A program made the translations under genes and the position numbers. From Bacteroidetes bacterium 41-46 (GTDB lineage: Bacteria; Bacteroidota; Bacteroidia; Bacteroidales; UBA932), in the NCBI GenBank assembly GCA_001897515.1, contig MKTA01000024.1, positions 124,001 to 188,000 of the forward strand: a stretch of DNA of 64,000 bases, in the 5' to 3' direction. This document shows positions 1 to 64,000 of this stretch, piece by piece (position 1 is the first letter of the stretch; each line of letters starts with the position of its first letter). The notes below the pieces were generated by a model that made no database searches, was not told the origin of the DNA, and was given only the letters and a program-made list of their open reading frames with translations.

Positions 1-961
1 CGCCCTCTCCCATAGCAACAAAGTGAGCTAAAAGATCGCTCTTAACTCTGGGCAGAACAGCCTCAGTCTCAGGGTCTCCCATTCTCACATTATACTCAAT
101 TACATACGGATCTCCATTGCAATTCATCAAACCAAAGAAAATAAATCCCTGATAATTTATCCCCTCTTCGCCAAGACCTCTCAATGTCGGTACAATCACT
201 CTATCCTCTACCTTTTTCATGAATAATTCATCAGCAAAGGGGAGAGGCGAAACAGCTCCCATTCCCCCTGTATTCAGTCCCGAATCACCCTCTCCTATCC
301 TTTTGTAATCTTTTGCAGAGGGCAATAGCATATAATCCTTTCCATCAGTAAGTACAAATACCGACAGTTCAATACCTGTCAAAAACTCCTCAATAACAAC
401 TCTTTTGCCGGCACTCCCAAACTTTCCGCCGAGCATCTCTCCAAGCTCCCTTACCGCACTATCATAGTCCTCTGGTATTACAACACCCTTTCCAGCAGCA
501 AGTCCATCTGCTTTAAGCACATAAGGAGGATTTAAACTCTTAAGAAAAATTTTAGCCTCCGCCTCCTCTCCAGCTTCAAATGTTTTGAACCTTGCTGTAG
601 GTATTGACCACCTGCTCATGAACTCCTTGGCAAACTCCTTGCTCCCCTCCAGTTTTGCCCCCTCTTTACCGGGGCCAACAAAAACAACATTCTCCAGAAT
701 ACCCCTCTCCTCCAGATAGTCTTTCAATCCGTCAACCAGAGGATTCTCAGGCCCTATTACGACAACATTAATCTCTTTTTCAGCAATAATTCTTGCAAAA
801 GCATCAAAATCTTTAAGATCAACCTGAATATTCTCTGCAAATGGCGAGGTACCCGGATTACCGGGTGCGCAATAGAGCTTATCTAAGATAGGGCTTTTTG
901 AAAGGGATAATGCCAAGGCGTGCTCTCTGCCGCCGGAACCTGCTACAAGTACTCTCTTCAT
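1..961 (-). CDS. purD: Phosphoribosylamine-glycine ligase (GARS), 3' end cut by window
   Basis: Cytosolic ATP-grasp enzyme that joins glycine to 5-phosphoribosylamine in the second step of de novo purine synthesis. Reading the minus strand from the ATG at 961 gives a start of [17 protein letters not shown], the PurD dinucleotide-like N-terminus, followed by APGNPGT, the ATP-grasp segments [14 protein letters not shown] and [10 protein letters not shown], and [12 protein letters not shown] near the edge. About 320 of the usual 420-430 residues are inside; the C-terminus lies off the left end. It diverges from the lipoprotein gene at 1047. A TAATAA-rich leader with a TATTTTTG -7 box at 998-1005 probably drives it. 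Identification is secure; the only uncertainty is the missing end. Confidence 0.96.
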
Positions 962-997
962 AACTGAGTATATGGATTGTGTTAAAGGAATATTAGG

Positions 998-1024
998 CAA
1001 AAATAATAATAAAAATTAACTTTG
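998..1024. promoter_or_regulatory. Divergent -7 boxes for purD and the lipoprotein gene
   Basis: The minus strand carries TATTTTTG at 998-1005, 37 bases before the purD ATG. The plus strand carries TAACTTTG at 1017-1024, 23 bases before the ATG at 1047. Both fit the Bacteroidetes -7 consensus TAnnTTTG. Neither has a clear -33 TTTG at the right distance, so the assignment rests on one element each. Confidence 0.4.
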
Positions 1025-1046
1025 TACCGGTCATTATTTCCGCAAA

Positions 1047-1685
1047 ATGAAGCATCTCTCTGCCATTGCAATCACTCTCCTGTTGCTACTATCATGTAGT
1101 AACAGTTTAATTCCAAGAGGCAAACTCTCTAGGATAGTTGCTGACATTTACCTGTCTGACAAATATGTGAACAATACCGCAGAGATGGTCTCCAAAGCAG
1201 ACTCCACAATGCTATATGAACCAATACTAAACAGTTACGGTTACACTTCAGATGACTTTATCAGGACAATTGAGTATTACGTTGAGAGACCTGCAAAACT
1301 AAAGAGTGTATATCTGAAAGCGCAAGAGAGCCTTCAGACGGAACTTGATATGATTAACATCCAGTTGTTGCTTGAGAGAAGAGTTGACTCGCTCAGAATA
1401 AGTCTATCTCATGAGCTGGCAGAGAGCAGTTTAAATAAAACTAATCCTGACTCAAGGAGCAGATCACTAAGGTGGATAATTTTTTCTGAAATGGATGAGA
1501 TCCACTATGTAAAAACACCTTTAGTCAATGCAACAGACTATGACTCACCTGTTTCCGGTTTTTGGTGGAAAAGAAGCCTGGAACAGAACCAGAAACCATT
1601 TTATAAATATGAGAAAGATCGCCGCACAATACCTCTTCCCCGTAAACTCGAACCCGGTAGAGAGAGGATACTTGAAGTTGGATGA
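1047..1685 (+). CDS. DUF4296-like lipoprotein
   Basis: Predicted lipoprotein of 212 residues. A hydrophobic signal peptide ends in LLLLLSCSNS, a lipobox with Cys17. The next segment (PRGKLSRIVADIYLSD) resembles the start of the DUF4296 family of Bacteroidetes lipoproteins, which has no established function. The middle is alpha-helical and charged, the last 60 residues polar with two Trp-Trp/Phe-Tyr clusters. Its last 77 bases overlap the probable start of the following amidohydrolase in another frame. It is the first gene of a rightward run. The family call is from memory of the pattern; the lipoprotein call is read directly. Confidence 0.7.
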   Translation: MKHLSAIAITLLLLLSCSNSLIPRGKLSRIVADIYLSDKYVNNTAEMVSKADSTMLYEPILNSYGYTSDDFIRTIEYYVERPAKLKSVYLKAQESLQTELDMINIQLLLERRVDSLRISLSHELAESSLNKTNPDSRSRSLRWIIFSEMDEIHYVKTPLVNATDYDSPVSGFWWKRSLEQNQKPFYKYEKDRRTIPLPRKLEPGRERILEVG

Positions 1686-2805
1686 TGACGGCACCATCCT
1701 TGAAACTGGACAATTAGGAGACAATATTGAGGATGCTGAATTTTATAACGGAATTTTAGTCCCCGGATTTACAAACTCTCATTGCCATATAGAGTTGTCT
1801 CATCTGAAGGGCAAGTTTTACCAGGGGAGTGGGATGGCAGGATTTATAAAACAGATCCGGGAAGGTAGAGAGACCCTGCCTAAGGAGGAGAGAGAAGAGG
1901 CAGTAGAGAGAGAGCTTGAGAATCTCTATAAAGAGGGGACCGAGAGTATGGCAGATATCTCAAATTCAGATGAAAGCTTTTATGCAAAGACAAAATCGCC
2001 TCTCTATACCAGAACATTTCTGGAGGTATTCGGTTCAGAACCGGATGATAGTTTTAAAATATTAAACCAACTCAGTGAGCTGAAAAAGAGGGCCGACTCT
2101 GCAGGCATAGACTCATCCCCTACCCCTCATTCATACTATACAATGAGTAAAGTATTGCTTGCAGAAATCACCCGATTAGCGTTAGAGAGCGGTTATATTT
2201 CATGCCACAATCAGGAGAGCTGGGAAGAGGATGAGATGATAAGGAGAGGCCGGGGGCCATTGGCCGACGATTATAAGAGCCGAGGATTAAGAACACCTGA
2301 GCTAAATCCGGGGGGGCCGATGAAATACTATTCTGACCTCCTGAGGGGTATGAGAAGAGGTGCCTCAGGAAAAATTGAGGGACAAGTACTCTTAGTACAC
2401 AATACATTCACTGATAAGCAAAGTATTGAGACAGCCAAAGAGATCTTTGAAAGTATATACTGGGCAATCTGTCCCATGTCAAATATGTTTATACACAGAG
2501 CACTGCCCCCCATTCACCTGATGAGGAGAGAGGGACTTAAGATAACTCTGGGGACTGACAGCCTCTCAAGCAATACAAAGCTCTCTATGGTAAGCGAAAT
2601 GTACACAATTCAGAGGTATTTCCCGACAATTCCGCTACCAGAGATTGTTAAGTGGGCTACAATAAACGGAGCTGAATTTTTAAAGAGAGAGAAGATTGGA
2701 GGATCTTTTGAACCTGGAAAGAGACCTGGTGTTGTATTAATAGAAAACGTCAACCTGCAAAATCTAAAACTGCTTCCTGAGAGCAGTGGCAGAAGATTGG
2801 TATAA
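1609..2805 (+). CDS. Amidohydrolase, possible aminodeoxyfutalosine deaminase
   Basis: Metal-dependent hydrolase of the amidohydrolase superfamily (cytosine deaminase / chlorohydrolase branch), 398 residues from the ATG at 1609. The metal site is visible: HCH in GFTNSHCHIELSH, a second His in SCHNQES, a third in LLVHNTF and the catalytic Asp in TLGTDSLSSN. I chose MRKIAAQYLFPV because family members begin this way; an ORF start at 1528 would add 27 unrelated residues. Proteins of this branch deaminate 6-amino-6-deoxyfutalosine in epsilon-proteobacteria, and this window also encodes MqnE (23483-24538), which makes that substrate. The pathway role is therefore plausible but inferred; S-adenosylhomocysteine or guanine-type deamination is not excluded. 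Confidence 0.75.
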   Translation: MRKIAAQYLFPVNSNPVERGYLKLDDDGTILETGQLGDNIEDAEFYNGILVPGFTNSHCHIELSHLKGKFYQGSGMAGFIKQIREGRETLPKEEREEAVERELENLYKEGTESMADISNSDESFYAKTKSPLYTRTFLEVFGSEPDDSFKILNQLSELKKRADSAGIDSSPTPHSYYTMSKVLLAEITRLALESGYISCHNQESWEEDEMIRRGRGPLADDYKSRGLRTPELNPGGPMKYYSDLLRGMRRGASGKIEGQVLLVHNTFTDKQSIETAKEIFESIYWAICPMSNMFIHRALPPIHLMRREGLKITLGTDSLSSNTKLSMVSEMYTIQRYFPTIPLPEIVKWATINGAEFLKREKIGGSFEPGKRPGVVLIENVNLQNLKLLPESSGRRLV

Positions 2806-2817
2806 TAAAAATGAGTT

Positions 2818-3594
2818 ATGTCAACAATATTATTTGATCAGATTATCTTTGGGCCAATATCAAGCAGAAGGCTGGGCTCGTCACTCGGGGTAAACCTCCT
2901 GCCAAGGCATGGTAAGATATGCAGCTTTGACTGTCTCTACTGTGAGTGCGGTTTTAATGCGGATGGCCGAGGAGACAACAGAATGCCAACAAAAGAGGAG
3001 TTTATTGATGCCCTGTTTAGCAAATTAAAAGAGATAAAAGCCTCAAATGGAAGAATAGATACAATAACATTCTCGGGTAACGGAGAACCCACATTGCATC
3101 CGGCTTTCCCTGAAATTATTGCTGAAACTCTGAAAATGAGAAGAGCCCTCTTCCCTCTTGCCAAGGTATCTGTTCTGACAAATGGCAGCAGGATACACAT
3201 TCCTGAAATAAGAGAGACTCTTCTTAGCGTAGATAATGCAATAATTAAGCTTGACTCTGCTTTTGACTCAACAGTCAATCAGATAGACAGACCTCAGTAC
3301 AGATACAGTGTAGAGGAGACTAAGAAAAACCTGGAACCCTACAAGGGAAAATTTGTATTACAGACAATGTTCCTCAGAGGAGAGTATGAAGGGATAGCTA
3401 TAGACAATACCACTCCGGAGGAGGTTGCAGCCTGGCGAAAGATTGCAATTGAGATTGAGCCCAGGGAGATAATGATATACACTATAGACAGGGAGACTCC
3501 TGCGAAGAATCTGATAAAAGTATCCGTTGAAGAGATGGAACAAATTGCAGGACCGTTAAAAGAGCTCGGTTTTAAAATTACAATAAGCGGTTAA
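2818..3594 (+). CDS. Radical SAM protein (COG0731-like)
   Basis: Radical SAM enzyme of 258 residues that should use a [4Fe-4S] cluster and S-adenosylmethionine. The cluster motif CSFDCLYC (Cys-x3-Cys-x2-Cys) is near residue 35, after FGPISSRRLGSSLGVNLLP, which is characteristic of the COG0731 group of small radical SAM proteins. FSGNGEPTLHP near residue 85 is the SAM-contacting GGE-like motif, and VSVLTNGS is the next strand. No auxiliary-cluster domain is seen. The substrate of this group is not established. It lies 12 bases after the amidohydrolase and 1 base before dtd, so it is probably cotranscribed with them. Fold assignment is firm, function unknown. Confidence 0.85.
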   Translation: MSTILFDQIIFGPISSRRLGSSLGVNLLPRHGKICSFDCLYCECGFNADGRGDNRMPTKEEFIDALFSKLKEIKASNGRIDTITFSGNGEPTLHPAFPEIIAETLKMRRALFPLAKVSVLTNGSRIHIPEIRETLLSVDNAIIKLDSAFDSTVNQIDRPQYRYSVEETKKNLEPYKGKFVLQTMFLRGEYEGIAIDNTTPEEVAAWRKIAIEIEPREIMIYTIDRETPAKNLIKVSVEEMEQIAGPLKELGFKITISG

Positions 3595-3595
3595 T

Positions 3596-4066
3596 ATGAA
3601 AGTCGTTATTCAAAGAGTAGAGAGCGCAAAGGTAGAGGCCAATGGCACGATAACGGGGGAGATAGGAAGAGGACTTATGATTTTGCTGGGGATTGAGACT
3701 GGTGATTCAACTGAAGATGCGGATTATCTGGTAAAAAAGATAGCCTCATTAAGAATTTTTGATGACAGCCAAGGGATTATGAATCTTTCAGCAAAAGAGA
3801 TCTCTGCCGGGATACTTCTTGTAAGCCAGTTTACACTCCACGCTAACACAAAAAAGGGGAACAGACCCTCCTACATTAGGGCAGCCCGTCCTGAACAGGC
3901 AATACCATTGTACGAATATGTTATAAAATCCCTCTCAAAGGAGTTGGGAATAGAGGTAAAATCAGGTATATTTGGAGCTGAGATGAAGGTAAGCCTGATA
4001 AATGACGGTCCGGTAACAATAATAATTGACACAAAAGAGAATTTATACAGAAATGGAGAGAATTGA
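3596..4066 (+). CDS. dtd: D-aminoacyl-tRNA deacylase
   Basis: Proofreading enzyme that frees tRNAs mischarged with D-amino acids or glycine. Length (156) is slightly above the usual 145-150. The two signature motifs are present: SQFTL at residues 77-81 and NDGPVT at 136-141, the latter supplying the cis-proline element that rejects L-amino acids. The start MKVVIQRVESAKV is the family consensus. Its last 14 bases overlap the start of deoC, which suggests translational coupling. Confidence 0.97.
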   Translation: MKVVIQRVESAKVEANGTITGEIGRGLMILLGIETGDSTEDADYLVKKIASLRIFDDSQGIMNLSAKEISAGILLVSQFTLHANTKKGNRPSYIRAARPEQAIPLYEYVIKSLSKELGIEVKSGIFGAEMKVSLINDGPVTIIIDTKENLYRNGEN

Positions 4067-4847
4067 AAAATGGAATAACAGCGAAGTAATGAGAGCATGT
4101 CTGGGATTGATTGATTTAACATCACTCAACTCAACTGACACAGTATCAAAAATTGACTCTATGGTGGAGAAAGTAAACTCCTTCCAGGAGAATTTTAAGG
4201 GCTATCCATCTGTTGCAGCAATATGTGTTTATCCGAATTTTGCCTCAACAGTAAAGAGAAATCTTAAAGAGAGAGGGGTAAAAATTGCGGTTGTTGGAGG
4301 GGTCTTTCCCAGTTCACAAAGCTTTCTGAACATAAAGGAGGAGGAGTGCAAAGCAGCTGTTGGCCAGGGAGCAGATGAGGTTGATATTGTATTGGCCTTA
4401 AGCCATTTTCTTGCTGGAGAATATGAGGAGGCGGCAAATGAGATCAGAGTGATTAAAAAAGCTTGCGGCAAAGCTCACCTAAAGGTTATTTTAGAGACAG
4501 GTGCTCTGACACCTGAACAAATTGAGAGAGCATCAATGCTCGCAATGGAGGCTGGTGCAGACTTTATAAAGACCTCTACAGGCAAGATGGAACCAGCTGC
4601 AACACCTGAAGCAGCAAGGATAATGTGCTCTTCAATAAAGAAATACTATGAAACCACCGGTAAAATGGTGGGATTTAAACCTGCCGGCGGAATAGTAACA
4701 CCAGATGAAGCTATTCTTTATTACTCAATTGTTGACTCAATACTTGGAGAAAAGTGGCTGAATCCTGAATTTTTTCGTTTGGGAGCAAGCAGACTGGCAA
4801 ATAATTTGCTGACAAAACTTGAAAACAGAACTATTAATTATTTCTAA
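4053..4847 (+). CDS. deoC: Deoxyribose-phosphate aldolase
   Basis: Class I aldolase that splits 2-deoxyribose 5-phosphate into acetaldehyde and glyceraldehyde 3-phosphate, in deoxynucleoside salvage. 264 residues from the ATG at 4053. Seen: GADEVDIVL, the Schiff-base lysine in FIKTSTGK, and the phosphate-binding VGFKPAGGI. The start MERIEKWNNSEVM is preferred over an in-frame upstream ATG at 4026 because homologues start near it and the overlap with dtd is then only 14 bases. No nucleoside phosphorylase gene is adjacent. Confidence 0.96.
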   Translation: MERIEKWNNSEVMRACLGLIDLTSLNSTDTVSKIDSMVEKVNSFQENFKGYPSVAAICVYPNFASTVKRNLKERGVKIAVVGGVFPSSQSFLNIKEEECKAAVGQGADEVDIVLALSHFLAGEYEEAANEIRVIKKACGKAHLKVILETGALTPEQIERASMLAMEAGADFIKTSTGKMEPAATPEAARIMCSSIKKYYETTGKMVGFKPAGGIVTPDEAILYYSIVDSILGEKWLNPEFFRLGASRLANNLLTKLENRTINYF

Positions 4848-4850
4848 AAT

Positions 4851-5315
4851 ATGAAAAGAATTATCATCGCCGCAGCAGCTTTGCTTATTACTACAGCTGC
4901 ATTGTCACAAAACTACAAAACAGCTATTGGTTTGAGAACAGGTACCACACTTGGTGCCTCGGTGAAGCATTTCATTAGTCAGCCCGGAGCACTAGAGGGG
5001 ATACTGGATGTAGATCTTGTAAGACACGACGAGATGAAGATCAAGGCGACAGGACTTTATGAGTACCATTTTGACGTAAATGTTGATGGCCTCTACCTCT
5101 ACGCCGGTGCAGGCGCAACTGCAGGAGTTCATGTTGCAGGGCTATACAGTAAACAATTTATGATGGGAATTGATCTGATTGGGGGCGTTGAATACAAATT
5201 CAACAATATCCCTCTTGCCCTATCTGCCGACTGGAATCCACGAATACAGCTGATATCAAACCCCGGCTTCAAGGTGCCAAACCTTGGCTTTACAGTAAGA
5301 TACATTATCAAATAA
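4851..5315 (+). CDS. Small secreted beta-rich (outer-membrane-like) protein
   Basis: 154 residues with a clear signal peptide (MKRIIIAAAALLITTAALSQ, cleavage probably after the Ser-Gln region). The mature part alternates hydrophobic and polar residues in short strands separated by glycines, with a GLYLYAGAGAT segment, and ends in an aromatic-basic strand (LGFTVRYIIK) of the kind that closes outer-membrane barrels. Its size would suit a small 8-strand barrel. I recognise no specific family. It follows deoC by 3 bases and precedes the dipeptidase by 7, so it is likely in the same transcript. Confidence 0.7.
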   Translation: MKRIIIAAAALLITTAALSQNYKTAIGLRTGTTLGASVKHFISQPGALEGILDVDLVRHDEMKIKATGLYEYHFDVNVDGLYLYAGAGATAGVHVAGLYSKQFMMGIDLIGGVEYKFNNIPLALSADWNPRIQLISNPGFKVPNLGFTVRYIIK

Positions 5316-5322
5316 CACTTTT

Positions 5323-6675
5323 ATGAAAAATTACATTGACCAGAACAAAGAGAGATTTCTCTCAGAACTTTTTGAGCTACTGAGAATCCCGTCTGTTAGT
5401 TCTATGGCCGCTCACAAGCCGGATATGGAAAAGGCAGCTGCAAAATATGCAGAGTTTCTGCTGGCAGCCGGGTGCGAAAAAGCACAGGTTTACCCAACCA
5501 AAGGGCATCCTGTAGTATTCGCTGAAAAGATAATTGACAAGAAGCTTCCGACAATATTGGTTTACGCACACTATGACGTTCAGCCGGCAGATCCGATGAA
5601 CTTATGGACAACCCCTCCCTTTGAGCCTCAGGTAAGAGATGGAGCAATCTACGCCAGAGGAGCAAATGATGACAAAGGACAGGGATTCATGCACATCAAA
5701 GCCTTTGAATACCTGGTAAAGACTAACCAGCTTAAATGCAACGTAAAGTTCATTATTGACGGAGAGGAGGAGATTGGATCACCCAGTCTGCCTGAATGGG
5801 CAGAGGCTCATAAAGATATGCTGGCCTGTGATGAAATCCTTGTATCTGACACAACAATGATTGACGAGAAGATTCCTTCAATAAATGTGGGTATGAGAGG
5901 ACTGGCATATATGGAGGTTGAAGTTACAGGCCCTAACAAGGACCTGCACTCAGGTCACTATGGCGGAGCAATTGCAAATCCAATCAATGTACTTGCCGGA
6001 ATGATTGACAAACTTATTGATGACAAAGGCAGAATCACAATTAAAGGATTCTACGACGATGTTGTTGAGCTTACAAAAGAGGAGCGTGAGATGCTTGCCA
6101 GGGCACCATTTGACGAGAAGGAGTATATGGAGTTTCTGGATATAGACGCAGTAACCGGAGAGGCCGGATATTCAACTATGGAGCGCACAGGAATCCGCCC
6201 TTGCCTTGATGTAAACGGAATCTGGGGAGGCTACACAGGAGAGGGTGCAAAAACTGTTCTTCCATCAAAGGCCTTTGCAAAAATATCTATGAGAATCGTT
6301 CCTAACCAGGACAACAAAAAGATAGCAAAACTGTTTGAAGAGCACTTTATGAGCCTGGCTCCAAAAGGTGTTAAGGTTAAGGTAACCCCTCACCACGGCG
6401 GACAGGGTTTCCTCTGCCCAATAACTTCAAAAGTATACAAATCTGCACACAGAGCTATTCACGAAGTTTACGGCATTGAGCCGGTTCCTAACCGCGGAGG
6501 AGGAAGCATACCCGTTCTTGCAGACCTTCAGCAAATTCTAAAGGCAAATCCACTTCTGATGGGATTTGGTCTGGAGAGAGACGTTATCCACTCGCCTAAC
6601 GAGAGCTATCTGCTGAGCCAGTTCTTTAAAGGGATTGAGTCTATTGGTTTGTTTTATAAATACTATACAGAGTAA
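5323..6675 (+). CDS. M20 family dipeptidase
   Basis: Zinc-dependent peptidase of the M20 family, 450 residues. Metal ligands and catalytic residues are visible: His and Asp in VYAHYDVQPAD (near residue 86), Asp in RGANDDKGQG, the Glu-Glu pair in IDGEEEIGSP (near 149), and a C-terminal His in ERDVIHSPNE. DLHSGHYGGAIANP marks the lid/dimerisation domain. It is similar in architecture to carnosinase-like cytosolic dipeptidases and lacks a signal peptide, so it probably acts on imported peptides. It ends the rightward run and is followed 24 bases later by a strong hairpin terminator. Confidence 0.93.
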   Translation: MKNYIDQNKERFLSELFELLRIPSVSSMAAHKPDMEKAAAKYAEFLLAAGCEKAQVYPTKGHPVVFAEKIIDKKLPTILVYAHYDVQPADPMNLWTTPPFEPQVRDGAIYARGANDDKGQGFMHIKAFEYLVKTNQLKCNVKFIIDGEEEIGSPSLPEWAEAHKDMLACDEILVSDTTMIDEKIPSINVGMRGLAYMEVEVTGPNKDLHSGHYGGAIANPINVLAGMIDKLIDDKGRITIKGFYDDVVELTKEEREMLARAPFDEKEYMEFLDIDAVTGEAGYSTMERTGIRPCLDVNGIWGGYTGEGAKTVLPSKAFAKISMRIVPNQDNKKIAKLFEEHFMSLAPKGVKVKVTPHHGGQGFLCPITSKVYKSAHRAIHEVYGIEPVPNRGGGSIPVLADLQQILKANPLLMGFGLERDVIHSPNESYLLSQFFKGIESIGLFYKYYTE

Positions 6676-6699
6676 ACCACTATAGTATTTTACATTCTT

Positions 6700-6740
6700 A
6701 AAGAGGCTGACCTAAAAGTATTTGGTTAGCCTCTTTTTGA
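6700..6740 (+). terminator. Intrinsic terminator after the M20 dipeptidase
   Basis: A 13-bp stem (6700-6712 with 6724-6736, one G-U pair) around an 11-base loop is followed by a T run. The stem begins AAAGAGGCT and ends AGCCTCTTT. It stops directly before palindromic element A. Confidence 0.85.
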
Positions 6741-6741
6741 T

Positions 6742-6841
6742 ATCTGTAATCTGTATCAGCACGGAAAATCCTCCCCATCTTTGATGGGTCCCCTCCCTGT
6801 TCGGGAGCCAACGTTTTCCTTAGCTGATACAGATTACAGAT
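6742..6841 (+). repeat. Palindromic element A, conserved core with private arms
   Basis: A perfect 19-bp inverted repeat (6742-6760 with 6823-6841) encloses a GC-rich core. The core has the CCTCCCC ... GGGTCCCCTCCCT ... TCGGG pattern shared with elements B and C. Inside it, CCCATC-TTT-GATGGG (6775-6789) and CTCCC-TGTTC-GGGAG (6793-6807) form two hairpins, and GGAAAA/TTTTCC adds an inner stem. It lies between the dipeptidase terminator and the 3' end of the nitrilase gene. The arm sequence is not found in the other copies. Strand is given by the core orientation. Confidence 0.85.
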
Positions 6842-6852
6842 TAATCAGTCTC

Positions 6853-7812
6853 TTATTTACACACATTTTGCTCCATCCAGGCAACCTTCTGTTCTGAAGT
6901 ATGCTCTCTGCCAATAATTTCAGAATAGAGTTCCGGTCGCCTTGCATTAGTATAACGATAACCACCGGCTAGAGTAATCTTATCAGAAGTCAGCTCAGCG
7001 GTGACCATTGAATCTCCAAGTTCCCGGCACTCTGCAATAATCTCTCCGTATGGGTCAAGTATCATTGAACAACCATTTTTAAGCTGGTCATCATCCATAC
7101 CTATCGGATTTGCAAATACGGCATAAATGGCGTTATCGTGCGCCCTTGAGGGGAGCCATCGCATCAGCCACTCCCTCCCTTTAGGACCGTCAAACTCCCT
7201 GCGGAGAGTATCGGCATTAGCCACCCTCTCCTTCCAAAGGGATGCATCAACAAACCCGGATCCCGGCCTAGCCGATGGTGTACACATTGTTACGTGTGGC
7301 ATAAAGATAATATCGGCACCAAGAAGCTTTGTAGCCCTCACATTCTCCACCACATTGTTATCATAACAGATAAGAATTCCGCACTGCCATCCTCGCAGTT
7401 TAAAAATTGTATATGAGTTTCCCGGTTTTACAGCCGGATTAATAAACGGGTGTATCTTTCTGTGCTTTGCAATAACCTCTCCTCCATCTACACACACATA
7501 TGCCTTATAAATATCGTTTACATCATCACGCTCAAACAGACCTGCCAACACAGCTATCCCGTACTTTGCAGAAATTTCTTTAAGCCGATTAACAGACGGG
7601 CCGTTAGGAATTTGTTCAGAGATATCGTACATCTCTGAGTGAGAAAGGTTTCTGGCAAATGTGTACCCCGTTACAGAGCACTCGTGAAAAGCTACTGCAT
7701 CAGCCCCTTCAGCCGCCGCTTTTGCAGCAAATTTTTCAATAACTCCCAGGTTATACTCTTTATCGCCGGAGCGATTTTCAAACTGGACTGTGGATATTTT
7801 TACACTCTTCAT
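6853..7812 (-). CDS. Nitrilase-superfamily carbon-nitrogen hydrolase
   Basis: Hydrolase of the nitrilase superfamily, 319 residues, attacking a non-peptide C-N bond (amide, nitrile or carbamoyl). The Glu-Lys-Cys triad is readable: Glu44 in AFHECSVTGY, Lys118 in KHRKIHPF and Cys148 in GILICYDNN. Cytosolic, no signal peptide. The substrate cannot be told from sequence. The gene stands alone on the minus strand between rightward genes and is bracketed by palindromic elements A (11 bases past its stop) and B (27 bases before its start). A TATTTTTG -7 box is 8 bases from the ATG, which would give a very short leader. The possibility that it moved with the elements is discussed in the findings. Confidence 0.88.
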   Translation of the reverse strand: MKSVKISTVQFENRSGDKEYNLGVIEKFAAKAAAEGADAVAFHECSVTGYTFARNLSHSEMYDISEQIPNGPSVNRLKEISAKYGIAVLAGLFERDDVNDIYKAYVCVDGGEVIAKHRKIHPFINPAVKPGNSYTIFKLRGWQCGILICYDNNVVENVRATKLLGADIIFMPHVTMCTPSARPGSGFVDASLWKERVANADTLRREFDGPKGREWLMRWLPSRAHDNAIYAVFANPIGMDDDQLKNGCSMILDPYGEIIAECRELGDSMVTAELTSDKITLAGGYRYTNARRPELYSEIIGREHTSEQKVAWMEQNVCK

Positions 7813-7819
7813 AGTTGAT

Positions 7820-7853
7820 CAAAAATAGTGAATATTCTAACTCCTTCTGCAAA
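7820..7853 (-). promoter_or_regulatory. Possible nitrilase promoter overlapping element B
   Basis: On the minus strand TATTTTTG (7820-7827) fits the -7 box. TTTG at 7850-7853 could be the -33 box, but the 22-base spacer is longer than the usual 19-20. That TTTG lies inside the left arm of element B, so the repeat may contribute promoter sequence. Confidence 0.35.
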
Positions 7854-7940
7854 CTGCCTCTGCATATACGCCTCCCCGTAAACGGGGTCCCCTCCCTCCT
7901 CGGGCGCGAGGTATCTGCAGAGGCAGTTTGCAGAAGGAGT
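7840..7940 (+). repeat. Palindromic element B, conserved core with private arms
   Basis: Perfect 25-bp arms (7840-7864 with 7916-7940) enclose a core of about 49 bases that starts ATAC and ends GTAT. The core carries hairpin CCCCGT-AA-ACGGGG, the conserved GGTCCCCTCCCT, and hairpin CCTCG-GGCG-CGAGG. It matches element C nearly base for base apart from the first hairpin loop and two single-base positions, and element A more loosely. The arms share no sequence with those of A or C. It sits between the divergent nitrilase and propeller lipoprotein genes; the rest of 7941-8071 shows no clear feature. Confidence 0.87.
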
Positions 7941-8071
7941 ACAAAGCTTATATTTAGATGAATGTTAACAACATCCAGGAGGTGTAAGTATTATTGTCAT
8001 TAAGAACTACATTTGAAAATAATTTTCACTATATTCGTTAGCTAGGTATAGAAACAATTAATTTTCATAAA

Positions 8072-9100
8072 ATGAGAATATCAGTATTATTACTCCTCGG
8101 ATTTTTCGTTATTCAATCTTGCAATATGAGAGAATCGAAATTTCCTATTGAGGAGAGAGTAACTCAGGAGCTGATGCCATTGGAGGGCTCTGTAGATCCT
8201 TTTATGATTGAGGTTAAGCAACCTTTTTTAGTTTTATTGAACTCTAAGAAGGAGGATAGCATCTTTCACTTTTACAATCTTTCTGAAAGAAAACTTGTAA
8301 ACATCTTTGGTGTTAAGGGAGAAGAATTGAAAGAGAGTTCAACCCCATGGAAATACAAAATTGGTGAGTTCATTCTCCCGATACTCCATAATGTACAGAG
8401 TGGAGATATATTGATTAGTGATGATATAAGAAGAGTAATTTACAGATTTGGGATTAACAAAGATGGTGTTTTCAATTTGAAAGAGAGAAGAAATTACAGC
8501 GATTCGGTAGACAATATGTTTCCGGCGGCTTTCATAAACGACACATTATATGCACTTGATGCAGAATATCAGGCTCCCAGTTTGTGGCTTATGTCTATAA
8601 ACAAAAAAGGTCCAATAATGGTTAAACAATATAGGAATCCTGATATATTTGACCAATATGCAGATCCCGATATGGGAAGAGTATATGCGAATGAGAGTCG
8701 TATTGCTCTGTGTTATGGCTGGAAAAAGAAGATTGACTTTCTGGATACTAACTTTAAACTCATAAGAAGCATTAATTATAAGTTTGATGATACTGTTGAT
8801 ATAACAACGGAAAATGAAGATGATGTAAAAGCCACCTATGTTTATGGCTATTTTGGTAAGAGATATTTTTACACAGTATTTTTTGGAAAATCCTGGAAAG
8901 AGCACAGGAAGACATTTAGCGGAACGACACTGGAGGTTTACGATTTGGATGGCAATCCTGTTGCAAAATATATATTTGATGGAATAAGCCCATCCCGCTT
9001 TGTTGTTGATGAGAGTACATTCACTCTGTATGGAACAATTGACAGATACTCTGAGCTAAAGAATTTTCTAGTTGTGTACAAACTCAAGGGACTATCCTAG
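8072..9100 (+). CDS. BF3164-like beta-propeller lipoprotein
   Basis: 342-residue predicted lipoprotein: MRISVLLLLGFFVIQSC is a signal peptide ending in a lipobox (Cys17). The rest is a run of beta-strand blocks of about 45-50 residues with recurring YDLDG, RVIYRFGI and SLWLMSINK type strands, which fits the six-bladed TolB-like propellers of the BF3164 family found in Bacteroidetes. No enzymatic motif is seen; such proteins may bind peptides or glycans at the cell surface. Convergent with the next gene (15-base gap). Base composition is AT-richer than the neighbours, mainly in the coding third positions. The family call is moderately sure. Confidence 0.65.
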   Translation: MRISVLLLLGFFVIQSCNMRESKFPIEERVTQELMPLEGSVDPFMIEVKQPFLVLLNSKKEDSIFHFYNLSERKLVNIFGVKGEELKESSTPWKYKIGEFILPILHNVQSGDILISDDIRRVIYRFGINKDGVFNLKERRNYSDSVDNMFPAAFINDTLYALDAEYQAPSLWLMSINKKGPIMVKQYRNPDIFDQYADPDMGRVYANESRIALCYGWKKKIDFLDTNFKLIRSINYKFDDTVDITTENEDDVKATYVYGYFGKRYFYTVFFGKSWKEHRKTFSGTTLEVYDLDGNPVAKYIFDGISPSRFVVDESTFTLYGTIDRYSELKNFLVVYKLKGLS

Positions 9101-9115
9101 GTGGATAATTGAATA

Positions 9116-10462
9116 TCACTGATATCCAAGAGGTGTATATATAAATAAATTGGGACGGGAGTTTGAGTCGCCGGGGCGGTATCTTCTGGTTGAGATCAAG
9201 ACAACACCGGAGAGCGATTTGTAAAGGAGCCCGTCATTGCCGTTAAGGACTATCAGAGTCTCAACATCTCTTATATCCATCCCTTTTAGCGCAGGGAACT
9301 CCAGATCATCATCATTATATCTGACACCGTCAACATAGATGATTGTTTTATTGTATGATGGAGAGCCACCACTTCCCTTTGTAGTAATTGATCTCCTTGA
9401 ATATAGATAATCATTAAATGCAAAAAAAGAGGGGTAATTTGCAACAATGTATTCCAAAACAGATTTGTGGTCATCTCTCTTCAAATCCTCCCGCTCCTTT
9501 ACGCTTCTCCTCTCAAAGGCGTTTCCAAATGGAGAGGGGTTAATCTTTGGTCTGTATAGTCCGTTAATCTGCTTTCTGTCAACAATAACCTTTACGGCAT
9601 CCAGTTTTATTACTCCCGATGTGTCGTACAGGATTACCGGAGATGAATTGTCTGATCTCTCTGTAATATTTCCCGATTCATTACTATAAAGAGACAAATA
9701 ATCATAATAGGGCGCAAAAGTCTCTTGCAGACAAACCGGATAATATCTCTTTTTGCCGCTCAGGTCAGTAGCCTTGATAATATACTGAGTCCCTTCAGGA
9801 GTATCCAGTTCGGTAATCAGAAAATTGACAGGGTTATTTTTCACTGTTGCCTGCCTGGTAAAGCCGGTCTGTGGTGAGAAAACATCCAGAATATAACTGT
9901 CAACTCTTTTGCCTGAAGCATTTTCTACCCACCCCTCAATATAGTGGGAAGACTCTTTCAAATAGGATTTTGGTTTATTCTCTTCAATTGACTTATTTGT
10001 AGTATAATCAGCAATGGAAAAAGTGCTCCTCCCCGGAGTAAATGGTTCATTCGGCTTAATTATACTTATTTTGGTAAAAAACAGATCTTCCGTTGGTTCG
10101 TTTAACATATACCGGGTGTAAGCTCTTACAATATAATCTCCATACGGCAGATCTCCCCTGAGAGGAAAATAACCTCTAAACCCCTCATCAGATCCCCCTT
10201 TACTATCCTCTTTCTCACTCTTTTCATCTCTCTTTATCTTTACCCTGGCTATCACGCTATCCTTAAGAAGCTCAATATAGATATAGTTGCTTCTGATATT
10301 AGAATAACCGGCATCGCTATCAAAAACAGAGGCTTTAAACCTTATTGTATCACCGGGAATAAAGTATGCTCTGTTTAGCTTAAGAGTGAGAACCTCTTTT
10401 GCTGTGAGGGAATTCACAACAATGAAAAATACAATTGAGATAACTAAACATTTAGCGTTCAC
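9116..10462 (-). CDS. Secreted MG2-like / TonB-plug-like protein, possibly C-terminally shortened
   Basis: 448 residues with a signal peptide (MNAKCLVISIVFFIVVNSLTA). Residues 25-135 look like a macroglobulin MG2 domain (LKLNRAYFIPGDTIRFKASV, then GDLPYGDYIVRAYTRYM). A middle beta region follows, and near the end a TonB-receptor plug-like segment (IIYVDGVRYNDDD, DVETLIVLNG, SGVVLISTRR). Relatives in Bacteroidetes are usually longer and, as I recall, continue past TPLGYQ with more sequence; here a TGA follows directly after LGYQ. A truncated relative or a natural short form are both possible. Function is unknown; the plug-like region suggests an envelope partner, not a transporter, since no barrel is present. 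Confidence 0.6.
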   Translation of the reverse strand: MNAKCLVISIVFFIVVNSLTAKEVLTLKLNRAYFIPGDTIRFKASVFDSDAGYSNIRSNYIYIELLKDSVIARVKIKRDEKSEKEDSKGGSDEGFRGYFPLRGDLPYGDYIVRAYTRYMLNEPTEDLFFTKISIIKPNEPFTPGRSTFSIADYTTNKSIEENKPKSYLKESSHYIEGWVENASGKRVDSYILDVFSPQTGFTRQATVKNNPVNFLITELDTPEGTQYIIKATDLSGKKRYYPVCLQETFAPYYDYLSLYSNESGNITERSDNSSPVILYDTSGVIKLDAVKVIVDRKQINGLYRPKINPSPFGNAFERRSVKEREDLKRDDHKSVLEYIVANYPSFFAFNDYLYSRRSITTKGSGGSPSYNKTIIYVDGVRYNDDDLEFPALKGMDIRDVETLIVLNGNDGLLYKSLSGVVLISTRRYRPGDSNSRPNLFIYTPLGYQ

Positions 10463-10539
10463 TTCCCCTTTTTAAGTATATTCTATTATGATGCAATTTA
10501 AACAAAAATGTTTTACATCGCACTAAAAATACAGATAAT

Positions 10540-10585
10540 GCCTCAGAGCGCAGCAGGAAGCGGAGGCAGGGCGAGGCGAAGTAGC
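10540..10585. other. GC-rich imperfect hairpin island downstream of clpX
   Basis: An isolated GC-rich stretch in an AT-rich intergenic region. GCCTC at 10540-10544 pairs with GAGGC at 10563-10567, and the block continues with GGGCGAGGCGAAG. It contains no ORF and does not match the core of elements A-C. I cannot assign it. Confidence 0.35.
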
Positions 10586-10591
10586 CAAGTC

Positions 10592-10618
10592 AAAAAAAAA
10601 GAGGCCTAAGCCTCTTTC
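10592..10618 (-). terminator. Intrinsic terminator of the tig-clpP-clpX operon
   Basis: On the minus strand AAAGAGGC-TTA-GGCCTCTTTTTTTTT forms a short stem with a nine-T tail. The stem spans the clpX stop codon, so the final codons (Lys-Glu-Ala-stop) are part of the hairpin. Confidence 0.8.
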
Positions 10619-11841
10619 ATCATCTGCAACGCCCCGGTGAACTTGGCCACCTTCTCTCTGGCGTAGGGGAGTTTGATTGTCAGACTCTTTTTGTTCTGAG
10701 ATGGGGTTTCGTACATTGCGTCAACCATTATGGCTTCACAGATTGACCTTAATCCCCGTGCCCCAAGTCTAAACTCTATTGATGTATCTACAATATAGTC
10801 AAGCACCTCATCATCAATACTCAACTTAACACCATCCATTTCAAATAATCTGAGATACTGTTTAACCAGTGCGTTTTTAGGTTCAGTAAGAATACTCCTC
10901 AACGCCTTTCTGTCAAGTGGCTCCAGATAAGTTAAAACAGGCAGTCTCCCAATAATCTCAGGAATAAGGCCGTATGCCCTCAGATCCTGAGGAGCAATAT
11001 ATCTCATAAGGTTCTCCCTGTCAATATGCTCGGTCTTATGTGCTGCTCCGTAACCTACAACTTGTGTATTAAGCCTTTGAGAAATTTTTCTCTCTATACC
11101 CTCAAAAGCTCCCCCGCAAATAAAGAGAATATTCTTAGTGTCAACAGCTATCATCCTCTGCTCAGGATGTTTTCTTCCTCCCTGGGGCGGAACATTCACA
11201 ACACTTCCCTCAAGAAGCTTTAGCATCGCCTGCTGAACACCCTCACCAGAGACATCCCTTGTTATTGACGGGTTGTCCCCTTTCCTCGCTATTTTGTCAA
11301 TCTCATCAATAAAGACTATTCCCCTCTGAGCCCTCTCAACGTCATAATCTGCCTCCTGCAACAACCTTGTAAGGATACTCTCAACATCTTCTCCAACATA
11401 GCCTGCCTCTGTAAGGACAGTTGCATCCACAATAGTAAACGGAACATCCAGCATCTTTGCTATGGTTCTGGCAAGAAGCGTTTTGCCTGTTCCGGTTCTT
11501 CCAACAAGAAGTATGTTTGACTTTTCAAGGTCAAGATCATCTCCGTTGTTACCGTTTATCCTTTTGTAATGGTTATAGACTGCAACAGAAAGATATTTCT
11601 TTGCCTCCTCCTGACCAATTACATAATCGTCAAGGAAAGCTGTGATCTCTTTTGGTTTGAGAAGGGGTTTTGCCGATGTTTTCCTCTTTCCCTTTTTTGC
11701 GGCAAGGGCCTCTCTGGAATAATCTATAGCCTGTTGAGCGCACTCGTTACAGATAGATGCAATTTCACCTGCAATAAGTACATCAACCTCACTCTTTCCC
11801 CTTCCGCAAAAAGAGCAGTAGTCTGTGTATTTGGAGGCCAT
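10606..11841 (-). CDS. clpX: ATP-dependent Clp protease ATP-binding subunit ClpX
   Basis: AAA+ unfoldase that feeds substrates to ClpP. 411 residues. The N-terminal zinc-binding domain has two Cys pairs (CSFCGRGK and CNECA). Then come Walker A GRTGTGKT, pore loop GYVG, Walker B FIDEIDK, the ClpX signature [14 protein letters not shown] and the RKH loop (GGRKHP). At the ClpP-docking IGF position the sequence reads VGY, a variant to be aware of. The ATG directly follows the clpP stop with no spacer, so translation is coupled. Third gene of tig-clpP-clpX. Confidence 0.98.
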
Positions 11842-12513
11842 CTACTTCTTTGCTTTAATAAGAATTTCGTCTATCATCCCGTACTCCTTCGCCTCCTTTG
11901 CATTCATCCAGTAATCTCTGTCGGCATCTTTCTCAATCTGCTTCAGAGGCTTGCCGGAATGCAGTGCTATAATTTCATACAACTCCTTTTTAAGAGTCAC
12001 TATCTGCTTTGCAGTTATCTCAATATCGCTTGCCTGACCCTCTGCTCCTCCCATAGGCTGATGTATCATAACCCTTGAGTGAGGAAGCACAGAGCGCTTT
12101 CCTGTAGCACCTGCAGTAAGCAGGACAGCCGCCATTGAGGCAGCCATACCGGTACAGATTGTTGCTACATCAGAAGAGACAAGCTGCATAGTGTCATAAA
12201 TACCCAAGCCGGCATAGACTCCGCCCCCCGGTGAATTTATGTAGAGCTGAATATCTGATTTTGACTCTGTGGAATCTAGGTAGAGTAACTGAGCCTGGAT
12301 AATATTGGCTACATCGTCTGTGATGGGTACTCCCAGAAAGATGATTCTGTCCATCATCAAACGCGAGAAGACGTCCATTGCAGCTACATTAAGCTGTCTC
12401 TCCTCAATAATTGTAGGATTGATGTATGCGCCGCTTATTGAGTTAAATCTGTGCAAAGAGAGGCTGCTTATTCCCCTGTGATGCATAGCATATTTTTCAA
12501 AATCTGTAGCCAT
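11842..12513 (-). CDS. clpP: ATP-dependent Clp protease proteolytic subunit
   Basis: Serine protease that assembles as a double heptamer and degrades unfolded substrates supplied by ClpX. 223 residues, typical for Bacteroidetes. Catalytic Ser126 lies in GMAASMAA and His151 in VMIHQPMGG; the third residue is an Asp in the DRDYWM motif near residue 200. The glycine-rich INSPGGGVYAG segment forms the substrate groove. 18 bases separate it from tig upstream. Confidence 0.98.
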   Translation of the reverse strand: MATDFEKYAMHHRGISSLSLHRFNSISGAYINPTIIEERQLNVAAMDVFSRLMMDRIIFLGVPITDDVANIIQAQLLYLDSTESKSDIQLYINSPGGGVYAGLGIYDTMQLVSSDVATICTGMAASMAAVLLTAGATGKRSVLPHSRVMIHQPMGGAEGQASDIEITAKQIVTLKKELYEIIALHSGKPLKQIEKDADRDYWMNAKEAKEYGMIDEILIKAKK

Positions 12514-12531
12514 ATATTGTAAACTTTAATT

Positions 12532-13860
12532 TTAGTTTGTCATTTCCCTGAGCTTCTCAACAGAGACGCTCTTCTTATCAAGTTTTACGACAGACCTTAC
12601 ATAGCCTATTACTTTGTCCTCTTCTACTTTATCAAAGATTCTTTTGCCCTCTTTTTCGTTTGAAAGAAGAGACTCAGCATACTGATTGAGTTGTTCTTCA
12701 GGAACGTTAGGCAGTCCGTACATTGCAAACTGATACGCTGCAATATTCTTAGCCTGCGCCAGAAGATCCTCTCTCTTCACCTCAAGTTTCTGCTCCTTAA
12801 CAAAGTACTGTCTTATCATCTGCCAGCGGAAGTCTTTAAGAAACAGGTGGAAATCCTTCTCAATATCCTCCATAGAGAACTTGCCCTCATTAGCTGTAAA
12901 CAACCATCTCTTCAGAAAGTTCTCAGGAACAGCTATGGCCGCCTTTTCAATCAGGTAATCTCTTGCATCAAGCATAAATCTGTAGTCGCTCTCCTGGGCA
13001 TACTCTGCTCTCATTCGCTCAACAACCTTAGCATCAAACTCCTCCTCGGTTGAAACAACACCCTCTCCAAACATCTTATTATACAGCTCCTGATTAACTT
13101 CAGGCTCTATAAATCTTTTAACCTCTTTAACTGTAAGGCTCCAAACTGGTTCAACGGATGCAAGCTCCTCTTTCTTAACTTTCAGAAGTGCGGCTCTGTC
13201 TGCCTCATTAGCAAAGGCTTTGTTCACATCAACATCAAATGTGTCTCCACTCTTCTTGCCCATGAACTGCTTTTTTATCTTCTTATCCTCAATTGACCTT
13301 AAAGCAACATATGTGCCCTCAATCTTTGTCTCACCCTGAAGGAGATCTGCAATGATAAAATCTTCGTCCTGCTCAATTGAATCAACAACTCCAAGCTGAC
13401 CAAACTGCCTCAAAACATTTGATTTATATTTAGCAATTTCCTCTTTAGAGAGCTCTGCCTCATAGTATGCAATCATATCATCTGCTGAGAGAGCAATCTC
13501 CACCTTTGGAGCAAGCGCAATATCAAATATAAACTCCATATCCTCGCCAGCCTTCCAGCTTACAGGCTTCTGCTCTGTTTCATTAGCCAACGGCTCTCCG
13601 ATAATATTAAGCTTATTTTCATTGATATAGTTGTTCAGACCTTCAGATATTAGATTATTCACGGCATCCACCATTGCAGACTGACCATGCATCTTCTCAA
13701 TCATAGACATAGGAGCCATACCCTTGCGGAAACCTTTGATGTCTGCATTTCTGCGGTAGTCTCCCAGTATCTTTTTAACTTTTGGAGCATAATCATCGTT
13801 TCCTATGGTAAGAGAAACCATAAGCGTTAGATCTTCAGCTTGTTTCTGTGTAACTTTCAT
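12532..13860 (-). CDS. tig: Trigger factor
   Basis: Ribosome-associated chaperone that meets nascent chains at the exit tunnel. 442 residues. The N-terminal ribosome-binding domain carries the degenerate signature GFRKGMAPMSMIEK (residues about 41-54). The central region corresponds to the FKBP-like PPIase fold but is poorly conserved, as is usual in Bacteroidetes, so peptidyl-prolyl activity may be absent. The charged C-terminal arms are helical. First gene of the tig-clpP-clpX operon, a common arrangement. No convincing promoter could be read in the 69 bases upstream, which also hold the tRNA-Leu terminator. Confidence 0.95.
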   Translation of the reverse strand: MKVTQKQAEDLTLMVSLTIGNDDYAPKVKKILGDYRRNADIKGFRKGMAPMSMIEKMHGQSAMVDAVNNLISEGLNNYINENKLNIIGEPLANETEQKPVSWKAGEDMEFIFDIALAPKVEIALSADDMIAYYEAELSKEEIAKYKSNVLRQFGQLGVVDSIEQDEDFIIADLLQGETKIEGTYVALRSIEDKKIKKQFMGKKSGDTFDVDVNKAFANEADRAALLKVKKEELASVEPVWSLTVKEVKRFIEPEVNQELYNKMFGEGVVSTEEEFDAKVVERMRAEYAQESDYRFMLDARDYLIEKAAIAVPENFLKRWLFTANEGKFSMEDIEKDFHLFLKDFRWQMIRQYFVKEQKLEVKREDLLAQAKNIAAYQFAMYGLPNVPEEQLNQYAESLLSNEKEGKRIFDKVEEDKVIGYVRSVVKLDKKSVSVEKLREMTN

Positions 13861-13888
13861 CGTTTATTATGTTTTGTATTATCTCTAA

Positions 13889-13925
13889 TAAAATCAAAGC
13901 AGACCACCCAATGGGTATCTGCTTT
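13889..13925 (-). terminator. Hairpin terminator after tRNA-Leu
   Basis: On the minus strand AAAGCAGA/TCTGCTTT plus ACCC/GGGT form an interrupted 12-bp stem with an ATT loop, followed by a T-rich tail. It lies 5 bases beyond the tRNA 3' end and before tig. Confidence 0.65.
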
Positions 13926-13929
13926 TGAG

Positions 13930-14011
13930 TGCGGGCAAAGGGACTCGAACCCCCACGCCTTTCGGCACCAGATCCTAAGTCTGGCGCGGCTACCAATTAC
14001 GCCATGCCCGC
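13930..14011 (-). tRNA. tRNA-Leu (anticodon UAG)
   Basis: 82-nt class II tRNA. The acceptor stem GCGGGCA pairs with TGCCCGC, followed by discriminator A. The anticodon stem CCAGA/TCTGG holds the loop CTTAGGA with anticodon TAG, reading CUN leucine codons. A long variable arm (TGCCGAAAGGCG) and the T-arm GGGGGTTCGAGTCCC confirm the class. The 3' CCA is not encoded. Confidence 0.97.
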
Positions 14012-14022
14012 TTTGGGGAGTG

Positions 14023-14053
14023 CAAAGGTAAAACAATTTTTCAAACATCCAAA
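14023..14053 (-). promoter_or_regulatory. Promoter of tRNA-Leu
   Basis: On the minus strand TTTG (14050-14053), a 19-base spacer, and TACCTTTG (14023-14030) match the Bacteroidetes -33/-7 consensus. The start would fall a few bases before the tRNA. The -33 box lies within the last codons of prmA. Confidence 0.75.
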
Positions 14054-14892
14054 AGCATCTTTACAAATGCCCACCTCTCCCGGCTCTCAGAATGCACAAA
14101 TTTTAACCCACATGCCTCTCCTGCCTTAATCACCATAGCGACATCCTCCTCATAGAAACCACTGAGTAAGAGCACACCTCCGGGTAAAAGCGCCTCTGCA
14201 TAAGAGCCCATATCATTTATCACAATATTCCTGTTAATATTGGCAAGAATTGTATTAAATTTTTCAAACTCCTTTATCTTTCCCGCATCGCCAAGATAGA
14301 CCGATATCCTCTCTGCCACTCCGTTTCCGGCCGAATTCTCCCTTGCGGAGTCAGAAGCATCCGGATCATTATCTATTGCTACCACCTCTGATGCCCCCAT
14401 CTTTGCCGACAGGATTGCAAGTATTCCCGTACCGCATCCCATATCCAGCACCCTCCTTTCTGCAACACTCTCTTTCATAAGCCCTGATGCCATAAGGTGA
14501 GTAGTCTGATGGTGACCCGTGCCAAAGGCCATTTTCGGGTCAATTACAATATTATATTGTGTATCCGGCAACCCTTTGTGGAAGCTGGCCTTTACTGTGC
14601 ACTTTTCGTCAATAACTAGCGGCGGGAAATTTGACTCCCATACTGAGTTCCAGTTTTCTCCCTTAATTAATCTGCAATCAATCTCCACAGAGAAAGCATC
14701 AATATTACTAAACCTCCCGGCAACAGCCTCAATCAGCTCATCATAAAATTCAGAGGCCCTAATATAACCTTTTACAAATGGATCCTCCATTGTGAAACTC
14801 TCAAAACCGAGGTCATCCAAAAAAGCCGGAACAATTTCGGCATACTCCTCTTTGAATGGCTCAATTCTGAATGAGACCTCTTTATAATCCAT
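14041..14892 (-). CDS. prmA: Ribosomal protein L11 methyltransferase
   Basis: SAM-dependent enzyme that trimethylates ribosomal protein L11. 283 residues. The N-terminal 100 residues form the L11-recognition domain (VWESNFPPLVI). AFGTGHHQTT, the PrmA hallmark, precedes the SAM-binding motif LDMGCGTGILAI, and ILANINRNI is motif IV. Its ATG overlaps the tpiA stop by one base (TGATG), so the two are translated together. The tRNA-Leu promoter overlaps its 3' end. Confidence 0.95.
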   Translation of the reverse strand: MDYKEVSFRIEPFKEEYAEIVPAFLDDLGFESFTMEDPFVKGYIRASEFYDELIEAVAGRFSNIDAFSVEIDCRLIKGENWNSVWESNFPPLVIDEKCTVKASFHKGLPDTQYNIVIDPKMAFGTGHHQTTHLMASGLMKESVAERRVLDMGCGTGILAILSAKMGASEVVAIDNDPDASDSARENSAGNGVAERISVYLGDAGKIKEFEKFNTILANINRNIVINDMGSYAEALLPGGVLLLSGFYEEDVAMVIKAGEACGLKFVHSESRERWAFVKMLLDV

Positions 14893-15650
14893 CAGAATGA
14901 TTTTACAATTGCTACAAAGTCCTGAGCATCCAGCGAAGCTCCTCCTATCAGCCCACCATCAACATCATCCTTGGAGAAAATCTCAGATGCATTTGATGGT
15001 TTACAGCTACCGCCGTAAAGAATAGGAATTCTGTCCGAATGATCCCCAAACTTATCTCCAATTACTCTTCTTATATAGGCATGCATCTCCTCTGCCTGGT
15101 CAGAAGTTGCTGTCATACCGGTACCTATTGCCCATACCGGCTCATAGGCCACTATAACATTGTCAAGCTCAACGCCTCTTAGTCTGTACAGCACATCTTT
15201 TATCTGCTGTGCTACCACCTCAAAATGTCTGTTAGCCTGCCTCTCCTCCTGCTTTTCACCTACACAGAATATGGGTTGCATTCCCTCATTTATTGCAAGG
15301 TTAATCTTTTTGTAAAGGCTCTCATTGCTTTCAGAGTAATACTCTCTCCTCTCAGAGTGTCCAAGAATTACATATTTGCAGCCCAGATTCCTTAGCATCG
15401 CCGCTGAGACCTCCCCGGTATATGCTCCCTTATCGTGATCTGCACAGTTTTGAGCAGCTAAAGCAATATTAATTTTATTCTCCTTCAGATACCTCCCCAA
15501 TACTGCAAGATGCGTGAAAGGTGGAGCTATAATTATCTCAACATCTGTCTCCAACTCCTTTGTAAGAAATTCCAGTTGCTTTACAAACACCTCCCCCTCC
15601 GGCAGCAAAGTGTTCATTTTCCAGTTGCCGGCAACAATTTTTCTTCTCAT
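14892..15650 (-). CDS. tpiA: Triosephosphate isomerase
   Basis: Glycolytic enzyme interconverting dihydroxyacetone phosphate and glyceraldehyde 3-phosphate. 252 residues from the ATG at 15650. Catalytic Lys in GNWKMN, His in LGHSERR and Glu in AYEPVWAIGTG are all present, with loop 6 intact. A longer reading frame reaches 15731 but MRRKIVAGNWKMN is the family start. The -7 box TATTTTTG at 15683-15690 is at a suitable distance. Divergent from the ABC permease. Confidence 0.97.
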   Translation of the reverse strand: MRRKIVAGNWKMNTLLPEGEVFVKQLEFLTKELETDVEIIIAPPFTHLAVLGRYLKENKINIALAAQNCADHDKGAYTGEVSAAMLRNLGCKYVILGHSERREYYSESNESLYKKINLAINEGMQPIFCVGEKQEERQANRHFEVVAQQIKDVLYRLRGVELDNVIVAYEPVWAIGTGMTATSDQAEEMHAYIRRVIGDKFGDHSDRIPILYGGSCKPSNASEIFSKDDVDGGLIGGASLDAQDFVAIVKSF

Positions 15651-15682
15651 CGCTGTGATTTTTTTGGATTTGTATAGTGCTG

Positions 15683-15690
15683 CAAAAATA
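15683..15690 (-). promoter_or_regulatory. Possible -7 box of tpiA-prmA
   Basis: TATTTTTG on the minus strand, 32 bases before the tpiA ATG. No matching -33 element is seen, so support is partial. Confidence 0.35.
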
Positions 15691-15724
15691 ACAATTTTTT
15701 TTGCACTATCTTCGCAGAACATTA

Positions 15725-16762
15725 ATGACAATTACTCGGTTGAAGTTCAGAAAATCATATACTGCAATATATGCGGCCATTGCTGTAGCTCTCCTGATTC
15801 TTACAATTCTTAACCTCATACTCGGTTCAGTAATAATTCCCCCGGGAGAACTTCTGGCCTCACTGACAGGTTCAGAAGCTCCAAAATATGTAAATGATAT
15901 TTTATGGAACTTCAGGATTCCAAAGGTTATCACGGCGCTTCTGGCCGGAGTTGCCCTCTCTGTCTGCGGGCTTCAGATGCAGACAATGTTCAGAAATCCG
16001 CTTGCAGATCCATTTATTTTGGGGATTAGCTCCGGAGCAGGTTTAGGAGTGGCTCTATTTGTAATGGGTTCATCCGCCTTTGGCCTTAGCATTGCCGGAG
16101 GTCTATTTTTCAATCTCGGTATAGCCGCCTCTGCATGGGCCGGAGCAGCAGGTGTTACACTGATAATTCTACTCGTCTCACACAGACTAAGAGAGAACTC
16201 ATCACTCCTGATATTTGGAATAATGATAGGAAGTGTAACAAGCGCCATCATAACACTTATTCAGTATTTTTCATCTTCATCTGAGCTTAAAGCCTTTGTT
16301 ACATGGACAATGGGAAGCTTTTCCGGCCTCACAAACAGTCAGATATGGATATTATCACTGCTAGTTGTTCCAGGAATCGTACTATCAGTTTACAACATTA
16401 AGGAGCTGAACATACTCCTCCAAGGCGAAGCATATGCAAAGAGTCTGGGACTAAACCTTCAAGCAACAAGAAGAAGGATACTCATAGCCACTACCCTGCT
16501 TGCAGGGAGCGTAACCGCATTTTGCGGGCCAATTGGTTTTATAGGCATAGCTGTACCTCATATTGCAAGGCTTTTCTTTAAAAATGCCGATCACAAGGTT
16601 CTTGTTCCCGCCACGGCACTTACAGGTGCTGCAATAATGGTTTTAACCGACATGGTGGCCCAGCTTCCGGGACAGTCATGGGTAATTCCAATCAACACAG
16701 TAAGCGCACTTATAGGTGTTCCGGTTATATTATTTATCATCATGAGGAGTAAATTTTCATGA
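15725..16762 (+). CDS. FecCD-family ABC transporter permease (siderophore/cobalamin type)
   Basis: Inner-membrane permease of the BtuC/FecCD family, 345 residues and about ten membrane segments. GLQMQTMFRNPLADPFILGISSG and CGPIGFIGIAVPHIARL, the second being the region that couples to the ATPase, are typical. The start at 15725 skips eight residues of a longer frame. It works with the ATPase that overlaps its last 4 bases. No periplasmic binding protein or outer-membrane receptor is adjacent, so cobalamin, haem or ferric siderophore cannot be distinguished. MeaB elsewhere in the window shows that cobalamin is used, which slightly favours BtuC. Confidence 0.92.
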   Translation: MTITRLKFRKSYTAIYAAIAVALLILTILNLILGSVIIPPGELLASLTGSEAPKYVNDILWNFRIPKVITALLAGVALSVCGLQMQTMFRNPLADPFILGISSGAGLGVALFVMGSSAFGLSIAGGLFFNLGIAASAWAGAAGVTLIILLVSHRLRENSSLLIFGIMIGSVTSAIITLIQYFSSSSELKAFVTWTMGSFSGLTNSQIWILSLLVVPGIVLSVYNIKELNILLQGEAYAKSLGLNLQATRRRILIATTLLAGSVTAFCGPIGFIGIAVPHIARLFFKNADHKVLVPATALTGAAIMVLTDMVAQLPGQSWVIPINTVSALIGVPVILFIIMRSKFS

Positions 16763-17517
16763 ATCAGGCAAACCTCATACTGAATAGCCTTTCTCTGGGA
16801 TACGACAAAGATATCTACAGCAGAATATCTGCCAGTGCAAATTACGGAGAGATGGTAGCATTGGTAGGTCCTAATGGAATCGGAAAGAGCACACTTCTTA
16901 AAAGTATTGCAGCAATTCAAAGTTTCAGATCCGGGGAGATATTGATTGATGCAAAGAATATTTCGGCGATTTCACAAAAGGTACTCTCAACCCTTATATC
17001 ATTTGTCCCCTCCCAAAGCCCTAAAGCATTGAATCTATCAGTCTTTGACATGGTTTCATCCGGTTGCTTCAACAGGTCAAACTGGTTAGGTGAGGCAAAT
17101 GAAGAGGACAAAGCTCTGGTAATGGAAACTCTTGACAGAGTAGGTTTAGATGGATTTGCATTCAGGGATTCAGGAAGGCTAAGCGACGGAGAGTTCCAAA
17201 GGGCTGCAATAGCCAGGTCTCTGGTTCAGAAGAGTGGAATAATGCTGCTTGATGAACCCACAGCATTTCTTGATATAGAGAATAAACTAGTGGTAACAAG
17301 GCTTCTGGCTAAGCTTGCAAAAGAGGAGAAGAGATGCATAATATTCTCCACACATGATCTTCAGCTAGCGATAAAGCTTTGTGACAGAATATGGCTTATG
17401 GGAAGGGACCATTTTACAGAGGGCTCCCCATTGGATTTAATAGAAAACGGAGCCTTTGATTCAATGTTCAAAGACTCCGGTCTAAAATTTGACAAAACCC
17501 TTTATACCTTCATTTAG
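16759..17517 (+). CDS. ABC transporter ATP-binding protein (FecE/BtuD type)
   Basis: ATPase partner of the preceding permease, 252 residues. Walker A is GPNGIGKST (near residue 37), the Q-loop is in FVPSQSPKALN, the signature is LSDGEFQR where most ATPases have LSGGQ, Walker B is IMLLDEPTAFLDIE and the switch His is in STHDLQLA. The Asp in the second signature position is a mild deviation. ATGA overlap with the permease indicates coupling. It converges on the aminotransferase gene, sharing 4 bases. Confidence 0.92.
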   Translation: MNQANLILNSLSLGYDKDIYSRISASANYGEMVALVGPNGIGKSTLLKSIAAIQSFRSGEILIDAKNISAISQKVLSTLISFVPSQSPKALNLSVFDMVSSGCFNRSNWLGEANEEDKALVMETLDRVGLDGFAFRDSGRLSDGEFQRAAIARSLVQKSGIMLLDEPTAFLDIENKLVVTRLLAKLAKEEKRCIIFSTHDLQLAIKLCDRIWLMGRDHFTEGSPLDLIENGAFDSMFKDSGLKFDKTLYTFI

Positions 17518-18734
17518 AAAGTTGAAGGAGTCTCAGGCTTTGGTGCTGTTTCAAACATTTTAGCAATTGCTTTTGCCAGCCTCTTCACACCCTCCTCTGT
17601 TCTCTCCTCATTCATAAATGAGAAATTTATCCTCATGGTATTCTTACCGGAGCCATCACAATGGAAAGCCTCTCCAATAACAAAGGCGACATCCTCCTTA
17701 ATCGCAACATTAAATAACTCTGTAGCATCATAACCTTCAGGAAGAGTAACAAAAAGGAAGAGCCCCCCTTCAGGTGTTGTCCACCTTACACCTTCAGGCA
17801 TATATTTTTCAAAGCAAGAGATCATATGGTCTCTCTTAACTCTGTACATATCAATTGTCTTTTTAAGGTTCTTTTCAAAAAGACCCTTTTCCAGATACCT
17901 TGCTGCCACAGCCTGATCAAATACCGGTGCGCAGAGGTCGGTTGACTGTTTTGCAACCACCAGTCTGTCAATAATATTTACAGGTGCAATTATCCAACCC
18001 AAACGGAATCCGGGAAGGAAAGTCTTTGAAAATGTGCCTAAAAGAACTACCCTTTCATTATCCATTGAATACATCATTGGCATCTCCTCTCCGTCAAAAC
18101 GGAGCTCTCTGTACGGGCTATCCTCAATAACAAGCAGGTCATACTTCTTTGCAACTGCCAGAACATCCTTTCTTTGCTGTACGTTCATTGTTATGCCTGA
18201 AGGATTCTGGAAATCCGGAATTGCATAAACAAATTTAGGTTTCTTACCACTACCTATCAATGCTTTAACAACAACCTCAAGCTCTTCATCCTTTGTAATA
18301 CCTATCGGCTTTGCCTGATAAGACCAGAAAGCCTGCAACGCCCCCAGATATGATGGTAGTCCGCAAATAAGCGTATCACCCGGATCTATGAAAACTTTAG
18401 TGACAAGGTCTATTGCCTGCTGAGATGAGGTAGTTATAAGAATATTCTCTTTAGTAATATCCAATCCCTGAGCCTGATATCTTTTAGCGAGCAATTCCCT
18501 TAGTTTACCATTACCTTCTGTTGGCCCGTACTGAAGCGCAGAGGTACTCTCCTGTTCAAGGACCTCCTGCATAATTACCTTAAGGTCCTCTACCGGAAAA
18601 GTAGCAGGATTTGGGAACCCGCCGGCGAATGATATCACTTCCGGTCTGTTTGCAACACTTAAAAGGTCTCTGATTGCAGACCTTCTCATGCTTTTAGCGT
18701 TGGCAGATAGAATGTTTTGAATGTTCATAGCCAT
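17514..18734 (-). CDS. PLP-dependent class I/II aminotransferase (LysN/2-aminoadipate-like)
   Basis: Fold-type I aminotransferase, 406 residues. FAGGFPNPATFP near the N-terminus, LQYGPTEGNGKLRELLA, the Asn of PDFQNPSG, and the PLP lysine in GTFSKTFLPGFRLGW place it with 2-aminoadipate/aromatic/branched-chain aminotransferases related to the catalytic half of MocR regulators. No DNA-binding domain is present. The amino-acid substrate cannot be fixed from sequence. A good promoter (18753-18783) lies upstream and the gene appears monocistronic. Confidence 0.88.
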   Translation of the reverse strand: MAMNIQNILSANAKSMRRSAIRDLLSVANRPEVISFAGGFPNPATFPVEDLKVIMQEVLEQESTSALQYGPTEGNGKLRELLAKRYQAQGLDITKENILITTSSQQAIDLVTKVFIDPGDTLICGLPSYLGALQAFWSYQAKPIGITKDEELEVVVKALIGSGKKPKFVYAIPDFQNPSGITMNVQQRKDVLAVAKKYDLLVIEDSPYRELRFDGEEMPMMYSMDNERVVLLGTFSKTFLPGFRLGWIIAPVNIIDRLVVAKQSTDLCAPVFDQAVAARYLEKGLFEKNLKKTIDMYRVKRDHMISCFEKYMPEGVRWTTPEGGLFLFVTLPEGYDATELFNVAIKEDVAFVIGEAFHCDGSGKNTMRINFSFMNEERTEEGVKRLAKAIAKMFETAPKPETPSTF

Positions 18735-18752
18735 TTTTTAGTTAGTTTTTTA

Positions 18753-18783
18753 CAAAATTAAAGAATTGTAACTAAAATTCAAA
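18753..18783 (-). promoter_or_regulatory. Promoter of the aminotransferase gene
   Basis: On the minus strand TTTG (18780-18783), a 19-base spacer and TAATTTTG (18753-18760) match the Bacteroidetes consensus at the usual spacing. The -7 box is 19 bases before the ATG. Confidence 0.75.
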
Positions 18784-18870
18784 CTTTAATTTACTTTTTT
18801 AATTATTATGCTTACATTTTATAACAGGACGTTATATAAAAGGGCAAACCGCAGATTCCCCTTTTTTTCA

Positions 18871-18878
18871 TATTTTTG
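18871..18878 (+). promoter_or_regulatory. Possible -7 box of queD
   Basis: TATTTTTG, 10 bases before the chosen ATG at 18889. There is no clear -33 partner. If used, it rules out the longer reading frame that begins at 18808. Confidence 0.35.
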
Positions 18879-18888
18879 CAAAAAAAGA

Positions 18889-19329
18889 ATGTCAACAATA
18901 CGAATCACAAAGGAGTTCCGTTTTGAGGGGGCGCACGCCCTTCAGGATTATGACGGAAAGTGCAGACATATACATGGCCATTCATACAGACTTTTTGTCA
19001 CCCTCAAGGGCAGCCCTCTTCAGGAGAAGGGAAGTCCTAAAAATGGTATGGTAGTGGACTTTGGAGATCTAAAGAGGATTGTAAACAGATTTATTGTGGA
19101 CCCTTTTGACCATGCGTTGCTCTTGAGAGGGGATGCACCCCTTAAGGAGGAGATTTCGTCTGCATATCAAAATGTCATTGTACTTGATTTTCAACCAACA
19201 TGTGAAAATCTGGCTATATATTTTGCCGGACTGTTAAGGGAAAATCTACCTCCACAGACTGAACTACACAGCATCAGACTATATGAGACTCCAACGTCAT
19301 ATGTTGAGTGGCTGGCGTCAGAAAACTGA
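18889..19329 (+). CDS. queD: 6-carboxytetrahydropterin synthase (QueD)
   Basis: Zinc enzyme of the 6-pyruvoyltetrahydropterin synthase family, making 6-carboxytetrahydropterin for queuosine/7-deazaguanine synthesis. 146 residues from the ATG at 18889. Zn ligands His16, His29 and His31 (GAHAL and HIHGH) and catalytic Cys25 (GKCRH) are present, as is MVVDFGDLK. Extra N-terminal residues of the longer frame are AT-rich and not family-like. Other queuosine genes are not in the window. The product ends 5 bases before polA. Confidence 0.92.
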   Translation: MSTIRITKEFRFEGAHALQDYDGKCRHIHGHSYRLFVTLKGSPLQEKGSPKNGMVVDFGDLKRIVNRFIVDPFDHALLLRGDAPLKEEISSAYQNVIVLDFQPTCENLAIYFAGLLRENLPPQTELHSIRLYETPTSYVEWLASEN

Positions 19330-19334
19330 TTATT

Positions 19335-21986
19335 ATGAAAAAGCTATACCTTATTGATGGGCATGCGCTCATATTCCGCTCATATTACGCATTTTTAAGA
19401 AGGCCCATGATAAACTCAAAGGGTGAGGACACATCCATACTCTTTGGCTTTACAAAGACCCTGACAGATCTTATTATACGGGAGAGGCCCACCCACCTGG
19501 CTGTAGCTTTTGATCCACCTGCAAAAACATTCAGACACGACCTTTATCCAGAATATAAAGCAAACAGAGCAGAGACACCCGAGCTGATTAAAAGTGCTCT
19601 TAATCCACTTATTGAATTGGTAGAATCAATGTCCATCCCGGTAATAATGAAGCCAGGCTACGAAGCTGACGATGTTATAGGGACAATTGCAAAAAGGGCA
19701 GAAAAAGAGGGTTTTACTGTATTTATGCTCACTCCCGACAAGGACTACGGCCAACTGGTCTCAAAACAGATATTTCAGTGCAAACCGGGAAAAAACGGAG
19801 GAGATAATATTATTATCGGCCCGGATGAGATTAAGGCGGAGTATGGAATAGACAATCCGGAAAAGATAATAGACATCCTTGCAATTTGGGGAGATGCATC
19901 AGACAACGTCCCCGGTGTCAGAGGTGTTGGCGAAGTTGGCTCAAAAAAGCTGATAAACAAATATGGCAGTTTGGAGGGGATATACAATAACCTTAGTGAG
20001 CTTCCTTTAAAGCAACAGGAGGCCTTCAAAGAGGCAGAATCCCATATTGCATTGAGCAAGAAACTTGTGACAATTGAGACTGAAGTGGAAATTGATTACA
20101 GTGAAGAGGAGCTTGTTTTGGGAACTCCACACTTTTCCGCATTAAAAGGTCTATTTGGCAAATACGAGTTTCCATCACTCTCAAGACAAATTCCTCAACT
20201 GGAAGAGATATTTACTACAGAGAGTAGAATTTCAGATATTGAGACAAGAGAGGTTGAGAAGTACAAGGCAGACAGTGGAGTGTCATACAAAGAGGAGCTG
20301 CCGGAAAAGATAATAAAAGAGGCATTTGAGAGGGGCTCCGTAGGGGTTATTATGAAAGGAGAGACTCTCTATATCTCGGTTTCCGGCATGGTTGCACCCA
20401 TAGATAAAAATGACAGAAGCAAGATAAAACTTCTGATGGAGAGTGCATTTATTGACAAATGTGGCTATGATATTAAGTTACTGATAAACGAACTGGCCGC
20501 TGACAATATTAAAACAGAGGGTAAACTATGGGACTCAGAGCTTATGCACTACCTGCTAATGCCGGAGAGATCTCATAAATTTGAAATTCTGGCTCAGGCA
20601 TATCTGGGAATTGATATGGAGGAGAGCAGGGAGATGGTTCAGGCAGACCTTTTCTCAGCAATAGAAAACAGAGATAGCGGAGAGGATCAAAAAAGGGCAA
20701 TGGCTGAAGCATCACTTTCTATTCAGCTTGCGCACAGACTGAGAGAGGAGCTGAAGAGAGGGGATTTAACCCGGCTGTATGATGAGATAGAGATGCCTCT
20801 TATATATGTTCTGGCCTCTATGGAGCAACAGGGAGTCAGGTTGGACACATCTATGCTTAAAGATTACGGAGCGACTTTAACCTCTGAACTTGAAAGTATT
20901 GAAAGCGGTATAAGGGAGATGGCTGAGGAACCCGCTCTTAATGTCTCATCTCCGAAACAACTCTCTGCAGTACTTTATGACAAAATGAATCTTGGCATTA
21001 AGGGGAAAAACAGCCGCTCAACAGATGAGGAGACCCTTACAGAGATTCTTGATAAACACCCTATTATTCCGGCAATATTGGAATTCCGGAACATTAAAAA
21101 ATTACTTTCCACATACATAGAGCCCCTGCCCTCACTTGTATCTGCTGAGACCGGAAAACTTCACACTACTTACAACCAGGCACTGACATCAACAGGAAGG
21201 CTAAGCTCAGTAAGGCCAAACCTTCAGAATATTCCTATAAGGACAGAGCGGGGAAGAGAGATAAGAAAGGCGTTTATCCCGTCCCGTAAGGATGGGCTGA
21301 TCCTGTCAGCCGACTACTCCCAGATAGAGCTGAGGCTTATGGCGCACATGAGTCAGGACCCAGATTTCATTGAGGCCTTCAGGAAGGGCGAAGATATCCA
21401 CTCGGCCACTGCTTCAAAAATATTCGGTGTCCCTGTGAATAAGCTCTCAAAAGAGCAGAGGGGAAGGGCAAAGACCGCAAACTTTGGAATAATTTACGGA
21501 ATCTCTTCATTTGGTCTCTCACAGAGACTTAACATCCCCAGAGCCGAGTCCAGACAGCTGATTGAGGACTACTTCAGGAGCTACCCAAAAGTTAAGGAGT
21601 TTATGAACGAAATGACAGAGAGAGCCAAAAGAGATGGATATGTCAGCACCCTTTACGGAAGAAAAAGATATCTTCCGGATATTAGTTCAAAAAACCCTGT
21701 TGTCAGGGGGCTTGCAGAGCGGAACGCAGTTAATGCACCTATCCAGGGAAGTGCAGCAGACATTATAAAAGTTGCAATGGTAAGGCTGCATGACAGGCTT
21801 GCAAAAGAGGGGTTTGAAAGCAGCATGGTACTTCAGGTACACGATGAACTTGTCTTTGACGTAGTTCCGGGAGAGGAGAAGAGACTTGCGGAGGTTGTAA
21901 AACAGGAGATGGAGAGGGTAACAGAGCTCTCAGTTCCACTAATTGTTGAGTGTCAATATGGAGAAAACTGGCTTGAAGCGCACTGA
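19335..21986 (+). CDS. polA: DNA polymerase I with degenerate proofreading domain
   Basis: Repair and lagging-strand polymerase, 883 residues from the ATG at 19335. Residues 1-290 form the 5'-3' exonuclease (LIDGHALIFRSYYA, AFDPPAKTFRH, DKDYGQLV, GDASDNVPGVRGVG). The polymerase domain (about 490-883) has motif A LSADYSQIELRLMAH, motif B RGRAKTANFGIIYGIS and motif C LQVHDELVFDV. The region between should be the 3'-5' exonuclease, but its Asp-x-Glu motif is missing (SVGVIMKGETLYIS instead) and later exo motifs are also altered (CGYDIKLLINEL). Proofreading is therefore probably lost. It overlaps the sigma-factor gene by 29 bases. Confidence 0.97.
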   Translation: MKKLYLIDGHALIFRSYYAFLRRPMINSKGEDTSILFGFTKTLTDLIIRERPTHLAVAFDPPAKTFRHDLYPEYKANRAETPELIKSALNPLIELVESMSIPVIMKPGYEADDVIGTIAKRAEKEGFTVFMLTPDKDYGQLVSKQIFQCKPGKNGGDNIIIGPDEIKAEYGIDNPEKIIDILAIWGDASDNVPGVRGVGEVGSKKLINKYGSLEGIYNNLSELPLKQQEAFKEAESHIALSKKLVTIETEVEIDYSEEELVLGTPHFSALKGLFGKYEFPSLSRQIPQLEEIFTTESRISDIETREVEKYKADSGVSYKEELPEKIIKEAFERGSVGVIMKGETLYISVSGMVAPIDKNDRSKIKLLMESAFIDKCGYDIKLLINELAADNIKTEGKLWDSELMHYLLMPERSHKFEILAQAYLGIDMEESREMVQADLFSAIENRDSGEDQKRAMAEASLSIQLAHRLREELKRGDLTRLYDEIEMPLIYVLASMEQQGVRLDTSMLKDYGATLTSELESIESGIREMAEEPALNVSSPKQLSAVLYDKMNLGIKGKNSRSTDEETLTEILDKHPIIPAILEFRNIKKLLSTYIEPLPSLVSAETGKLHTTYNQALTSTGRLSSVRPNLQNIPIRTERGREIRKAFIPSRKDGLILSADYSQIELRLMAHMSQDPDFIEAFRKGEDIHSATASKIFGVPVNKLSKEQRGRAKTANFGIIYGISSFGLSQRLNIPRAESRQLIEDYFRSYPKVKEFMNEMTERAKRDGYVSTLYGRKRYLPDISSKNPVVRGLAERNAVNAPIQGSAADIIKVAMVRLHDRLAKEGFESSMVLQVHDELVFDVVPGEEKRLAEVVKQEMERVTELSVPLIVECQYGENWLEAH

Positions 21987-22554
21987 GGATGAATCGGATA
22001 AAAATCTGGCAAAACTCAGCCTTGAGGGGAGTGAGGAGGCCTCCCGTGAGCTTGTCAGGAGATATGCCGAACGAATAAAAGCTCACATCCAGACACTCGT
22101 TCCCGATCACAGGGACGCAGAGGATATTTCACAGGAGGTATTTGCCAAGGCGTTTCAGATGCTTAACAGTTATGATTCAAATTACGCCTTCTCAACCTGG
22201 ATTTACACAATTGCAAGAAACAGCAGCATAGACTTCGTAAGAAGAAAAAGGGTTGCGACAAAATCAATTGATAGCTTAAGTGCAACAGAGGAGAGCTCAG
22301 GATCGGAGCAGTGGGTGCCCAGTCCGGAAGAGCATCTGATATTTGAACAGGAGATTGAGAAAATTCGCTCAGCAATCAATAGCCTTCCGGAGAAATACCG
22401 GGATGTGGCAGAGATGAGATTCATACATGAATACGCTTATGAGGAGATGGCAAGAGAGCTGGGGGTATCACTTGGAACTATAAAAACAAGAGTAAGACGA
22501 GCAAAAGAGAGACTGAAAAATGATGGAAAACTTAATATACAATTACTTCCCTGA
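21958..22554 (+). CDS. ECF-type RNA polymerase sigma factor
   Basis: Sigma-70 family group 4 factor, 198 residues from the ATG at 21958. Region 2 is residues 40-105 (HRDAEDISQEVFAKAF, then FSTWIYTIARNSSIDFVRRKR). Region 4 is about 140-190 (LPEKYRDVAEMRFIH, YEEMARELGVSLGTIKTRVRRAK). A serine-rich linker joins them. Its start lies inside polA and its end overlaps rsmG by 35 bases. No anti-sigma factor gene is adjacent, which is unlike many ECF loci, so control may be by transcription with polA. Confidence 0.93.
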   Translation: MEKTGLKRTEDESDKNLAKLSLEGSEEASRELVRRYAERIKAHIQTLVPDHRDAEDISQEVFAKAFQMLNSYDSNYAFSTWIYTIARNSSIDFVRRKRVATKSIDSLSATEESSGSEQWVPSPEEHLIFEQEIEKIRSAINSLPEKYRDVAEMRFIHEYAYEEMARELGVSLGTIKTRVRRAKERLKNDGKLNIQLLP

Positions 22555-23167
22555 ATTAACAACGAAACAGAGGGTTCAGATTGAAGCACTACTCCCTCTC
22601 TATACGGAGTGGAACTCAAAAATTAATGTGGTTTCAAGAAAGGATATTGGCAACCTTTATCTCCACCATGTGCTTCATTCACTTGCCATTGCTAAGACGC
22701 TTTCCCCCTTTCCGGGAGCCAGAGTGCTTGATGTCGGCACCGGTGGCGGTTTTCCGGGAATTCCTCTTGCAATTCTCTATCCGGATGCGAACTTTACCCT
22801 GTGCGACTCAATTGGTAAAAAAACTCTAGTTGCCAGCAGTGTTGCCAATGAGATTGGTCTTAATAATGTCTCTGTACTTAATAAGAGAGCGGAGCATGCC
22901 GGTGGTGGCTATGATTTTATTGTCTCCAGAGCTGTGACAGAATTAAAGAGCTTTCTGCCATGGATTTGGGATCAAATCACCCCAGGCAGGGAGAAGGGCG
23001 TTGCCTCTGGGGTTTACTATCTTAAAGGTGGAGATTTAGGCCGAGAGTTGAGTGAGGCTGCAGAGAAAATGAAAATCCCTCCGGCAAATTTTATAGAATT
23101 TAAAATATCTGAATGGTTTAAAGAGCCTTTTTTTGAGGAAAAAAGGGTAATATTCATAAAACGGTAA
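22520..23167 (+). CDS. rsmG: 16S rRNA (guanine527-N7)-methyltransferase
   Basis: SAM-dependent enzyme methylating G527 of 16S rRNA. 215 residues. SAM motif [16 protein letters not shown] near residue 70, [12 protein letters not shown] near the N-terminus and [13 protein letters not shown] in the C-terminal half are RsmG hallmarks. Start is either of two adjacent ATGs (22520 or 22523). It overlaps the sigma-factor gene by 35 bases. Confidence 0.95.
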
Positions 23168-23175
23168 AACAAATA

Positions 23176-23206
23176 TTTGCGTTTACAAACATTTTATTTA
23201 TCTTTG
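23176..23206 (+). promoter_or_regulatory. Promoter of rpmH
   Basis: TTTG (23176-23179), 19-base spacer and TATCTTTG (23199-23206): a full Bacteroidetes consensus promoter, 38 bases before the rpmH ATG. Confidence 0.85.
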
Positions 23207-23244
23207 CACTCCCTTTTGCGAATATAATAATAGTAGAATATAAT

Positions 23245-23397
23245 ATGAAACGCACTTTCCAACCATCTCAACGCAAGCGCCGCAACAAGCACGGCTTTCG
23301 CGAGCGCATGTCTACACCAAACGGCCGTCGGGTTCTTGCTGCACGCCGTCGTCGCGGACGCAAAAAACTGACAGTGTCATCTGAAGATCGTTTCTAA
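23245..23397 (+). CDS. rpmH: 50S ribosomal protein L34
   Basis: Basic 50-residue ribosomal protein. The start [20 protein letters not shown] and the [19 protein letters not shown] segment are diagnostic. The extra VSSEDRF tail is typical of Bacteroidetes. It has its own promoter and terminator. Codon choice differs sharply from the neighbours (CGC/CGT arginines instead of AGA/AGG), as expected for a highly expressed gene. rnpA does not follow it. Confidence 0.98.
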
Positions 23398-23425
23398 TCC
23401 GGAGGAGGCATTCAATAGAATTACA

Positions 23426-23450
23426 AAAAGAGGCTAAAGGCCTCTTTTTT
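23426..23450 (+). terminator. Intrinsic terminator of rpmH
   Basis: Nine-base stem AAAAGAGGC/GCCTCTTTT (23426-23434 with 23440-23448), 5-base loop and a T run. Confidence 0.88.
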
Positions 23451-23452
23451 GT

Positions 23453-23460
23453 TATATTTG
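23453..23460 (+). promoter_or_regulatory. Possible -7 box of mqnE
   Basis: TATATTTG directly after the rpmH terminator and 22 bases before the mqnE ATG. The -33 region is occupied by the terminator stem and shows no TTTG. Confidence 0.4.
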
Positions 23461-23482
23461 CCCTTCATTAATTAAAGAGACA

Positions 23483-24538
23483 ATGGCTGTAAGAGTTGGA
23501 TTTGATGAGGCCCTTATGCTGTATGACAGTCTGGATATGAATAAACTCTCCAGACTAGCAACAGAGATCAGAGAGAAGATAAACGGCAACAAAGTTTACT
23601 ACAACAAAAATTTTCATCTTGAACCCAGCAATGTATGCATCCACAGATGTACCTTCTGCTCATACAGAAGAGAGAGCGATCAGGAGGCGGGTTCCTGGTC
23701 TATGGATATTGAACAGGTAAGAGAATATTGCCGTAAGAAGTATAAAAATGGGGAGACAGAGGTTCATATTGTCGGAAGTGTTCATCCTGACAGAGATTTG
23801 AGTTACTACCTTAAAGTGGTTGAAGCTGTGAGGGAGGAACTTCCGGATACTGTGGCAATTAAAGCATACACAGCTGTAGAGATAGATGACATGACAAAAT
23901 CTTCCGGTCTCTCTCCAAAAGAGGTTCTCAAAGAACTAAAAGCCAGAGGCGTGATGCTGCTGCCCGGTGGTGGTGCCGAGATTTTCAACCCGTCGGTAAG
24001 AGACAAAATCTGTCCGGATAAGACAGATAGCGACAGATGGCTTGAGATACACAAAGAGGCGCACAAACTTGGGATGAGAACAAATTGCACGATGCTATTT
24101 GGACATATAGAGAGCAGGGAGCATAGAATTGAACATCTTATGGCTCTCAGAGAGCTGCAAGATGAGACCGGGGGATTTGATGCATTTATCCCCCTCCTGT
24201 TCAAACCCGCAAACAATCCACTCTCACATCTTGGAGAGGTTAGCATAATTGAAGTTCTGAAAACATTTGCAATTTCAAGGATAGTTCTTGACAACATCCC
24301 CCACATTAAGTCCTACTGGCCTATGCTAGGCAAAGAGTTATGCCAGATGGCCCTCCTGTACGGTGCCGATGATATGGACGGCACAATAAACGACTCAACC
24401 AAAATATACAGTATGGCAGGCTCCAGGGAACAAAATCCTCAAATGACAACTTCAGACCTTGAGAGGCTTGCAGCCGAAGCCGGTTTCATGGCCGTTGAGA
24501 GAGACAGCTTCTACAACATTATCCCAAAAAAATCATAA
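23483..24538 (+). CDS. mqnE: Aminofutalosine synthase (MqnE)
   Basis: Radical SAM enzyme that joins 3-[(1-carboxyvinyl)oxy]benzoate to SAM, giving 6-amino-6-deoxyfutalosine in the futalosine route to menaquinone. 351 residues. The cluster motif CIHRCTFC (Cys-x3-Cys-x2-Cys) is near residue 52, preceded by NFHLEPSNV. EVHIVGSVHPD, LKARGVMLLPGGGAEIFNP and DAFIPLLFKPANNPL are typical of the MqnE/MqnC/CofH group; the first two favour MqnE. Other mqn genes are not adjacent, but the amidohydrolase at 1609-2805 could act on its product. Begins a rightward group with the PASTA protein and rluD. Confidence 0.92.
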   Translation: MAVRVGFDEALMLYDSLDMNKLSRLATEIREKINGNKVYYNKNFHLEPSNVCIHRCTFCSYRRESDQEAGSWSMDIEQVREYCRKKYKNGETEVHIVGSVHPDRDLSYYLKVVEAVREELPDTVAIKAYTAVEIDDMTKSSGLSPKEVLKELKARGVMLLPGGGAEIFNPSVRDKICPDKTDSDRWLEIHKEAHKLGMRTNCTMLFGHIESREHRIEHLMALRELQDETGGFDAFIPLLFKPANNPLSHLGEVSIIEVLKTFAISRIVLDNIPHIKSYWPMLGKELCQMALLYGADDMDGTINDSTKIYSMAGSREQNPQMTTSDLERLAAEAGFMAVERDSFYNIIPKKS

Positions 24539-24561
24539 TTTTGCCAAATAAACCTCAAACC

Positions 24562-25380
24562 ATGAAAAATAAAGGAGCAGAGAGACCCTGGTACAAAGGG
24601 TGGTTTATGATTGAAGTCTATAAGGTGGCAGCAGTTCTGGCGGCCTTATTGGTTATTGTAATAATATTTCTTAATCTTGTCACAAGGCATAACAGAGAGC
24701 TGGAGGTTCCAGACTTTACAAGAATGTCAATGACAGAGGCAACAGAAATTGCCAATAAGAGCAACCTGAGACTTGAGGTTACAGATTCTGTATTCCTTCC
24801 AAGAATGGGAAGAGGGGAAATATTCCGCCAAAACCCTCCGGCAGGAAACAAAGTAAAGAAGAACAGAAGAATTCTTTTAACTATAAACTCTTTACAACCC
24901 AAAAAGGTGGCCATGCCATCTGTTACAGGTTTTTCAATGAGACAGGCCAAGGCAGAGCTGTCGGCAAGGCAGCTAAGGGTAGGGAGGCTTATATATATAA
25001 GTGACATGGCCACTAACAATGTTCTTGGACAAAGATTCAACGGAAGGCAAATTGAGCCGGGCACAATGATAGAGACGGAGAGCGAAATTGACCTTGAAGT
25101 TGGAATCAGCAGCGATGAGGAGAGGACGTTTGTCCCCGATGTAACTGCGCTTCCACTTGCTACCGCAAAAGATATACTTCTTGATAACTCACTGAATGTT
25201 TCCAGAATAAGATACGACAACTCAGTTAAAAGCTACTCAGACTCAATTTCCGGCTTTGTAATCAAGCAGGAGCCGGAACCGTCGCAGACACAGCCTAAAT
25301 CACTTGGTTCTGCAGTCCAGCTAACAATCACTGTTGACAAAAACCTGATTGACAGTTTAAAGAACAGAAAAACAAAATAG
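24562..25380 (+). CDS. PASTA-domain membrane protein
   Basis: 272 residues from the ATG at 24562; an in-frame TTG at 24541 gives a less likely longer form. One membrane segment (about 20-41, VAAVLAALLVIVIIFLNLV) is followed by three PASTA repeats in the periplasm: from VPDFTRMSMTEATEIA, from MPSVTGFSMRQAKAEL and from VPDVTALPLATAKDIL. PASTA domains bind peptidoglycan fragments in Firmicutes kinases; here no kinase domain is attached, so a role in wall sensing or division is only inferred. Followed by rluD after one base. Confidence 0.88.
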   Translation: MKNKGAERPWYKGWFMIEVYKVAAVLAALLVIVIIFLNLVTRHNRELEVPDFTRMSMTEATEIANKSNLRLEVTDSVFLPRMGRGEIFRQNPPAGNKVKKNRRILLTINSLQPKKVAMPSVTGFSMRQAKAELSARQLRVGRLIYISDMATNNVLGQRFNGRQIEPGTMIETESEIDLEVGISSDEERTFVPDVTALPLATAKDILLDNSLNVSRIRYDNSVKSYSDSISGFVIKQEPEPSQTQPKSLGSAVQLTITVDKNLIDSLKNRKTK

Positions 25381-25381
25381 C

Positions 25382-26449
25382 ATGATTACTGAGGAGCTGG
25401 ATGACATAATGGATTTGGATCCGGATGAGATAGGAGATGATGAAGAGAGTGGCGGCTCCTTTGAACATTTTCGCTATGTAGCAGACAAAGGGCAAGCGCT
25501 CCTTAGGGTTGACAAGTTCATCACAGCCCGGATGGAGAAGACATCCAGGCACAGGATTCAGCTTGCAATAGCTGCCGGATATGTACTTGTCAACGACAAA
25601 CAGATAAAGGCAAACTATCTGGTTAAGCCAGGCGATGTAATCAGGATTGTACTCCCATACAGAAGAAGAGGGATGGAGATAAAACCTGAAAACATCCCGC
25701 TTGACATTGTTTACGAGGATCAGTTTCTTATGGTATTGAACAAACCGGCAGGATTGGTTGTCCACCCTGGTCACGGACATTTCACAGGCACCCTGGTAAA
25801 CGCTCTCGCATACTATTTAGGGATATCCCAGGGTGAGGATGCACCCGATGAAAGGATGGGAGTTTTAGTCCACAGAATAGATAAAAACACATCCGGTCTG
25901 CTTCTTATTGCAAAAGAGGAAGAGGCTCAGCTATATCTTGCAAAGCAGTTTTTTGACCATACAATTAAAAGAAAATATATAGCCCTTGTGTGGGGAAATG
26001 TAAAAGAAGACTCCGGAACAATAACAGGAAATATAGCAAGAGATCCAAACAACAGATTCAAATTCAAGGTATTTCCCGATGGTGAAATTGGGAAGCACGC
26101 CGTAACACATTACAAGGTAATTGAACGATTTGGATATACTACTTTGGTAGAGTGCGAGCTGGAGACAGGAAGGACTCACCAGATCAGGGTTCATATGGAT
26201 TGGCTCGGACACCCTCTTTTCAATGACGACAGATATGGTGGAGACAGAATCTTAAAGGGGACACTATATTCAAAATATAAAAAGTTTATAGATAACTGCT
26301 TTGAACTTCTGCCAAGACATGCTCTGCACGCTAAGACACTCGGCTTTGTACATCCAAAAACAAAAGAGAATCTCTTTTTTGAAAAAGAGATTCCCTCAGA
26401 TATGGTGTCCGTAATTGAGAGGTGGAGAACCTACTCCTCCTCCCGCTAG
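25382..26449 (+). CDS. rluD: RluA-family 23S rRNA pseudouridine synthase
   Basis: Converts uridines in 23S rRNA (RluD sites 1911/1915/1917 in E. coli) to pseudouridine. 355 residues. An acidic N-terminal extension of about 35 residues precedes an S4 RNA-binding domain (RVDKFITARM ... VLVNDKQIKANYLVKPGD). The catalytic Asp is in HRIDKNTSGLLLIAK. ETGRTHQIRVHM is the family's second motif. RluD is preferred over RluC/A because of the S4 domain and length, but the exact target is not proven. Converges on the barrel gene, sharing 4 bases. Confidence 0.9.
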   Translation: MITEELDDIMDLDPDEIGDDEESGGSFEHFRYVADKGQALLRVDKFITARMEKTSRHRIQLAIAAGYVLVNDKQIKANYLVKPGDVIRIVLPYRRRGMEIKPENIPLDIVYEDQFLMVLNKPAGLVVHPGHGHFTGTLVNALAYYLGISQGEDAPDERMGVLVHRIDKNTSGLLLIAKEEEAQLYLAKQFFDHTIKRKYIALVWGNVKEDSGTITGNIARDPNNRFKFKVFPDGEIGKHAVTHYKVIERFGYTTLVECELETGRTHQIRVHMDWLGHPLFNDDRYGGDRILKGTLYSKYKKFIDNCFELLPRHALHAKTLGFVHPKTKENLFFEKEIPSDMVSVIERWRTYSSSR

Positions 26450-29262
26450 CGGTGAAATCTGCCTCCGCCCATTCCAGGGCCTCTCATTGGCTGACCACCA
26501 CCCCGTTGCCCTCCGAAATTGCCGAATCTCCAGGTGAAGCTTAGCATAAAGTACTGCTGAAGAGTGTTATTCTGAACATCCTCAATGTAGTTGTCAGTAG
26601 TAGTTCTCCAAACACTCTTTGATTGGTTCAGGATATCAAAAACCTTAAGTCTTAAAGTTGCAGAGTTTTTGAATAAAAGCTTTGATATTTCAGCATTCCA
26701 TACTGCGGCAGGCGTATTGTAGCCCTCGCCATAGCCAATGTAGAAATTGTAATCAAAATCAGACGCCAGGTTAATGCCTGCAGGCAAGGTCCAGTTTACA
26801 GATCCGTTAACTGCATTATTCCATGTTGCAGGCTGGACATTCTGCTGAATTGTGTACCAAGCGTAGTTATATCTTACCCTTCCCCCAAGTGAAAACTCAA
26901 TTTTCTCTCCTCTGTACATAAATCTCAACATCTCGCTTATTGAGAGGGTAGTTGTAAATCCCTTCTGAAGAGTCTCAAGGGTTCTTCCGGAAAAACTTAT
27001 CCCTCTGTTAACTCCAGCATTTGTAAAGTTCATTATTGAGAATTTGGACTTCTTTATAGGCGTATTGTACATAAGGTTGGCATTCACGTTAAAAGCCCCG
27101 GAAGCATTAACAGGCATTGTATATTGAACACCTGACTCATCATACCATCTCTGGGTGACAATCCTGTCCTGAGTATAGCTTGCTCTCAAACCTGCATCAA
27201 TGGTTCTGAAGGTCTCCCTCTTTGTATCTCTGTAATTTGTCCATAGTGAGTGTTCAAACTCAGGAAGCAGATCAGTATTACCCATAGGGATCAACAGAGG
27301 ATTTGAGTTGTCCTGAACAGGTTGAAGCTGATTTATAGAGGGCTGTCTTGTCCTGCCGTTATATCTTAACCTTAAATTCTGAGTATCAGAAAATTTAAGA
27401 TCAAGTTGAGCAGATGGGGCAAAATTTACAACAGACCTGTTGATTACTGTACCATCACTTCTGACACTTCTTGTAAGTGATGGCTGAGCATTTACACCCA
27501 GTACATAGCTGTATTTTTCCTCATTTTTTCTAAGATTAACCTCTGCTCTGTGATTTATGAAGATGTTCTCAAAATAGTTAGAATATGTCTCGTCCAGTAT
27601 GTCATATTCTCCTGTTATACTGTTCTTGTTGTAAACCTTCTTGTCTGAGTCAGTATATCTGTATCCAAATCTGTAGGCAAGCTCCATAAAGTAATTCCTG
27701 CCTAAAGGCTCTGTATATGATGCTCTCGCCGAGAGATCGTAAGACCTGGAATCTGTGTTGTAATTTTGGTCAATTATAGTTGAATCTGCCCTGTCACCTA
27801 TAATGGTTCTGGATTGGTTAACTCCATTGAACAACTCATTGTTTGAATACTCAAAATCCATATTGACAGAAAATGTCCTTCCTGGTTTTGCAAATCTGTG
27901 TCTTAACAACAGGTCACCTTCAAACGCCTGAGCACTATTCTCTCCCCTTAGAAGACTGCTACCCTCATTTATCTTTGTACCATTGCCTCCCCTTGTCCAA
28001 AACTCCCTTGTATCCTCAAAGCTTCCTCTGGTTATGTTAACATTGGGTCTGAATAAAATGGAGGTTTTATCATTGAATTTATACTCAAGGTTAAGTGCAA
28101 CTCTGTGCCCGTCAGAAAACTGATTAGACTCAGACTCCTCAGAATAGTTGAATGTGCTGTCTTTCAGGAAATTTTGACGAAAAGTTTTGTTTTCGTTAAG
28201 CCTGTCACTACCGCTATAGAGATAACTCCCGCCAATTTTTAATTTCCCGTTATTTATATCTTTATTTGCGTTTACTCCCCCCATCCACGAGGTTGTCAGG
28301 CCACTACCACCGAATCTCATTGTGGCTCCCCCCATTCTGAAAGATCCTCCACCCATACCGGATGAGTTTCTCATAGCAGCCATCATTCCTCCGGCGATAT
28401 CTGAAAAACCTCTGTTATTTGTATTATTAATATTTGCAACTGCTGTCAACTGAGATGTCTTAGTGAAATTACCTACCATTCCCGCACCCTGATATCTCTC
28501 CTCAGTCCCGTAACCGGCAGAGACATTTCCAAACCAGCCATTCATCATCCCTGGTCTGATACTTAAATCTATAACGGTCTCCTCCTCTCCATCATCTATG
28601 CCTGTAAACTCAGCCTGCTCAGACTTTTTCTCCAGCACCTTCACCTTCTCAATAATTTTTGCAGGAAGATTCTTGGTAGCAAGTTGTGGGTCGTTTAGGA
28701 AAAAAGCCTTCCCGTCAATCATAATTTTGTTTATCTCCTTGCCATTTGCTGTAATTTTACCATCTGAGTCTACCTCAATACCGGGAAGCTTCTTTAAAAG
28801 CTCCTCAAGCATATCGCTGTCGGTAGTTTTAAACGACGAGGCGTTGTATTCAATTGTATCTTTCTTGACAATTATTGGGTTTCCCACAGCAGACACAACA
28901 ACTGAGTTCAGGGTGTTTACCTGCTCCTTTAACTTTACCTGTCCCAAATCTATGACTCTGTGTTCTCCCAGAGTTACGCTTTTCTGATATGTTTCAAATC
29001 CCAGATACTCAATTTTAAGTATATAGTTACCGGGAACTATACCTCTGATCTCTGCCGTACCTTTTGAATCTGAGAGAGCATATTTAAATGGATGCTCTTC
29101 TCCCACTCTTGTTACAGACGCAGTGGCAAACTCAACAGGATCACTCCTTAGACTGTCAACCACAACAACCTTTATTCTAATCTCTCTTTGCTCCTCCCCA
29201 CGTAATACAGCTGACATTGCAACTGCAAGGGCCACTAAAAAAATGTATTTGCCGAATTTCAT
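26446..29262 (-). CDS. Outer-membrane beta-barrel protein (OMP_b-brl_3 / TonB-receptor-like)
   Basis: 938 residues from the ATG at 29262 (an in-frame ATG lies 12 bases upstream). Signal peptide, then a carboxypeptidase-regulatory-like domain (about 25-115, VPGNYILKIEYLGFETYQKSV), a plug-like region with LLKKLPGIEVDSDGKITANGK and IMIDGKAFF, and a long barrel with many aromatic-polar strands. The tail is rich in glycine and arginine (GGQRGGGQPMRGPGMGGG). This architecture is shared with SusC-like receptors, but no SusD-like lipoprotein or TonB box is evident, so the substrate is unknown. Promoter not identified; 65 bases separate it from ruvC. Confidence 0.88.
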   Translation of the reverse strand: MKFGKYIFLVALAVAMSAVLRGEEQREIRIKVVVVDSLRSDPVEFATASVTRVGEEHPFKYALSDSKGTAEIRGIVPGNYILKIEYLGFETYQKSVTLGEHRVIDLGQVKLKEQVNTLNSVVVSAVGNPIIVKKDTIEYNASSFKTTDSDMLEELLKKLPGIEVDSDGKITANGKEINKIMIDGKAFFLNDPQLATKNLPAKIIEKVKVLEKKSEQAEFTGIDDGEEETVIDLSIRPGMMNGWFGNVSAGYGTEERYQGAGMVGNFTKTSQLTAVANINNTNNRGFSDIAGGMMAAMRNSSGMGGGSFRMGGATMRFGGSGLTTSWMGGVNANKDINNGKLKIGGSYLYSGSDRLNENKTFRQNFLKDSTFNYSEESESNQFSDGHRVALNLEYKFNDKTSILFRPNVNITRGSFEDTREFWTRGGNGTKINEGSSLLRGENSAQAFEGDLLLRHRFAKPGRTFSVNMDFEYSNNELFNGVNQSRTIIGDRADSTIIDQNYNTDSRSYDLSARASYTEPLGRNYFMELAYRFGYRYTDSDKKVYNKNSITGEYDILDETYSNYFENIFINHRAEVNLRKNEEKYSYVLGVNAQPSLTRSVRSDGTVINRSVVNFAPSAQLDLKFSDTQNLRLRYNGRTRQPSINQLQPVQDNSNPLLIPMGNTDLLPEFEHSLWTNYRDTKRETFRTIDAGLRASYTQDRIVTQRWYDESGVQYTMPVNASGAFNVNANLMYNTPIKKSKFSIMNFTNAGVNRGISFSGRTLETLQKGFTTTLSISEMLRFMYRGEKIEFSLGGRVRYNYAWYTIQQNVQPATWNNAVNGSVNWTLPAGINLASDFDYNFYIGYGEGYNTPAAVWNAEISKLLFKNSATLRLKVFDILNQSKSVWRTTTDNYIEDVQNNTLQQYFMLSFTWRFGNFGGQRGGGQPMRGPGMGGGRFHR

Positions 29263-29327
29263 ATTTAATAACAATTACAACCCTTTGACAAACGAAAGGG
29301 CAAAAGGTTAAATGGTCTGGAAAAAAA

Positions 29328-29882
29328 TTATTTGATTCTGTCTGGATTGGCCTTTACAAAGGCATCCCATCCCCTTCCAGGAGTGCTCTGTCTGAGTTGT
29401 CGGCATGACTCATAATAGTGACATAGTGCAACAGCCAGACCATCGGTAGCATCCAGAAAATCAGGGAGATCCTTGGTTTTTAGAATATTTGTGAGAAGCG
29501 AGGCTACCTGCTCCTTTGAAGCAGCACCCTTTCCGGTAATAGAGAGCTTTATTTTTCTTGGTGCATACTCATAAACAGGCATATTTCTGTTCAGAGCTGC
29601 AGCTATGGCAGAGCCCTGAGCCCTGCCAAGCTTTAGCATAGATTGAATATTTTTCCCGTAAAAAGGGGCCTCAACGGCAAGTTCATCAGGTTTGAAATGC
29701 TCAATAAGTTCAGTTACCTCCAAAAAAATCTTTCTGATTTTAGCAAAATGATCACTCTCTTTTCTCAAGTCCACAACACCCATATCTACATATTTAGGTC
29801 CGGAGGAGGTAACCTCCAGTACCCCGTATCCTAGAATCTGAGTACCCGGGTCAATTCCCAATATCACCTTAGCTGCCGCCAT
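29328..29882 (-). CDS. ruvC: Crossover junction endodeoxyribonuclease RuvC
   Basis: Holliday-junction resolvase acting with RuvAB. 184 residues. Acidic active-site residues are visible in LGIDPGTQILGYG (Asp), LAVEAPFYGKN (Glu) and DATDGLAVALCHY (Asp pair), the usual RuvC set. Nine bases from the serS stop, so probably cotranscribed with it. Confidence 0.96.
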   Translation of the reverse strand: MAAAKVILGIDPGTQILGYGVLEVTSSGPKYVDMGVVDLRKESDHFAKIRKIFLEVTELIEHFKPDELAVEAPFYGKNIQSMLKLGRAQGSAIAAALNRNMPVYEYAPRKIKLSITGKGAASKEQVASLLTNILKTKDLPDFLDATDGLAVALCHYYESCRQLRQSTPGRGWDAFVKANPDRIK

Positions 29883-29891
29883 TAGATAAAA

Positions 29892-31160
29892 TTAGTCAAT
29901 AATATCAAAACCGCAGTATGGTCTCAGGACTTCAGGGACAACAATCCCTTCAGGCCTCTGATTGTTTTCAAGCAGTGCCGCCAATATTCTTGGGAGGGCC
30001 AGAGCACTTCCGTTCAAAGTATGTGCAAGCGCCGGTTTGCCGTTTTCATCCTTATAACGCAGTTTCAGTCTGTTTGACTGGAAAGACTCAAAATTAGATA
30101 CTGAACTAACCTCCAGCCACCTCTCCTGAGCAGCGGAGTAAACTTCAAAATCGTATGTAAGCGCAGATGTAAAGCTCATGTCACCACCGCACAATCTCAA
30201 TATTCTGTATGGAAGACCAAGGGATTTGATAATTGACTCAACATGAGAGACCATACCTTCCAGTGCCTCATAAGAGCTATCCGGATGTGAAACCTGCACT
30301 ATCTCAACTTTGTCAAACTGATGCAGTCTGTTTAGCCCCCTAACATCTTTTCCATATGAGCCCGCCTCCCTTCTGAAGCATGGCGTATATGCCGTCATTT
30401 TTACCGGCAAATTGTTCAGCGGAAGTATTACATCTCTGAAGATATTTGTTACCGGTACCTCAGCAGTTGGAATAAGGTAAAAATTATCAAGTCCGACATG
30501 GTACATCTGCTCCCCCTTGTCAGGCAACTGACCGGTTCCAAAGCCGGAAGCTTCATTTACCATCAATGGAGGCTGAACCTCTGTGTATCCTGCCGCAGTA
30601 TTTAGGTCCAGAAAATAGGAAATAAGAGCCCTCTGTATCTTTGCTCCCTTCCCTTTATAAACAGGGAATCCCGCTCCTGTAAGCTTAACACCTAAATCAA
30701 AATCAATAATGTCGTACTTTCTTGCCAGCTCCCAGTGAGGAACAGGATTATTTAGTTCTGGCATCTCACCCCCCTCCTTCACATTAACATTCTCTTCAGC
30801 GCCCTTTCCTTTAGGTACAGAAGAGTGTGGAAGATTTGGCAACTGTACAAGCAAATCATTAAGCTCAGATGCAAACTTATTCATCCTCTCGTCAAGAAGT
30901 TTTGACTCCTCTTTGAGTTGTGATACTTTAAGTTTTGCAACCTCAGCCTCATCCCTTTTGCCCGATTTCATCAAATTGCCAATCTCCTTTGCAAGAGAAT
31001 TTTGTTCAGCCAAACAAGCGTCCAGCTCAGTTTGTATATTTCTTCTTGAAATGTCCAGCTCGTTTACTTTCTGAATAATATCCGATGCATCAAAATTCTT
31101 GACACGCAGTCTCTCCAATACCAGGTCAGGCTGCTCTCTTAATAATCTAATGTTAAGCAT
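29892..31160 (-). CDS. serS: Seryl-tRNA synthetase
   Basis: Class II aminoacyl-tRNA synthetase charging tRNA-Ser. 422 residues. The N-terminal long-arm coiled coil is residues about 30-105. Motif 2 is TPCFRREAGSYGKDVRGL with HQFDKVE, motif 3 is LNGSALALPRILAALLENNQ. The -7 box TAACTTTG at 31182-31189 is at a suitable distance upstream. No catalytic residue appears to be missing. Confidence 0.98.
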   Translation of the reverse strand: MLNIRLLREQPDLVLERLRVKNFDASDIIQKVNELDISRRNIQTELDACLAEQNSLAKEIGNLMKSGKRDEAEVAKLKVSQLKEESKLLDERMNKFASELNDLLVQLPNLPHSSVPKGKGAEENVNVKEGGEMPELNNPVPHWELARKYDIIDFDLGVKLTGAGFPVYKGKGAKIQRALISYFLDLNTAAGYTEVQPPLMVNEASGFGTGQLPDKGEQMYHVGLDNFYLIPTAEVPVTNIFRDVILPLNNLPVKMTAYTPCFRREAGSYGKDVRGLNRLHQFDKVEIVQVSHPDSSYEALEGMVSHVESIIKSLGLPYRILRLCGGDMSFTSALTYDFEVYSAAQERWLEVSSVSNFESFQSNRLKLRYKDENGKPALAHTLNGSALALPRILAALLENNQRPEGIVVPEVLRPYCGFDIID

Positions 31161-31181
31161 ATGGTTCTATGATTGAGGCCT

Positions 31182-31189
31182 CAAAGTTA
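31182..31189 (-). promoter_or_regulatory. Possible -7 box of serS-ruvC
   Basis: TAACTTTG on the minus strand, 21 bases before the serS ATG and directly after the ferredoxin terminator. No -33 partner is clear. Confidence 0.4.
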
Positions 31190-31191
31190 TG

Positions 31192-31226
31192 AAAAAAAAG
31201 ACCGACTTGATTACTCAAGCCGGTCC
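31192..31226 (-). terminator. Intrinsic terminator of the ferredoxin gene
   Basis: On the minus strand an 11-bp stem (GACCGGCTTGA with TCAAGTCGGTC, one G-U pair) with a GTAA loop is followed by eight T. Confidence 0.9.
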
Positions 31227-31245
31227 GCTTTATAAAATATCTGAA

Positions 31246-31413
31246 TTAAGCCGGGCTAATAGCACTAACAGGGCAAACATCTGCACATGAACCGCAATCT
31301 GAACAGATATCCGGATCAATTTTATAGATATCGCCGGGAGAGATCGCTTCAACCGGACACTCATCAATACATGTACCGCAAGCGGTGCAATCTTCTGAAA
31401 TTTTGTAAGCCAT
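31246..31413 (-). CDS. 2[4Fe-4S] bacterial ferredoxin
   Basis: Small electron carrier of 55 residues, read directly from the minus strand from the ATG at 31413. It has two Cys-x2-Cys-x2-Cys-x3-Cys-Pro cluster motifs, CTACGTCIDECP and CSDCGSCADVCP, with the pseudo-symmetry usual for clostridial-type ferredoxins. It is a likely partner for the electron-bifurcating hydrogenase at the right end of the window and for other anaerobic oxidoreductases, though that pairing is inferred. It has a full promoter and its own terminator, so it is a single-gene unit. Confidence 0.96.
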   Translation of the reverse strand: MAYKISEDCTACGTCIDECPVEAISPGDIYKIDPDICSDCGSCADVCPVSAISPA

Positions 31414-31446
31414 TTTTTATATAGTTTTGAATTGGTTTATTATTTG

Positions 31447-31477
31447 CAAAGATATAAAAAGGTTGTAACAGAACAAA
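31447..31477 (-). promoter_or_regulatory. Promoter of the ferredoxin gene
   Basis: Minus strand TTTG (31474-31477), 19-base spacer, TATCTTTG (31447-31454): full consensus, 33 bases before the ATG. It is interleaved with the divergent promoter of the DUF1573 gene. Confidence 0.82.
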
Positions 31478-31493
31478 TACAAATGTATCTTTG
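31463..31493 (+). promoter_or_regulatory. Promoter of the DUF1573 gene
   Basis: Plus strand TTG (31463-31465), 20-base spacer, TATCTTTG (31486-31493), 28 bases before the ATG at 31522. It overlaps the ferredoxin promoter on the opposite strand and argues against a longer frame starting at 31432. Confidence 0.75.
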
Positions 31494-31521
31494 TTGTCAC
31501 AGACATAACTTGAAAAACAAG

Positions 31522-32616
31522 ATGAGAGTTAACAGAATATCAGGGTTGCTCACTATTATCGTACTGCTCTTGTTTGCAACGACATCTGCAGCCCAAAACA
31601 GTACCAACAGTCAAATTGAATTCAACAAACTAGTACACGACTTTGGGGACATAACACTAAGTTCCGGCAAACACACATACGTTTTTACATTTAAAAACAT
31701 AGGCAATTCCCCACTGGTAATTCAGACCGTTATCTCCTCATGCGGATGCACAACACCGGTATGGACACGAAATCCTGTTAAGCCCGGTGAGAGCGGGAAA
31801 ATTGAGGTCACATTTCTGAATGATCAGGGCCCCTACCCTTTTGACAAAGCTCTTACAGTCTATGTAAGCGGTCTGAACAGACCTATAATTCTCAGAATAA
31901 AGGGCGTTGTTCACGAAAAGGCAAAAAGTCTCTCTCAGTTATATCCATATAAGATTGGAGCACTCTCACTGAGATCAAACTATGCAGATATTGGACAGAT
32001 AGCACAGGGAGAGGTTAAACGGGAGAGTCTGTCAATTGCGAATACAGGAAGCAGACCTATTAAAATTGATTTTACAGATCTTCCAGAAGGATTAAAGATT
32101 AAGGCAGAGCCTCAAACCCTCCAACCGGGAAAGAAGGGAGAGATGATAGTTGAGTTAGACACAAAAAGTTCATTAAGATGGGGAGCTGTCAAGCTAGAGG
32201 CAGCGGTTGCAATAGACGGAAAGAAAACAGCAAGTCCTAAACTTGAGGTCCGAGCCAGAGTACTGGACAACTTCTCCAATCTAACCAGAGAGGAGACAGA
32301 AACTGCACCTGTCCCAATGGCAGAGGATAATGTACACGCATACGGAAAGGTAAAGGCCGGAGGAAAAATACAGCACACTTTTGAGGTTAAGAACCTGGGC
32401 AGAAGAGCTCTGATAATACATAAATACGACACAAATGTTGAGGGTGTCTCTGTAATACATCCAAAGACTATTGCTCCGGGGGCAGTTGCTAAATTTACAG
32501 CAACAATAACAGCCGGCTCTCAGCCAGGAGAGCAGCTCTATCAGATAACATTCATAACAAATAGCCCTGCAAGGCCGGCATTCAACCTGCTCTTGTCAGG
32601 AAGTATTGAAAGATAA
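31522..32616 (+). CDS. DUF1573 secreted protein
   Basis: 364 residues from the ATG at 31522. After a signal peptide (LLTIIVLLLFATTSAAQ) comes a DUF1573 domain with HDFGDI and the ISSCGCTTPVW cysteine motif, an Ig-like beta-sandwich. Two further sandwich domains follow (around residues 150-245 and 265-364, each with a GxxxHTFEVKN or SIANTGSRPIKI type strand). Such proteins are common in Bacteroidetes envelopes; the function is unknown. The promoter position supports this start. meaB begins within 11 bases of the end. Confidence 0.82.
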   Translation: MRVNRISGLLTIIVLLLFATTSAAQNSTNSQIEFNKLVHDFGDITLSSGKHTYVFTFKNIGNSPLVIQTVISSCGCTTPVWTRNPVKPGESGKIEVTFLNDQGPYPFDKALTVYVSGLNRPIILRIKGVVHEKAKSLSQLYPYKIGALSLRSNYADIGQIAQGEVKRESLSIANTGSRPIKIDFTDLPEGLKIKAEPQTLQPGKKGEMIVELDTKSSLRWGAVKLEAAVAIDGKKTASPKLEVRARVLDNFSNLTREETETAPVPMAEDNVHAYGKVKAGGKIQHTFEVKNLGRRALIIHKYDTNVEGVSVIHPKTIAPGAVAKFTATITAGSQPGEQLYQITFITNSPARPAFNLLLSGSIER

Positions 32617-32626
32617 GGATACTCAG

Positions 32627-33724
32627 ATGCAGGATATGAACCAACCAAACCACGATAGCGCACTAATAGTAAACGAGGGGATTGAACAGCCCCCTATCGT
32701 CAACCCCTACATTGGGAATTTCTATAAAAAGAACAGGGCAAAGAGCCTGACAGCAGACGATTATGTGGAAGGAATTTTAGCCGGGAATATAACAACTCTA
32801 AGCCAGGCTATTACTCTTGTTGAGAGCAACAGACATGACCACAGAGTTATAGCGATGGAGATTCTTGAGAGGTGTCAGAGCCACGGGAAGGAGTCCATGA
32901 GAATTGGGATTACCGGTGTCCCCGGAGCAGGAAAAAGCACCTTTATTGAGGCTTTCGGAGGGATGGTTACCTCTTTGGGTCACAAACTGGCAGTACTTGC
33001 TATTGACCCCAGTTCTGAAAGAAGTAAGGGTTCCATTTTAGGGGACAAAACAAGGATGGAGACTCTTTGTACGGATCCAAACGCCTTTATCAGACCAAGC
33101 CCAAGCGGGGGGTCACTTGGAGGAGTGGCCCGGAAGACAAGAGAGAGTATAGTTTTGTGTGAAGCTGCCGGTTTTGACGTAATTTTTATTGAAACAGTAG
33201 GTGTCGGGCAATCTGAGACCACAGTACACTCTATGAGCGACTTTTTCCTCCTGCTTATGCTTGCAGGTGCAGGAGATGAGCTCCAGGGTATAAAACGAGG
33301 GATAATGGAGATGTCAGACCTAATAGCTATTACAAAAGCAGATGGGAGCAATATAGATAAAGCCACTCTTGCAAGGGCACTCTATTCAAATGCGCTGCAT
33401 CTTTTCCCCCCTTCAGAATCGGGATGGGTACCCACAGCAATGACTTCATCATCTGTTACCAAAGCCGGACTAAAAGATATTCTGGATAAAATTGAAGAGT
33501 ATTTTGCAATGGCAAAATCTAACGGTTACTACTACAAAAAAAGGAAGGAGCAGTCTAGATTCTGGATGTACGAGACTATTAATGAAGGGCTAAGAGACAG
33601 ATTCTTTGACAATGAGCATATTCAGTCAAAACTCTCCAGATACGAAGAGGATGTTATGGAGGGGAGACTAGGATCCTTTGCCGCAGCAGCTGAACTTTTG
33701 GATATTTATAAAAAGAACATATGA
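32627..33724 (+). CDS. meaB: MeaB/ArgK-family G3E GTPase (methylmalonyl-CoA mutase chaperone)
   Basis: P-loop GTPase that protects and reloads adenosylcobalamin in methylmalonyl-CoA mutase. 365 residues from the ATG at 32627; a TTG at 32606 overlapping the previous gene is possible. Walker A GVPGAGKST, the switch region AIDPSSERSKGSILGDKTRM, Walker B FIETVGVGQSE and the base-specificity motif ITKADG are clear. An N-terminal helical segment and a C-terminal dimerisation arm complete it. The mutase genes mutAB are not in the window, so the gene is separated from its usual partner. Coupled by overlap with the exporter gene downstream. Confidence 0.92.
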   Translation: MQDMNQPNHDSALIVNEGIEQPPIVNPYIGNFYKKNRAKSLTADDYVEGILAGNITTLSQAITLVESNRHDHRVIAMEILERCQSHGKESMRIGITGVPGAGKSTFIEAFGGMVTSLGHKLAVLAIDPSSERSKGSILGDKTRMETLCTDPNAFIRPSPSGGSLGGVARKTRESIVLCEAAGFDVIFIETVGVGQSETTVHSMSDFFLLLMLAGAGDELQGIKRGIMEMSDLIAITKADGSNIDKATLARALYSNALHLFPPSESGWVPTAMTSSSVTKAGLKDILDKIEEYFAMAKSNGYYYKKRKEQSRFWMYETINEGLRDRFFDNEHIQSKLSRYEEDVMEGRLGSFAAAAELLDIYKKNI

Positions 33725-34902
33725 ATATAATACTTGAGGCACTAAAAAACAGCATACTCATTACAGGTCTTGTAATGGTCATGATGCTCCTCATAGAATA
33801 TGTAAACATCCGCTCACACGGAGAGTCGTTTAAAAAACTCCGAAAATCTCCTGTAAAACAGGTCCTTCTTGCAGCTCTGCTTGGATTGATCCCCGGATGT
33901 ATAGGCGGATTTGCGGTGGTTTCGCTCTTCACCCATAATCTTCTTAGTTTTGGTTCACTGGTGGCTATGATGATAGCATCATCAGGAGACGAGGCATTTG
34001 TAATGCTTGCATTGATACCAAAAACAGCAGTTCTGCTTTTTGTAATACTGTTTGCTATAGGTGTGGCTGCCGGGATCCTAGTTGACAAATTCTACAAAGG
34101 TGGAAAGAGACCATTCTCTCCTGAGGAGTTTAAACTCCATGACGAGTGTTGTCACGAGAATCATAATCACACAGAACACCACCCTGTTTCCCCGGCAAAG
34201 AGAAGCATGACCAGAGAGAGAATCATTATAATGGCCGGAATTGCAGTCTTTATCATTGCGGTATTTGCAGGAATTTTAGAACACGACCACTCGGCTCATG
34301 CTCATGAAACAGCTCCTGCTGTTACTACCGATATACATGACCACACAGGTCACGACCACGCAGATCACGACCACGCAGATCACGACCATGCAGAACTTGG
34401 CCACACAGAACATGGTCACGCAGGATTTGACATCTTCTCTGAGAGGTGGATGAATCTGCTTTTTGCCGGAGTCAGTATATTTTTGCTTATTCTGACTGCC
34501 AGAGCCGGCGATCACTTTATTAAAGAGCATCTATGGGGTCATGTCGTAAAAAAGCATTTCCGCTCTATTTTCTTATGGACATTCGGTGCACTGCTTGTAA
34601 TCCACTTCGGAATGCAGTTTCTTGACATTGAACACTGGCTGAAAGACAACATCATTCTAATGATAGGAATAGCGGTTCTTATAGGTATAATTCCAGAGTC
34701 AGGTCCTCATATGGTATTTATCACCCTTTTTGCCGGTGGCTTGATCCCATTCTCAGTATTACTTGCGAGTTCTATTGCTCAGGACGGACACACTGCCCTT
34801 CCACTGCTGGCAGAAAGTAAAAAAGGCTTTGTACTTGCCAAAGCCATTAATATTACAATAGGATTTGCGATAGGAGTTGCCGTACACCTGGCGGGGTTTT
34901 AA
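33721..34902 (+). CDS. Putative heavy-metal exporter (ArsP_2 / DUF2899-like) with His-rich loop
   Basis: Polytopic membrane protein, 393 residues, about ten membrane segments in two halves. Each half has a matching motif: LIPGCIGGFAVV with SSGDEAFVML in the first, IIPESGPHMVF in the second, as in the ArsP_2 family of putative metal exporters. A cytosolic or periplasmic loop between the halves (residues about 140-237) is extremely rich in histidine, first as HENHNHTEHH and then as six tandem five-residue units of HDHAD type. This suggests binding of Zn, Ni, Co or Mn before export; the metal is unknown. Overlaps meaB by 4 bases. Confidence 0.8.
   Translation: MNIILEALKNSILITGLVMVMMLLIEYVNIRSHGESFKKLRKSPVKQVLLAALLGLIPGCIGGFAVVSLFTHNLLSFGSLVAMMIASSGDEAFVMLALIPKTAVLLFVILFAIGVAAGILVDKFYKGGKRPFSPEEFKLHDECCHENHNHTEHHPVSPAKRSMTRERIIIMAGIAVFIIAVFAGILEHDHSAHAHETAPAVTTDIHDHTGHDHADHDHADHDHAELGHTEHGHAGFDIFSERWMNLLFAGVSIFLLILTARAGDHFIKEHLWGHVVKKHFRSIFLWTFGALLVIHFGMQFLDIEHWLKDNIILMIGIAVLIGIIPESGPHMVFITLFAGGLIPFSVLLASSIAQDGHTALPLLAESKKGFVLAKAINITIGFAIGVAVHLAGF
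34336..34425 (+). repeat. Six 15-bp tandem repeats coding for a His-rich loop
   Basis: Six in-frame 15-base units, two of them identical (34351-34365 and 34366-34380), encode HDHTG, HDHAD, HDHAD, HDHAE, LGHTE and HGHAG. Such an array can gain or lose units by slippage. Confidence 0.9.
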
Positions 34903-34913
34903 TACCCCGCAGG
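34887..34913. terminator. Hairpin between convergent exporter and rho genes
   Basis: GCGGGGT/ACCCCGC (34891-34897 with 34904-34910) forms a strong stem, extended by CCT/AGG past a bulge. It spans the exporter stop codon. No T run follows on the plus strand, so intrinsic termination is uncertain. Confidence 0.4.
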
Positions 34914-34929
34914 TTAAGGCTTATATTTA

Positions 34930-36759
34930 TTACTCTCCATTCATAGAGCTCAGAAACTCCAAGTTATTATCTGTTCTCATGAGTCTCGTCTTCATAAACT
35001 CCATAGCCTCAACAGAATTCATATCAGCAAGGTAGTTTCTCAGTATCCAGATTCTGTTCAATGTCTCTTTATCAAATAGTAAATCATCTCTTCTTGTGCT
35101 ACTTAGAGTAACATCAACTGCCGGGAAGATTCTCTTATTTGATAATTTTCTGTCAAGCTGGAGCTCCATATTACCGGTTCCCTTGAACTCCTCAAAAATG
35201 ACCTCATCCATCTTAGATCCCGTCTCAGTAAGGGCCGTAGCAATGATTGTCAGTGAGCCGCCATCCTCAATATTTCTTGCCGCTCCAAAGAAGCGTTTTG
35301 GTTTATGAAGAGCATTTGCATCCACACCGCCACTAAGTACTTTTCCTGATGCAGGCTGGACTGTATTGAATGCTCTGGCAAGTCGGGTTATGGAGTCAAG
35401 AAGGATGACAACATCATGACCGCACTCAACCAGCCTTTTTGCCTTCTCCAGAACAATATTGGCAACTTTAACATGCCTCTCTGCCGGTTCGTCAAAAGTG
35501 GAGGCGATAACTTCTGCCTTTACACTCCTCTGCATATCTGTAACCTCCTCAGGACGTTCGTCAATGAGCAGTACAATCATATATACTTCAGGATGGTTGT
35601 CGGCAATTGCATTGGCTATATCCTTTAACAATACTGTCTTTCCTGTCTTAGGCTGAGCCACAATCAGTCCTCTCTGCCCTTTGCCAATTGGGGCAAAGAG
35701 ATCCACTACCCTAGTTGATAAATTATTATGCCCGTTTGATGTGATATTAAATTTCTCCTCAGGAAAGAGTGGAGTCAGGAAGTCAAATGGTACTCGGTCT
35801 CTTATAAATTCAGGGCTTCTGCCGTTTATCTGTTTAACCTTTACAAGCGGAAAATACTTATCTCCCTCTCTTGGAGGCTTGATCTCTCCTGTAAGGGTAT
35901 CTCCCGTTTTTAACCCGTAAAGCTTTATCTGAGACTGTGATATATAAATATCATCAGGTGAGTTCAGGTAATTGTAATCAGATGACCTTAAAAAGCCATA
36001 TCCGTCAGGCATAATTTCAAGAACACCTGTAGCCTCAACCTCTCCCTCAAATTCAATTTTTGGTCTGGCAGGCTTTACCTCTCCCTGATTATGTTTTACA
36101 AATTCACTGACAGTTTTGGGTTGAGTATTCTCAATTTTTAACTCTCTTGTAACGGCAACGATTGCAGCTACTTCAGCTTCAGAGCTTTGCGATTGCTGAG
36201 CAGATTCTGTTTTCTGCATAGTGCTCTGCGCCCTCTCCTGATTCGGTTTAGCTTCAGATTCAGAAGAACTTTTTCTTGCAGGACGTCCTCTTTTACGCTG
36301 AGATTTTCCGTCCTCTATTCTGCCATCTGTTTTAACCACTATATTAGATTCTGCCTTTATTTCAGGGGTTTGCTCAGATTTAGCCTCCAACTTCAATTCA
36401 GGCTTCACAACCTGTTTTGGCTCTGATTTAGGCTCCTGTTTAAGCTCCGGCTTAGCCTCCTGTTTGACTTCCGGCTTCTGCTCCCCCTTTTGTTCAAGTG
36501 GCTGTTGCTGCTTAGGCTTAGGCTTATCCTCTTTCCTCTTTGGACCTCTCTTGGCCGGTTTAGGAGCACTATTCTGAGGCTGTGTCTTTTTTACAATAAG
36601 AGGTGCGCCGGATTTACTCCCTAATCTCGCCTGCTCATCCAGAATTTCATAAATGAGATCCTCTCTAGTCATTTTTTTGTAATTGCTCAGCTTAAGCTCT
36701 TCAGCAATTGCAAACAGGTCCTCCAGACCCTTCTTGCTTAACTCTACTATGTCGTACAT
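34930..36759 (-). CDS. rho: Transcription termination factor Rho with disordered insert
   Basis: Hexameric RNA-dependent helicase ending transcription. 609 residues from the ATG at 36759, well above the usual 420. Residues 1-45 are the Rho_N helical domain ([21 protein letters not shown]). About 50-230 are low-complexity and rich in Lys, Glu, Gln and Pro, then comes the RNA-binding cold-shock-like domain ([20 protein letters not shown]) and the ATPase core with Walker [10 protein letters not shown], Walker [14 protein letters not shown] and Q/R-loop [13 protein letters not shown]. Long insertions of this kind are known in Bacteroidetes Rho, where phase separation has been reported for Bacteroides thetaiotaomicron. 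Promoter at 36820-36851. Confidence 0.97.
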
Positions 36760-36819
36760 CAAATTTGTTTGGGAATTGAATTGTGGATTTATCTGAAATA
36801 TAAATCGCCGAATTATCCG

Positions 36820-36851
36820 CAAATATAGTTAAATAGTTGAATAACCACAAA
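36820..36851 (-). promoter_or_regulatory. Promoter of rho
   Basis: Minus strand TTTG (36848-36851), 20-base spacer, TATATTTG (36820-36827). The -33 box coincides with the T run of the ridA terminator. It gives a leader of about 55 bases, long enough for autoregulation by Rho. Confidence 0.72.
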
Positions 36852-36876
36852 AAAAGTGGAGCAATGCCCCACTTTC
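36850..36876 (-). terminator. Intrinsic terminator of lptD-ridA
   Basis: Seven-base stem AAAGTGG/CCACTTT (36853-36859 with 36869-36875) followed on the minus strand by a T run, 4 bases after the ridA stop. Confidence 0.8.
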
Positions 36877-36879
36877 AAT

Positions 36880-37260
36880 CTACTTTGCAGCCACAACATC
36901 AGCTTCAATCAGGCTTCCTTTTGGCAATCCCTTTACCGCAAAAGCAACGCGAGCAGGGTATGGCTCCTTAAAAAAGTTTGAATAAATTTCGTTCATGGTG
37001 GCAAAATCCGCCATATCTGTTAAATAGACAGTAGTCTTAACAACATTTTCAAAGCCATATCCAGCCTCATTAAGTATATGGCCAATGTTTTCAAAAACCT
37101 TTACACACTGCTCCTTTACTCCTCCCGGCACAAACTCTCCGGTTGCGACATCTATTGGAAGCTGACCTGAAACATACAGAAATCCGTTAATCTCTATAGC
37201 CTGGTTGTAAGGGCCAACAGCCTTAGGGGCTGCAGGGGATGAAATAATTCTTTTGTTCAT
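36880..37260 (-). CDS. ridA: RidA family reactive intermediate deaminase
   Basis: Hydrolyses reactive enamine/imine intermediates (such as 2-aminoacrylate) released by PLP enzymes. 126 residues from the ATG at 37260. PAAPKAVGPYNQAI, FLYVSGQLP, VVKTTVYLTDM and the substrate-binding Arg in PARVAFAVKGLPKGSLIEADVVA match the RidA/YjgF consensus. Lies 34 bases after lptD on the same strand and probably shares its transcript. Confidence 0.95.
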   Translation of the reverse strand: MNKRIISSPAAPKAVGPYNQAIEINGFLYVSGQLPIDVATGEFVPGGVKEQCVKVFENIGHILNEAGYGFENVVKTTVYLTDMADFATMNEIYSNFFKEPYPARVAFAVKGLPKGSLIEADVVAAK

Positions 37261-37294
37261 ATTTTTATAGTTGTATTGTGAAGTTAACAAATTA

Positions 37295-39985
37295 CTAGAA
37301 ATTATCCCAATAACTTGATCCCTTTTTAAATTTCAGCAAATCAGCAAGTGCCGAAGCAGTTGCACTAATCCTGAAGCTCCAGCTCTGCCACTGCCCGGTT
37401 GGTACCCAGGAGACAGAAATATTGAAGCAGTGAAGATCATATGTTGCGCTTAGCTGTGTTGTTGTAAGAGTAAAGCTGGACAGATCAATATTGGTATTGA
37501 CATTTATATTGAAAGCCTTAGTTATCCTTAACTGTCCGGAGAGACCAAGAGTCTGCATATGCATGTGTTTAGTCATCAGCTTATCCTGCTGAGTGTCGTA
37601 CTCATAACGTTTGCCATAGGAGTAATTATAATTAAAACTGACAGTCCAGGGAATTGACGGATCAAGATAATAGACCCACCCTCCCGGTATATACTCTCCG
37701 GTAACAGGATGATGATAAATTTTGGTATAGTCTCTGGGCTCAGATTTTACCCCTCCAAATGTATCTCCGGCAGGTGTCTGGTTATTGTCACCGGGGAATT
37801 TACGCACCCCTCCTCTTCGCTCTCCCTTTCCTGAAAGCTGATAAGAGAGAGTCATGCTGGCATTCTCAACTCTTGCAAGTTTGAGCCCGCCCTCTTTTGC
37901 AATATTGAACTGATTTATTACCCTTCCTGTTTTATCAACAGCGTACGGATTTAAGGATGCATTTGCACTAAAGCCAAGTGATCCGAAAATAGTAGTGTTC
38001 ATATTTACAGATATATTTGAGAGCTTCAGTGAGTCTGCAAGAAAGTTATAAGATCCCCCAATGGCTAAATTATCAATTAGCTTTATCTTCTTAGTACCTG
38101 TACCGGTTGTATCATCCAGGTCCCTTAACTTTGCCTCAAGGTTATTTCCAAGAGAGAAGTTCAAAGAGGCGTTTCTCCCTTTGCCGGGGGGTGAGTATAT
38201 CAAGCCGTCATATCTGTTATAGTCCAGTAAATGCTGAATACCATTCTCGTCAATGTAATCAAGAGTCCTGTACCCATTGCCCGGAGTACCCAGTTCAGGT
38301 CTGTAGCCAAAGGAAATTGTCGGAGTCATCATGTGTCTGACTGCCTGCAATTTTCTATTTTTTCCAAAATTGAATGTTCCGTATACCCTTGTACTCATTG
38401 AGAGGGAAGCAGAAAAATCCTGAGTTACCCCAAAATGGCTGAACATCTTTGAGACCTGACTCTCTACCCTTTGAGTCTCCTCATTGAAATACTTATCATT
38501 AGTCTGGAAAAACCAGTTCATCCCGTAAGCGACACCAGGTGAGAAATTAAGATAGTTCAGAAGGGTAAATGTAGGCAAGCCAATAGAAAAGTTGTGCCTC
38601 ATTCCGCTCCTGAATTTTGAAAGAAAGTCCGGAGAGCTGAAGTCCTTTAGTTTAAAATTCACCTTGTTGTCTAAAGATGTATTGTAGCTCAATGATATTG
38701 ACTCATAAAACCTCTCCTTGCCTGCCCTCTCTTTCTTTTTAAAAGGGTATATCCTGTTCATTGTAAGGGTAAAATTTGGTACAGTCAGGGCATACGAACT
38801 GTCAAGAGAGTTTTGGCTGTGCAGCAGGTTGACAGACAAACTGAAAGGTGAGTCGGCAAAAGATTTTGAGTATGATATTGATGACGATACCTGGTTCTGA
38901 AGGCTCTGCTGAACATCCATTGAGTTAAACCTGTTGTTCAAAGGTGTAGAGAAGTTAACAGAGGCCCTGAAAGATGCTCCCGGCATTGACTTTGAGTCCT
39001 GCGAATGGCTCCACCTTACAGAAAAATCCTTTGACTGGAAAAAGTCTGTACTTCCCCTCTCGCCTGTCTGGTTATTAGAATAGTTGACAGAGAAGTCACC
39101 GTTGAACTTATATCTTTTACGATATCTGGCAGTAAGCATTGCATTCCAGGAGCCCAAAGAGTAAAGGTCCCCTGTTATTGAAACATCAAAATACTCCCCA
39201 ATTACAAAATAGTATCCAAGTCCCTTAAGGCCGAATCCTCTGGCCGCCTCCTCCTGGAATGAGGGTATCAGCAACCCTCCGGATCGCTCAGGTTTCTCCG
39301 GAACAAAACCAAACGGAAGGGCAAAAGGTACAGGCACATCCTCCAGAACAAGATAAGCCGGGCCAAAAACAGTAGTTCTTTTAGGCTCTGTAACCATTCT
39401 GGCTTTGGTCATCCTGAGGTAAAAATGGGGATGGTCCAAATCACAGGTTGTATATTTACCCTGAGAAATATTGTAAGAGTTATCTGACATCTTTTTAATG
39501 TTTGTACCATGCAGATATCCCTCAGACTCCTGAGTTATCATATTTGTAATCCTGGCCTTCTTAGTGAGAAAGTTATAGTAAACTTTCTCCATCTCATATG
39601 ATCCGTTGCCCTCTTTCAGAACAGGCCTCCCCTTCATCACTCCTGTACTATCCTTTACACCTGTTGCAAAGACTGTTCTTGTATCAAGGTCATACTCCAT
39701 ATATTCAGCTGTAAGCTCAATATTTTCATATGTTACTCTCACCTCCCCATAGTAATATATCATCTTTTTCCCGCCTGAGAAATCCTCAACAATTGAATCC
39801 CTTGCAACCGAAAAGGCTGGAAACTCAACCGTACCCTTCTTTTTAAGAGTATCAGTAGTTATCTTTAGAGTATCAGCAGAGGTCACCAGAGTATCCAGCT
39901 TCAAAGTCTGTCCGGCAGCATTGTGCAGAGACAAAGTGAGAGCGAAAATGGCCAGAATGATATATGAGATTCTCTTCAAAAACAA
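37295..39985 (-). CDS. lptD: LPS-assembly protein LptD (OstA-like)
   Basis: Outer-membrane protein that inserts lipopolysaccharide into the outer leaflet. 896 residues if the TTG at 39985 is the start. TTG codons at 39979 and 40012 are alternatives and no ATG lies before the signal peptide ends. After the signal (FLKRISYIILAIFALTLS) an OstA/LptA-like beta-jellyroll spans about 60-220 (GEVRVTYENIELTAEYMEYD). The large barrel follows and ends in an aromatic strand (KKGSSYWDNF). A -7 box TAAATTTG at 40010-40017 lies just upstream of the chosen start and would exclude the 40012 start. The disulfide cysteines of E. coli LptD are not evident. Confidence 0.9.
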   Translation of the reverse strand: MFLKRISYIILAIFALTLSLHNAAGQTLKLDTLVTSADTLKITTDTLKKKGTVEFPAFSVARDSIVEDFSGGKKMIYYYGEVRVTYENIELTAEYMEYDLDTRTVFATGVKDSTGVMKGRPVLKEGNGSYEMEKVYYNFLTKKARITNMITQESEGYLHGTNIKKMSDNSYNISQGKYTTCDLDHPHFYLRMTKARMVTEPKRTTVFGPAYLVLEDVPVPFALPFGFVPEKPERSGGLLIPSFQEEAARGFGLKGLGYYFVIGEYFDVSITGDLYSLGSWNAMLTARYRKRYKFNGDFSVNYSNNQTGERGSTDFFQSKDFSVRWSHSQDSKSMPGASFRASVNFSTPLNNRFNSMDVQQSLQNQVSSSISYSKSFADSPFSLSVNLLHSQNSLDSSYALTVPNFTLTMNRIYPFKKKERAGKERFYESISLSYNTSLDNKVNFKLKDFSSPDFLSKFRSGMRHNFSIGLPTFTLLNYLNFSPGVAYGMNWFFQTNDKYFNEETQRVESQVSKMFSHFGVTQDFSASLSMSTRVYGTFNFGKNRKLQAVRHMMTPTISFGYRPELGTPGNGYRTLDYIDENGIQHLLDYNRYDGLIYSPPGKGRNASLNFSLGNNLEAKLRDLDDTTGTGTKKIKLIDNLAIGGSYNFLADSLKLSNISVNMNTTIFGSLGFSANASLNPYAVDKTGRVINQFNIAKEGGLKLARVENASMTLSYQLSGKGERRGGVRKFPGDNNQTPAGDTFGGVKSEPRDYTKIYHHPVTGEYIPGGWVYYLDPSIPWTVSFNYNYSYGKRYEYDTQQDKLMTKHMHMQTLGLSGQLRITKAFNINVNTNIDLSSFTLTTTQLSATYDLHCFNISVSWVPTGQWQSWSFRISATASALADLLKFKKGSSYWDNF

Positions 39986-39994
39986 AATAATTGC

Positions 39995-40017
39995 TACTTT
40001 TGCAAAGTGCAAATTTA
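39995..40017. promoter_or_regulatory. Divergent -7 boxes between lptD and the amidase gene
   Basis: Plus strand TACTTTTG (39995-40002) precedes the amidase ATG at 40038. Minus strand TAAATTTG (40010-40017) precedes lptD. Both fit TAnnTTTG; neither has a clean -33 box at the usual distance. Confidence 0.35.
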
Positions 40018-40037
40018 ATTATTAATCAACATAAATA

Positions 40038-41147
40038 ATGCTCCGCAAATTACTTTTGATCTTTTTTTGCCTGCTGTTTCAGTTGCCAATCAATGCACAG
40101 TCCGACACAAAGGTTGCATTGAGAAAAGTGGTAATAGATCCCGGGCACGGCGGGAAGGATCCCGGAGCTGTCAGCATTAACAAAAGACATCAGGAAAAAG
40201 ATATTGTGCTTGCAGTATCTCTGATGCTTGGCAGATTAATTAAAGAGTCGTACCCTCAGGTTGAGGTAGTTTATACAAGGTCAACAGATGTATTCATACC
40301 ACTTGATAAAAGAAGTGAAATAGCGAACAAAGAGAAGGCAGACCTGTTTATCTCCATTCATGTTAACTCAGCAAGAGCACGCGCAGCATCGGGAACAGAG
40401 ACATTTGTAATGGGCCTTGATAAAAGCAGTTCAAACCTGGAGGTCTCTAAGCTTGAGAATAGCGTTATTGTACTTGAAGGAGATGATTACTCAACAAAAT
40501 ATGAGGGTTTTGACCCAAATGTTCCTGAGTCATATATAATCTTCTCTCTCTTACAAAATGCACACCTTGAGCACAGTTTAGCATTTGCCTCACTTGTACA
40601 GGAGCAACTATCAAACGGGCCTGTTCAAATAAACAGAGGAGTTAAACAGGCCGGTCTTCTGGTTCTGTGGAGAACAACAATGCCTGCAGTACTTGTAGAG
40701 CTAGGCTTCATATCTAACAGCAGTGATCTGGCTATACTCGTAAAGAGAGAAAATCAGCAAAAAATGGCCGAAGCGATATTCAAAGCTTTTTCTAACTATA
40801 AAAAAATGTACGAAGATGGAGGCGGAGGTTCTCTTCTCTATGCTCCTGTCACAAACCAGCGACCACAACAGGTTGTAAATGAGAACAAAAAAACTGATGA
40901 ACAGATTACTGGAACACACATTTCCATTCAGATACTTGCAGTTACAAAGCTGCTTAAGCCTAACTCCCCAGATCTGAAAGGATTAAAAGAGTATGACTAT
41001 AAAAAGATTGGTGCTTTTTACAAATACCATACGGGGAAATTCCAGACATTGTCAGAAGCATCAGATGCACTAAGGGAGATACGGAAGAGATTCCCTCAGG
41101 CATTTTTAATCAAGATTGAAAATAATACAATTGTACCACTGAAATAA
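40038..41147 (+). CDS. N-acetylmuramoyl-L-alanine amidase (Amidase_3) with C-terminal SPOR-like domain
   Basis: Periplasmic zinc amidase that removes stem peptides from murein, usually in daughter-cell separation. 369 residues with a signal peptide (LLLIFFCLLFQLPINAQ). The Amidase_3 domain (about 28-255) has the Zn His in IDPGHGGKDPGA, a Glu in RHQEKDIVL, His in ISIHVNSA and the catalytic Glu in VLVELGFISN. After an Asn/Gln-rich linker, residues 290-369 (IQILAVTKLL ... FLIKIENN) resemble a SPOR domain, which binds denuded glycan at the septum. Five bases before the MCE gene, so they form an operon. Confidence 0.92.
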   Translation: MLRKLLLIFFCLLFQLPINAQSDTKVALRKVVIDPGHGGKDPGAVSINKRHQEKDIVLAVSLMLGRLIKESYPQVEVVYTRSTDVFIPLDKRSEIANKEKADLFISIHVNSARARAASGTETFVMGLDKSSSNLEVSKLENSVIVLEGDDYSTKYEGFDPNVPESYIIFSLLQNAHLEHSLAFASLVQEQLSNGPVQINRGVKQAGLLVLWRTTMPAVLVELGFISNSSDLAILVKRENQQKMAEAIFKAFSNYKKMYEDGGGGSLLYAPVTNQRPQQVVNENKKTDEQITGTHISIQILAVTKLLKPNSPDLKGLKEYDYKKIGAFYKYHTGKFQTLSEASDALREIRKRFPQAFLIKIENNTIVPLK

Positions 41148-41152
41148 AGGAG

Positions 41153-42070
41153 ATGAAATTAAAACTGACAAAAGAGCAGAAGACTGGCCTCTTTGCACTT
41201 GTAACTCTAATTGCCACATACTTTATGATTAATTTCCTGAAGGGGCAGGACTTCTTCAATAAAAATAATATCTACTTTGTCAAATACGAGAATGTTGAAG
41301 GTTTGACTCCTACAGGTCCCGTCTATTTCAAAGGGCATAAAATAGGAACTGTAGAATCAATAGTCTATATCAAGGAGAGCGGCAACTTCATCGCTAAGTT
41401 CAAAGTTAAGGCAGACTATCCCATTCCTTCAAATTCAGTTGCAATGATTTACTCAGCAGATCTGCTCGGATCCAAGGCTGTCAAAATTGTCCCGGGAGAC
41501 TCTCAGCAAATACTTAATCATAAAGACACCCTGGCCTCAGGCATGGAGGAGGGGCTTGTTGAGATGCTAGTATCTGAGATACTTCCTTTAAAAGACAGCA
41601 TAAACACACTGTTATCCTCTCTAAACACCACTGTAAAAGGGATTAACCAGATTCTTGACGAAAAGGGACAGGCAAACATTAAATCCATTATAGCAGGCCT
41701 GAACAGGACCATCAAGAATTTTGAAACAATCTCCTCAAACCTTGGGGAGAGCGGACCAGAAATAACTGCAACACTTGAGAACCTAAAAAATCTCACGGCC
41801 AAACTTGATGTTGCCGCAGAACCTCTAGGCAAAACAGTCAGCAACCTTTCAGAGATTACTGATTCACTTGCTGCAGCAGACCTTGCTGCAACTATCGGCT
41901 CGCTAAAGACTCTACTTGATGAACTGAGAAACCCTCAGGGTTCTATTGGAAAACTTATGGCAACAGATTCTCTCCATAACTCAGTTAACACTCTGGTGAA
42001 AAATCTTGATGATTTGATTGAGAATATCAATAATAATCCAAAAAAATATATCAAGATTACCGTGTTCTAA
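41153..42070 (+). CDS. MCE-family (MlaD-like) lipid transport protein
   Basis: 305 residues. One N-terminal membrane anchor (about 9-28, TGLFALVTLIATYFMINFLKG) is followed by an MCE domain (VEGLTPTGPVYFKGHKIGTV, then YSADLLGSKAVKIVPG). The C-terminal half is a long amphipathic coiled coil. MCE proteins form hexameric rings that carry phospholipids between membranes. The MlaE/MlaF partners that usually accompany such genes are not next to it; here it is paired with an amidase and followed by a terminator. Confidence 0.9.
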   Translation: MKLKLTKEQKTGLFALVTLIATYFMINFLKGQDFFNKNNIYFVKYENVEGLTPTGPVYFKGHKIGTVESIVYIKESGNFIAKFKVKADYPIPSNSVAMIYSADLLGSKAVKIVPGDSQQILNHKDTLASGMEEGLVEMLVSEILPLKDSINTLLSSLNTTVKGINQILDEKGQANIKSIIAGLNRTIKNFETISSNLGESGPEITATLENLKNLTAKLDVAAEPLGKTVSNLSEITDSLAAADLAATIGSLKTLLDELRNPQGSIGKLMATDSLHNSVNTLVKNLDDLIENINNNPKKYIKITVF

Positions 42071-42137
42071 ATCAGTGAATTACAATATCGGAAAATTTAT
42101 TGTTTTTCTTTTCTGAAAAAATTTATGACTGACCAAC

Positions 42138-42187
42138 AAGCACTTGAAAAATTCTTGAAATTTACAAGTGCTTTTTGATTTTTTTTT
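42138..42187 (+). terminator. Terminator of the amidase-MCE operon
   Basis: Nine-base stem AAGCACTTG/CAAGTGCTT (42138-42146 with 42165-42173) is followed by two T runs extending to 42187. Confidence 0.88.
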
Positions 42188-42238
42188 ACAGAATTTATCC
42201 CCAATTTTGTAAGCAATCTAAACTTCATACCATAAACT

Positions 42239-43654
42239 ATGACCGATCAGAAACATATAGCTGTGTGGGATAATTGTCTCCGGATAATAAAAGATAATAT
42301 TCCTCCCAGCAGCTTTAAAACATGGTTCGTTCCCATCAAGGCGGTCAAATATCTGGACTCGGTATTAACAATCGAGGTACCTTCGGACTTTTTCAGGGAG
42401 TATCTGGAAGAGCAATTTATTGAGCTTATTGGAAAGACACTCAGAAGAGTGGTGGGCAGCAGCGCTAAGCTGGAGTACAATGTTAGAGTGGTTTCAAACG
42501 AAGAGGCTGTCACAATGCCTCAGCAAGGACTACACGAAATTACAAACAGAACTGTCCCTTTTCCGGCACAAAACGGAACTTTTGCAAACCCATTCGTAAT
42601 CCCCGGACTACAGCAGAGACAGATAGATCCGCAGCTAAACCCAAATTTTAGTTTCAGGAATTTTATTGAGGGTGAATGCAACAGACTGGCTAGAGCTGCT
42701 GGTCTTAACATCTCATCAAACCCTGGAAACAATTCATTTAATCCACTCTTTTTGTATGGCGGCTCAGGGCTGGGAAAGACACACCTTGCTCAGGCCATAG
42801 GAATAGAAATAAAGGAGAGGTATCCGGAAAAAATTGTGCTTTATGTGAGTGCGAACAGGTTCCAGACGCAGTTTATGGACGCTGCAAATGTAAAAAACAA
42901 GCTCACAGATTTTCTGCACTTCTATCAGATGATAGATGTTCTGATAATTGACGATGTTCATGAGTTTGCGGGTAAACCGGGAACTCAAAATGCATTTTTC
43001 CACATTTTCAGTCATCTTCATAATATTGGCAAACAACTTATTTTAACTTCAGACAAAGCTCCTTCCGAGCTTCAGGATCTTGAGCAGCGTCTTCTATCCA
43101 GGTTCAAATGGGGTCTTGTTGCTGAACTTGCTCAGCCTGATTATGAGACCAGAGTGGCAATTCTAAAGGCAAAAAGCTATAAAGATGGTATTGTACTGCC
43201 TGAGGAGGTTATTACATATCTTGCAAACAATATAACGAGCAATGTAAGAGAGATTGAGGGGACACTTATATCTTTGCTGGCTCAGTCAACCCTTACCAAC
43301 AGAAAAATAACACTTGAACTTGCCGAATCTCTTACTGAGAGATTTGTAAGCAAAAACAAAGCGGAGATCTCAGTTGGGAAGATACAGAAAATTGTGTGCG
43401 AATATTTCAAGATTAGTACTGAGTCATTCCTTTCGCCATCCAGAAAGAGAGAGTTTGTACAGGCAAGGCAAATTGCAATGTATCTCAGCAGAAACATGAC
43501 AAACAATTCACTGGCATCAATAGGAGCCCAGATTGGCGGCAGGGATCACGCAACTGTGCTCCATGCGTACAACACAGTAAAAGATCTGATAGACACAAAC
43601 AGATCATTCAGGAAATATGTTTCTGACATTGAGAGCCAGCTTAAATCCAACTAA
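42239..43654 (+). CDS. dnaA: Chromosomal replication initiator DnaA
   Basis: AAA+ initiator that binds oriC and opens it. 471 residues. Domain I is residues 1-90 (WDNCLRIIKDNIPPSSFKTWF). Domain III has Walker A GGSGLGKTH (near 175), Walker B VLIIDDVHEFAG and the sensor and Arg-finger segment QRLLSRFKWGLVAEL. Domain IV ends in the DnaA signature GGRDHATVLHAYNTV. The usual Walker B DDIQ is DDVH here. Only one near-match to a DnaA box lies upstream, so there is no sign of oriC in this window. Confidence 0.98.
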   Translation: MTDQKHIAVWDNCLRIIKDNIPPSSFKTWFVPIKAVKYLDSVLTIEVPSDFFREYLEEQFIELIGKTLRRVVGSSAKLEYNVRVVSNEEAVTMPQQGLHEITNRTVPFPAQNGTFANPFVIPGLQQRQIDPQLNPNFSFRNFIEGECNRLARAAGLNISSNPGNNSFNPLFLYGGSGLGKTHLAQAIGIEIKERYPEKIVLYVSANRFQTQFMDAANVKNKLTDFLHFYQMIDVLIIDDVHEFAGKPGTQNAFFHIFSHLHNIGKQLILTSDKAPSELQDLEQRLLSRFKWGLVAELAQPDYETRVAILKAKSYKDGIVLPEEVITYLANNITSNVREIEGTLISLLAQSTLTNRKITLELAESLTERFVSKNKAEISVGKIQKIVCEYFKISTESFLSPSRKREFVQARQIAMYLSRNMTNNSLASIGAQIGGRDHATVLHAYNTVKDLIDTNRSFRKYVSDIESQLKSN

Positions 43655-43664
43655 GAGAACAACC

Positions 43665-45101
43665 ATGGAATCATCAAGAGTCTTTTCAATATTCAGTGAG
43701 ATTACTAAAATTCCCAGAGAGTCAGGACACGAAGAGCACATTATAAAATATCTTGAGGACTTCGCTCTTTCTGCGGGTTTGGAGTGTAAAAAAGACAAAG
43801 CCGGGAACGTTGTCATACTCAAGCCTGCCTCAGCTGGGATGGAGGATGCGCCTACAGTGATTCTGCAAAGCCACTCCGATATGGTTTGCGAAAAGAACTC
43901 AGGTACAATTCATGACTTCAGGGTTGATCCCATAAAAGTCACAGAGGAGGATGGATGGTTGATTGCAAAGGAGACAACGCTTGGTGCGGACTGTGGTATT
44001 GGTATGGCAGCCCAGCTGGCCATATTAGAGGCAAAATCGCTTGTTCACGGCCCAATAGAGGCCCTCTTCACGACTGAAGAGGAGACCGGGCTAACAGGAG
44101 CGAAATCACTGGAATCAGGTTTTTTAAAAGGCTCTGTCCTTATTAACCTGGACTCAGAGGACGAAGGAGAACTTTTTATTGGATGCGCAGGAGGAATTGA
44201 CACCACCGGATGGTTTAAATATAGTCCAAGAAGGTGCAGGGATGGCGTAAAATTTCTAAAATACGGAGTATTCGGAGCTACGGGAGGACATAGCGGAGAC
44301 GATATTGAAAAGAACAGGGCTAACGCAAACCAGATCCTCTTACGATTTTTATACGAAGCCTATACTATGTACGAAATATCTCTCTGCGAAATTGACGGAG
44401 GGAACAAGAGGAACGCCATATCCAGAGAGGCTTATGCTGTAATATCGGCTGATCCTAAAGATGAACAGCAGCTGAACGAACTATTCCAGAGGATTGTATC
44501 TGAGGCTCAGCATGAACACTTTATTTCAGATCCTAATCTAGCGGGAAAGATAGGGAATGCGCAGCAGTCTGAAAACTGCATAGACAACGAAACATTTATA
44601 AGGCTGGTATGCTCGCTATACTCAATGCCCCACGGAGTACTTTCAATGAGCCAGACAATACCGGGCTTTGTAGAGACCTCTACGAACCTGGCGAGCATAA
44701 AAATGGTAAGCGAAGGAATAATAAAGGTTGCTACAAGTCAGAGAAGTGCAATCAGCAGTGCTAAACATAATGCAGCAAAAAGGGTTGAGGCCGTTCTAAA
44801 ATTGGCTGGAGCAGAGGTTACACATGAGTCGGAATATCCGGGATGGCAACCGAATCCGGACTCAAAGGTATTAAAGGTTACAGAGCAATCGTACAGAGAG
44901 CTATTTCCTAATCCTCCAATTATTAGGGCTATTCACGCAGGACTTGAATGTGGAATTCTTATTGATAAATTCCCCCACCTGGACATAATATCATTCGGCC
45001 CCACAGTTAAAGGCGCACACGCTCCCGGAGAGCGTCTTGAGATAGCATCCGTGGATAAATTCTGGAAACTACTGGTAGATGTACTGGCTAAATTAAAATA
45101 G
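43665..45101 (+). CDS. pepD: Aminoacyl-histidine dipeptidase (M20C, PepD)
   Basis: Cytosolic zinc dipeptidase of broad specificity (beta-Ala-His and others). 478 residues from the ATG at 43665, 10 bases past dnaA; a frame extending upstream overlaps dnaA and is unlikely. Metal and catalytic residues: LQSHSDMVCEK (His, Asp), TLGADCGIGMAA (Asp), FTTEEETGLTGA (Glu-Glu) and INLDSEDEGE. GGHSGDDIEKNRANA marks the lid domain. Followed by rpe after 6 bases. Confidence 0.95.
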   Translation: MESSRVFSIFSEITKIPRESGHEEHIIKYLEDFALSAGLECKKDKAGNVVILKPASAGMEDAPTVILQSHSDMVCEKNSGTIHDFRVDPIKVTEEDGWLIAKETTLGADCGIGMAAQLAILEAKSLVHGPIEALFTTEEETGLTGAKSLESGFLKGSVLINLDSEDEGELFIGCAGGIDTTGWFKYSPRRCRDGVKFLKYGVFGATGGHSGDDIEKNRANANQILLRFLYEAYTMYEISLCEIDGGNKRNAISREAYAVISADPKDEQQLNELFQRIVSEAQHEHFISDPNLAGKIGNAQQSENCIDNETFIRLVCSLYSMPHGVLSMSQTIPGFVETSTNLASIKMVSEGIIKVATSQRSAISSAKHNAAKRVEAVLKLAGAEVTHESEYPGWQPNPDSKVLKVTEQSYRELFPNPPIIRAIHAGLECGILIDKFPHLDIISFGPTVKGAHAPGERLEIASVDKFWKLLVDVLAKLK

Positions 45102-45107
45102 ACCAAA

Positions 45108-45764
45108 ATGGCTACTCTAATAGCTCCGTCAATGCTCTCTGCAGACTTCGGCAAACTTGCCGCAGATGTTCAGATGGTGAATGAAAGCGATGCAGACATT
45201 TTCCATCTTGATATTATGGATGGCCTCTTTGTCCCAAACATATCCTACGGCTTCCCTGTAGTTGATGCCATCTCCAGACTTGCAAAAAAACCACTTGATG
45301 CACATCTTATGATTGTTGACCCTGACAGGTATGTAGAGAGATTTGCTCAATCCGGAGTAAAGTATCTCAGTGTACATATTGAAGCCTGTACACATCTCCA
45401 CAGAACTCTTCAGAACATAAGGGAGAGGGGTATGAAAGCGGGGATAGCCCTAAATCCACATACGCCGGCATCACTGCTGAAGGATATTCTTCCCGATGCG
45501 GATTTTGTCCTTGTAATGTCAGTAAATCCTGGATTTGGAGGACAAAAATTTATTGAATCTTCTCTGGAGAAGATAAGTGACATCAGAGAGATGGCCCTTA
45601 AAAGGGCTCCGCATCTGTTAATTGAGGTAGATGGCGGGGTAAACAAAGAGAATGCCCCTCTTCTGGTGAAGGCAGGGGCAGATATTCTTGTTGCAGGAAA
45701 CAGCATCTTTTCAACCCCCTCTCCCGCAGAAGCGGTGAGAGAGTTAAAAAGCATCTGCTGCTAA
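45108..45764 (+). CDS. rpe: Ribulose-phosphate 3-epimerase
   Basis: Pentose-phosphate enzyme interconverting ribulose 5-phosphate and xylulose 5-phosphate. 218 residues, a TIM barrel. Metal ligands are in HLDIMDGLFVPN and DAHLMI, with SVNPGFGGQKFI and EVDGGVNKEN as the phosphate-side and catalytic Asp motifs. Converges on birA with one base between the stops. Confidence 0.97.
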   Translation: MATLIAPSMLSADFGKLAADVQMVNESDADIFHLDIMDGLFVPNISYGFPVVDAISRLAKKPLDAHLMIVDPDRYVERFAQSGVKYLSVHIEACTHLHRTLQNIRERGMKAGIALNPHTPASLLKDILPDADFVLVMSVNPGFGGQKFIESSLEKISDIREMALKRAPHLLIEVDGGVNKENAPLLVKAGADILVAGNSIFSTPSPAEAVRELKSICC

Positions 45765-45765
45765 A

Positions 45766-46512
45766 TCAGATTATATATTTTATCTCCTTAAAGGCATACG
45801 AGGAAACCGTTCCATCCAGCTTCTCTATCTGCAGACAGGCGTTTTTATCAGTACCAATAATTCTGCCCTCAAATATTTCACCGGAAGGGGTCTCCTGGAA
45901 TTTGTGCAACTCCTCATATCTGTAAAGATTTCTGTGATACATGGAGGAGATTTTTTCAGATATGCTTCCCCATGAGAAGTTCTTAAATGGAATGTAAAGG
46001 TCATAAAGGAAGAATGCCAGTTTCTCCATCTCCTCCTTTAGGTCATACCTCTCACCGGTAACCATTTTAACAGATACAGGGTTAGGAGCGTTAGATTCAA
46101 ATTTATCCTGATTCAGGTTAAGTCCAATGCCAACAATTGATCCTGACAAAGTGTCACCCTCAATTGTGTTCTCAATCAGTATTCCGGCCACCTTTTTATT
46201 GTTGATATATATATCATTAGGCCATTTAATCTTAGCCTCTATACCCTTACTCTTTAGATATTCAAATACCCCCACTGCTGCGATTTGAGAAATAATAAAC
46301 TGATTTTCAGCTTTTATCATCTCAGGTTTAAGCACAAGTGAGAATGTGAGATTGGTGCCTTTGGCGCTCTCCCAAGAGGTCCCCTTTTGTCCCCGCCCTT
46401 CTGTCTGGTATTCAGCGGCAAGAATAGTAAAGTCAGTCAGCTCCGCAAACCTTCTAAGTGCCTCTTTGTTAGTGGAATCAGTGGATTCAAGCCAAATAAT
46501 GTCAATTGCCAT
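45766..46512 (-). CDS. birA: Biotin-[acetyl-CoA-carboxylase] ligase, no DNA-binding domain
   Basis: Attaches biotin to the carrier protein of biotin-dependent carboxylases. 248 residues, starting directly with the catalytic domain (IIWLESTDSTNKEAL), so it cannot act as a biotin repressor. GRGQKGTSW binds biotinyl-AMP, and the catalytic Lys is in IKWPNDIYINNKKVAGILIE. A C-terminal SH3-like domain follows. Divergent from rsfS. Confidence 0.95.
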   Translation of the reverse strand: MAIDIIWLESTDSTNKEALRRFAELTDFTILAAEYQTEGRGQKGTSWESAKGTNLTFSLVLKPEMIKAENQFIISQIAAVGVFEYLKSKGIEAKIKWPNDIYINNKKVAGILIENTIEGDTLSGSIVGIGLNLNQDKFESNAPNPVSVKMVTGERYDLKEEMEKLAFFLYDLYIPFKNFSWGSISEKISSMYHRNLYRYEELHKFQETPSGEIFEGRIIGTDKNACLQIEKLDGTVSSYAFKEIKYII

Positions 46513-46584
46513 ATCAATAAAAGTTTAAATTGGTCACAAAATTGCAGTATTTTTACAAGAAATTACGAAAAAACGACAATTATT

Positions 46585-47001
46585 GTGCCAGTAAAGAAGA
46601 CTACAACAAAAAGAGTAAAGGCTTCAGAGAAGCCGGAAGTAGAAAAAATTCAGACAGAAGAGAATGAACTAAAGTGCATAGCAGAAGCAATGCTTGACAA
46701 AAAGGCCCAGGCTGTTTGTTCTATGGACTTGAGAAAAATCGGAACCGCAATTACTGACCACTTTGTAATATGCAATGCAGATTCTGCCCCGCAGGTAATA
46801 GCAATAGCTGATAATATTGAGGAGCAAATGCTTGTAAAGTGCAACAGGAAGGTTGTCAGGTCACAGGGTAAGGAGAATGCATTCTGGATTATTATGGACT
46901 ATACGAATATAGTGGTTCACATATTCAAAACAGAGTACAGGCAGTTCTACAGGCTTGAAGAGCTCTGGGCTGACGCTGAAAAGACAAACTATCAAGACTA
47001 G
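46585..47001 (+). CDS. rsfS: Ribosomal silencing factor RsfS
   Basis: Binds ribosomal protein L14 and blocks subunit joining when nutrients run low. 138 residues from the GTG at 46585. The open frame extends back to 46387, but that part is antisense to birA and not family-like, so the GTG start is preferred. The conserved core is residues 28-125 (AEAMLDKKAQAVCSMDL, TDHFVICNADSAPQV, DNIEEQM, WIIMDYTNIVVHIF). The Lys-rich first 20 residues are an extension. Five bases separate it from ftsH; the rsfS-ftsH-cdsA-psd order appears to form one transcript. Confidence 0.93.
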   Translation: MPVKKTTTKRVKASEKPEVEKIQTEENELKCIAEAMLDKKAQAVCSMDLRKIGTAITDHFVICNADSAPQVIAIADNIEEQMLVKCNRKVVRSQGKENAFWIIMDYTNIVVHIFKTEYRQFYRLEELWADAEKTNYQD

Positions 47002-47006
47002 GAAAA

Positions 47007-48950
47007 ATGAGCGAAGAGAACAGAAACAATATCAACAAGAAGTTTACAAATATAAAGCCTCAGAAATTTAACAGTCTGTGGATTATTTTGATAATTCTTA
47101 CCGGTATCGCAATCATGTGGAACTCCTATCAGGGAGGGGAACCGGTAAAAACTGAGTGGTTTACCATAAAAGAGAAGATGATCCCTCAGGGTGACATTGA
47201 GAAACTTGTGTTTGTTACCAATCAGAATACAGCTGAGGTTTTTATCAGAAAGGACAGCCTGTACAAATACAAAAACAAATTTGGAGGTAAAGAGCCAAAG
47301 TTTGGTCCTCAGTTCTACTTTATAGTGTCCGGCAACTTCAATCTGGAGGAGCAGGTTGATGCAGTAATGGCAGGAATTGAACCTGAAAAGAGATTTGCTG
47401 TAGAGACAGAGCAGAGAACAAACTACTTTGGAAAGGCACTGGAATGGCTGTTATTACCGCTAATGCTTATAGGGCTTTGGATATTCTTCTTCAGAAGAAT
47501 GAACAAATCTATGGGAGGCGGAGGGTCACAGGGAGGCGGAATCTTCTCTGTTGGCAAATCTCAGGCAAAACTATTTGACCGCGACAACAACGTCAAGGTG
47601 ACCTTCAAGGATGTTGCCGGACTGGAGGAGGCCAAGGTAGAGGTCATGGAGATAGTTGATTTCCTTAAAAATCCAAAAAAATATACAAATCTTGGAGGAA
47701 AAATACCAAAAGGGGCACTGCTGATAGGCCCTCCCGGCACTGGTAAGACTTTGCTTGCAAAGGCAGTGGCAGGAGAGGCAGATGTACCCTTCTTCTCAAT
47801 TTCAGGTTCAGACTTTGTAGAGATGTTTGTGGGAGTAGGTGCCTCAAGGGTTAGAGACCTCTTCAGACAGGCAAAAGAGAAGGCTCCATGTATAGTTTTC
47901 ATTGACGAGATAGACGCAGTTGGAAGGGCAAGGGGTAAGAATGCAGGTTTCTCCTCTAATGATGAAAGAGAGAACACTCTCAACCAACTTTTAACAGAGA
48001 TGGACGGTTTTGGCTCAAATTCGGGCGTTATTATACTTGCTGCTACTAACAGGGCCGACATACTTGACAAGGCTTTGATGAGGGCGGGGAGATTTGACCG
48101 ACAGATACATGTAGACCTGCCGGAGCTTAAGGAGAGGATGGAGATTTTCAAGGTACATCTCAGAAATCTTAAACTTGTAGAGGGATTTGACATAGAGTTT
48201 CTTGCAAAACAGACTCCCGGTTTCTCCGGAGCCGATATTGCAAATGTCTGCAACGAGGCTGCACTGATAGCAGCAAGAAACAACAAAGAGTTTATTGAGA
48301 AGCAGGACTTCCTTGATGCAGTTGACAGAATAATTGGAGGACTTGAGAGAAGAAGCAAGATAATCTCTCCTGAAGAGAAGAGGACTATCGCCTTCCACGA
48401 GGCAGGTCATGCAACTGTCAGCTGGATGCTTCCTCACGCAAATCCGCTGCTAAAGGTTACCATTATTCCAAGGGGTAGAGCTCTGGGAGCAGCATGGTAT
48501 CTGCCGGAAGAGAGACAAATTACTACAACAGAGCAGATGATGGACGAGATGGCCGCAACTCTTGGTGGAAGAGTTGCTGAGGAGATTGTGAATGGAAAAA
48601 TATCCACAGGTGCCCTTAGCGACCTTGAGAAGATCACAAAGCAGGCATATGCAATGGTATCCTATTTAGGAATGAGCAAAGAGGTTGGAAACATCTCTTT
48701 CTACGACTCCTCTGAATCAGCCGGATTCAATCTTGGAAAGCCATATAGTGAAAAGACTGCAGAGTTGATTGACGCAGAGGTTAAGAGAATAATAGAAGAG
48801 GCATACAAAATGGCCAGAAAGGTTCTTACAGAAAATAGAGAAGGTTTTACCAAGCTGGCAGAGCTTCTGCTGGAAAAAGAGGTTATCTTTGCAGAGGATC
48901 TTGAGACCATTTTTGGCAAAAGAGCAGGAAAGCAACCTATAGAGAAGTAA
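47007..48950 (+). CDS. ftsH: ATP-dependent zinc metalloprotease FtsH
   Basis: Membrane-anchored AAA+ protease for quality control of membrane and short-lived proteins. 647 residues. Two membrane segments (about 22-40 and 145-165) flank a periplasmic domain. Walker A is GPPGTGKT (near 240), Walker [10 protein letters not shown], the SRH region has [21 protein letters not shown], and the zinc motif is HEAGH (near 464) with a downstream Asp in GALSDLEK. It lacks the long acidic tail of some homologues. Its stop overlaps the cdsA start (TAATG). Confidence 0.98.
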
Positions 48951-49780
48951 TGAATAACACAGTTGTGAGGACATTGAGCGGACTGGTATTCCTATTAATA
49001 ATGATAGGCTCTCTGCTCATTGGCCCCATAGCTTATGCAATCGTAATGCTGTTCATTATTGGGGTGGTCATGCATGAATATCTTGAAATAAGTCTGGGCA
49101 ACAGCTTCAGATACTCCAGGATGCTGGCCATTTCAACAGGACTATCTCTCTTTCTGATACTCTTTCTAATACTAGAGTACAAAATTGAGGTAAAACTTCT
49201 TCTTTTAACGTTATTGCCTTTGACTGCCACATACATCTCTCTTTTGTGGAGCAATTCTCCTGACTACTATCAGCGAAACCAGTATCTTGCAGGTTCAGTA
49301 TTGTATGCTGCACTTCCATTTGCTCTGACTACTCTAATAGTTTACAAAGAGGATGGTACCTTTGACGGCTCAACGCTGCTCCTTTTCTTTGCCATACTAT
49401 GGATATCTGATATAGGGGCGTATGTTTTCGGCATGCTCTTTGGCCAGAAAAACGGTCATAAACTATTCCCTTCAATCTCACCAAAAAAATCATGGGAGGG
49501 TTTCTGGGGTGGACTTATCTCGGCACTAATACTGGCGACAGCAATTTATCTGACAGGGTGGTCGGACTTTAACCTCTTCCACACATTAGTAATTGCGCTA
49601 ATAATTAATATCGCCAGTGTTCTCGGAGATCTGGCCGAATCTCAGTTCAAGAGAAGTTTCGGAGTCAAAGACTCCGGTTCGCTTATGCCGGGCCACGGAG
49701 GTCTGCTTGATAGATTTGACGGTGCCCTTACCTCCTTTCCTATTGCAATAGCATACATTAAACTCCTTTCACTTTTTTAA
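48950..49780 (+). CDS. cdsA: Phosphatidate cytidylyltransferase
   Basis: Inner-membrane enzyme making CDP-diacylglycerol, the precursor of phosphatidylethanolamine and phosphatidylglycerol. 276 residues with about eight membrane segments. The C-terminal signature is present: KDSGSLMPGHGGLLDRFDG, with SPKKSWEGFWGG before it. Placed next to psd, which acts further along the same pathway. Confidence 0.96.
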   Translation: MNNTVVRTLSGLVFLLIMIGSLLIGPIAYAIVMLFIIGVVMHEYLEISLGNSFRYSRMLAISTGLSLFLILFLILEYKIEVKLLLLTLLPLTATYISLLWSNSPDYYQRNQYLAGSVLYAALPFALTTLIVYKEDGTFDGSTLLLFFAILWISDIGAYVFGMLFGQKNGHKLFPSISPKKSWEGFWGGLISALILATAIYLTGWSDFNLFHTLVIALIINIASVLGDLAESQFKRSFGVKDSGSLMPGHGGLLDRFDGALTSFPIAIAYIKLLSLF

Positions 49781-49782
49781 AC

Positions 49783-50442
49783 ATGAAAATTCACAAAGAG
49801 GGATACAAAATAATATTCAATAGCTTTTTAATTCTTGCTCTGCCTGTAGTGGTCGTCTCCTTTTTTTTCCCAGGCAGCAGAGGGTTCTGGTATCTGCTGA
49901 CAGCTGCAATTATCTTTTTTATTTTAATTGTAAGATTCTTCAGATTTCCGGCAAGAGAGCCCAATATTGACAGTACAGCTGTAATTGCCCCTGCAGATGG
50001 CAAGATTGTAATAGTTAAACAGGTTTATGAAGGAGAATTCCTTAAGCGGGAGTGCATTCAGGTTTCTGTATTCATGAATGTCTTCAACGTACATATAAAC
50101 TGGTTTCCGGTAAAAGGGCTGGTTAAATATTATAAATACCACCCTGGAAGGTATCTTGTGGCAATGCATCCAAAATCCTCGGAAAAGAATGAGAGAACAA
50201 CAATAGTCGTTGAGAACGAACGTGGTATAGTCCTCTTCCGTCAAATTGCAGGATACCTGGCAAGAAGGATAGTATGCTACGCAAAAGAGGGGGAAATGGC
50301 AGATCAGGGAGATCAGGCCGGATTTATAAAATTTGGATCAAGGGTAGATCTATTTCTACCATTAGATGCCAGAATTCAGGTAACTAAGGGACAAAAGGTA
50401 AAGGGAAGGCAAACAGTAATTGCAAAGTTATCAGACAACTAA
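49783..50442 (+). CDS. psd: Phosphatidylserine decarboxylase (short, Psd-B/archaetidyl type)
   Basis: Makes phosphatidylethanolamine from phosphatidylserine. 219 residues. The pyruvoyl group is formed by self-cleavage at Gly185-Ser186 in IKFGSRVDLFLP. VFMNVFNVHINWFP and YHPGRYLVA are family motifs. An N-terminal hydrophobic pair (about 10-50) anchors it to the membrane. Converges on pyrF, sharing 4 bases. Confidence 0.96.
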   Translation: MKIHKEGYKIIFNSFLILALPVVVVSFFFPGSRGFWYLLTAAIIFFILIVRFFRFPAREPNIDSTAVIAPADGKIVIVKQVYEGEFLKRECIQVSVFMNVFNVHINWFPVKGLVKYYKYHPGRYLVAMHPKSSEKNERTTIVVENERGIVLFRQIAGYLARRIVCYAKEGEMADQGDQAGFIKFGSRVDLFLPLDARIQVTKGQKVKGRQTVIAKLSDN

Positions 50443-51245
50443 ATTCCTGCAGAATTAAGATATTCAGACATCTCAAGGGCGGCTTCGGCTGCCCTTTTTT
50501 CTGCTGCTACGGCAAAATTCTCACCCTTTCCGGCAAAAATAATATTTCTGGAAATATTAACCAGAAGTCCGCATTTAGAGTTCATTCCTGCTGCAGCAAC
50601 CTCTGCGATTGTGCCTCCCTGAGCACCAACACCCGGAACAAGAAAGAAGTGATCAGGAGCCAAAGATCTGATTTCAGCAAGCCTTTCAGGGCGAGTAGCT
50701 CCCACTACAAACATAAGTTTATCTGACGAACCCCACTCAATGCCTTTAGCAATAACTTTTTTATATATATCAAGTTCAAAATCAACAGCCGACTCATTAG
50801 ATGTAAGTGCCAGTAGAATAGCCCATTTATTCTCAAATTTCAGGAATGGCTCAACAGAGTCCCTGCCCATATATGGAGCCAGTGTTACGGCGTCAGCATC
50901 CATTTTTTCAAAAAAGGCCCTGGCATATCTGTCAGCGGTGTTACCAATATCCCCTCTCTTTGCATCGGCAATTATAAAAAGAGTCGGATCAACACTGCGA
51001 ATATACTCTACAGTCCTCTCAAGCTGCTCCCAGCCAGATGCCCCTTCTGCCTCATAGAACGCCAGATTCGGTTTGAATGCGACAGCATATTTATGTGTGG
51101 CATCAATAATTGCCTTATTGAACTTGAAAATTGAATCTTTTTCCGATGCAACTGAAGCCGGAAAAAGGGAAGGGTCAGAATCAAGACCCACACAGAGGAA
51201 GCTCCTCTTTTTAACAATATACTGAAAAAGCTGCTCTCTGTTCAT
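50439..51245 (-). CDS. pyrF: Orotidine 5'-phosphate decarboxylase (type 2)
   Basis: Last step of UMP synthesis. 268 residues, the longer type 2 form. Catalytic Lys and Asp residues are in IIADAKRGDIGNTADRYA, VGLDSDPSLFP is the N-terminal motif, and LVPGVGAQGGTI binds phosphate. Six bases separate it from the prfA stop, so they probably share a transcript. Confidence 0.96.
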   Translation of the reverse strand: MNREQLFQYIVKKRSFLCVGLDSDPSLFPASVASEKDSIFKFNKAIIDATHKYAVAFKPNLAFYEAEGASGWEQLERTVEYIRSVDPTLFIIADAKRGDIGNTADRYARAFFEKMDADAVTLAPYMGRDSVEPFLKFENKWAILLALTSNESAVDFELDIYKKVIAKGIEWGSSDKLMFVVGATRPERLAEIRSLAPDHFFLVPGVGAQGGTIAEVAAAGMNSKCGLLVNISRNIIFAGKGENFAVAAEKRAAEAALEMSEYLNSAGI

Positions 51246-51251
51246 AACAGA

Positions 51252-52337
51252 TTATTCTCCTGACTCCTTAAGTCTCTCTGCATTCTCAGCAATCTGCAGA
51301 AGATCAATTACCTCCTGAATTGCTCCATCCATAAAGACAGGGAGATTATACATTGTATAATTTATTCTATGGTCTGTAACTCTTGACTGGGGGTAATTGT
51401 ATGTTCTAATCTTAGCAGATCTGTCACCAGTTGACACCATTGTCTTCCTTTTGGCAGATATCTCATTAAGATACTTTTCATACTCAAGGTTATAAAGACG
51501 AGTTCTTAGTTCAGCCAAAGCCTTGTCATAGTTCTTAATCTGAGATTTTTCATCCTGGCACTGTACAACTATTCCAGTAGGCATATGGGTTAGCCTGATA
51601 GCTGAATATGTAGTGTTCACAGACTGACCTCCCGGCCCGGAAGAGCAGAAGGTGTCCTTTCTTACATCATTTATATTCAACTCAATATCAAACTCTTCTG
51701 CCTCCGGAAGAACTGCAACTGAGGCAGCAGATGTGTGTACCCTACCCTGAGTCTCGGTCTGCGGGACACGCTGAACACGATGTACTCCGCTCTCATACTT
51801 AAGGACACCGTAAACACCGTTACCGGATATCTTACAGATTACCTCCTTAAAACCTCCTGAAGTTCCCTCACTCTGGCTATTAATCTCCAGTTTCCATCCC
51901 CTCCTCTCAGCAAACTTAGCATACATCCTGAAAAGGTCTCCTGCAAATATTGATGCCTCATCTCCTCCTGCTCCGGCCCTGATCTCCACAATTGCATTTT
52001 TAGAATCCTGCGGATCTGCCGGAATCAAAAGCAGCTTAATCTCCTCCTCCATTGCAGGCATTGCCTCCTCAATTATTGAGATCTCCTCTTTCGCCATCTC
52101 TCTTAACTCCTCATCCTTCTCATTTTGTATAATATCCTTAGCATTCTCCAGATCTATTACCATCTTACGGTACTTGTTACCCGCCTCAACAAGAGGTTCC
52201 AGCTCTCTGTACTCCTTATTAAGAGAGACATACCTCTTCATATCCGACATCACTGCCGGATCTGATATCTGGGCTGCAATGCTCTCATATTTTTCCTTAA
52301 GCCCCTCCAGTTTGGAGTATAGATTATTATCGCTCAT
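51252..52337 (-). CDS. prfA: Peptide chain release factor 1
   Basis: Releases finished chains at UAA and UAG. 361 residues. The GGQ motif is in SSGPGGQSVNTTYSAIR, and the codon-recognition tripeptide is in HRVQRVPQTETQGRVHTS (Pro-x-Thr type). The N-terminal 100 residues form the helical domain. Both motifs are intact. Confidence 0.97.
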   Translation of the reverse strand: MSDNNLYSKLEGLKEKYESIAAQISDPAVMSDMKRYVSLNKEYRELEPLVEAGNKYRKMVIDLENAKDIIQNEKDEELREMAKEEISIIEEAMPAMEEEIKLLLIPADPQDSKNAIVEIRAGAGGDEASIFAGDLFRMYAKFAERRGWKLEINSQSEGTSGGFKEVICKISGNGVYGVLKYESGVHRVQRVPQTETQGRVHTSAASVAVLPEAEEFDIELNINDVRKDTFCSSGPGGQSVNTTYSAIRLTHMPTGIVVQCQDEKSQIKNYDKALAELRTRLYNLEYEKYLNEISAKRKTMVSTGDRSAKIRTYNYPQSRVTDHRINYTMYNLPVFMDGAIQEVIDLLQIAENAERLKESGE

Positions 52338-52391
52338 AATTCATTTTCAAATTGGATGCAAAATTAGTGAAATTAGTTGATTCCCGGAATT

Positions 52392-52856
52392 TTATTCAGA
52401 AGCTTCTCTTTTATATCTGATTCTCAAAATATTCTTATCAGGATCAAAGTCTGAAGATATAATTTTTACACCTCCAATTTCAGACGTGTTTTTCACATGC
52501 AACCCAATGCAGGGACAGTGGTCATAATCTCCCACAGAGATTATTCTTACAATATCACCTGCCTCCGGAGGGAGCTTATCTGTGTTAACCCTCATTTCCG
52601 CCTCCTCTCTGGAGAGATACGATTCTCTCACTTCAAGATTCAGAGATATAATTCTGTTAACCTCCGTTTCAAGCCCTGCAATCTCCTCCGTAGTCAAAGC
52701 CCTTTCAATCTTGTAATCAACCTTTGATTTCTTTTTTTCTATGTGGTTACTCACAGACCTACCCGTTCTAAACATCCTCACCATTGTCTGGTTAATAATA
52801 TGCTCAGCTGTATGCATAGGGGCGTTGTAATCTTTTTTGGGCTCGTTTATATCCAT
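52392..52856 (-). CDS. AlaX-like tRNA editing domain protein
   Basis: Stand-alone homologue of the alanyl-tRNA synthetase editing domain (tRNA_SAD), 154 residues, likely hydrolysing Ser-tRNA-Ala or Gly-tRNA-Ala. The zinc site shows as HTAEH (residues about 16-20) and CPCIGLH (about 114-120), the His-x3-His and Cys-x-x-x-His pairs. The synthetase body is absent, as in AlaX proteins. It lies 55 bases beyond prfA upstream in the same orientation, with palindromic element C just before it. Substrate specificity is not proven. Confidence 0.85.
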   Translation of the reverse strand: MDINEPKKDYNAPMHTAEHIINQTMVRMFRTGRSVSNHIEKKKSKVDYKIERALTTEEIAGLETEVNRIISLNLEVRESYLSREEAEMRVNTDKLPPEAGDIVRIISVGDYDHCPCIGLHVKNTSEIGGVKIISSDFDPDKNILRIRYKREASE

Positions 52857-52903
52857 AGTAATTATAGTTTGCCTGTAAAGTTAATTATTTTGCAAGAGTC
52901 TTT

Positions 52904-53005
52904 GCTCTTCTCAGGGGGATGACATGATGATACCTCGTGCCCGAGGAGGGAGGGGACCCCGTGAAACGGGGAGGTGTATCATCATGTCATCCCCCTGAGA
53001 AGAGC
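52904..53005 (-). repeat. Palindromic element C, conserved core with private arms
   Basis: Perfect arms of 30 bp (52904-52933 with 52976-53005) flank a core that on the minus strand reads as element B: hairpin CCCCGT-TTC-ACGGGG, then GGTCCCCTCCCT, then hairpin CCTCG-GGCA-CGAGG. The last four bases of the inner arm (GATAC/GTATC) are also in B and may belong to the core. The outer 25 bp of the arms are unique. It lies between the AlaX-like gene and the hcp terminator; the remainder of 52857-53107 shows no ORF. Confidence 0.87.
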
Positions 53006-53043
53006 CATCATGTTAATCAGGTTATTCTTAAATATCCGCAATA

Positions 53044-53073
53044 TAAAAAGAGGCCGCCTTTGCAGACAGCCTC
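53044..53073 (-). terminator. Intrinsic terminator of hcp
   Basis: On the minus strand a nine-bp stem (GAGGCTGTC with GGCGGCCTC, two G-U pairs), loop TGCAAA, then a T run. It lies 35 bases beyond the hcp stop. Confidence 0.85.
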
Positions 53074-53107
53074 AGTGGGGTTGTAAATGTAGTAACTAAC
53101 CAAATAC

Positions 53108-54766
53108 TTACTCGCCCAGGAATAGTTTCATATCCTCATCAACAGTTCCAATAGGGGCTATACCAAAGTTCTTCACGAGCACCTCTGCCACATTTGGAGA
53201 GAGGAATGCAGGAAGTGTAGGGCCTAAGTGGATGTTTTTCACGCCAAGATAGAGGAGCGCTAAGAGAACAATAACAGCCTTCTGTTCGTACCAGGCAATA
53301 TTGTAAGCAATAGGAAGCTCATTTATGCTATTAGCATTAAACACCTCCTTTAGTTTAAGGGCTATTACAGCAAGTGAGTATGAGTCATTACACTGACCGG
53401 CATCAAGTACTCTTGGAATTCCTCCGATATCACCAAGAGGCAGCTTGTTGTATCTGTATTTTGCACAACCTGCTGTCAGGATAATTGTATCTTTAGGAAG
53501 GGCCGAAGCAAATTCAGTATAGTAGTTCCTGTCTTTCATTCTTCCGTCGCAACCTGCCATTACAAAGAACTTACGGATTGCACCACTTTTAACAGCCTCA
53601 ACAACCTTGTCTGCAAGAGCGAACACCTGTGCGTGAGCAAAACCGCCAATCAGTTCACCGGTTTCAATCTCCTTTGGAGGAGCACATCTTTTTGCATGCT
53701 CAATAATAACCGAGAAATCCTTTACTTTTCCATCCTTTCTGTCCTCAATGTGTTTGAATCCAGGGAATCCGGAAGAGCCGGTAGTATAAATTCTGTCGGC
53801 GTAAGTAGATGATTTTCTTGGAGGAACAATACAGTTTGTAGTAAACAGAACCGGACCGTTGAATGTCTCAAAATCCTCAATCTGGTGCCACCATGAAGAG
53901 CCGTAGTTACCTACAAAATGGCTGTATTTCTTAAATGCCGGATAGTAGTTTGCCGGAAGCATCTCAGAGTGTGTATAAACATCAACTCCTGTACCCTCTG
54001 TCTGCTTAAGCAGCTCCTCCATATCCTTAAGATCATGACCCGATATCAGAATTGCCGGGTTATTGCGAACTCCAAGGTTTACCTTTGTTATTTCCGGATT
54101 TCCGTACGCAGATGTATTTGCCTTGTCTAGCAGAGCCATTACCTTTACACCGTGCTCTCCTGTTTTAAGGACAAGAGCTGTAAGTTCATCGGCAGAGAGG
54201 GAGTCATTTGTGGTATCAACAAGTGCCTGCTGTATAAATGCATAAACCTCCTTGTCTTCGTGTCCGAGATTGAAGGCGTGCTCAGCATAGGCAGCCATAC
54301 CCTTAAGACCATAAATAGTAAGCTCGCGAAGAGACCGAACATCCTCATTTTCTGTTGCAAGAACACCTACTTCAAGTGCTTTTGCATCCATATCAGCCTC
54401 CTCTTTAGAGGTCCAGAAAGCACCATCAAAGGTGATCTCAGTTATATCTCCCCCTTTTGAAACATAAAGAGCCTTAACAGCCTCTCTTAAGTCAATGGCC
54501 TGTCTAACTCTTGTTATAAACCTCTCTCTGTCAAAGTTGGCATTTGTTATTGTCATAAAGAGCGAATCAACAACAAATTTATTCACCTCGTTGCTCTCAA
54601 CTCCTTTTGCTCTCAATCTCACAGTGTAGTGTGAAATTCCCTTGCAAAGGAAAATCAGCAGATCCTGAAGATTGGCTACATCTGCAGGTTTTCCGCAAAC
54701 TCCATTTACCGTACATCCGGTGTTTTTTGCTGCCTCCTGGCACTGAAAACAAAACATATTACTCAT
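53108..54766 (-). CDS. hcp: Hybrid-cluster protein (hydroxylamine reductase)
   Basis: Iron-sulfur protein with a hybrid [4Fe-2O-2S] cluster, acting as a nitric oxide/hydroxylamine reductase in nitrosative stress. 552 residues. N-terminal ligands are Cys6, Cys9, Cys18 and Cys24 (FCFQCQ ... [10 protein letters not shown]), the Cys-x2-Cys-x8-Cys-x5-Cys spacing of the anaerobe-type protein. Hybrid-cluster ligands show in [27 protein letters not shown] and IAWYEQKA. No hcr reductase is adjacent. The -7 box TATTTTTG at 54800-54807 lacks a -33 partner; a palindromic site at the activator position replaces it. The Crp-like gene diverges from it. Confidence 0.97.
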
Positions 54767-54799
54767 AATTCTATTGTATTTGGTTAATTATTACGGATA

Positions 54800-54807
54800 C
54801 AAAAATA
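54800..54807 (-). promoter_or_regulatory. -7 box of hcp (activator-dependent promoter)
   Basis: TATTTTTG on the minus strand, 33 bases before the hcp ATG. No TTTG occurs at the -33 position, where the operator at 54827-54846 lies instead. Confidence 0.6.
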
Positions 54808-54826
54808 GATGGAGCAAAAACAAAAA

Positions 54827-54846
54827 AGTGTAATTCTTGTTACACT
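54827..54846. promoter_or_regulatory. Crp/Fnr-type operator, class II position for hcp
   Basis: AGTGTAA-TTCTTG-TTACACT is a perfect 7+6+7 palindrome, similar in form to Crp/Fnr/HcpR sites (TGT...ACA half-sites). Its centre is about 41 bases upstream of the start predicted from the -7 box, the classical class II activator position. It lies in the divergent region between hcp and the Crp-like regulator. Confidence 0.72.
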
Positions 54847-54906
54847 ATCAGAAAAACTTGTCTTCTTAAATATAATTATATTAATTTAGCATAACAAACA
54901 GATTAT

Positions 54907-55593
54907 ATGCAGAATTTGGATTTTTCCAGGTGCCCCATAATGGGTGATCTCGGCAACGAAAGAGTACAAAAGCTATTCTCAGGGGCGAACTATAAAATGG
55001 AGGTTTTTGAGAAAGGAGAAGTTATTGCAATGCAAGGTTCTCCTTGCAAACATCTCTACATTTTACTCACAGGTTCTGTAAAAACAGAGATGACCACTGA
55101 GAACGGAGGCCTGATGACAATTGAAAATATCGATGCTGTACGGCCCCTGGCCTCAGCATTTCTATTTGCTGAAGATAATAAGTTTCCTGTTGATGTTACC
55201 GCTATTACACAATGTCGTGTACTAATGATACCAAGAGACGAGGTAATCCGAATGTTTCAGATGGATGGAAAATTTCTTGAAAACTATATAAAATTCAATT
55301 CAAATAAGGCACAATTTCTTTCAAACAGGCTTAAAGTCCTAAACATAAAAACCATAAAAGGAAAGCTGGCTTACTACATTATTGAAGGACTTGATCAGGC
55401 AAGGCAATCACTGCCGGGCGCTGATTCATATAAAATGGACAAAAACCAGACAGAACTAGCCAAATTTTTTGGTGTAACAAGGCCGGCACTCGCAAGATGC
55501 ATTTCAGAACTGGAGAGTGAAGGGATTATTGAGTTGAATAAAAAATTTGTAAAAGTAAAAAGCTTAAGAGCACTGAATAATCTTCTTGGCTGA
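54907..55593 (+). CDS. Crp/Fnr-family transcriptional regulator
   Basis: 228 residues: cyclic-nucleotide-binding-type sensor domain (about 20-130, GEVIAMQGSPCKHLYILLTGSV), a dimerisation helix, and a C-terminal winged helix with KNQTELAKFFGVTRPALARCISELES as the recognition region (about 175-205). Four cysteines are present (in SRCPIM, GSPCKH, ITQCRV, LARCIS) but not in the Fnr spacing, so an iron-sulfur sensor is not implied; HcpR-like heme sensing is possible. It diverges from hcp across the operator and probably activates hcp in response to NO or redox change. This target is inferred from position. Confidence 0.9.
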   Translation: MQNLDFSRCPIMGDLGNERVQKLFSGANYKMEVFEKGEVIAMQGSPCKHLYILLTGSVKTEMTTENGGLMTIENIDAVRPLASAFLFAEDNKFPVDVTAITQCRVLMIPRDEVIRMFQMDGKFLENYIKFNSNKAQFLSNRLKVLNIKTIKGKLAYYIIEGLDQARQSLPGADSYKMDKNQTELAKFFGVTRPALARCISELESEGIIELNKKFVKVKSLRALNNLLG

Positions 55594-55627
55594 TATATTT
55601 TGTCTATATCTTCTTGTTTTATATCTA

Positions 55628-55659
55628 TTTGATTTATGTTACAGAGGAGTCTATCTTTG
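55628..55659 (+). promoter_or_regulatory. Promoter of the peroxiredoxin gene
   Basis: TTTG (55628-55631), 20-base spacer, TATCTTTG (55652-55659), 41 bases before the ATG. Confidence 0.8.
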
Positions 55660-55700
55660 TAAACATAAAAACCATTTAACAACAAATAAATATTAAAATT

Positions 55701-56402
55701 ATGGAAGAGCAAATTTATTCAATGCCAAGAATCGGCGACAAAGCGCCTGAATTTAAAGCAGTAACAACTCAGGGTGATATTAATTTCCCAGGAGATTACA
55801 AAGGGAAATGGGTTATACTTTTTAGCCATCCTGCAGACTTTACACCTGTATGTACATCTGAGTTTATGACGTTTGCTACAATGGCAGAGGACTTCAAAAA
55901 GATGAATACAGAGCTGGTTGGTCTCTCTGTTGACGGTCTTTACAGTCACATCGCCTGGCTGAGGACAATCAAAGAGAAGATTGAGTACAAAGGGATGAAA
56001 GATGTAGAGGTTAAATTTCCTCTGATTGAAGACATCACAATGGAGGTATCAAAAAGATACGGAATGCTTCAACCCGGAGAGAGCAGCACAAAAGCAGTAA
56101 GAGCAGTATTCTTTATTGACCCTAAAGGAACCATCCGCACAATCATCTATTACCCTCTTGCAGTAGGCAGAAACTTTGACGAAATCAAACGGGTTCTGAT
56201 AGCACTTCAGACAGCAGACAACTTTAGCGTAGCCCTTCCTGCCGACTGGCGTCCGGGAGACGATGTAATAGTACCCACAGCCGGATCATGCGGAGTTGCA
56301 AAAGAGCGTATGGAGAGCAAAGAGGAGATGCACTGCTACGACTGGTTCTTCTGTACAAAGAAGCTGGAAGAGGAGAAGGTTCTTAAGGCGTTAGGCAAAT
56401 AG
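55701..56402 (+). CDS. Peroxiredoxin (Prx6/AhpC-like, archaeal-type)
   Basis: Thiol peroxidase reducing hydrogen peroxide and alkyl hydroperoxides. 233 residues. The peroxidatic Cys51 is in HPADFTPVCTSEF, with the conserved Arg further on in KAVRAVFFIDPKG. C-terminal cysteines in AGSCGVAK and HCYDWFFCTKK, usual in the long archaeal-type enzymes, could serve as resolving residues. Own promoter upstream and a strong terminator downstream, so monocistronic. Its position beside Crp and Hcp fits a stress cluster. Confidence 0.94.
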   Translation: MEEQIYSMPRIGDKAPEFKAVTTQGDINFPGDYKGKWVILFSHPADFTPVCTSEFMTFATMAEDFKKMNTELVGLSVDGLYSHIAWLRTIKEKIEYKGMKDVEVKFPLIEDITMEVSKRYGMLQPGESSTKAVRAVFFIDPKGTIRTIIYYPLAVGRNFDEIKRVLIALQTADNFSVALPADWRPGDDVIVPTAGSCGVAKERMESKEEMHCYDWFFCTKKLEEEKVLKALGK

Positions 56403-56424
56403 GCAACTAACTGGTATAGCTTAG

Positions 56425-56470
56425 TAAATAAAGAAGAGAGAACTCAAATGAATTCTCTCTTCTTTATTTA
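56425..56470. terminator. Bidirectional terminator between peroxiredoxin and hydrogenase genes
   Basis: An 18-bp perfect stem (56425-56442 with 56453-56470) and a 10-base loop. The A/T-rich ends act as T runs in either direction, serving two convergent units. Confidence 0.88.
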
Positions 56471-56482
56471 GTTGACCAACAA

Positions 56483-56962
56483 TTAGTCAGTATAGCTATC
56501 CAGTATCTCCTTTATCTGGCCGGGTTCAACTCTTCCATACACCTTCTCTCCTATCAGAACAACAGGTGCAAGGCCGCATGCACCAACACAACGAAGGCAA
56601 TCCAAAGAGAATTTTCCATCCTCAGTTACACCGCCAACCTTGATATTAAGCTGCTTTTTAAGTTCGTCCACAACCTTCTCAGCTCCGCGAACATAACATG
56701 CAGTACCCATACAAACAGATATTGCATGCCTTCCCTTAGGAGTCATGGTGAAGAAAGAGTAGAATGTAACAACTCCATAAACCTTAGCGACAGAGATATT
56801 CAGCTTTTTAGCTATCTCACGTTGCACACTTTCAGGTAGGTATCCAAAGTGAGTTTGCGCAGAGTGAAGTATCTTAATAAGATCGCCCGGATCGTTTTTG
56901 TATGAGTCACATATTTCGTGAATACTCTTAATATGGCACTCTTGTAGTTTCAAATTACTCAT
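56483..56962 (-). CDS. hndA: NuoE-like subunit of electron-bifurcating [FeFe] hydrogenase
   Basis: 159-residue thioredoxin-like [2Fe-2S] protein. Ligands: two Cys in SVCMGTACYVRG and two in CLRCVGACG, the NuoE/HndA/HydC pattern. N-terminal helical bundle (HFGYLPESVQREIAKKLNI). It joins the NuoF-like subunit and takes electrons to or from NAD(P)H. It is the last gene of the operon, 5 bases after the catalytic subunit; in many organisms this subunit comes first. Confidence 0.95.
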   Translation of the reverse strand: MSNLKLQECHIKSIHEICDSYKNDPGDLIKILHSAQTHFGYLPESVQREIAKKLNISVAKVYGVVTFYSFFTMTPKGRHAISVCMGTACYVRGAEKVVDELKKQLNIKVGGVTEDGKFSLDCLRCVGACGLAPVVLIGEKVYGRVEPGQIKEILDSYTD

Positions 56963-56967
56963 GACTC

Positions 56968-58731
56968 TTAAAATTTATTTTTTTCAAAATAGTGTGTATG
57001 GAGCAAGTGGTGAGCCTTCTCACTCATAGGATGGCCCAGATACTCCTCATATAGCTTGATAATGTATGGATTCTCGTGAGATTTACGAATCTTCTTCTGT
57101 GAATCCTCTCTGTAGATAGCCTCTGATCTGGCCTTAATTACACTTGAATCACCGTGGTGAAGTGGTTGACCTGCACCACCGATACATCCACCCGGACAAG
57201 CCATAATCTCAATAGCATGGAAATTATACATACCTGCACGGATTCCGTCAAGAAGTTTTCTTGCATTTCCGAGCTGGTGAGCAATACCGATATTGATATT
57301 AATTCCACCAAAATCTATTGATGCCATTCTTATACCCTCAAGACCGCGAAGTTCATGAAAATCAACTTTTTCAAGTTTTTTACCTGTATGAAGTTCGTAA
57401 GCCGTACGAACAGCAGCCTCAATAACACCTCCTGTTACACCAAATATAACCCCAGCACCTGTTGACTCACCGAGAGGCTGATCAAAATCCTCCTCAGGAA
57501 GCAAATCAAAGTTCATATTGCAGCTCTTTATCAAAGAGGCAAGCTCTCTTGTTGAGATTGAGAAATCAACATCAGGATTTCCGTCTGTACTGAACTCCTC
57601 GCGCTGGCACTCATACTTCTTGGCAAGACAAGGCATCACAGATACAACAACAAGATCCTCTCTCTTAACTCCCAGAATCTGGGTGTAGTAATTTTTGGCA
57701 ATTGAGCCGAACATCTGCTGAGGAGAACGGGCTGTTGATGGTATATCAAGCATAGATGGGTAGTACTCTTCAAAGAAGTTAACCCATGCAGGGCAGCAAG
57801 AGGTAAGTATAGGTAGCTTCACATCTTTGTCTCCATTTAGGAACTTGGTAAGTCTGCCCAAAAGCTCAGCACCCTCCTCCATTATCGTAAGGTCGGCTGC
57901 AAAGTCTGTATCAAACACTTTGTCAAATCCTAATGAGCGTAAAGCCGCAACCATCTTTCCGGTTACAAGTGTACCGGGCTCAAGTCCGAACTCCTCTCCC
58001 AAAGCGGCGCGCACCGCAGGAGCGGTTTGAACGATAACCGTTTTAGCAGGATCTGCAAGTGCCCTCAATACCTTTTGAGTGTCGTCATATGGTGTCAGGG
58101 CACCTGTCGGACAAACAGCTACGCACTGTCCGCAGAATGTACATGGTGAGTCAACGAGATCCTGTTCAAATGCAGGGGCAACAACGGCCATAAAGCCTCT
58201 GTTCACTGCACTCAGTGCTCCCACTGTCTGAACATCATTACAAATTGTCTCGCAACGACGACACATAATACATTTATCCATGTCTCTCTTAAGAGCCGGA
58301 GAGAAGTCTTTTCTGTAAGTTGACATCTCTGCATGCTCAACAGCATGTATCTCTCTGATACCCATTTTTTGAGACAGAGTTTGCAGGTCACACTGACCTG
58401 ATGAAGAGCAGGTAAGACACTCTTTAGGGTGGTCAGAAAGTATCAGTTCAAGAACCGTCTTTCTTGCATTCATAACCCTTAGATTATGAGTGTGGATTAC
58501 CATACCCGGAGTACATTCAGTTGAACATGACGGGGCAAGATTTCTTCTTCCCTCAACCTCAACCACACAAATACGACATCCGCCAGGGCGGCTCTCAATA
58601 TTCAGGTGCTCAAGGTTCAAATAGCAAAGAACGGGGATATCAACTCCCACCATCTTTGCCGCCTGGTAGATTGTAGTACCTTTCGATACCTCTACCTCAA
58701 TATTGTCTATTTTAATTTTGATTTTTTCCAT
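56968..58731 (-). CDS. hydA: [FeFe] hydrogenase catalytic subunit (HydA/HndD)
   Basis: Catalytic subunit of a cytosolic NAD(P)H/ferredoxin-dependent hydrogenase. 587 residues from the ATG at 58731. Domains in order: plant-type [2Fe-2S] (PGGCRICVVEVEG, APSCSTECTPG), His-ligated [4Fe-4S] (HPKECLTCSSSGQCDL), two [4Fe-4S] (CIMCRRCETICND, CTFCGQCVAVCPTG), then the H-cluster domain with L1 TSCCPAWV, L2 MPCLAKKYE and L3 MACPGGCIGGAGQP. All ligands for the H-cluster are present, so it should be active once matured; HydE/F/G are not in the window. Group A3-type, as judged by the subunits beside it. Confidence 0.97.
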   Translation of the reverse strand: MEKIKIKIDNIEVEVSKGTTIYQAAKMVGVDIPVLCYLNLEHLNIESRPGGCRICVVEVEGRRNLAPSCSTECTPGMVIHTHNLRVMNARKTVLELILSDHPKECLTCSSSGQCDLQTLSQKMGIREIHAVEHAEMSTYRKDFSPALKRDMDKCIMCRRCETICNDVQTVGALSAVNRGFMAVVAPAFEQDLVDSPCTFCGQCVAVCPTGALTPYDDTQKVLRALADPAKTVIVQTAPAVRAALGEEFGLEPGTLVTGKMVAALRSLGFDKVFDTDFAADLTIMEEGAELLGRLTKFLNGDKDVKLPILTSCCPAWVNFFEEYYPSMLDIPSTARSPQQMFGSIAKNYYTQILGVKREDLVVVSVMPCLAKKYECQREEFSTDGNPDVDFSISTRELASLIKSCNMNFDLLPEEDFDQPLGESTGAGVIFGVTGGVIEAAVRTAYELHTGKKLEKVDFHELRGLEGIRMASIDFGGININIGIAHQLGNARKLLDGIRAGMYNFHAIEIMACPGGCIGGAGQPLHHGDSSVIKARSEAIYREDSQKKIRKSHENPYIIKLYEEYLGHPMSEKAHHLLHTHYFEKNKF

Positions 58732-58741
58732 GAGTGGGAGA

Positions 58742-60535
58742 TTATTGAACGTGAATAGCTGTGAACTTACACTTCTCATAGCAGGCACCGCAACGGATAC
58801 ATTTTTCAGCATCAATTACGTGAGGCTGGCGCTTCTCTCCTGTAATTGCATCAACAGGACAGGCCCTGACGCAAGCAGTACAACCTGTACACTTATCAGC
58901 AATGATAGTATATAGTTTCAGCGCTTTACAGCTTCCTGCAGGACAGACTCTCTCTGTAACGTGAGCAAGATACTCATCATAGAAGTTCTCAATAGTTGAG
59001 AGAACTGGATTTGGAGATGTCTGACCCAATCCGCAAAGAGATGTATCCTTGATTACGCGGCTAAGATTTTTGAGGTACTCAATATCCTCGGGAACTCCCT
59101 TGCCGGATGTGATTTTCTCAAGCATCTCATGAAGTCTCTTGTTGCCGACCCTGCATGGAGCACACTTTCCGCAAGACTCTTCAACGGTAAATTCCAGATA
59201 GAATTTAGCCACAGAGACCATGCAGTCATCCTCGTCCATTACAATCATACCGCCCGAACCCATCATAGAGCCGGCTGCAAGCAGGTTGTCAAAGTCAATA
59301 GGTGTATCCAGGTGTTTTTCAGTCAGACATCCGCCTGAAGGGCCTCCTGTCTGAACAGCCTTAAACTTCTTGCCATCCTTTATTCCTCCTCCAATCTCAT
59401 AGATAACCTCTCTGAGGGTGATCCCCATTGGCACCTCAATAAGGCCTACATTATTGATCTTACCTGCAAGAGCAAACACCTTGGTACCTTTAGATCTCTC
59501 TGTTCCGATAGAGGAGTACCACTCAGGTCCCTTCAGATATATAGCAGGTACATTAGCAAAAGTTTCAACGTTATTTACATTTGTTGGTTTTCCAAGATAC
59601 CCCTTTTCTGCAGGGAATGGAGGTTTAACAGTAGGTTCACCGCGAAGTCCCTCCATTGAGTGAATCAATGCAGTCTCTTCGCCGCAAACAAATGCTCCGG
59701 CTCCATATCTCAATTCAATATCAAATTCAAAATCTGATCCAAGGATATTTTCTCCAAGAAGGCCATACTGACGAGCCTGTCTTGCAGCAACCTTGAGTCT
59801 CTTAATTGCAAGAGGATACTCCGCACGAATATAAACAATACCCTTTGTTGCACCGATACAATATCCGCAAATTGCCATAGCCTCAATTACCGAGTGAGGG
59901 TCTCCCTCAAGAATGGAGCGGTCCATAAAGGCTCCCGGGTCTCCCTCGTCTGCATTGCAGACAACATATTTCTGGTCCGCCTTATTTTTAGCGGCAATCT
60001 CCCACTTGAGGCCTGTAGGGAAACCTCCGCCACCACGACCTCTTAGCCCTGACTTCTTAAGCAACTCTACAGCCGCCTCAGGAGTCATTTCGCTTATAAC
60101 CTTTCCAAGAGCTGCATATCCGTCTCTTGCAATATATTCGTCAATATTTTCAGGATCAATGAAACCGCAGTTTCTCAAGGCAATTCTCATCTGTTTCTGA
60201 TAGAAGCCCATATGTTTTGAATCCTCTATATGTTTCTGAGTTTCAGGATCCTCATAAAGAAGTCTGTTAACTTTTCTTCCCTTAAGGACATGCTCGCGAA
60301 TAATCTCTTCGCAATCCTCCTTCTTAACCTGTGTGTAGAATGTGTTGTCCGGAATAACCTTCACTATAGGCCCCTTCTCACAGAAGCCAAAACAACCTGT
60401 AGTAACAACCTGAGCGTCATTCTCCAGCCCAAGATTTTTAATTTCCGATTTGAGATTCTCTACGATCTGCTCGCTCTCTGAAGCTCTGCAACCCGTTCCG
60501 CCGCAAACCAGAAGATGCATTTTATACTGTGCCAT
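58742..60535 (-). CDS. hndC: NuoF-like diaphorase subunit of bifurcating hydrogenase (HydB/HndC)
   Basis: 597 residues from the ATG at 60535. N-terminal thioredoxin-like [2Fe-2S] domain (CGGTGCRASES, CFGFCEKGP), then the FMN and NAD(P)H sites (RGRGGGGFPTGLKW, ADEGDPGAFMDR), a [4Fe-4S] site in ESCGKCAPCRVG, and two C-terminal [4Fe-4S] clusters (CTGCTACVRACPVD, CIRCGACYEKCKFT). This layout is shared with HydB of Thermotoga and HndC of Desulfovibrio. Electron entry point for NAD(P)H and, with ferredoxin, bifurcation centre. Ten bases before hydA. Confidence 0.96.
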   Translation of the reverse strand: MAQYKMHLLVCGGTGCRASESEQIVENLKSEIKNLGLENDAQVVTTGCFGFCEKGPIVKVIPDNTFYTQVKKEDCEEIIREHVLKGRKVNRLLYEDPETQKHIEDSKHMGFYQKQMRIALRNCGFIDPENIDEYIARDGYAALGKVISEMTPEAAVELLKKSGLRGRGGGGFPTGLKWEIAAKNKADQKYVVCNADEGDPGAFMDRSILEGDPHSVIEAMAICGYCIGATKGIVYIRAEYPLAIKRLKVAARQARQYGLLGENILGSDFEFDIELRYGAGAFVCGEETALIHSMEGLRGEPTVKPPFPAEKGYLGKPTNVNNVETFANVPAIYLKGPEWYSSIGTERSKGTKVFALAGKINNVGLIEVPMGITLREVIYEIGGGIKDGKKFKAVQTGGPSGGCLTEKHLDTPIDFDNLLAAGSMMGSGGMIVMDEDDCMVSVAKFYLEFTVEESCGKCAPCRVGNKRLHEMLEKITSGKGVPEDIEYLKNLSRVIKDTSLCGLGQTSPNPVLSTIENFYDEYLAHVTERVCPAGSCKALKLYTIIADKCTGCTACVRACPVDAITGEKRQPHVIDAEKCIRCGACYEKCKFTAIHVQ

Positions 60536-60542
60536 TTTCTCC

Positions 60543-60944
60543 TTAGTTTTTGTCGTTAATTGTTTTGTAATTGGTAGGAATGATTCCGTCAAGCAGCTCA
60601 CCGTTTACAATGTACTTCTCAACGATTTCAATTGCTTTTGCAGTATCAACATATCCAAAGACTACGGGGTCCTTTCCCGGTACTCTTACCTCAATAGTTG
60701 GTTCTGCGTAGCAATAGCCCATGCATCCGCCCTGTGTTACAACCGCAGGAATTTTATCCTTTTCGATCTTCTCCACAAGAGTGTTCATTACCGTTCTGGC
60801 ACCCGATGCAATACCGCATGTGGCCATAGCAACACGGATCTGAACAAGAGACTCAGGCTCATTACTCTTTTCACGGATGTTCATTCCGTGTTCGAGATTT
60901 TGCTTCATCTTGCGCAAATCTTCTAGGGACTTGATTTTGTTCAT
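60543..60944 (-). CDS. hndB: HndB-like [2Fe-2S] ferredoxin subunit
   Basis: 133-residue thioredoxin-like ferredoxin. Its cysteines are in MATCGIASGA and TQGGCMGYCYAEPT, matching the C-terminal half of HndB. The first 35 residues are a charged helical segment. First gene of the hndB-hndC-hydA-hndA order, ending 7 bases before hndC. A 103-base gap with possible weak -7 motifs (TATTTTTA, TATACTTTA) separates it from the accessory module upstream, so a second promoter is possible but not shown. Confidence 0.92.
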   Translation of the reverse strand: MNKIKSLEDLRKMKQNLEHGMNIREKSNEPESLVQIRVAMATCGIASGARTVMNTLVEKIEKDKIPAVVTQGGCMGYCYAEPTIEVRVPGKDPVVFGYVDTAKAIEIVEKYIVNGELLDGIIPTNYKTINDKN

Positions 60945-61047
60945 ATTTTATGATGTTATTGAAATTCCCTTGTTAAAGTATAGGTAAAAATAGATATTTT
61001 CCTACCATTATCAAAATAAAAAAGGCAACAAAGTGTAAAATTATAAG

Positions 61048-61734
61048 TTAAAAGTTTGAAATTAAAAGAGAACAGAGTTCGGGAAGCCCTTCAGACGCTC
61101 TCTTTTTTATATGTTTAAACACTCTGTAAGAAGCTTTTACATCCGTCGGATCCACAAGAAAACATGGCACTCCGTACGGCACATAATTGACCAATCCGGC
61201 AGCCGGATAGACCGCAAGCGAGGTTCCCACAACAATGAATATTTCCGCAAGTGAAACAATCTTTGCCCCTCTCTCCAACTCAGGAACCTCCTCACCAAAA
61301 AATACTACATGAGGTCTTAGCTGAGCCCCGTCCGGAGCACATTCCCCAAGGGAGACATCACCTCTGGTCTCAACAATAATATCAGGATTTTTAATACTTC
61401 TGCTCTTTAAGAGCTCTCCATGGAGATGGAGTACATTTGAGGACCCAGCCCTCTCATGCAGATCATCAATATTCTGAGTAACTATATCAACCTGAAAATG
61501 TCTCTCCAGATTAACAAGAGCTATGTGAGCATCATTTGGCTCCACCTGAAGCAACTGTCTCCGTCTCATGTTATAGAAATCCAGCACTCTCTCCGGGTTC
61601 CGTGCCAATGCCTCGGGAGTGCAAACATCCTCTATTCTGTAATTTGCCCAAAGACCATTTGAATCTCTGAACGTATCAAGTCCGCTCTCTGCACTTATAC
61701 CAGCACCGGAGAGCACAACCACCCTCTTTTTCAT
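61048..61734 (-). CDS. cobB: NAD-dependent protein deacylase (sirtuin, CobB-like)
   Basis: Sirtuin removing acyl groups from lysines using NAD. 228 residues. GAGISAESGLDTFRD, TQNIDDLHERAGS with catalytic His in LHLHGEL, and GTSLAVYPAA are present. YNMRRRQL holds the Tyr-x2-Arg pair of class III sirtuins that desuccinylate. The zinc ribbon is degenerate: only one Cys (GECAPDG) remains where the usual form has four, although LRPHVVFFGE follows normally. Its ATG overlaps the preceding HATPase gene by 4 bases, so it is coupled to the hydrogenase accessory genes. Confidence 0.94.
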   Translation of the reverse strand: MKKRVVVLSGAGISAESGLDTFRDSNGLWANYRIEDVCTPEALARNPERVLDFYNMRRRQLLQVEPNDAHIALVNLERHFQVDIVTQNIDDLHERAGSSNVLHLHGELLKSRSIKNPDIIVETRGDVSLGECAPDGAQLRPHVVFFGEEVPELERGAKIVSLAEIFIVVGTSLAVYPAAGLVNYVPYGVPCFLVDPTDVKASYRVFKHIKKRASEGLPELCSLLISNF

Positions 61735-62276
61735 ATCCCTTTAAGGCCATTTATATTTTCACGAATCATCTCCTCAACCATCCTGATTACCCTTACATCG
61801 CTTATTGAAATATCACCCAGCACCTCAGCCACCTCCTGACTGTCAAAAACATACTTCTCTCCATTGAATATATATATTAAAACGAAATGGACTTCAGGAT
61901 TGGCAGATGCCATAAGGACAAAGGAGTTGGCCACATCTCCAAGGGGCGGCCTGTCAATATTTGAATGCACAAACCAAGCTTTAACGGTGGTTCCAACGCC
62001 CTCCTCTGATGCAATGGAGAGATCCCCGCCACTCTGCATTGCAGACTGTTTGAATAGTGGGATACCCATCCCTACCCTTCTTGTTGTCCTGGTTGTATAA
62101 AATGGATCCTCCAACTTTTTTGCCGTTTCCCGGCTCATCCCCCTGCCATTGTCCTCTATCTCAATAATCAGTCTGTCCTGAGGAAGATTCTCCTCCACCG
62201 TCAGCCTGATAAAACCAGCTCCGGCACTGAGTGAATTTTGAATAATATCAATTATATGTAGAGAAAGATCATTCAT
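61731..62276 (-). CDS. HATPase-domain protein of the hydrogenase accessory module
   Basis: 181 residues. A GHKL ATPase domain covers residues 1-115: N box HIIDIIQNSLSAGA, G1 IEDNGRGMS, F-box-like DPFYTTRTTR and G2 RVGMGIPLFKQSA. No histidine-phosphorylation domain, transmembrane segment or receiver is present, so it is not a conventional sensor kinase. The C-terminal 65 residues (FVLMASANPEVHFVLIYIF) are a separate small alpha/beta part of unknown kind. Similar proteins sit in [FeFe] hydrogenase loci, but the function is unknown to me. ATGA overlaps on both sides. Confidence 0.85.
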   Translation of the reverse strand: MNDLSLHIIDIIQNSLSAGAGFIRLTVEENLPQDRLIIEIEDNGRGMSRETAKKLEDPFYTTRTTRRVGMGIPLFKQSAMQSGGDLSIASEEGVGTTVKAWFVHSNIDRPPLGDVANSFVLMASANPEVHFVLIYIFNGEKYVFDSQEVAEVLGDISISDVRVIRMVEEMIRENINGLKGI

Positions 62277-63007
62277 TTTACCCCATGTTTTGGTTTTTCA
62301 GCGACTGATACAATCGCCCTTTTCACATCTGAAAAAGAGAGCTCATTAACCTCCAGAAATGTATATGCACTCCCAATCTGATCCGGATAGTGAGCATCTG
62401 AGTTTTTAATGAAATTCTTTCCCCTCACTGACTTATCCTTTTCAGCCAGTAAAGTCCCGTCTGCCCTTTGCGTAATCTCCAGCGCATCGGCATCAAGTCC
62501 AAAAGGAAGAAAGCCCAGCTGACTATAAACTGAGTTTGAACCTTTGTCTATATGTGCCGGTATGAATATACCGTCAAGAGAGTGAACGAATTCGCAGACC
62601 TCCTCAATGCTCTTATCAGTAGCACTTATAAGAAGATAGTCAATCTGTGCCACCACCTCCTCAGATGCATTTACTGCAAGCTGATATCCAAAAACATCAG
62701 GGTCATTAGGGATTTTAGCTATGCTGCCATCAATGTATCTCTGGAGCTCATCCAGATGCTCCTCCTCAACAAAACATAGTACATGAACCTCCTCTTTAGT
62801 GGTTATCTCAGCACCACACAGTACAAATATACCCTGATCAGCACCCACTCTTTTAATCTCTTTGCAGTTAAGAGTGCTGTTATGGTCTGTTATTCCTATG
62901 ATTTTCAGTCCCTCTTCAACTGCCCTGCTGATAATATTGACGGGCGTCATCTCAATATCTCCGCATGGAGAGAGAACTGTGTGTATATGGAGGTCTGCCC
63001 TCGTCAT
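62273..63007 (-). CDS. PHP-domain protein of the hydrogenase accessory module
   Basis: 244 residues, a PHP-type metal-dependent phosphoesterase fold: ADLHIHTVLSPCGD (His-x-His), GITDHNS, CGAEITT, IPAHID and NSDAHYPDQIGSA carry the nine-ligand His/Asp/Glu set. PHP domains cleave phosphate esters of nucleotides or histidinol phosphate; no substrate is known for this hydrogenase-linked group. It overlaps both neighbours by 4 bases, so the products are made in matching amounts. Confidence 0.86.
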   Translation of the reverse strand: MTRADLHIHTVLSPCGDIEMTPVNIISRAVEEGLKIIGITDHNSTLNCKEIKRVGADQGIFVLCGAEITTKEEVHVLCFVEEEHLDELQRYIDGSIAKIPNDPDVFGYQLAVNASEEVVAQIDYLLISATDKSIEEVCEFVHSLDGIFIPAHIDKGSNSVYSQLGFLPFGLDADALEITQRADGTLLAEKDKSVRGKNFIKNSDAHYPDQIGSAYTFLEVNELSFSDVKRAIVSVAEKPKHGVK

Positions 63008-63336
63008 TTCAACATCTCGTAGAGCTTTCCTGAGAGTTCAAACGCCTGCATTTTTGTTCCAAGAACGGGTATCCCCTCTTTTGCAGACAGCTCAAGAGTA
63101 TCCTGATCCGGAACAAATCCCTTTACCAGAATTATTGCCGCAAGATCCTTTAAAGAGGCAACAGCCATAATATTTTTATGGGTTTGCAGGGTAATCCAGA
63201 TTTGACCCTCCTGAGCGTGTCCCATAACATCTGAAAGCAAATCTGAAGAGTAGCCGCCTGCTACCTCCCTATCCAGCCCCTCCGGAGCAGAAAAAACATT
63301 CAGAGATAATCTCTCTGCAACTTCCTTTACATTCAT
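63004..63336 (-). CDS. DRTGG-domain protein of the hydrogenase accessory module
   Basis: 110 residues matching the DRTGG domain, a small alpha/beta fold found in some phosphotransacetylases and CBS-linked proteins. VAGGYSSDLLSDVMGHAQEGQIWITLQ and LAAIILVKGFVP are the recognisable segments; the Asp-Arg-Thr-Gly-Gly string itself reads Glu-Val-Ala-Gly-Gly here. Probably a ligand-sensing or binding module. It lies between the truncated Fe-S gene and the PHP gene and overlaps the latter by 4 bases. Its ligand is unknown. Confidence 0.8.
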   Translation of the reverse strand: MNVKEVAERLSLNVFSAPEGLDREVAGGYSSDLLSDVMGHAQEGQIWITLQTHKNIMAVASLKDLAAIILVKGFVPDQDTLELSAKEGIPVLGTKMQAFELSGKLYEMLK

Positions 63337-63356
63337 CTTATTATTTTATAAACAGT

Positions 63357-64000
63357 TTATCTCTTGTCAAACCTGGAGTCCCCCCATATCTTCTCCATTA
63401 TCTTAACAGCCTCGTCAATTCCCAGTTCTCCCCTCTTCTCATATATTGTCCTGAGAAAAATGCAAGATGTTATATCCCCCTGTCCTTTTGCAATATCCTC
63501 TGCCAAAGCTTCACAACTTGGTGCTCCGCACGCCCCGCAGTCAATTCCCGGAAAGAGATCCTTCAGTTCACGTGCCTTCTCCATCTTCTCAAGCGCAATC
63601 TCAATATCCCAGTCATATTTAACCATAGAGCGTGGCTCTATCTGCTCCATATGGATAACAGCAGATGTATATTTTTTATAATCCTGAACCAGATTGTGTG
63701 TATCCGGCACCTGAGCCGCATAGTTTCTCATTGTCTCTGCTGTCAGAAATCTGTTTCTGTGAGACAGGATTCCTCCGGCGCATGATTCGTCACAGGCACG
63801 AAGCTCAAGAAAATCAACCCCCTCAATCTCCTCATTCTCTAACATTTCAAGAAAATCCGTCACATTCGCCATTCCGTCAATGGCCAGAGTTCTGCCCTCA
63901 ATATGTCTGGACTCTCCACCTGTAGTGGGGTAGAGTATCCCCTTTGATGAGATCTCTCCGCTAACTCTCACCTTAGTTGTAATAGGAATTCTCTGTTTAT
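63357..64000 (-). CDS. Hydrogenase-related Fe-S protein (Fe_hyd_lg_C + 4Fe-4S), 5' end cut by window
   Basis: The frame stays open to the right edge (codons reading Lys-Gln-Arg-Ile-Pro before the Val-Arg-Val-Ser-Gly-Glu at 63971-63954), so the start lies outside. The visible part is the end of an [FeFe]-hydrogenase large-subunit-like domain (ILYPTTGGESRHIEGR, then LELRACDESCAGGILS in place of the L3 motif MACPGGCIGG) and, from about residue 138 of the visible part, a [4Fe-4S] domain of the PF04060 type (IDCGACGAPSCEALAEDIA). The catalytic Cys surroundings are altered, which fits the sensory/regulatory hydrogenase homologues rather than an enzyme. Heads the module transcribed toward the sirtuin. 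Confidence 0.85.
   Translation of the reverse strand, partial: KQRIPITTKVRVSGEISSKGILYPTTGGESRHIEGRTLAIDGMANVTDFLEMLENEEIEGVDFLELRACDESCAGGILSHRNRFLTAETMRNYAAQVPDTHNLVQDYKKYTSAVIHMEQIEPRSMVKYDWDIEIALEKMEKARELKDLFPGIDCGACGAPSCEALAEDIAKGQGDITSCIFLRTIYEKRGELGIDEAVKIMEKIWGDSRFDKR

What the first reader, a model, noticed from the sequence alone, without database searches (positions are those of the whole stretch)
6742..53005. Palindromic element family: conserved two-hairpin core inside long arms unique to each copy
Three intergenic copies (6742-6841, 7840-7940, 52904-53005) share a core with the CCTCCCC-hairpin-GGTCCCCTCCCT-TCGGG pattern. B and C are almost identical over about 49 bases; A is divergent but keeps the fold. 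The first hairpin differs by compensated changes (CCCATC/GATGGG in A against CCCCGT/ACGGGG in B and C). Each core is enclosed by perfectly complementary arms of 19, 25 and 30 bp whose sequences are unrelated among copies, with no mismatch or G-U pair. Ordinary MITE or REP elements have conserved ends; here the ends are private and only the middle is shared. Possible explanations: inverted duplication of flanking target DNA when the core inserts, template-switch correction of an imperfect palindrome, or a structured RNA whose stem drifts. The absence of mismatches favours a DNA-level copying process. I do not recognise this element.
Basis: partly seen in the sequence, partly recalled or inferred. 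Interest (0 to 1): 0.82.

Follow-up and report, generated by a model that had tools for sequence, protein, structure and literature searches.

The report
Mobile DNA palindrome with flipping core
A small mobile DNA palindrome found in one family of Bacteroidales keeps a fixed centre while its two arms drift yet stay complementary and its centre sometimes flips over, a natural record of how copying errors may reshape inverted repeats.

Summary
Copies A (6742-6841), B (7840-7940) and C (52904-53005) have perfect arms of 19, 25 and 30 bp around a shared core. They belong to a dispersed family of palindromes of about 100 bp: 49 of 219 genomes of the window's family, up to 18 copies, and no hit outside that family in an order survey. 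Rfam has no match for the window copies at gathering score.

"Private arms" holds only partly: within a genus or amplified subfamily arms are shared, so they travel with the element. At orthologous sites arms drift but stay largely complementary. In the 11 pairs with clearly related arms, 17 changes are mirrored and 27 one-sided in 280 stem columns; about one mirrored change would be expected by chance.

New: the core is inverted relative to its flanks in 9 of 22 orthologous clusters; 6 have recognisably the same arms, and 4 of those have both flanks swapped. Arm homogenisation plus spacer inversion is the published signature of template switching between inverted-repeat arms. Copies lie between convergent genes in 42 of 72 classified cases, and some lie in frame inside genes (miaA, truB, dnaX).

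I read it as a REP/RPE-like selfish palindrome reshaped by template switching. Its transposase was not found.

The parts
6742..6841 (+). Copy A, complete palindrome (type A core)
   Evidence: model R1 E=2.9e-15 (the model was built with this copy included)
6742..6760 (+). Copy A left arm, 19 bp, perfectly complementary to 6823-6841
6823..6841 (-). Copy A right arm
6771..6807 (+). Copy A core: hairpin 1 (6774-6788) and hairpin 2 (6793-6807)
   Evidence: folds
7840..7940 (+). Copy B, complete palindrome (type B core), 25-bp perfect arms; identical in relatives G011 and G024
7840..7864 (+). Copy B left arm (25 bp)
7916..7940 (-). Copy B right arm
52904..53005 (-). Copy C, complete palindrome (type B core on the minus strand), 30-bp perfect arms
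52904..52933 (+). Copy C outer arm at the low-coordinate end (30 bp)
52976..53005 (-). Copy C outer arm at the high-coordinate end
6853..7812 (-). Carbon-nitrogen hydrolase gene between copies A and B (context, not part of the element)

Best explanation
These are copies of a small, non-autonomous, mobile palindromic repeat restricted, as far as surveyed, to one Bacteroidales family. The core of about 45 nt is the conserved part; I infer that it is what the still unknown mobilising enzyme recognises, as hairpins on one DNA strand. The arms came with the element but carry no required sequence. After insertion, DNA polymerase template switching between the arms (or an equivalent hairpin-based repair) from time to time copies one arm onto the other. 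Arms therefore drift at least as fast as surrounding DNA yet stay largely complementary, and the same process, or recombination between the arms, sometimes inverts the core. Shown: dispersal, shared arms within lineages, mirrored arm changes, core inversion relative to flanks, in-frame location inside genes. Inferred: the template-switch step itself, the single-stranded intermediate and the transposase.
For: Dispersed family: 16 of 25 genus genomes; 49 of 219 family genomes, up to 18 copies. Shared arms: genus; ten G119 copies. Mirrored changes: in 16 hand-picked orthologous pairs from 13 loci, 51 mirrored and 41 one-sided among 396 stem columns; keeping only the 11 pairs (9 loci) whose left arms are recognisably related, 17 mirrored and 27 one-sided among 280 columns (my sum), where independent change would give about 1 mirrored (my arithmetic). 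Arm helix 92.7% paired, 5 of 6 pairs with changes on both sides; covariation score 0.315 against shuffled mean 0.120, 0 of 500 as high. Core 482/504 identical, left arms 235/274, flanks 72-100% in 12 pairs. Core inversion in 9 of 22 clusters: clusters 1, 12, 13, 14, 16 and 20 with related arms, of which 1, 13, 14 and 20 have both flanks swapped. Clearest: L076/L297, one flank 100% identical over 840 bp. Own-genome copy at C23 is inverted relative to G011 and G024, with 3 mirrored arm changes and 2 one-sided ones at the outer end against G011. Precedent PMC8604942. MiaA of L118 has 75 extra residues where the two stretches matched to the solved homologue 2qgn meet.
Against: One-sided mismatches outnumber mirrored ones in the strict subset (27 to 17), so homogenisation is not immediate. 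In 20 of 36 scored orthologous pairs the arms are not recognisably related (strict threshold): strong drift, replacement or independent insertion. Three of the nine flipped clusters (9, 15, 19) are among these and may be separate insertions. Two of the five measures do not exceed the shuffles (74 and 267 of 500 as high). Isolated outer-arm mismatches are 22 A.C/C.A against 9 G.T/T.G (p=0.029), a strand bias that pure DNA correction does not predict; the inner arm shows none, 3 against 3. No empty site shows a clean insertion with target duplication; site A in G022 looks like a deletion remnant. No gene family recurs next to the element. Most loci are metagenome assemblies, where short inversions could be assembly errors.
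Confidence: 0.58

Rival explanations
1. A functional structured RNA (the strand carrying GGCTCCCGAAAAGGGAGGGGACCCACGAAGTGGGGAGGA) whose long stem is kept by compensatory mutation.
For: Covariation; outer-arm mismatch bias consistent with G-U pairs on that strand; on that strand hairpin 1 has a C(GNA)G loop in 70 of 140 copies and hairpin 2 a GAAAA or GAAGA loop in 122 of 140; that strand has the lower folding energy in 4 of 4 copies tested with DNA and RNA parameters, though z-scores against shuffles are mostly similar for both strands.
Against: No Rfam match at gathering score in the window; below-threshold hits over the elements are mainly long-hairpin miRNA models. Core flips relative to flanks. 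42 of 72 classified copies lie between convergent genes; co-directional copies show no orientation bias, 15 against 11. Inside genes in both core orientations. The same strand preference would arise if a protein reads single-stranded DNA.
Confidence: 0.14
2. A REP-type element mobilised by a RAYT/TIRYT tyrosine transposase acting on single-stranded hairpins (a more specific version of the best explanation).
For: Y1 transposase-like genes in 22 of 25 genus genomes; two of those looked at lie next to their own long perfect palindromes (L304 upstream, L307 on both sides), like the TIRtrons of PMC3733652 (passages); strand-specific loop pattern.
Against: A profile from five RAYT-like proteins finds only one match in 329 loci, a partial ORF in L066 about 1.7 kb from the core and not flanking it. 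No gene family recurs next to the element. Y1 genes also occur in genomes without the element (G007, G021).
Confidence: 0.25
3. Inverted duplication of flanking target DNA at each insertion creates the private arms.
For: G022, which lacks B, has sequence resembling the outer left arm of B; G022 keeps 16 bp of the left arm of A, with one difference, at an otherwise empty site.
Against: Arms are shared by dispersed copies within the genus and in ten G119 copies; the retained A segment resembles the genus arm consensus, so a deletion remnant fits better.
Confidence: 0.08
4. Core inversions are assembly errors or independent insertions, and mirrored arms come from alignment choice.
For: Most loci are from metagenome assemblies; several copies lie at contig ends; one search selects the best-paired columns of hand-picked pairs; the pair with most mirrored columns (L050/L125, 11) has left arms that are not significantly alike.
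Against: Four clusters have both flanks swapped around related arms; in L076/L297 the flip goes with the loss of one arm mismatch, which a simple mis-join would not give; L026/L032 shows 3 mirrored and 0 one-sided changes and L068/L149 5 and 0, the latter with left arms just at the threshold.
Confidence: 0.13

Closest known systems
Rickettsia palindromic elements (RPE)
   Same: Dispersed palindromic repeats (about 150 bp in PMC10969869, passages; about 100 bp here) that also lie in frame inside housekeeping genes.
   Different: Different phylum; only the core is conserved and the arms drift; most classified copies are intergenic; no CGTC tag, which PMC3733652 reports for R. conorii RPEs. Sequence homology was not tested.
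REP/BIME elements with RAYT transposases
   Same: Small palindromes mostly downstream of genes, one copy holds an IS with an rve integrase as IS1397 does in REPs, Y1 transposase genes in the genomes.
   Different: No GTAG/CGTC tag next to the hairpins, 0-18 copies per genome, not flanking a RAYT gene.
Template switching between inverted repeats (quasipalindrome mutation)
   Same: Both listed outcomes, arm homogenisation and spacer inversion, fit changes seen at orthologous loci.
   Different: In the part of PMC8604942 read, the cases are yeast inverted repeats with arms of 7-16 bp; here it would act repeatedly on one mobile family with arms of 20-30 bp.
MITEs
   Same: Short, non-coding, inverted-repeat mobile DNA.
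   Different: Terminal sequences are not conserved across the family; no related autonomous element or target duplication was found.

Membership tests
REP (GTAG or CGTC super-family) | Unpaired GTAG or CGTC tag next to a short hairpin (CGTC families: 8-9-bp stem) | tested here: not met
   Core hairpins have 5-6-bp stems and no GTAG/CGTC tag; definitions from PMC3733652 passages
REP with RAYT | Cognate RAYT gene flanked by the repeat | tested here: not met
   RAYT profile: 1 match in 329 loci, a partial ORF 1.7 kb from the core in L066; no recurrent neighbour gene among 158 copies (14 largest clusters printed). Unfetched copies not examined
REP | High copy number, usually over 100 per genome (PMC2817692 abstract) | tested here: inconclusive
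   0-9 per genus genome, at most 18; but PMC3733652 counts families of 20-100 units or fewer as REPs
Rickettsia palindromic element | Palindrome in frame within functional genes | tested here: met
   5 of 10 tested ORFs have known domains: DnaX, SpoU, MiaA, NamZ, TruB; extra residues against solved homologues in the three compared
Rickettsia palindromic element | Sequence homology to an RPE family | not tested
   RPE sequences were not fetched
MITE | Conserved terminal inverted repeats, target site duplication and a related autonomous IS | tested here: not met
   Arms unrelated between lineages; no recurrent neighbouring transposase; target duplication not resolved
Rfam structured RNA families | Match above gathering score | tested here: not met
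   window; window 6700-8000 and one L087 copy at E<=10, none reaching gathering score
Template-switched inverted repeat | Arm homogenisation and spacer inversion at orthologous sites | tested here: met
   6 clusters with inversion and related arms
Template-switched inverted repeat | Direct observation of the event in growing cells | not testable with these tools
   needs an experiment

The most novel reading that the evidence does not exclude
A selfish palindrome whose only inherited sequence is its loop: the arms are rewritten from each other again and again, and the core flips in place often enough to differ between close relatives, perhaps even inside coding genes such as truB, where opposite core orientations both keep the frame open and give different inserted peptides. 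If orientation varies within populations, it would act as an enzyme-independent inversion switch driven by replication.
Probability: 0.23. Interest if true: 0.72.

Novelty: new variant of a known kind. Interest (0 to 1): 0.5.

Why it matters
Template switching between inverted repeats is known from mutation assays and genome comparisons. This family supplies many orthologous loci with a fixed, orientable core between freely drifting arms, so rates of arm correction and of spacer inversion could be measured in nature. It also shows that in-frame palindromic insertions, known from Rickettsia, occur in a distant phylum, and it gives a defined core sequence with which to look for the enzyme that moves it.

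Tried and rejected
Rfam family: none at gathering score in the window; low-score hits over the elements are mainly miRNA models, which I take to reflect the long hairpin. Virus, plasmid or phage origin: the exact core pattern had 0 hits in viral contigs; blastn of copy C against plasmids and of the L087 copy against phages found nothing. RAYT in cis: only four of eight queries were true RAYT-like proteins (four were wrongly picked ORFs); one search repeats it with a profile from five and finds one match, in L066, 1.7 kb from the core. Inverted target duplication: not general (see rivals). Site C as an empty site: relatives carry different repeats there, so not informative. IS in the core: the full IS end was found in one genus genome (G013), in the core; two G001 contigs that start with about the last 12 bases of the same end are also in the core but came from a core-based search; a related end in G004 is not in the element. 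Its long ORF has rve domains; the short ORF has no Pfam hit, so 'IS3-type' is my label from recall.

Selection effects. Core 'conservation' is inflated because copies were collected with a core pattern. The 16 pairs were hand-picked; I left out pairs whose arms looked unrelated or were cut short (among them L050/L123, L083/L109, L103/L135, L077/L099, L066/L146, L109/L148, L026/L042, L056/L138). Several pairs share a locus (three for the C23 locus, two for L068). ORF-based counts are approximate: of 140 copies 72 were classified, 28 lay inside an ORF, the rest could not be classed. Pfam was run on 10 of those 28 and found known domains in 5. One search dropped 15 of 157 copies for low score or an off-centre stem.
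Full report
OBSERVATION. Their longest perfect arm runs are 19, 25 and 30 bp. Copy A folds as a long stem closed over two hairpins; C forms hairpin 1 with a different second hairpin; in B the predicted plus-strand core fold pairs differently. A strict core pattern is found three times in the 2.47-Mb genome and the reversed control none. Copy A has an 86% match over its positions 5-96, arms included, elsewhere in the same genome.

DISTRIBUTION. A core pattern occurs in 18 of 60 genomes, 17 of them in the window's genus, own genome included. I recall these as GTDB family UBA932; no call says so. A covariance model from 50 copies matches 16 of 25 genus genomes with 1-9 copies each, 49 of 219 family genomes with up to 18 copies, and 5 of 393 order genomes, all five in the same family. 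Surveys over 40 genomes used stricter filters and scored few candidates per genome, so counts are lower bounds. The pattern has no hit in viral contigs; single-copy blastn found none in plasmids or phages.

ARMS. Over 157 distinct copies, 142 stems could be scored: median 28 paired bases, 26 without any mismatch or gap. Arms are lineage-specific rather than copy-specific: genus copies share an arm consensus near the core, and ten G119 copies, three of them at contig ends, carry nearly the same arms. At orthologous sites some arm changes are mirrored. In 16 hand-picked pairs from 13 loci, 396 stem columns held 295 unchanged, 51 mirrored, 41 unpaired in one copy and 5 in both (the best-paired block was chosen, which under-counts one-sided changes at the ends). 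In the 11 of these pairs (9 loci) whose left arms are recognisably related, the counts are 229, 17, 27 and 4 of 280; independent change would give about one mirrored column (my arithmetic). L026/L032 shows 3 mirrored and no one-sided change; L068/L149 shows 5 and 0, with left arms just at the threshold. The 11 mirrored columns of L050/L125 rest on arms that are not significantly alike. Of 36 scored orthologous pairs in the 22 clusters, 16 have related arms by this strict test and 20 do not; 2 more were too short. Over 12 pairs the core is 482/504 identical and the left arm 235/274, with flanks 72-100%. Isolated outer-arm mismatches are 22 A.C/C.A, 9 G.T/T.G and 10 others; the inner arm has 3, 3 and 7.

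CORE INVERSION. With copies oriented by core, flanks of orthologous copies should match side to side. In 22 orthologous clusters from 158 copies, 9 contain a copy whose flanks are swapped, 4 of them on both sides. In 6 of the 9 (clusters 1, 12, 13, 14, 16, 20) a flipped pair has related arms; the other three may be independent insertions. The clearest is L076 against L297: one flank 100% identical over 840 bp, the other 92%, the core exactly inverted between the arms, and one arm mismatch resolved. The window genome's own copy on contig C23 is inverted relative to G011 and G024. Arm homogenisation plus spacer inversion is what PMC8604942 lists for template switching between inverted repeats (part 1 of 7 read).

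CONTEXT. Of 140 copies, 72 had classifiable neighbours: 42 convergent, 26 co-directional (15 and 11 by core orientation), 4 divergent; 28 more lay inside an ORF (crude ORF calling). Of 10 such ORFs tested, 5 have known domains: DnaX, SpoU methylase, MiaA, NamZ and TruB. Against solved homologues, MiaA of L118, which holds two tandem copies, has 75 extra residues where its two matched stretches meet (the N-terminal match is weak, 9.7 bits, but covers the P-loop), TruB of L126 about 63 extra and SpoU of L120 about 80 extra. TruB of L096 and L126 carries the element at about the same place with opposite core orientation, though their arms are unrelated. This resembles Rickettsia palindromic elements (PMC10969869 passages).

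MOBILITY. Site A lacks the element in G011 and G024, and G022 retains only a left-arm segment. Site B is present and identical in G011 and G024. An insertion sequence with an rve integrase (Pfam; 'IS3-type' is my label) sits in the core in L042 with ATC on both sides, as IS1397 does in REPs (PMC1525189 passages). Y1 transposase-like genes are common in the genus (22 of 25), but a RAYT profile finds only one match in 329 held loci, in L066, 1.7 kb from the core, and no gene family recurs in more than 6 of 158 loci.

STRAND. I recall GNA loops as unusually stable in single-stranded DNA and GNRNA loops as boxB-like in RNA; neither was tested. That strand has the lower folding energy in 4 of 4 copies tested under DNA and RNA parameters, but z-scores against shuffles are mostly similar for both strands. 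This suits recognition of one folded strand by a protein, or an RNA, without deciding between them.

LITERATURE. Nine searches on palindromic repeats in Bacteroidales or Bacteroidetes, RAYT, template switching, IS1397, mini-hairpins, Rickettsia elements and Cryptobacteroides listed no paper whose title or abstract opening describes this element. Papers were seen as passages (PMC2817692, PMC3733652, PMC1525189, PMC10969869), abstract and outline (PMC6649704) or part 1 of 7 (PMC8604942). Subscription journals are mostly not held and preprints not at all.

VERDICT. A new family of a known kind (small selfish palindromes) with an unusual evolutionary behaviour. The step from pattern to template switching is inference, and the mobilising enzyme is unknown.

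Noticed in passing
L220 and L246 (relatives of site C, about 52900-53050): A second kind of repeat with a conserved core (TTTTTCCTCCTCGCTC..CGTTCGCTGTGGCGGAGACTCC); in L220 it sits inside long near-complementary arms, the same architecture as the element studied.
   Followed up: no
L042 77-1497 (= L330); starts of L023 and L038: Insertion sequence with an rve integrase inserted in the palindrome core, with ATC on both sides.
   Followed up: partly
L304, L307 flanks of Y1 transposase-like genes: RAYT-like genes in this genus lie next to their own long perfect palindromes, unrelated in sequence to this element.
   Followed up: partly
L066 7662-7998: Partial RAYT-like ORF about 1.7 kb from an element copy, the only such match in 329 held loci.
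   Followed up: partly
L196, L217 (nitrilase upstream region in G001, G023): Perfect inverted repeat of about 21 bp enclosing a terminator-like hairpin at the place corresponding to site B.
   Followed up: no
L315-L324 (genome G119): The palindrome appears embedded in a larger composite repeat with further repeated segments beyond the arms (by eye).
   Followed up: no
L019, L030: Copies broken at the hairpin-2 loop near contig ends; insertion or assembly break not resolved.
   Followed up: no
window 6700-6738: Terminator-like hairpin with T-tract just upstream of copy A; similar hairpins lie next to several genus copies (by eye).
   Followed up: partly
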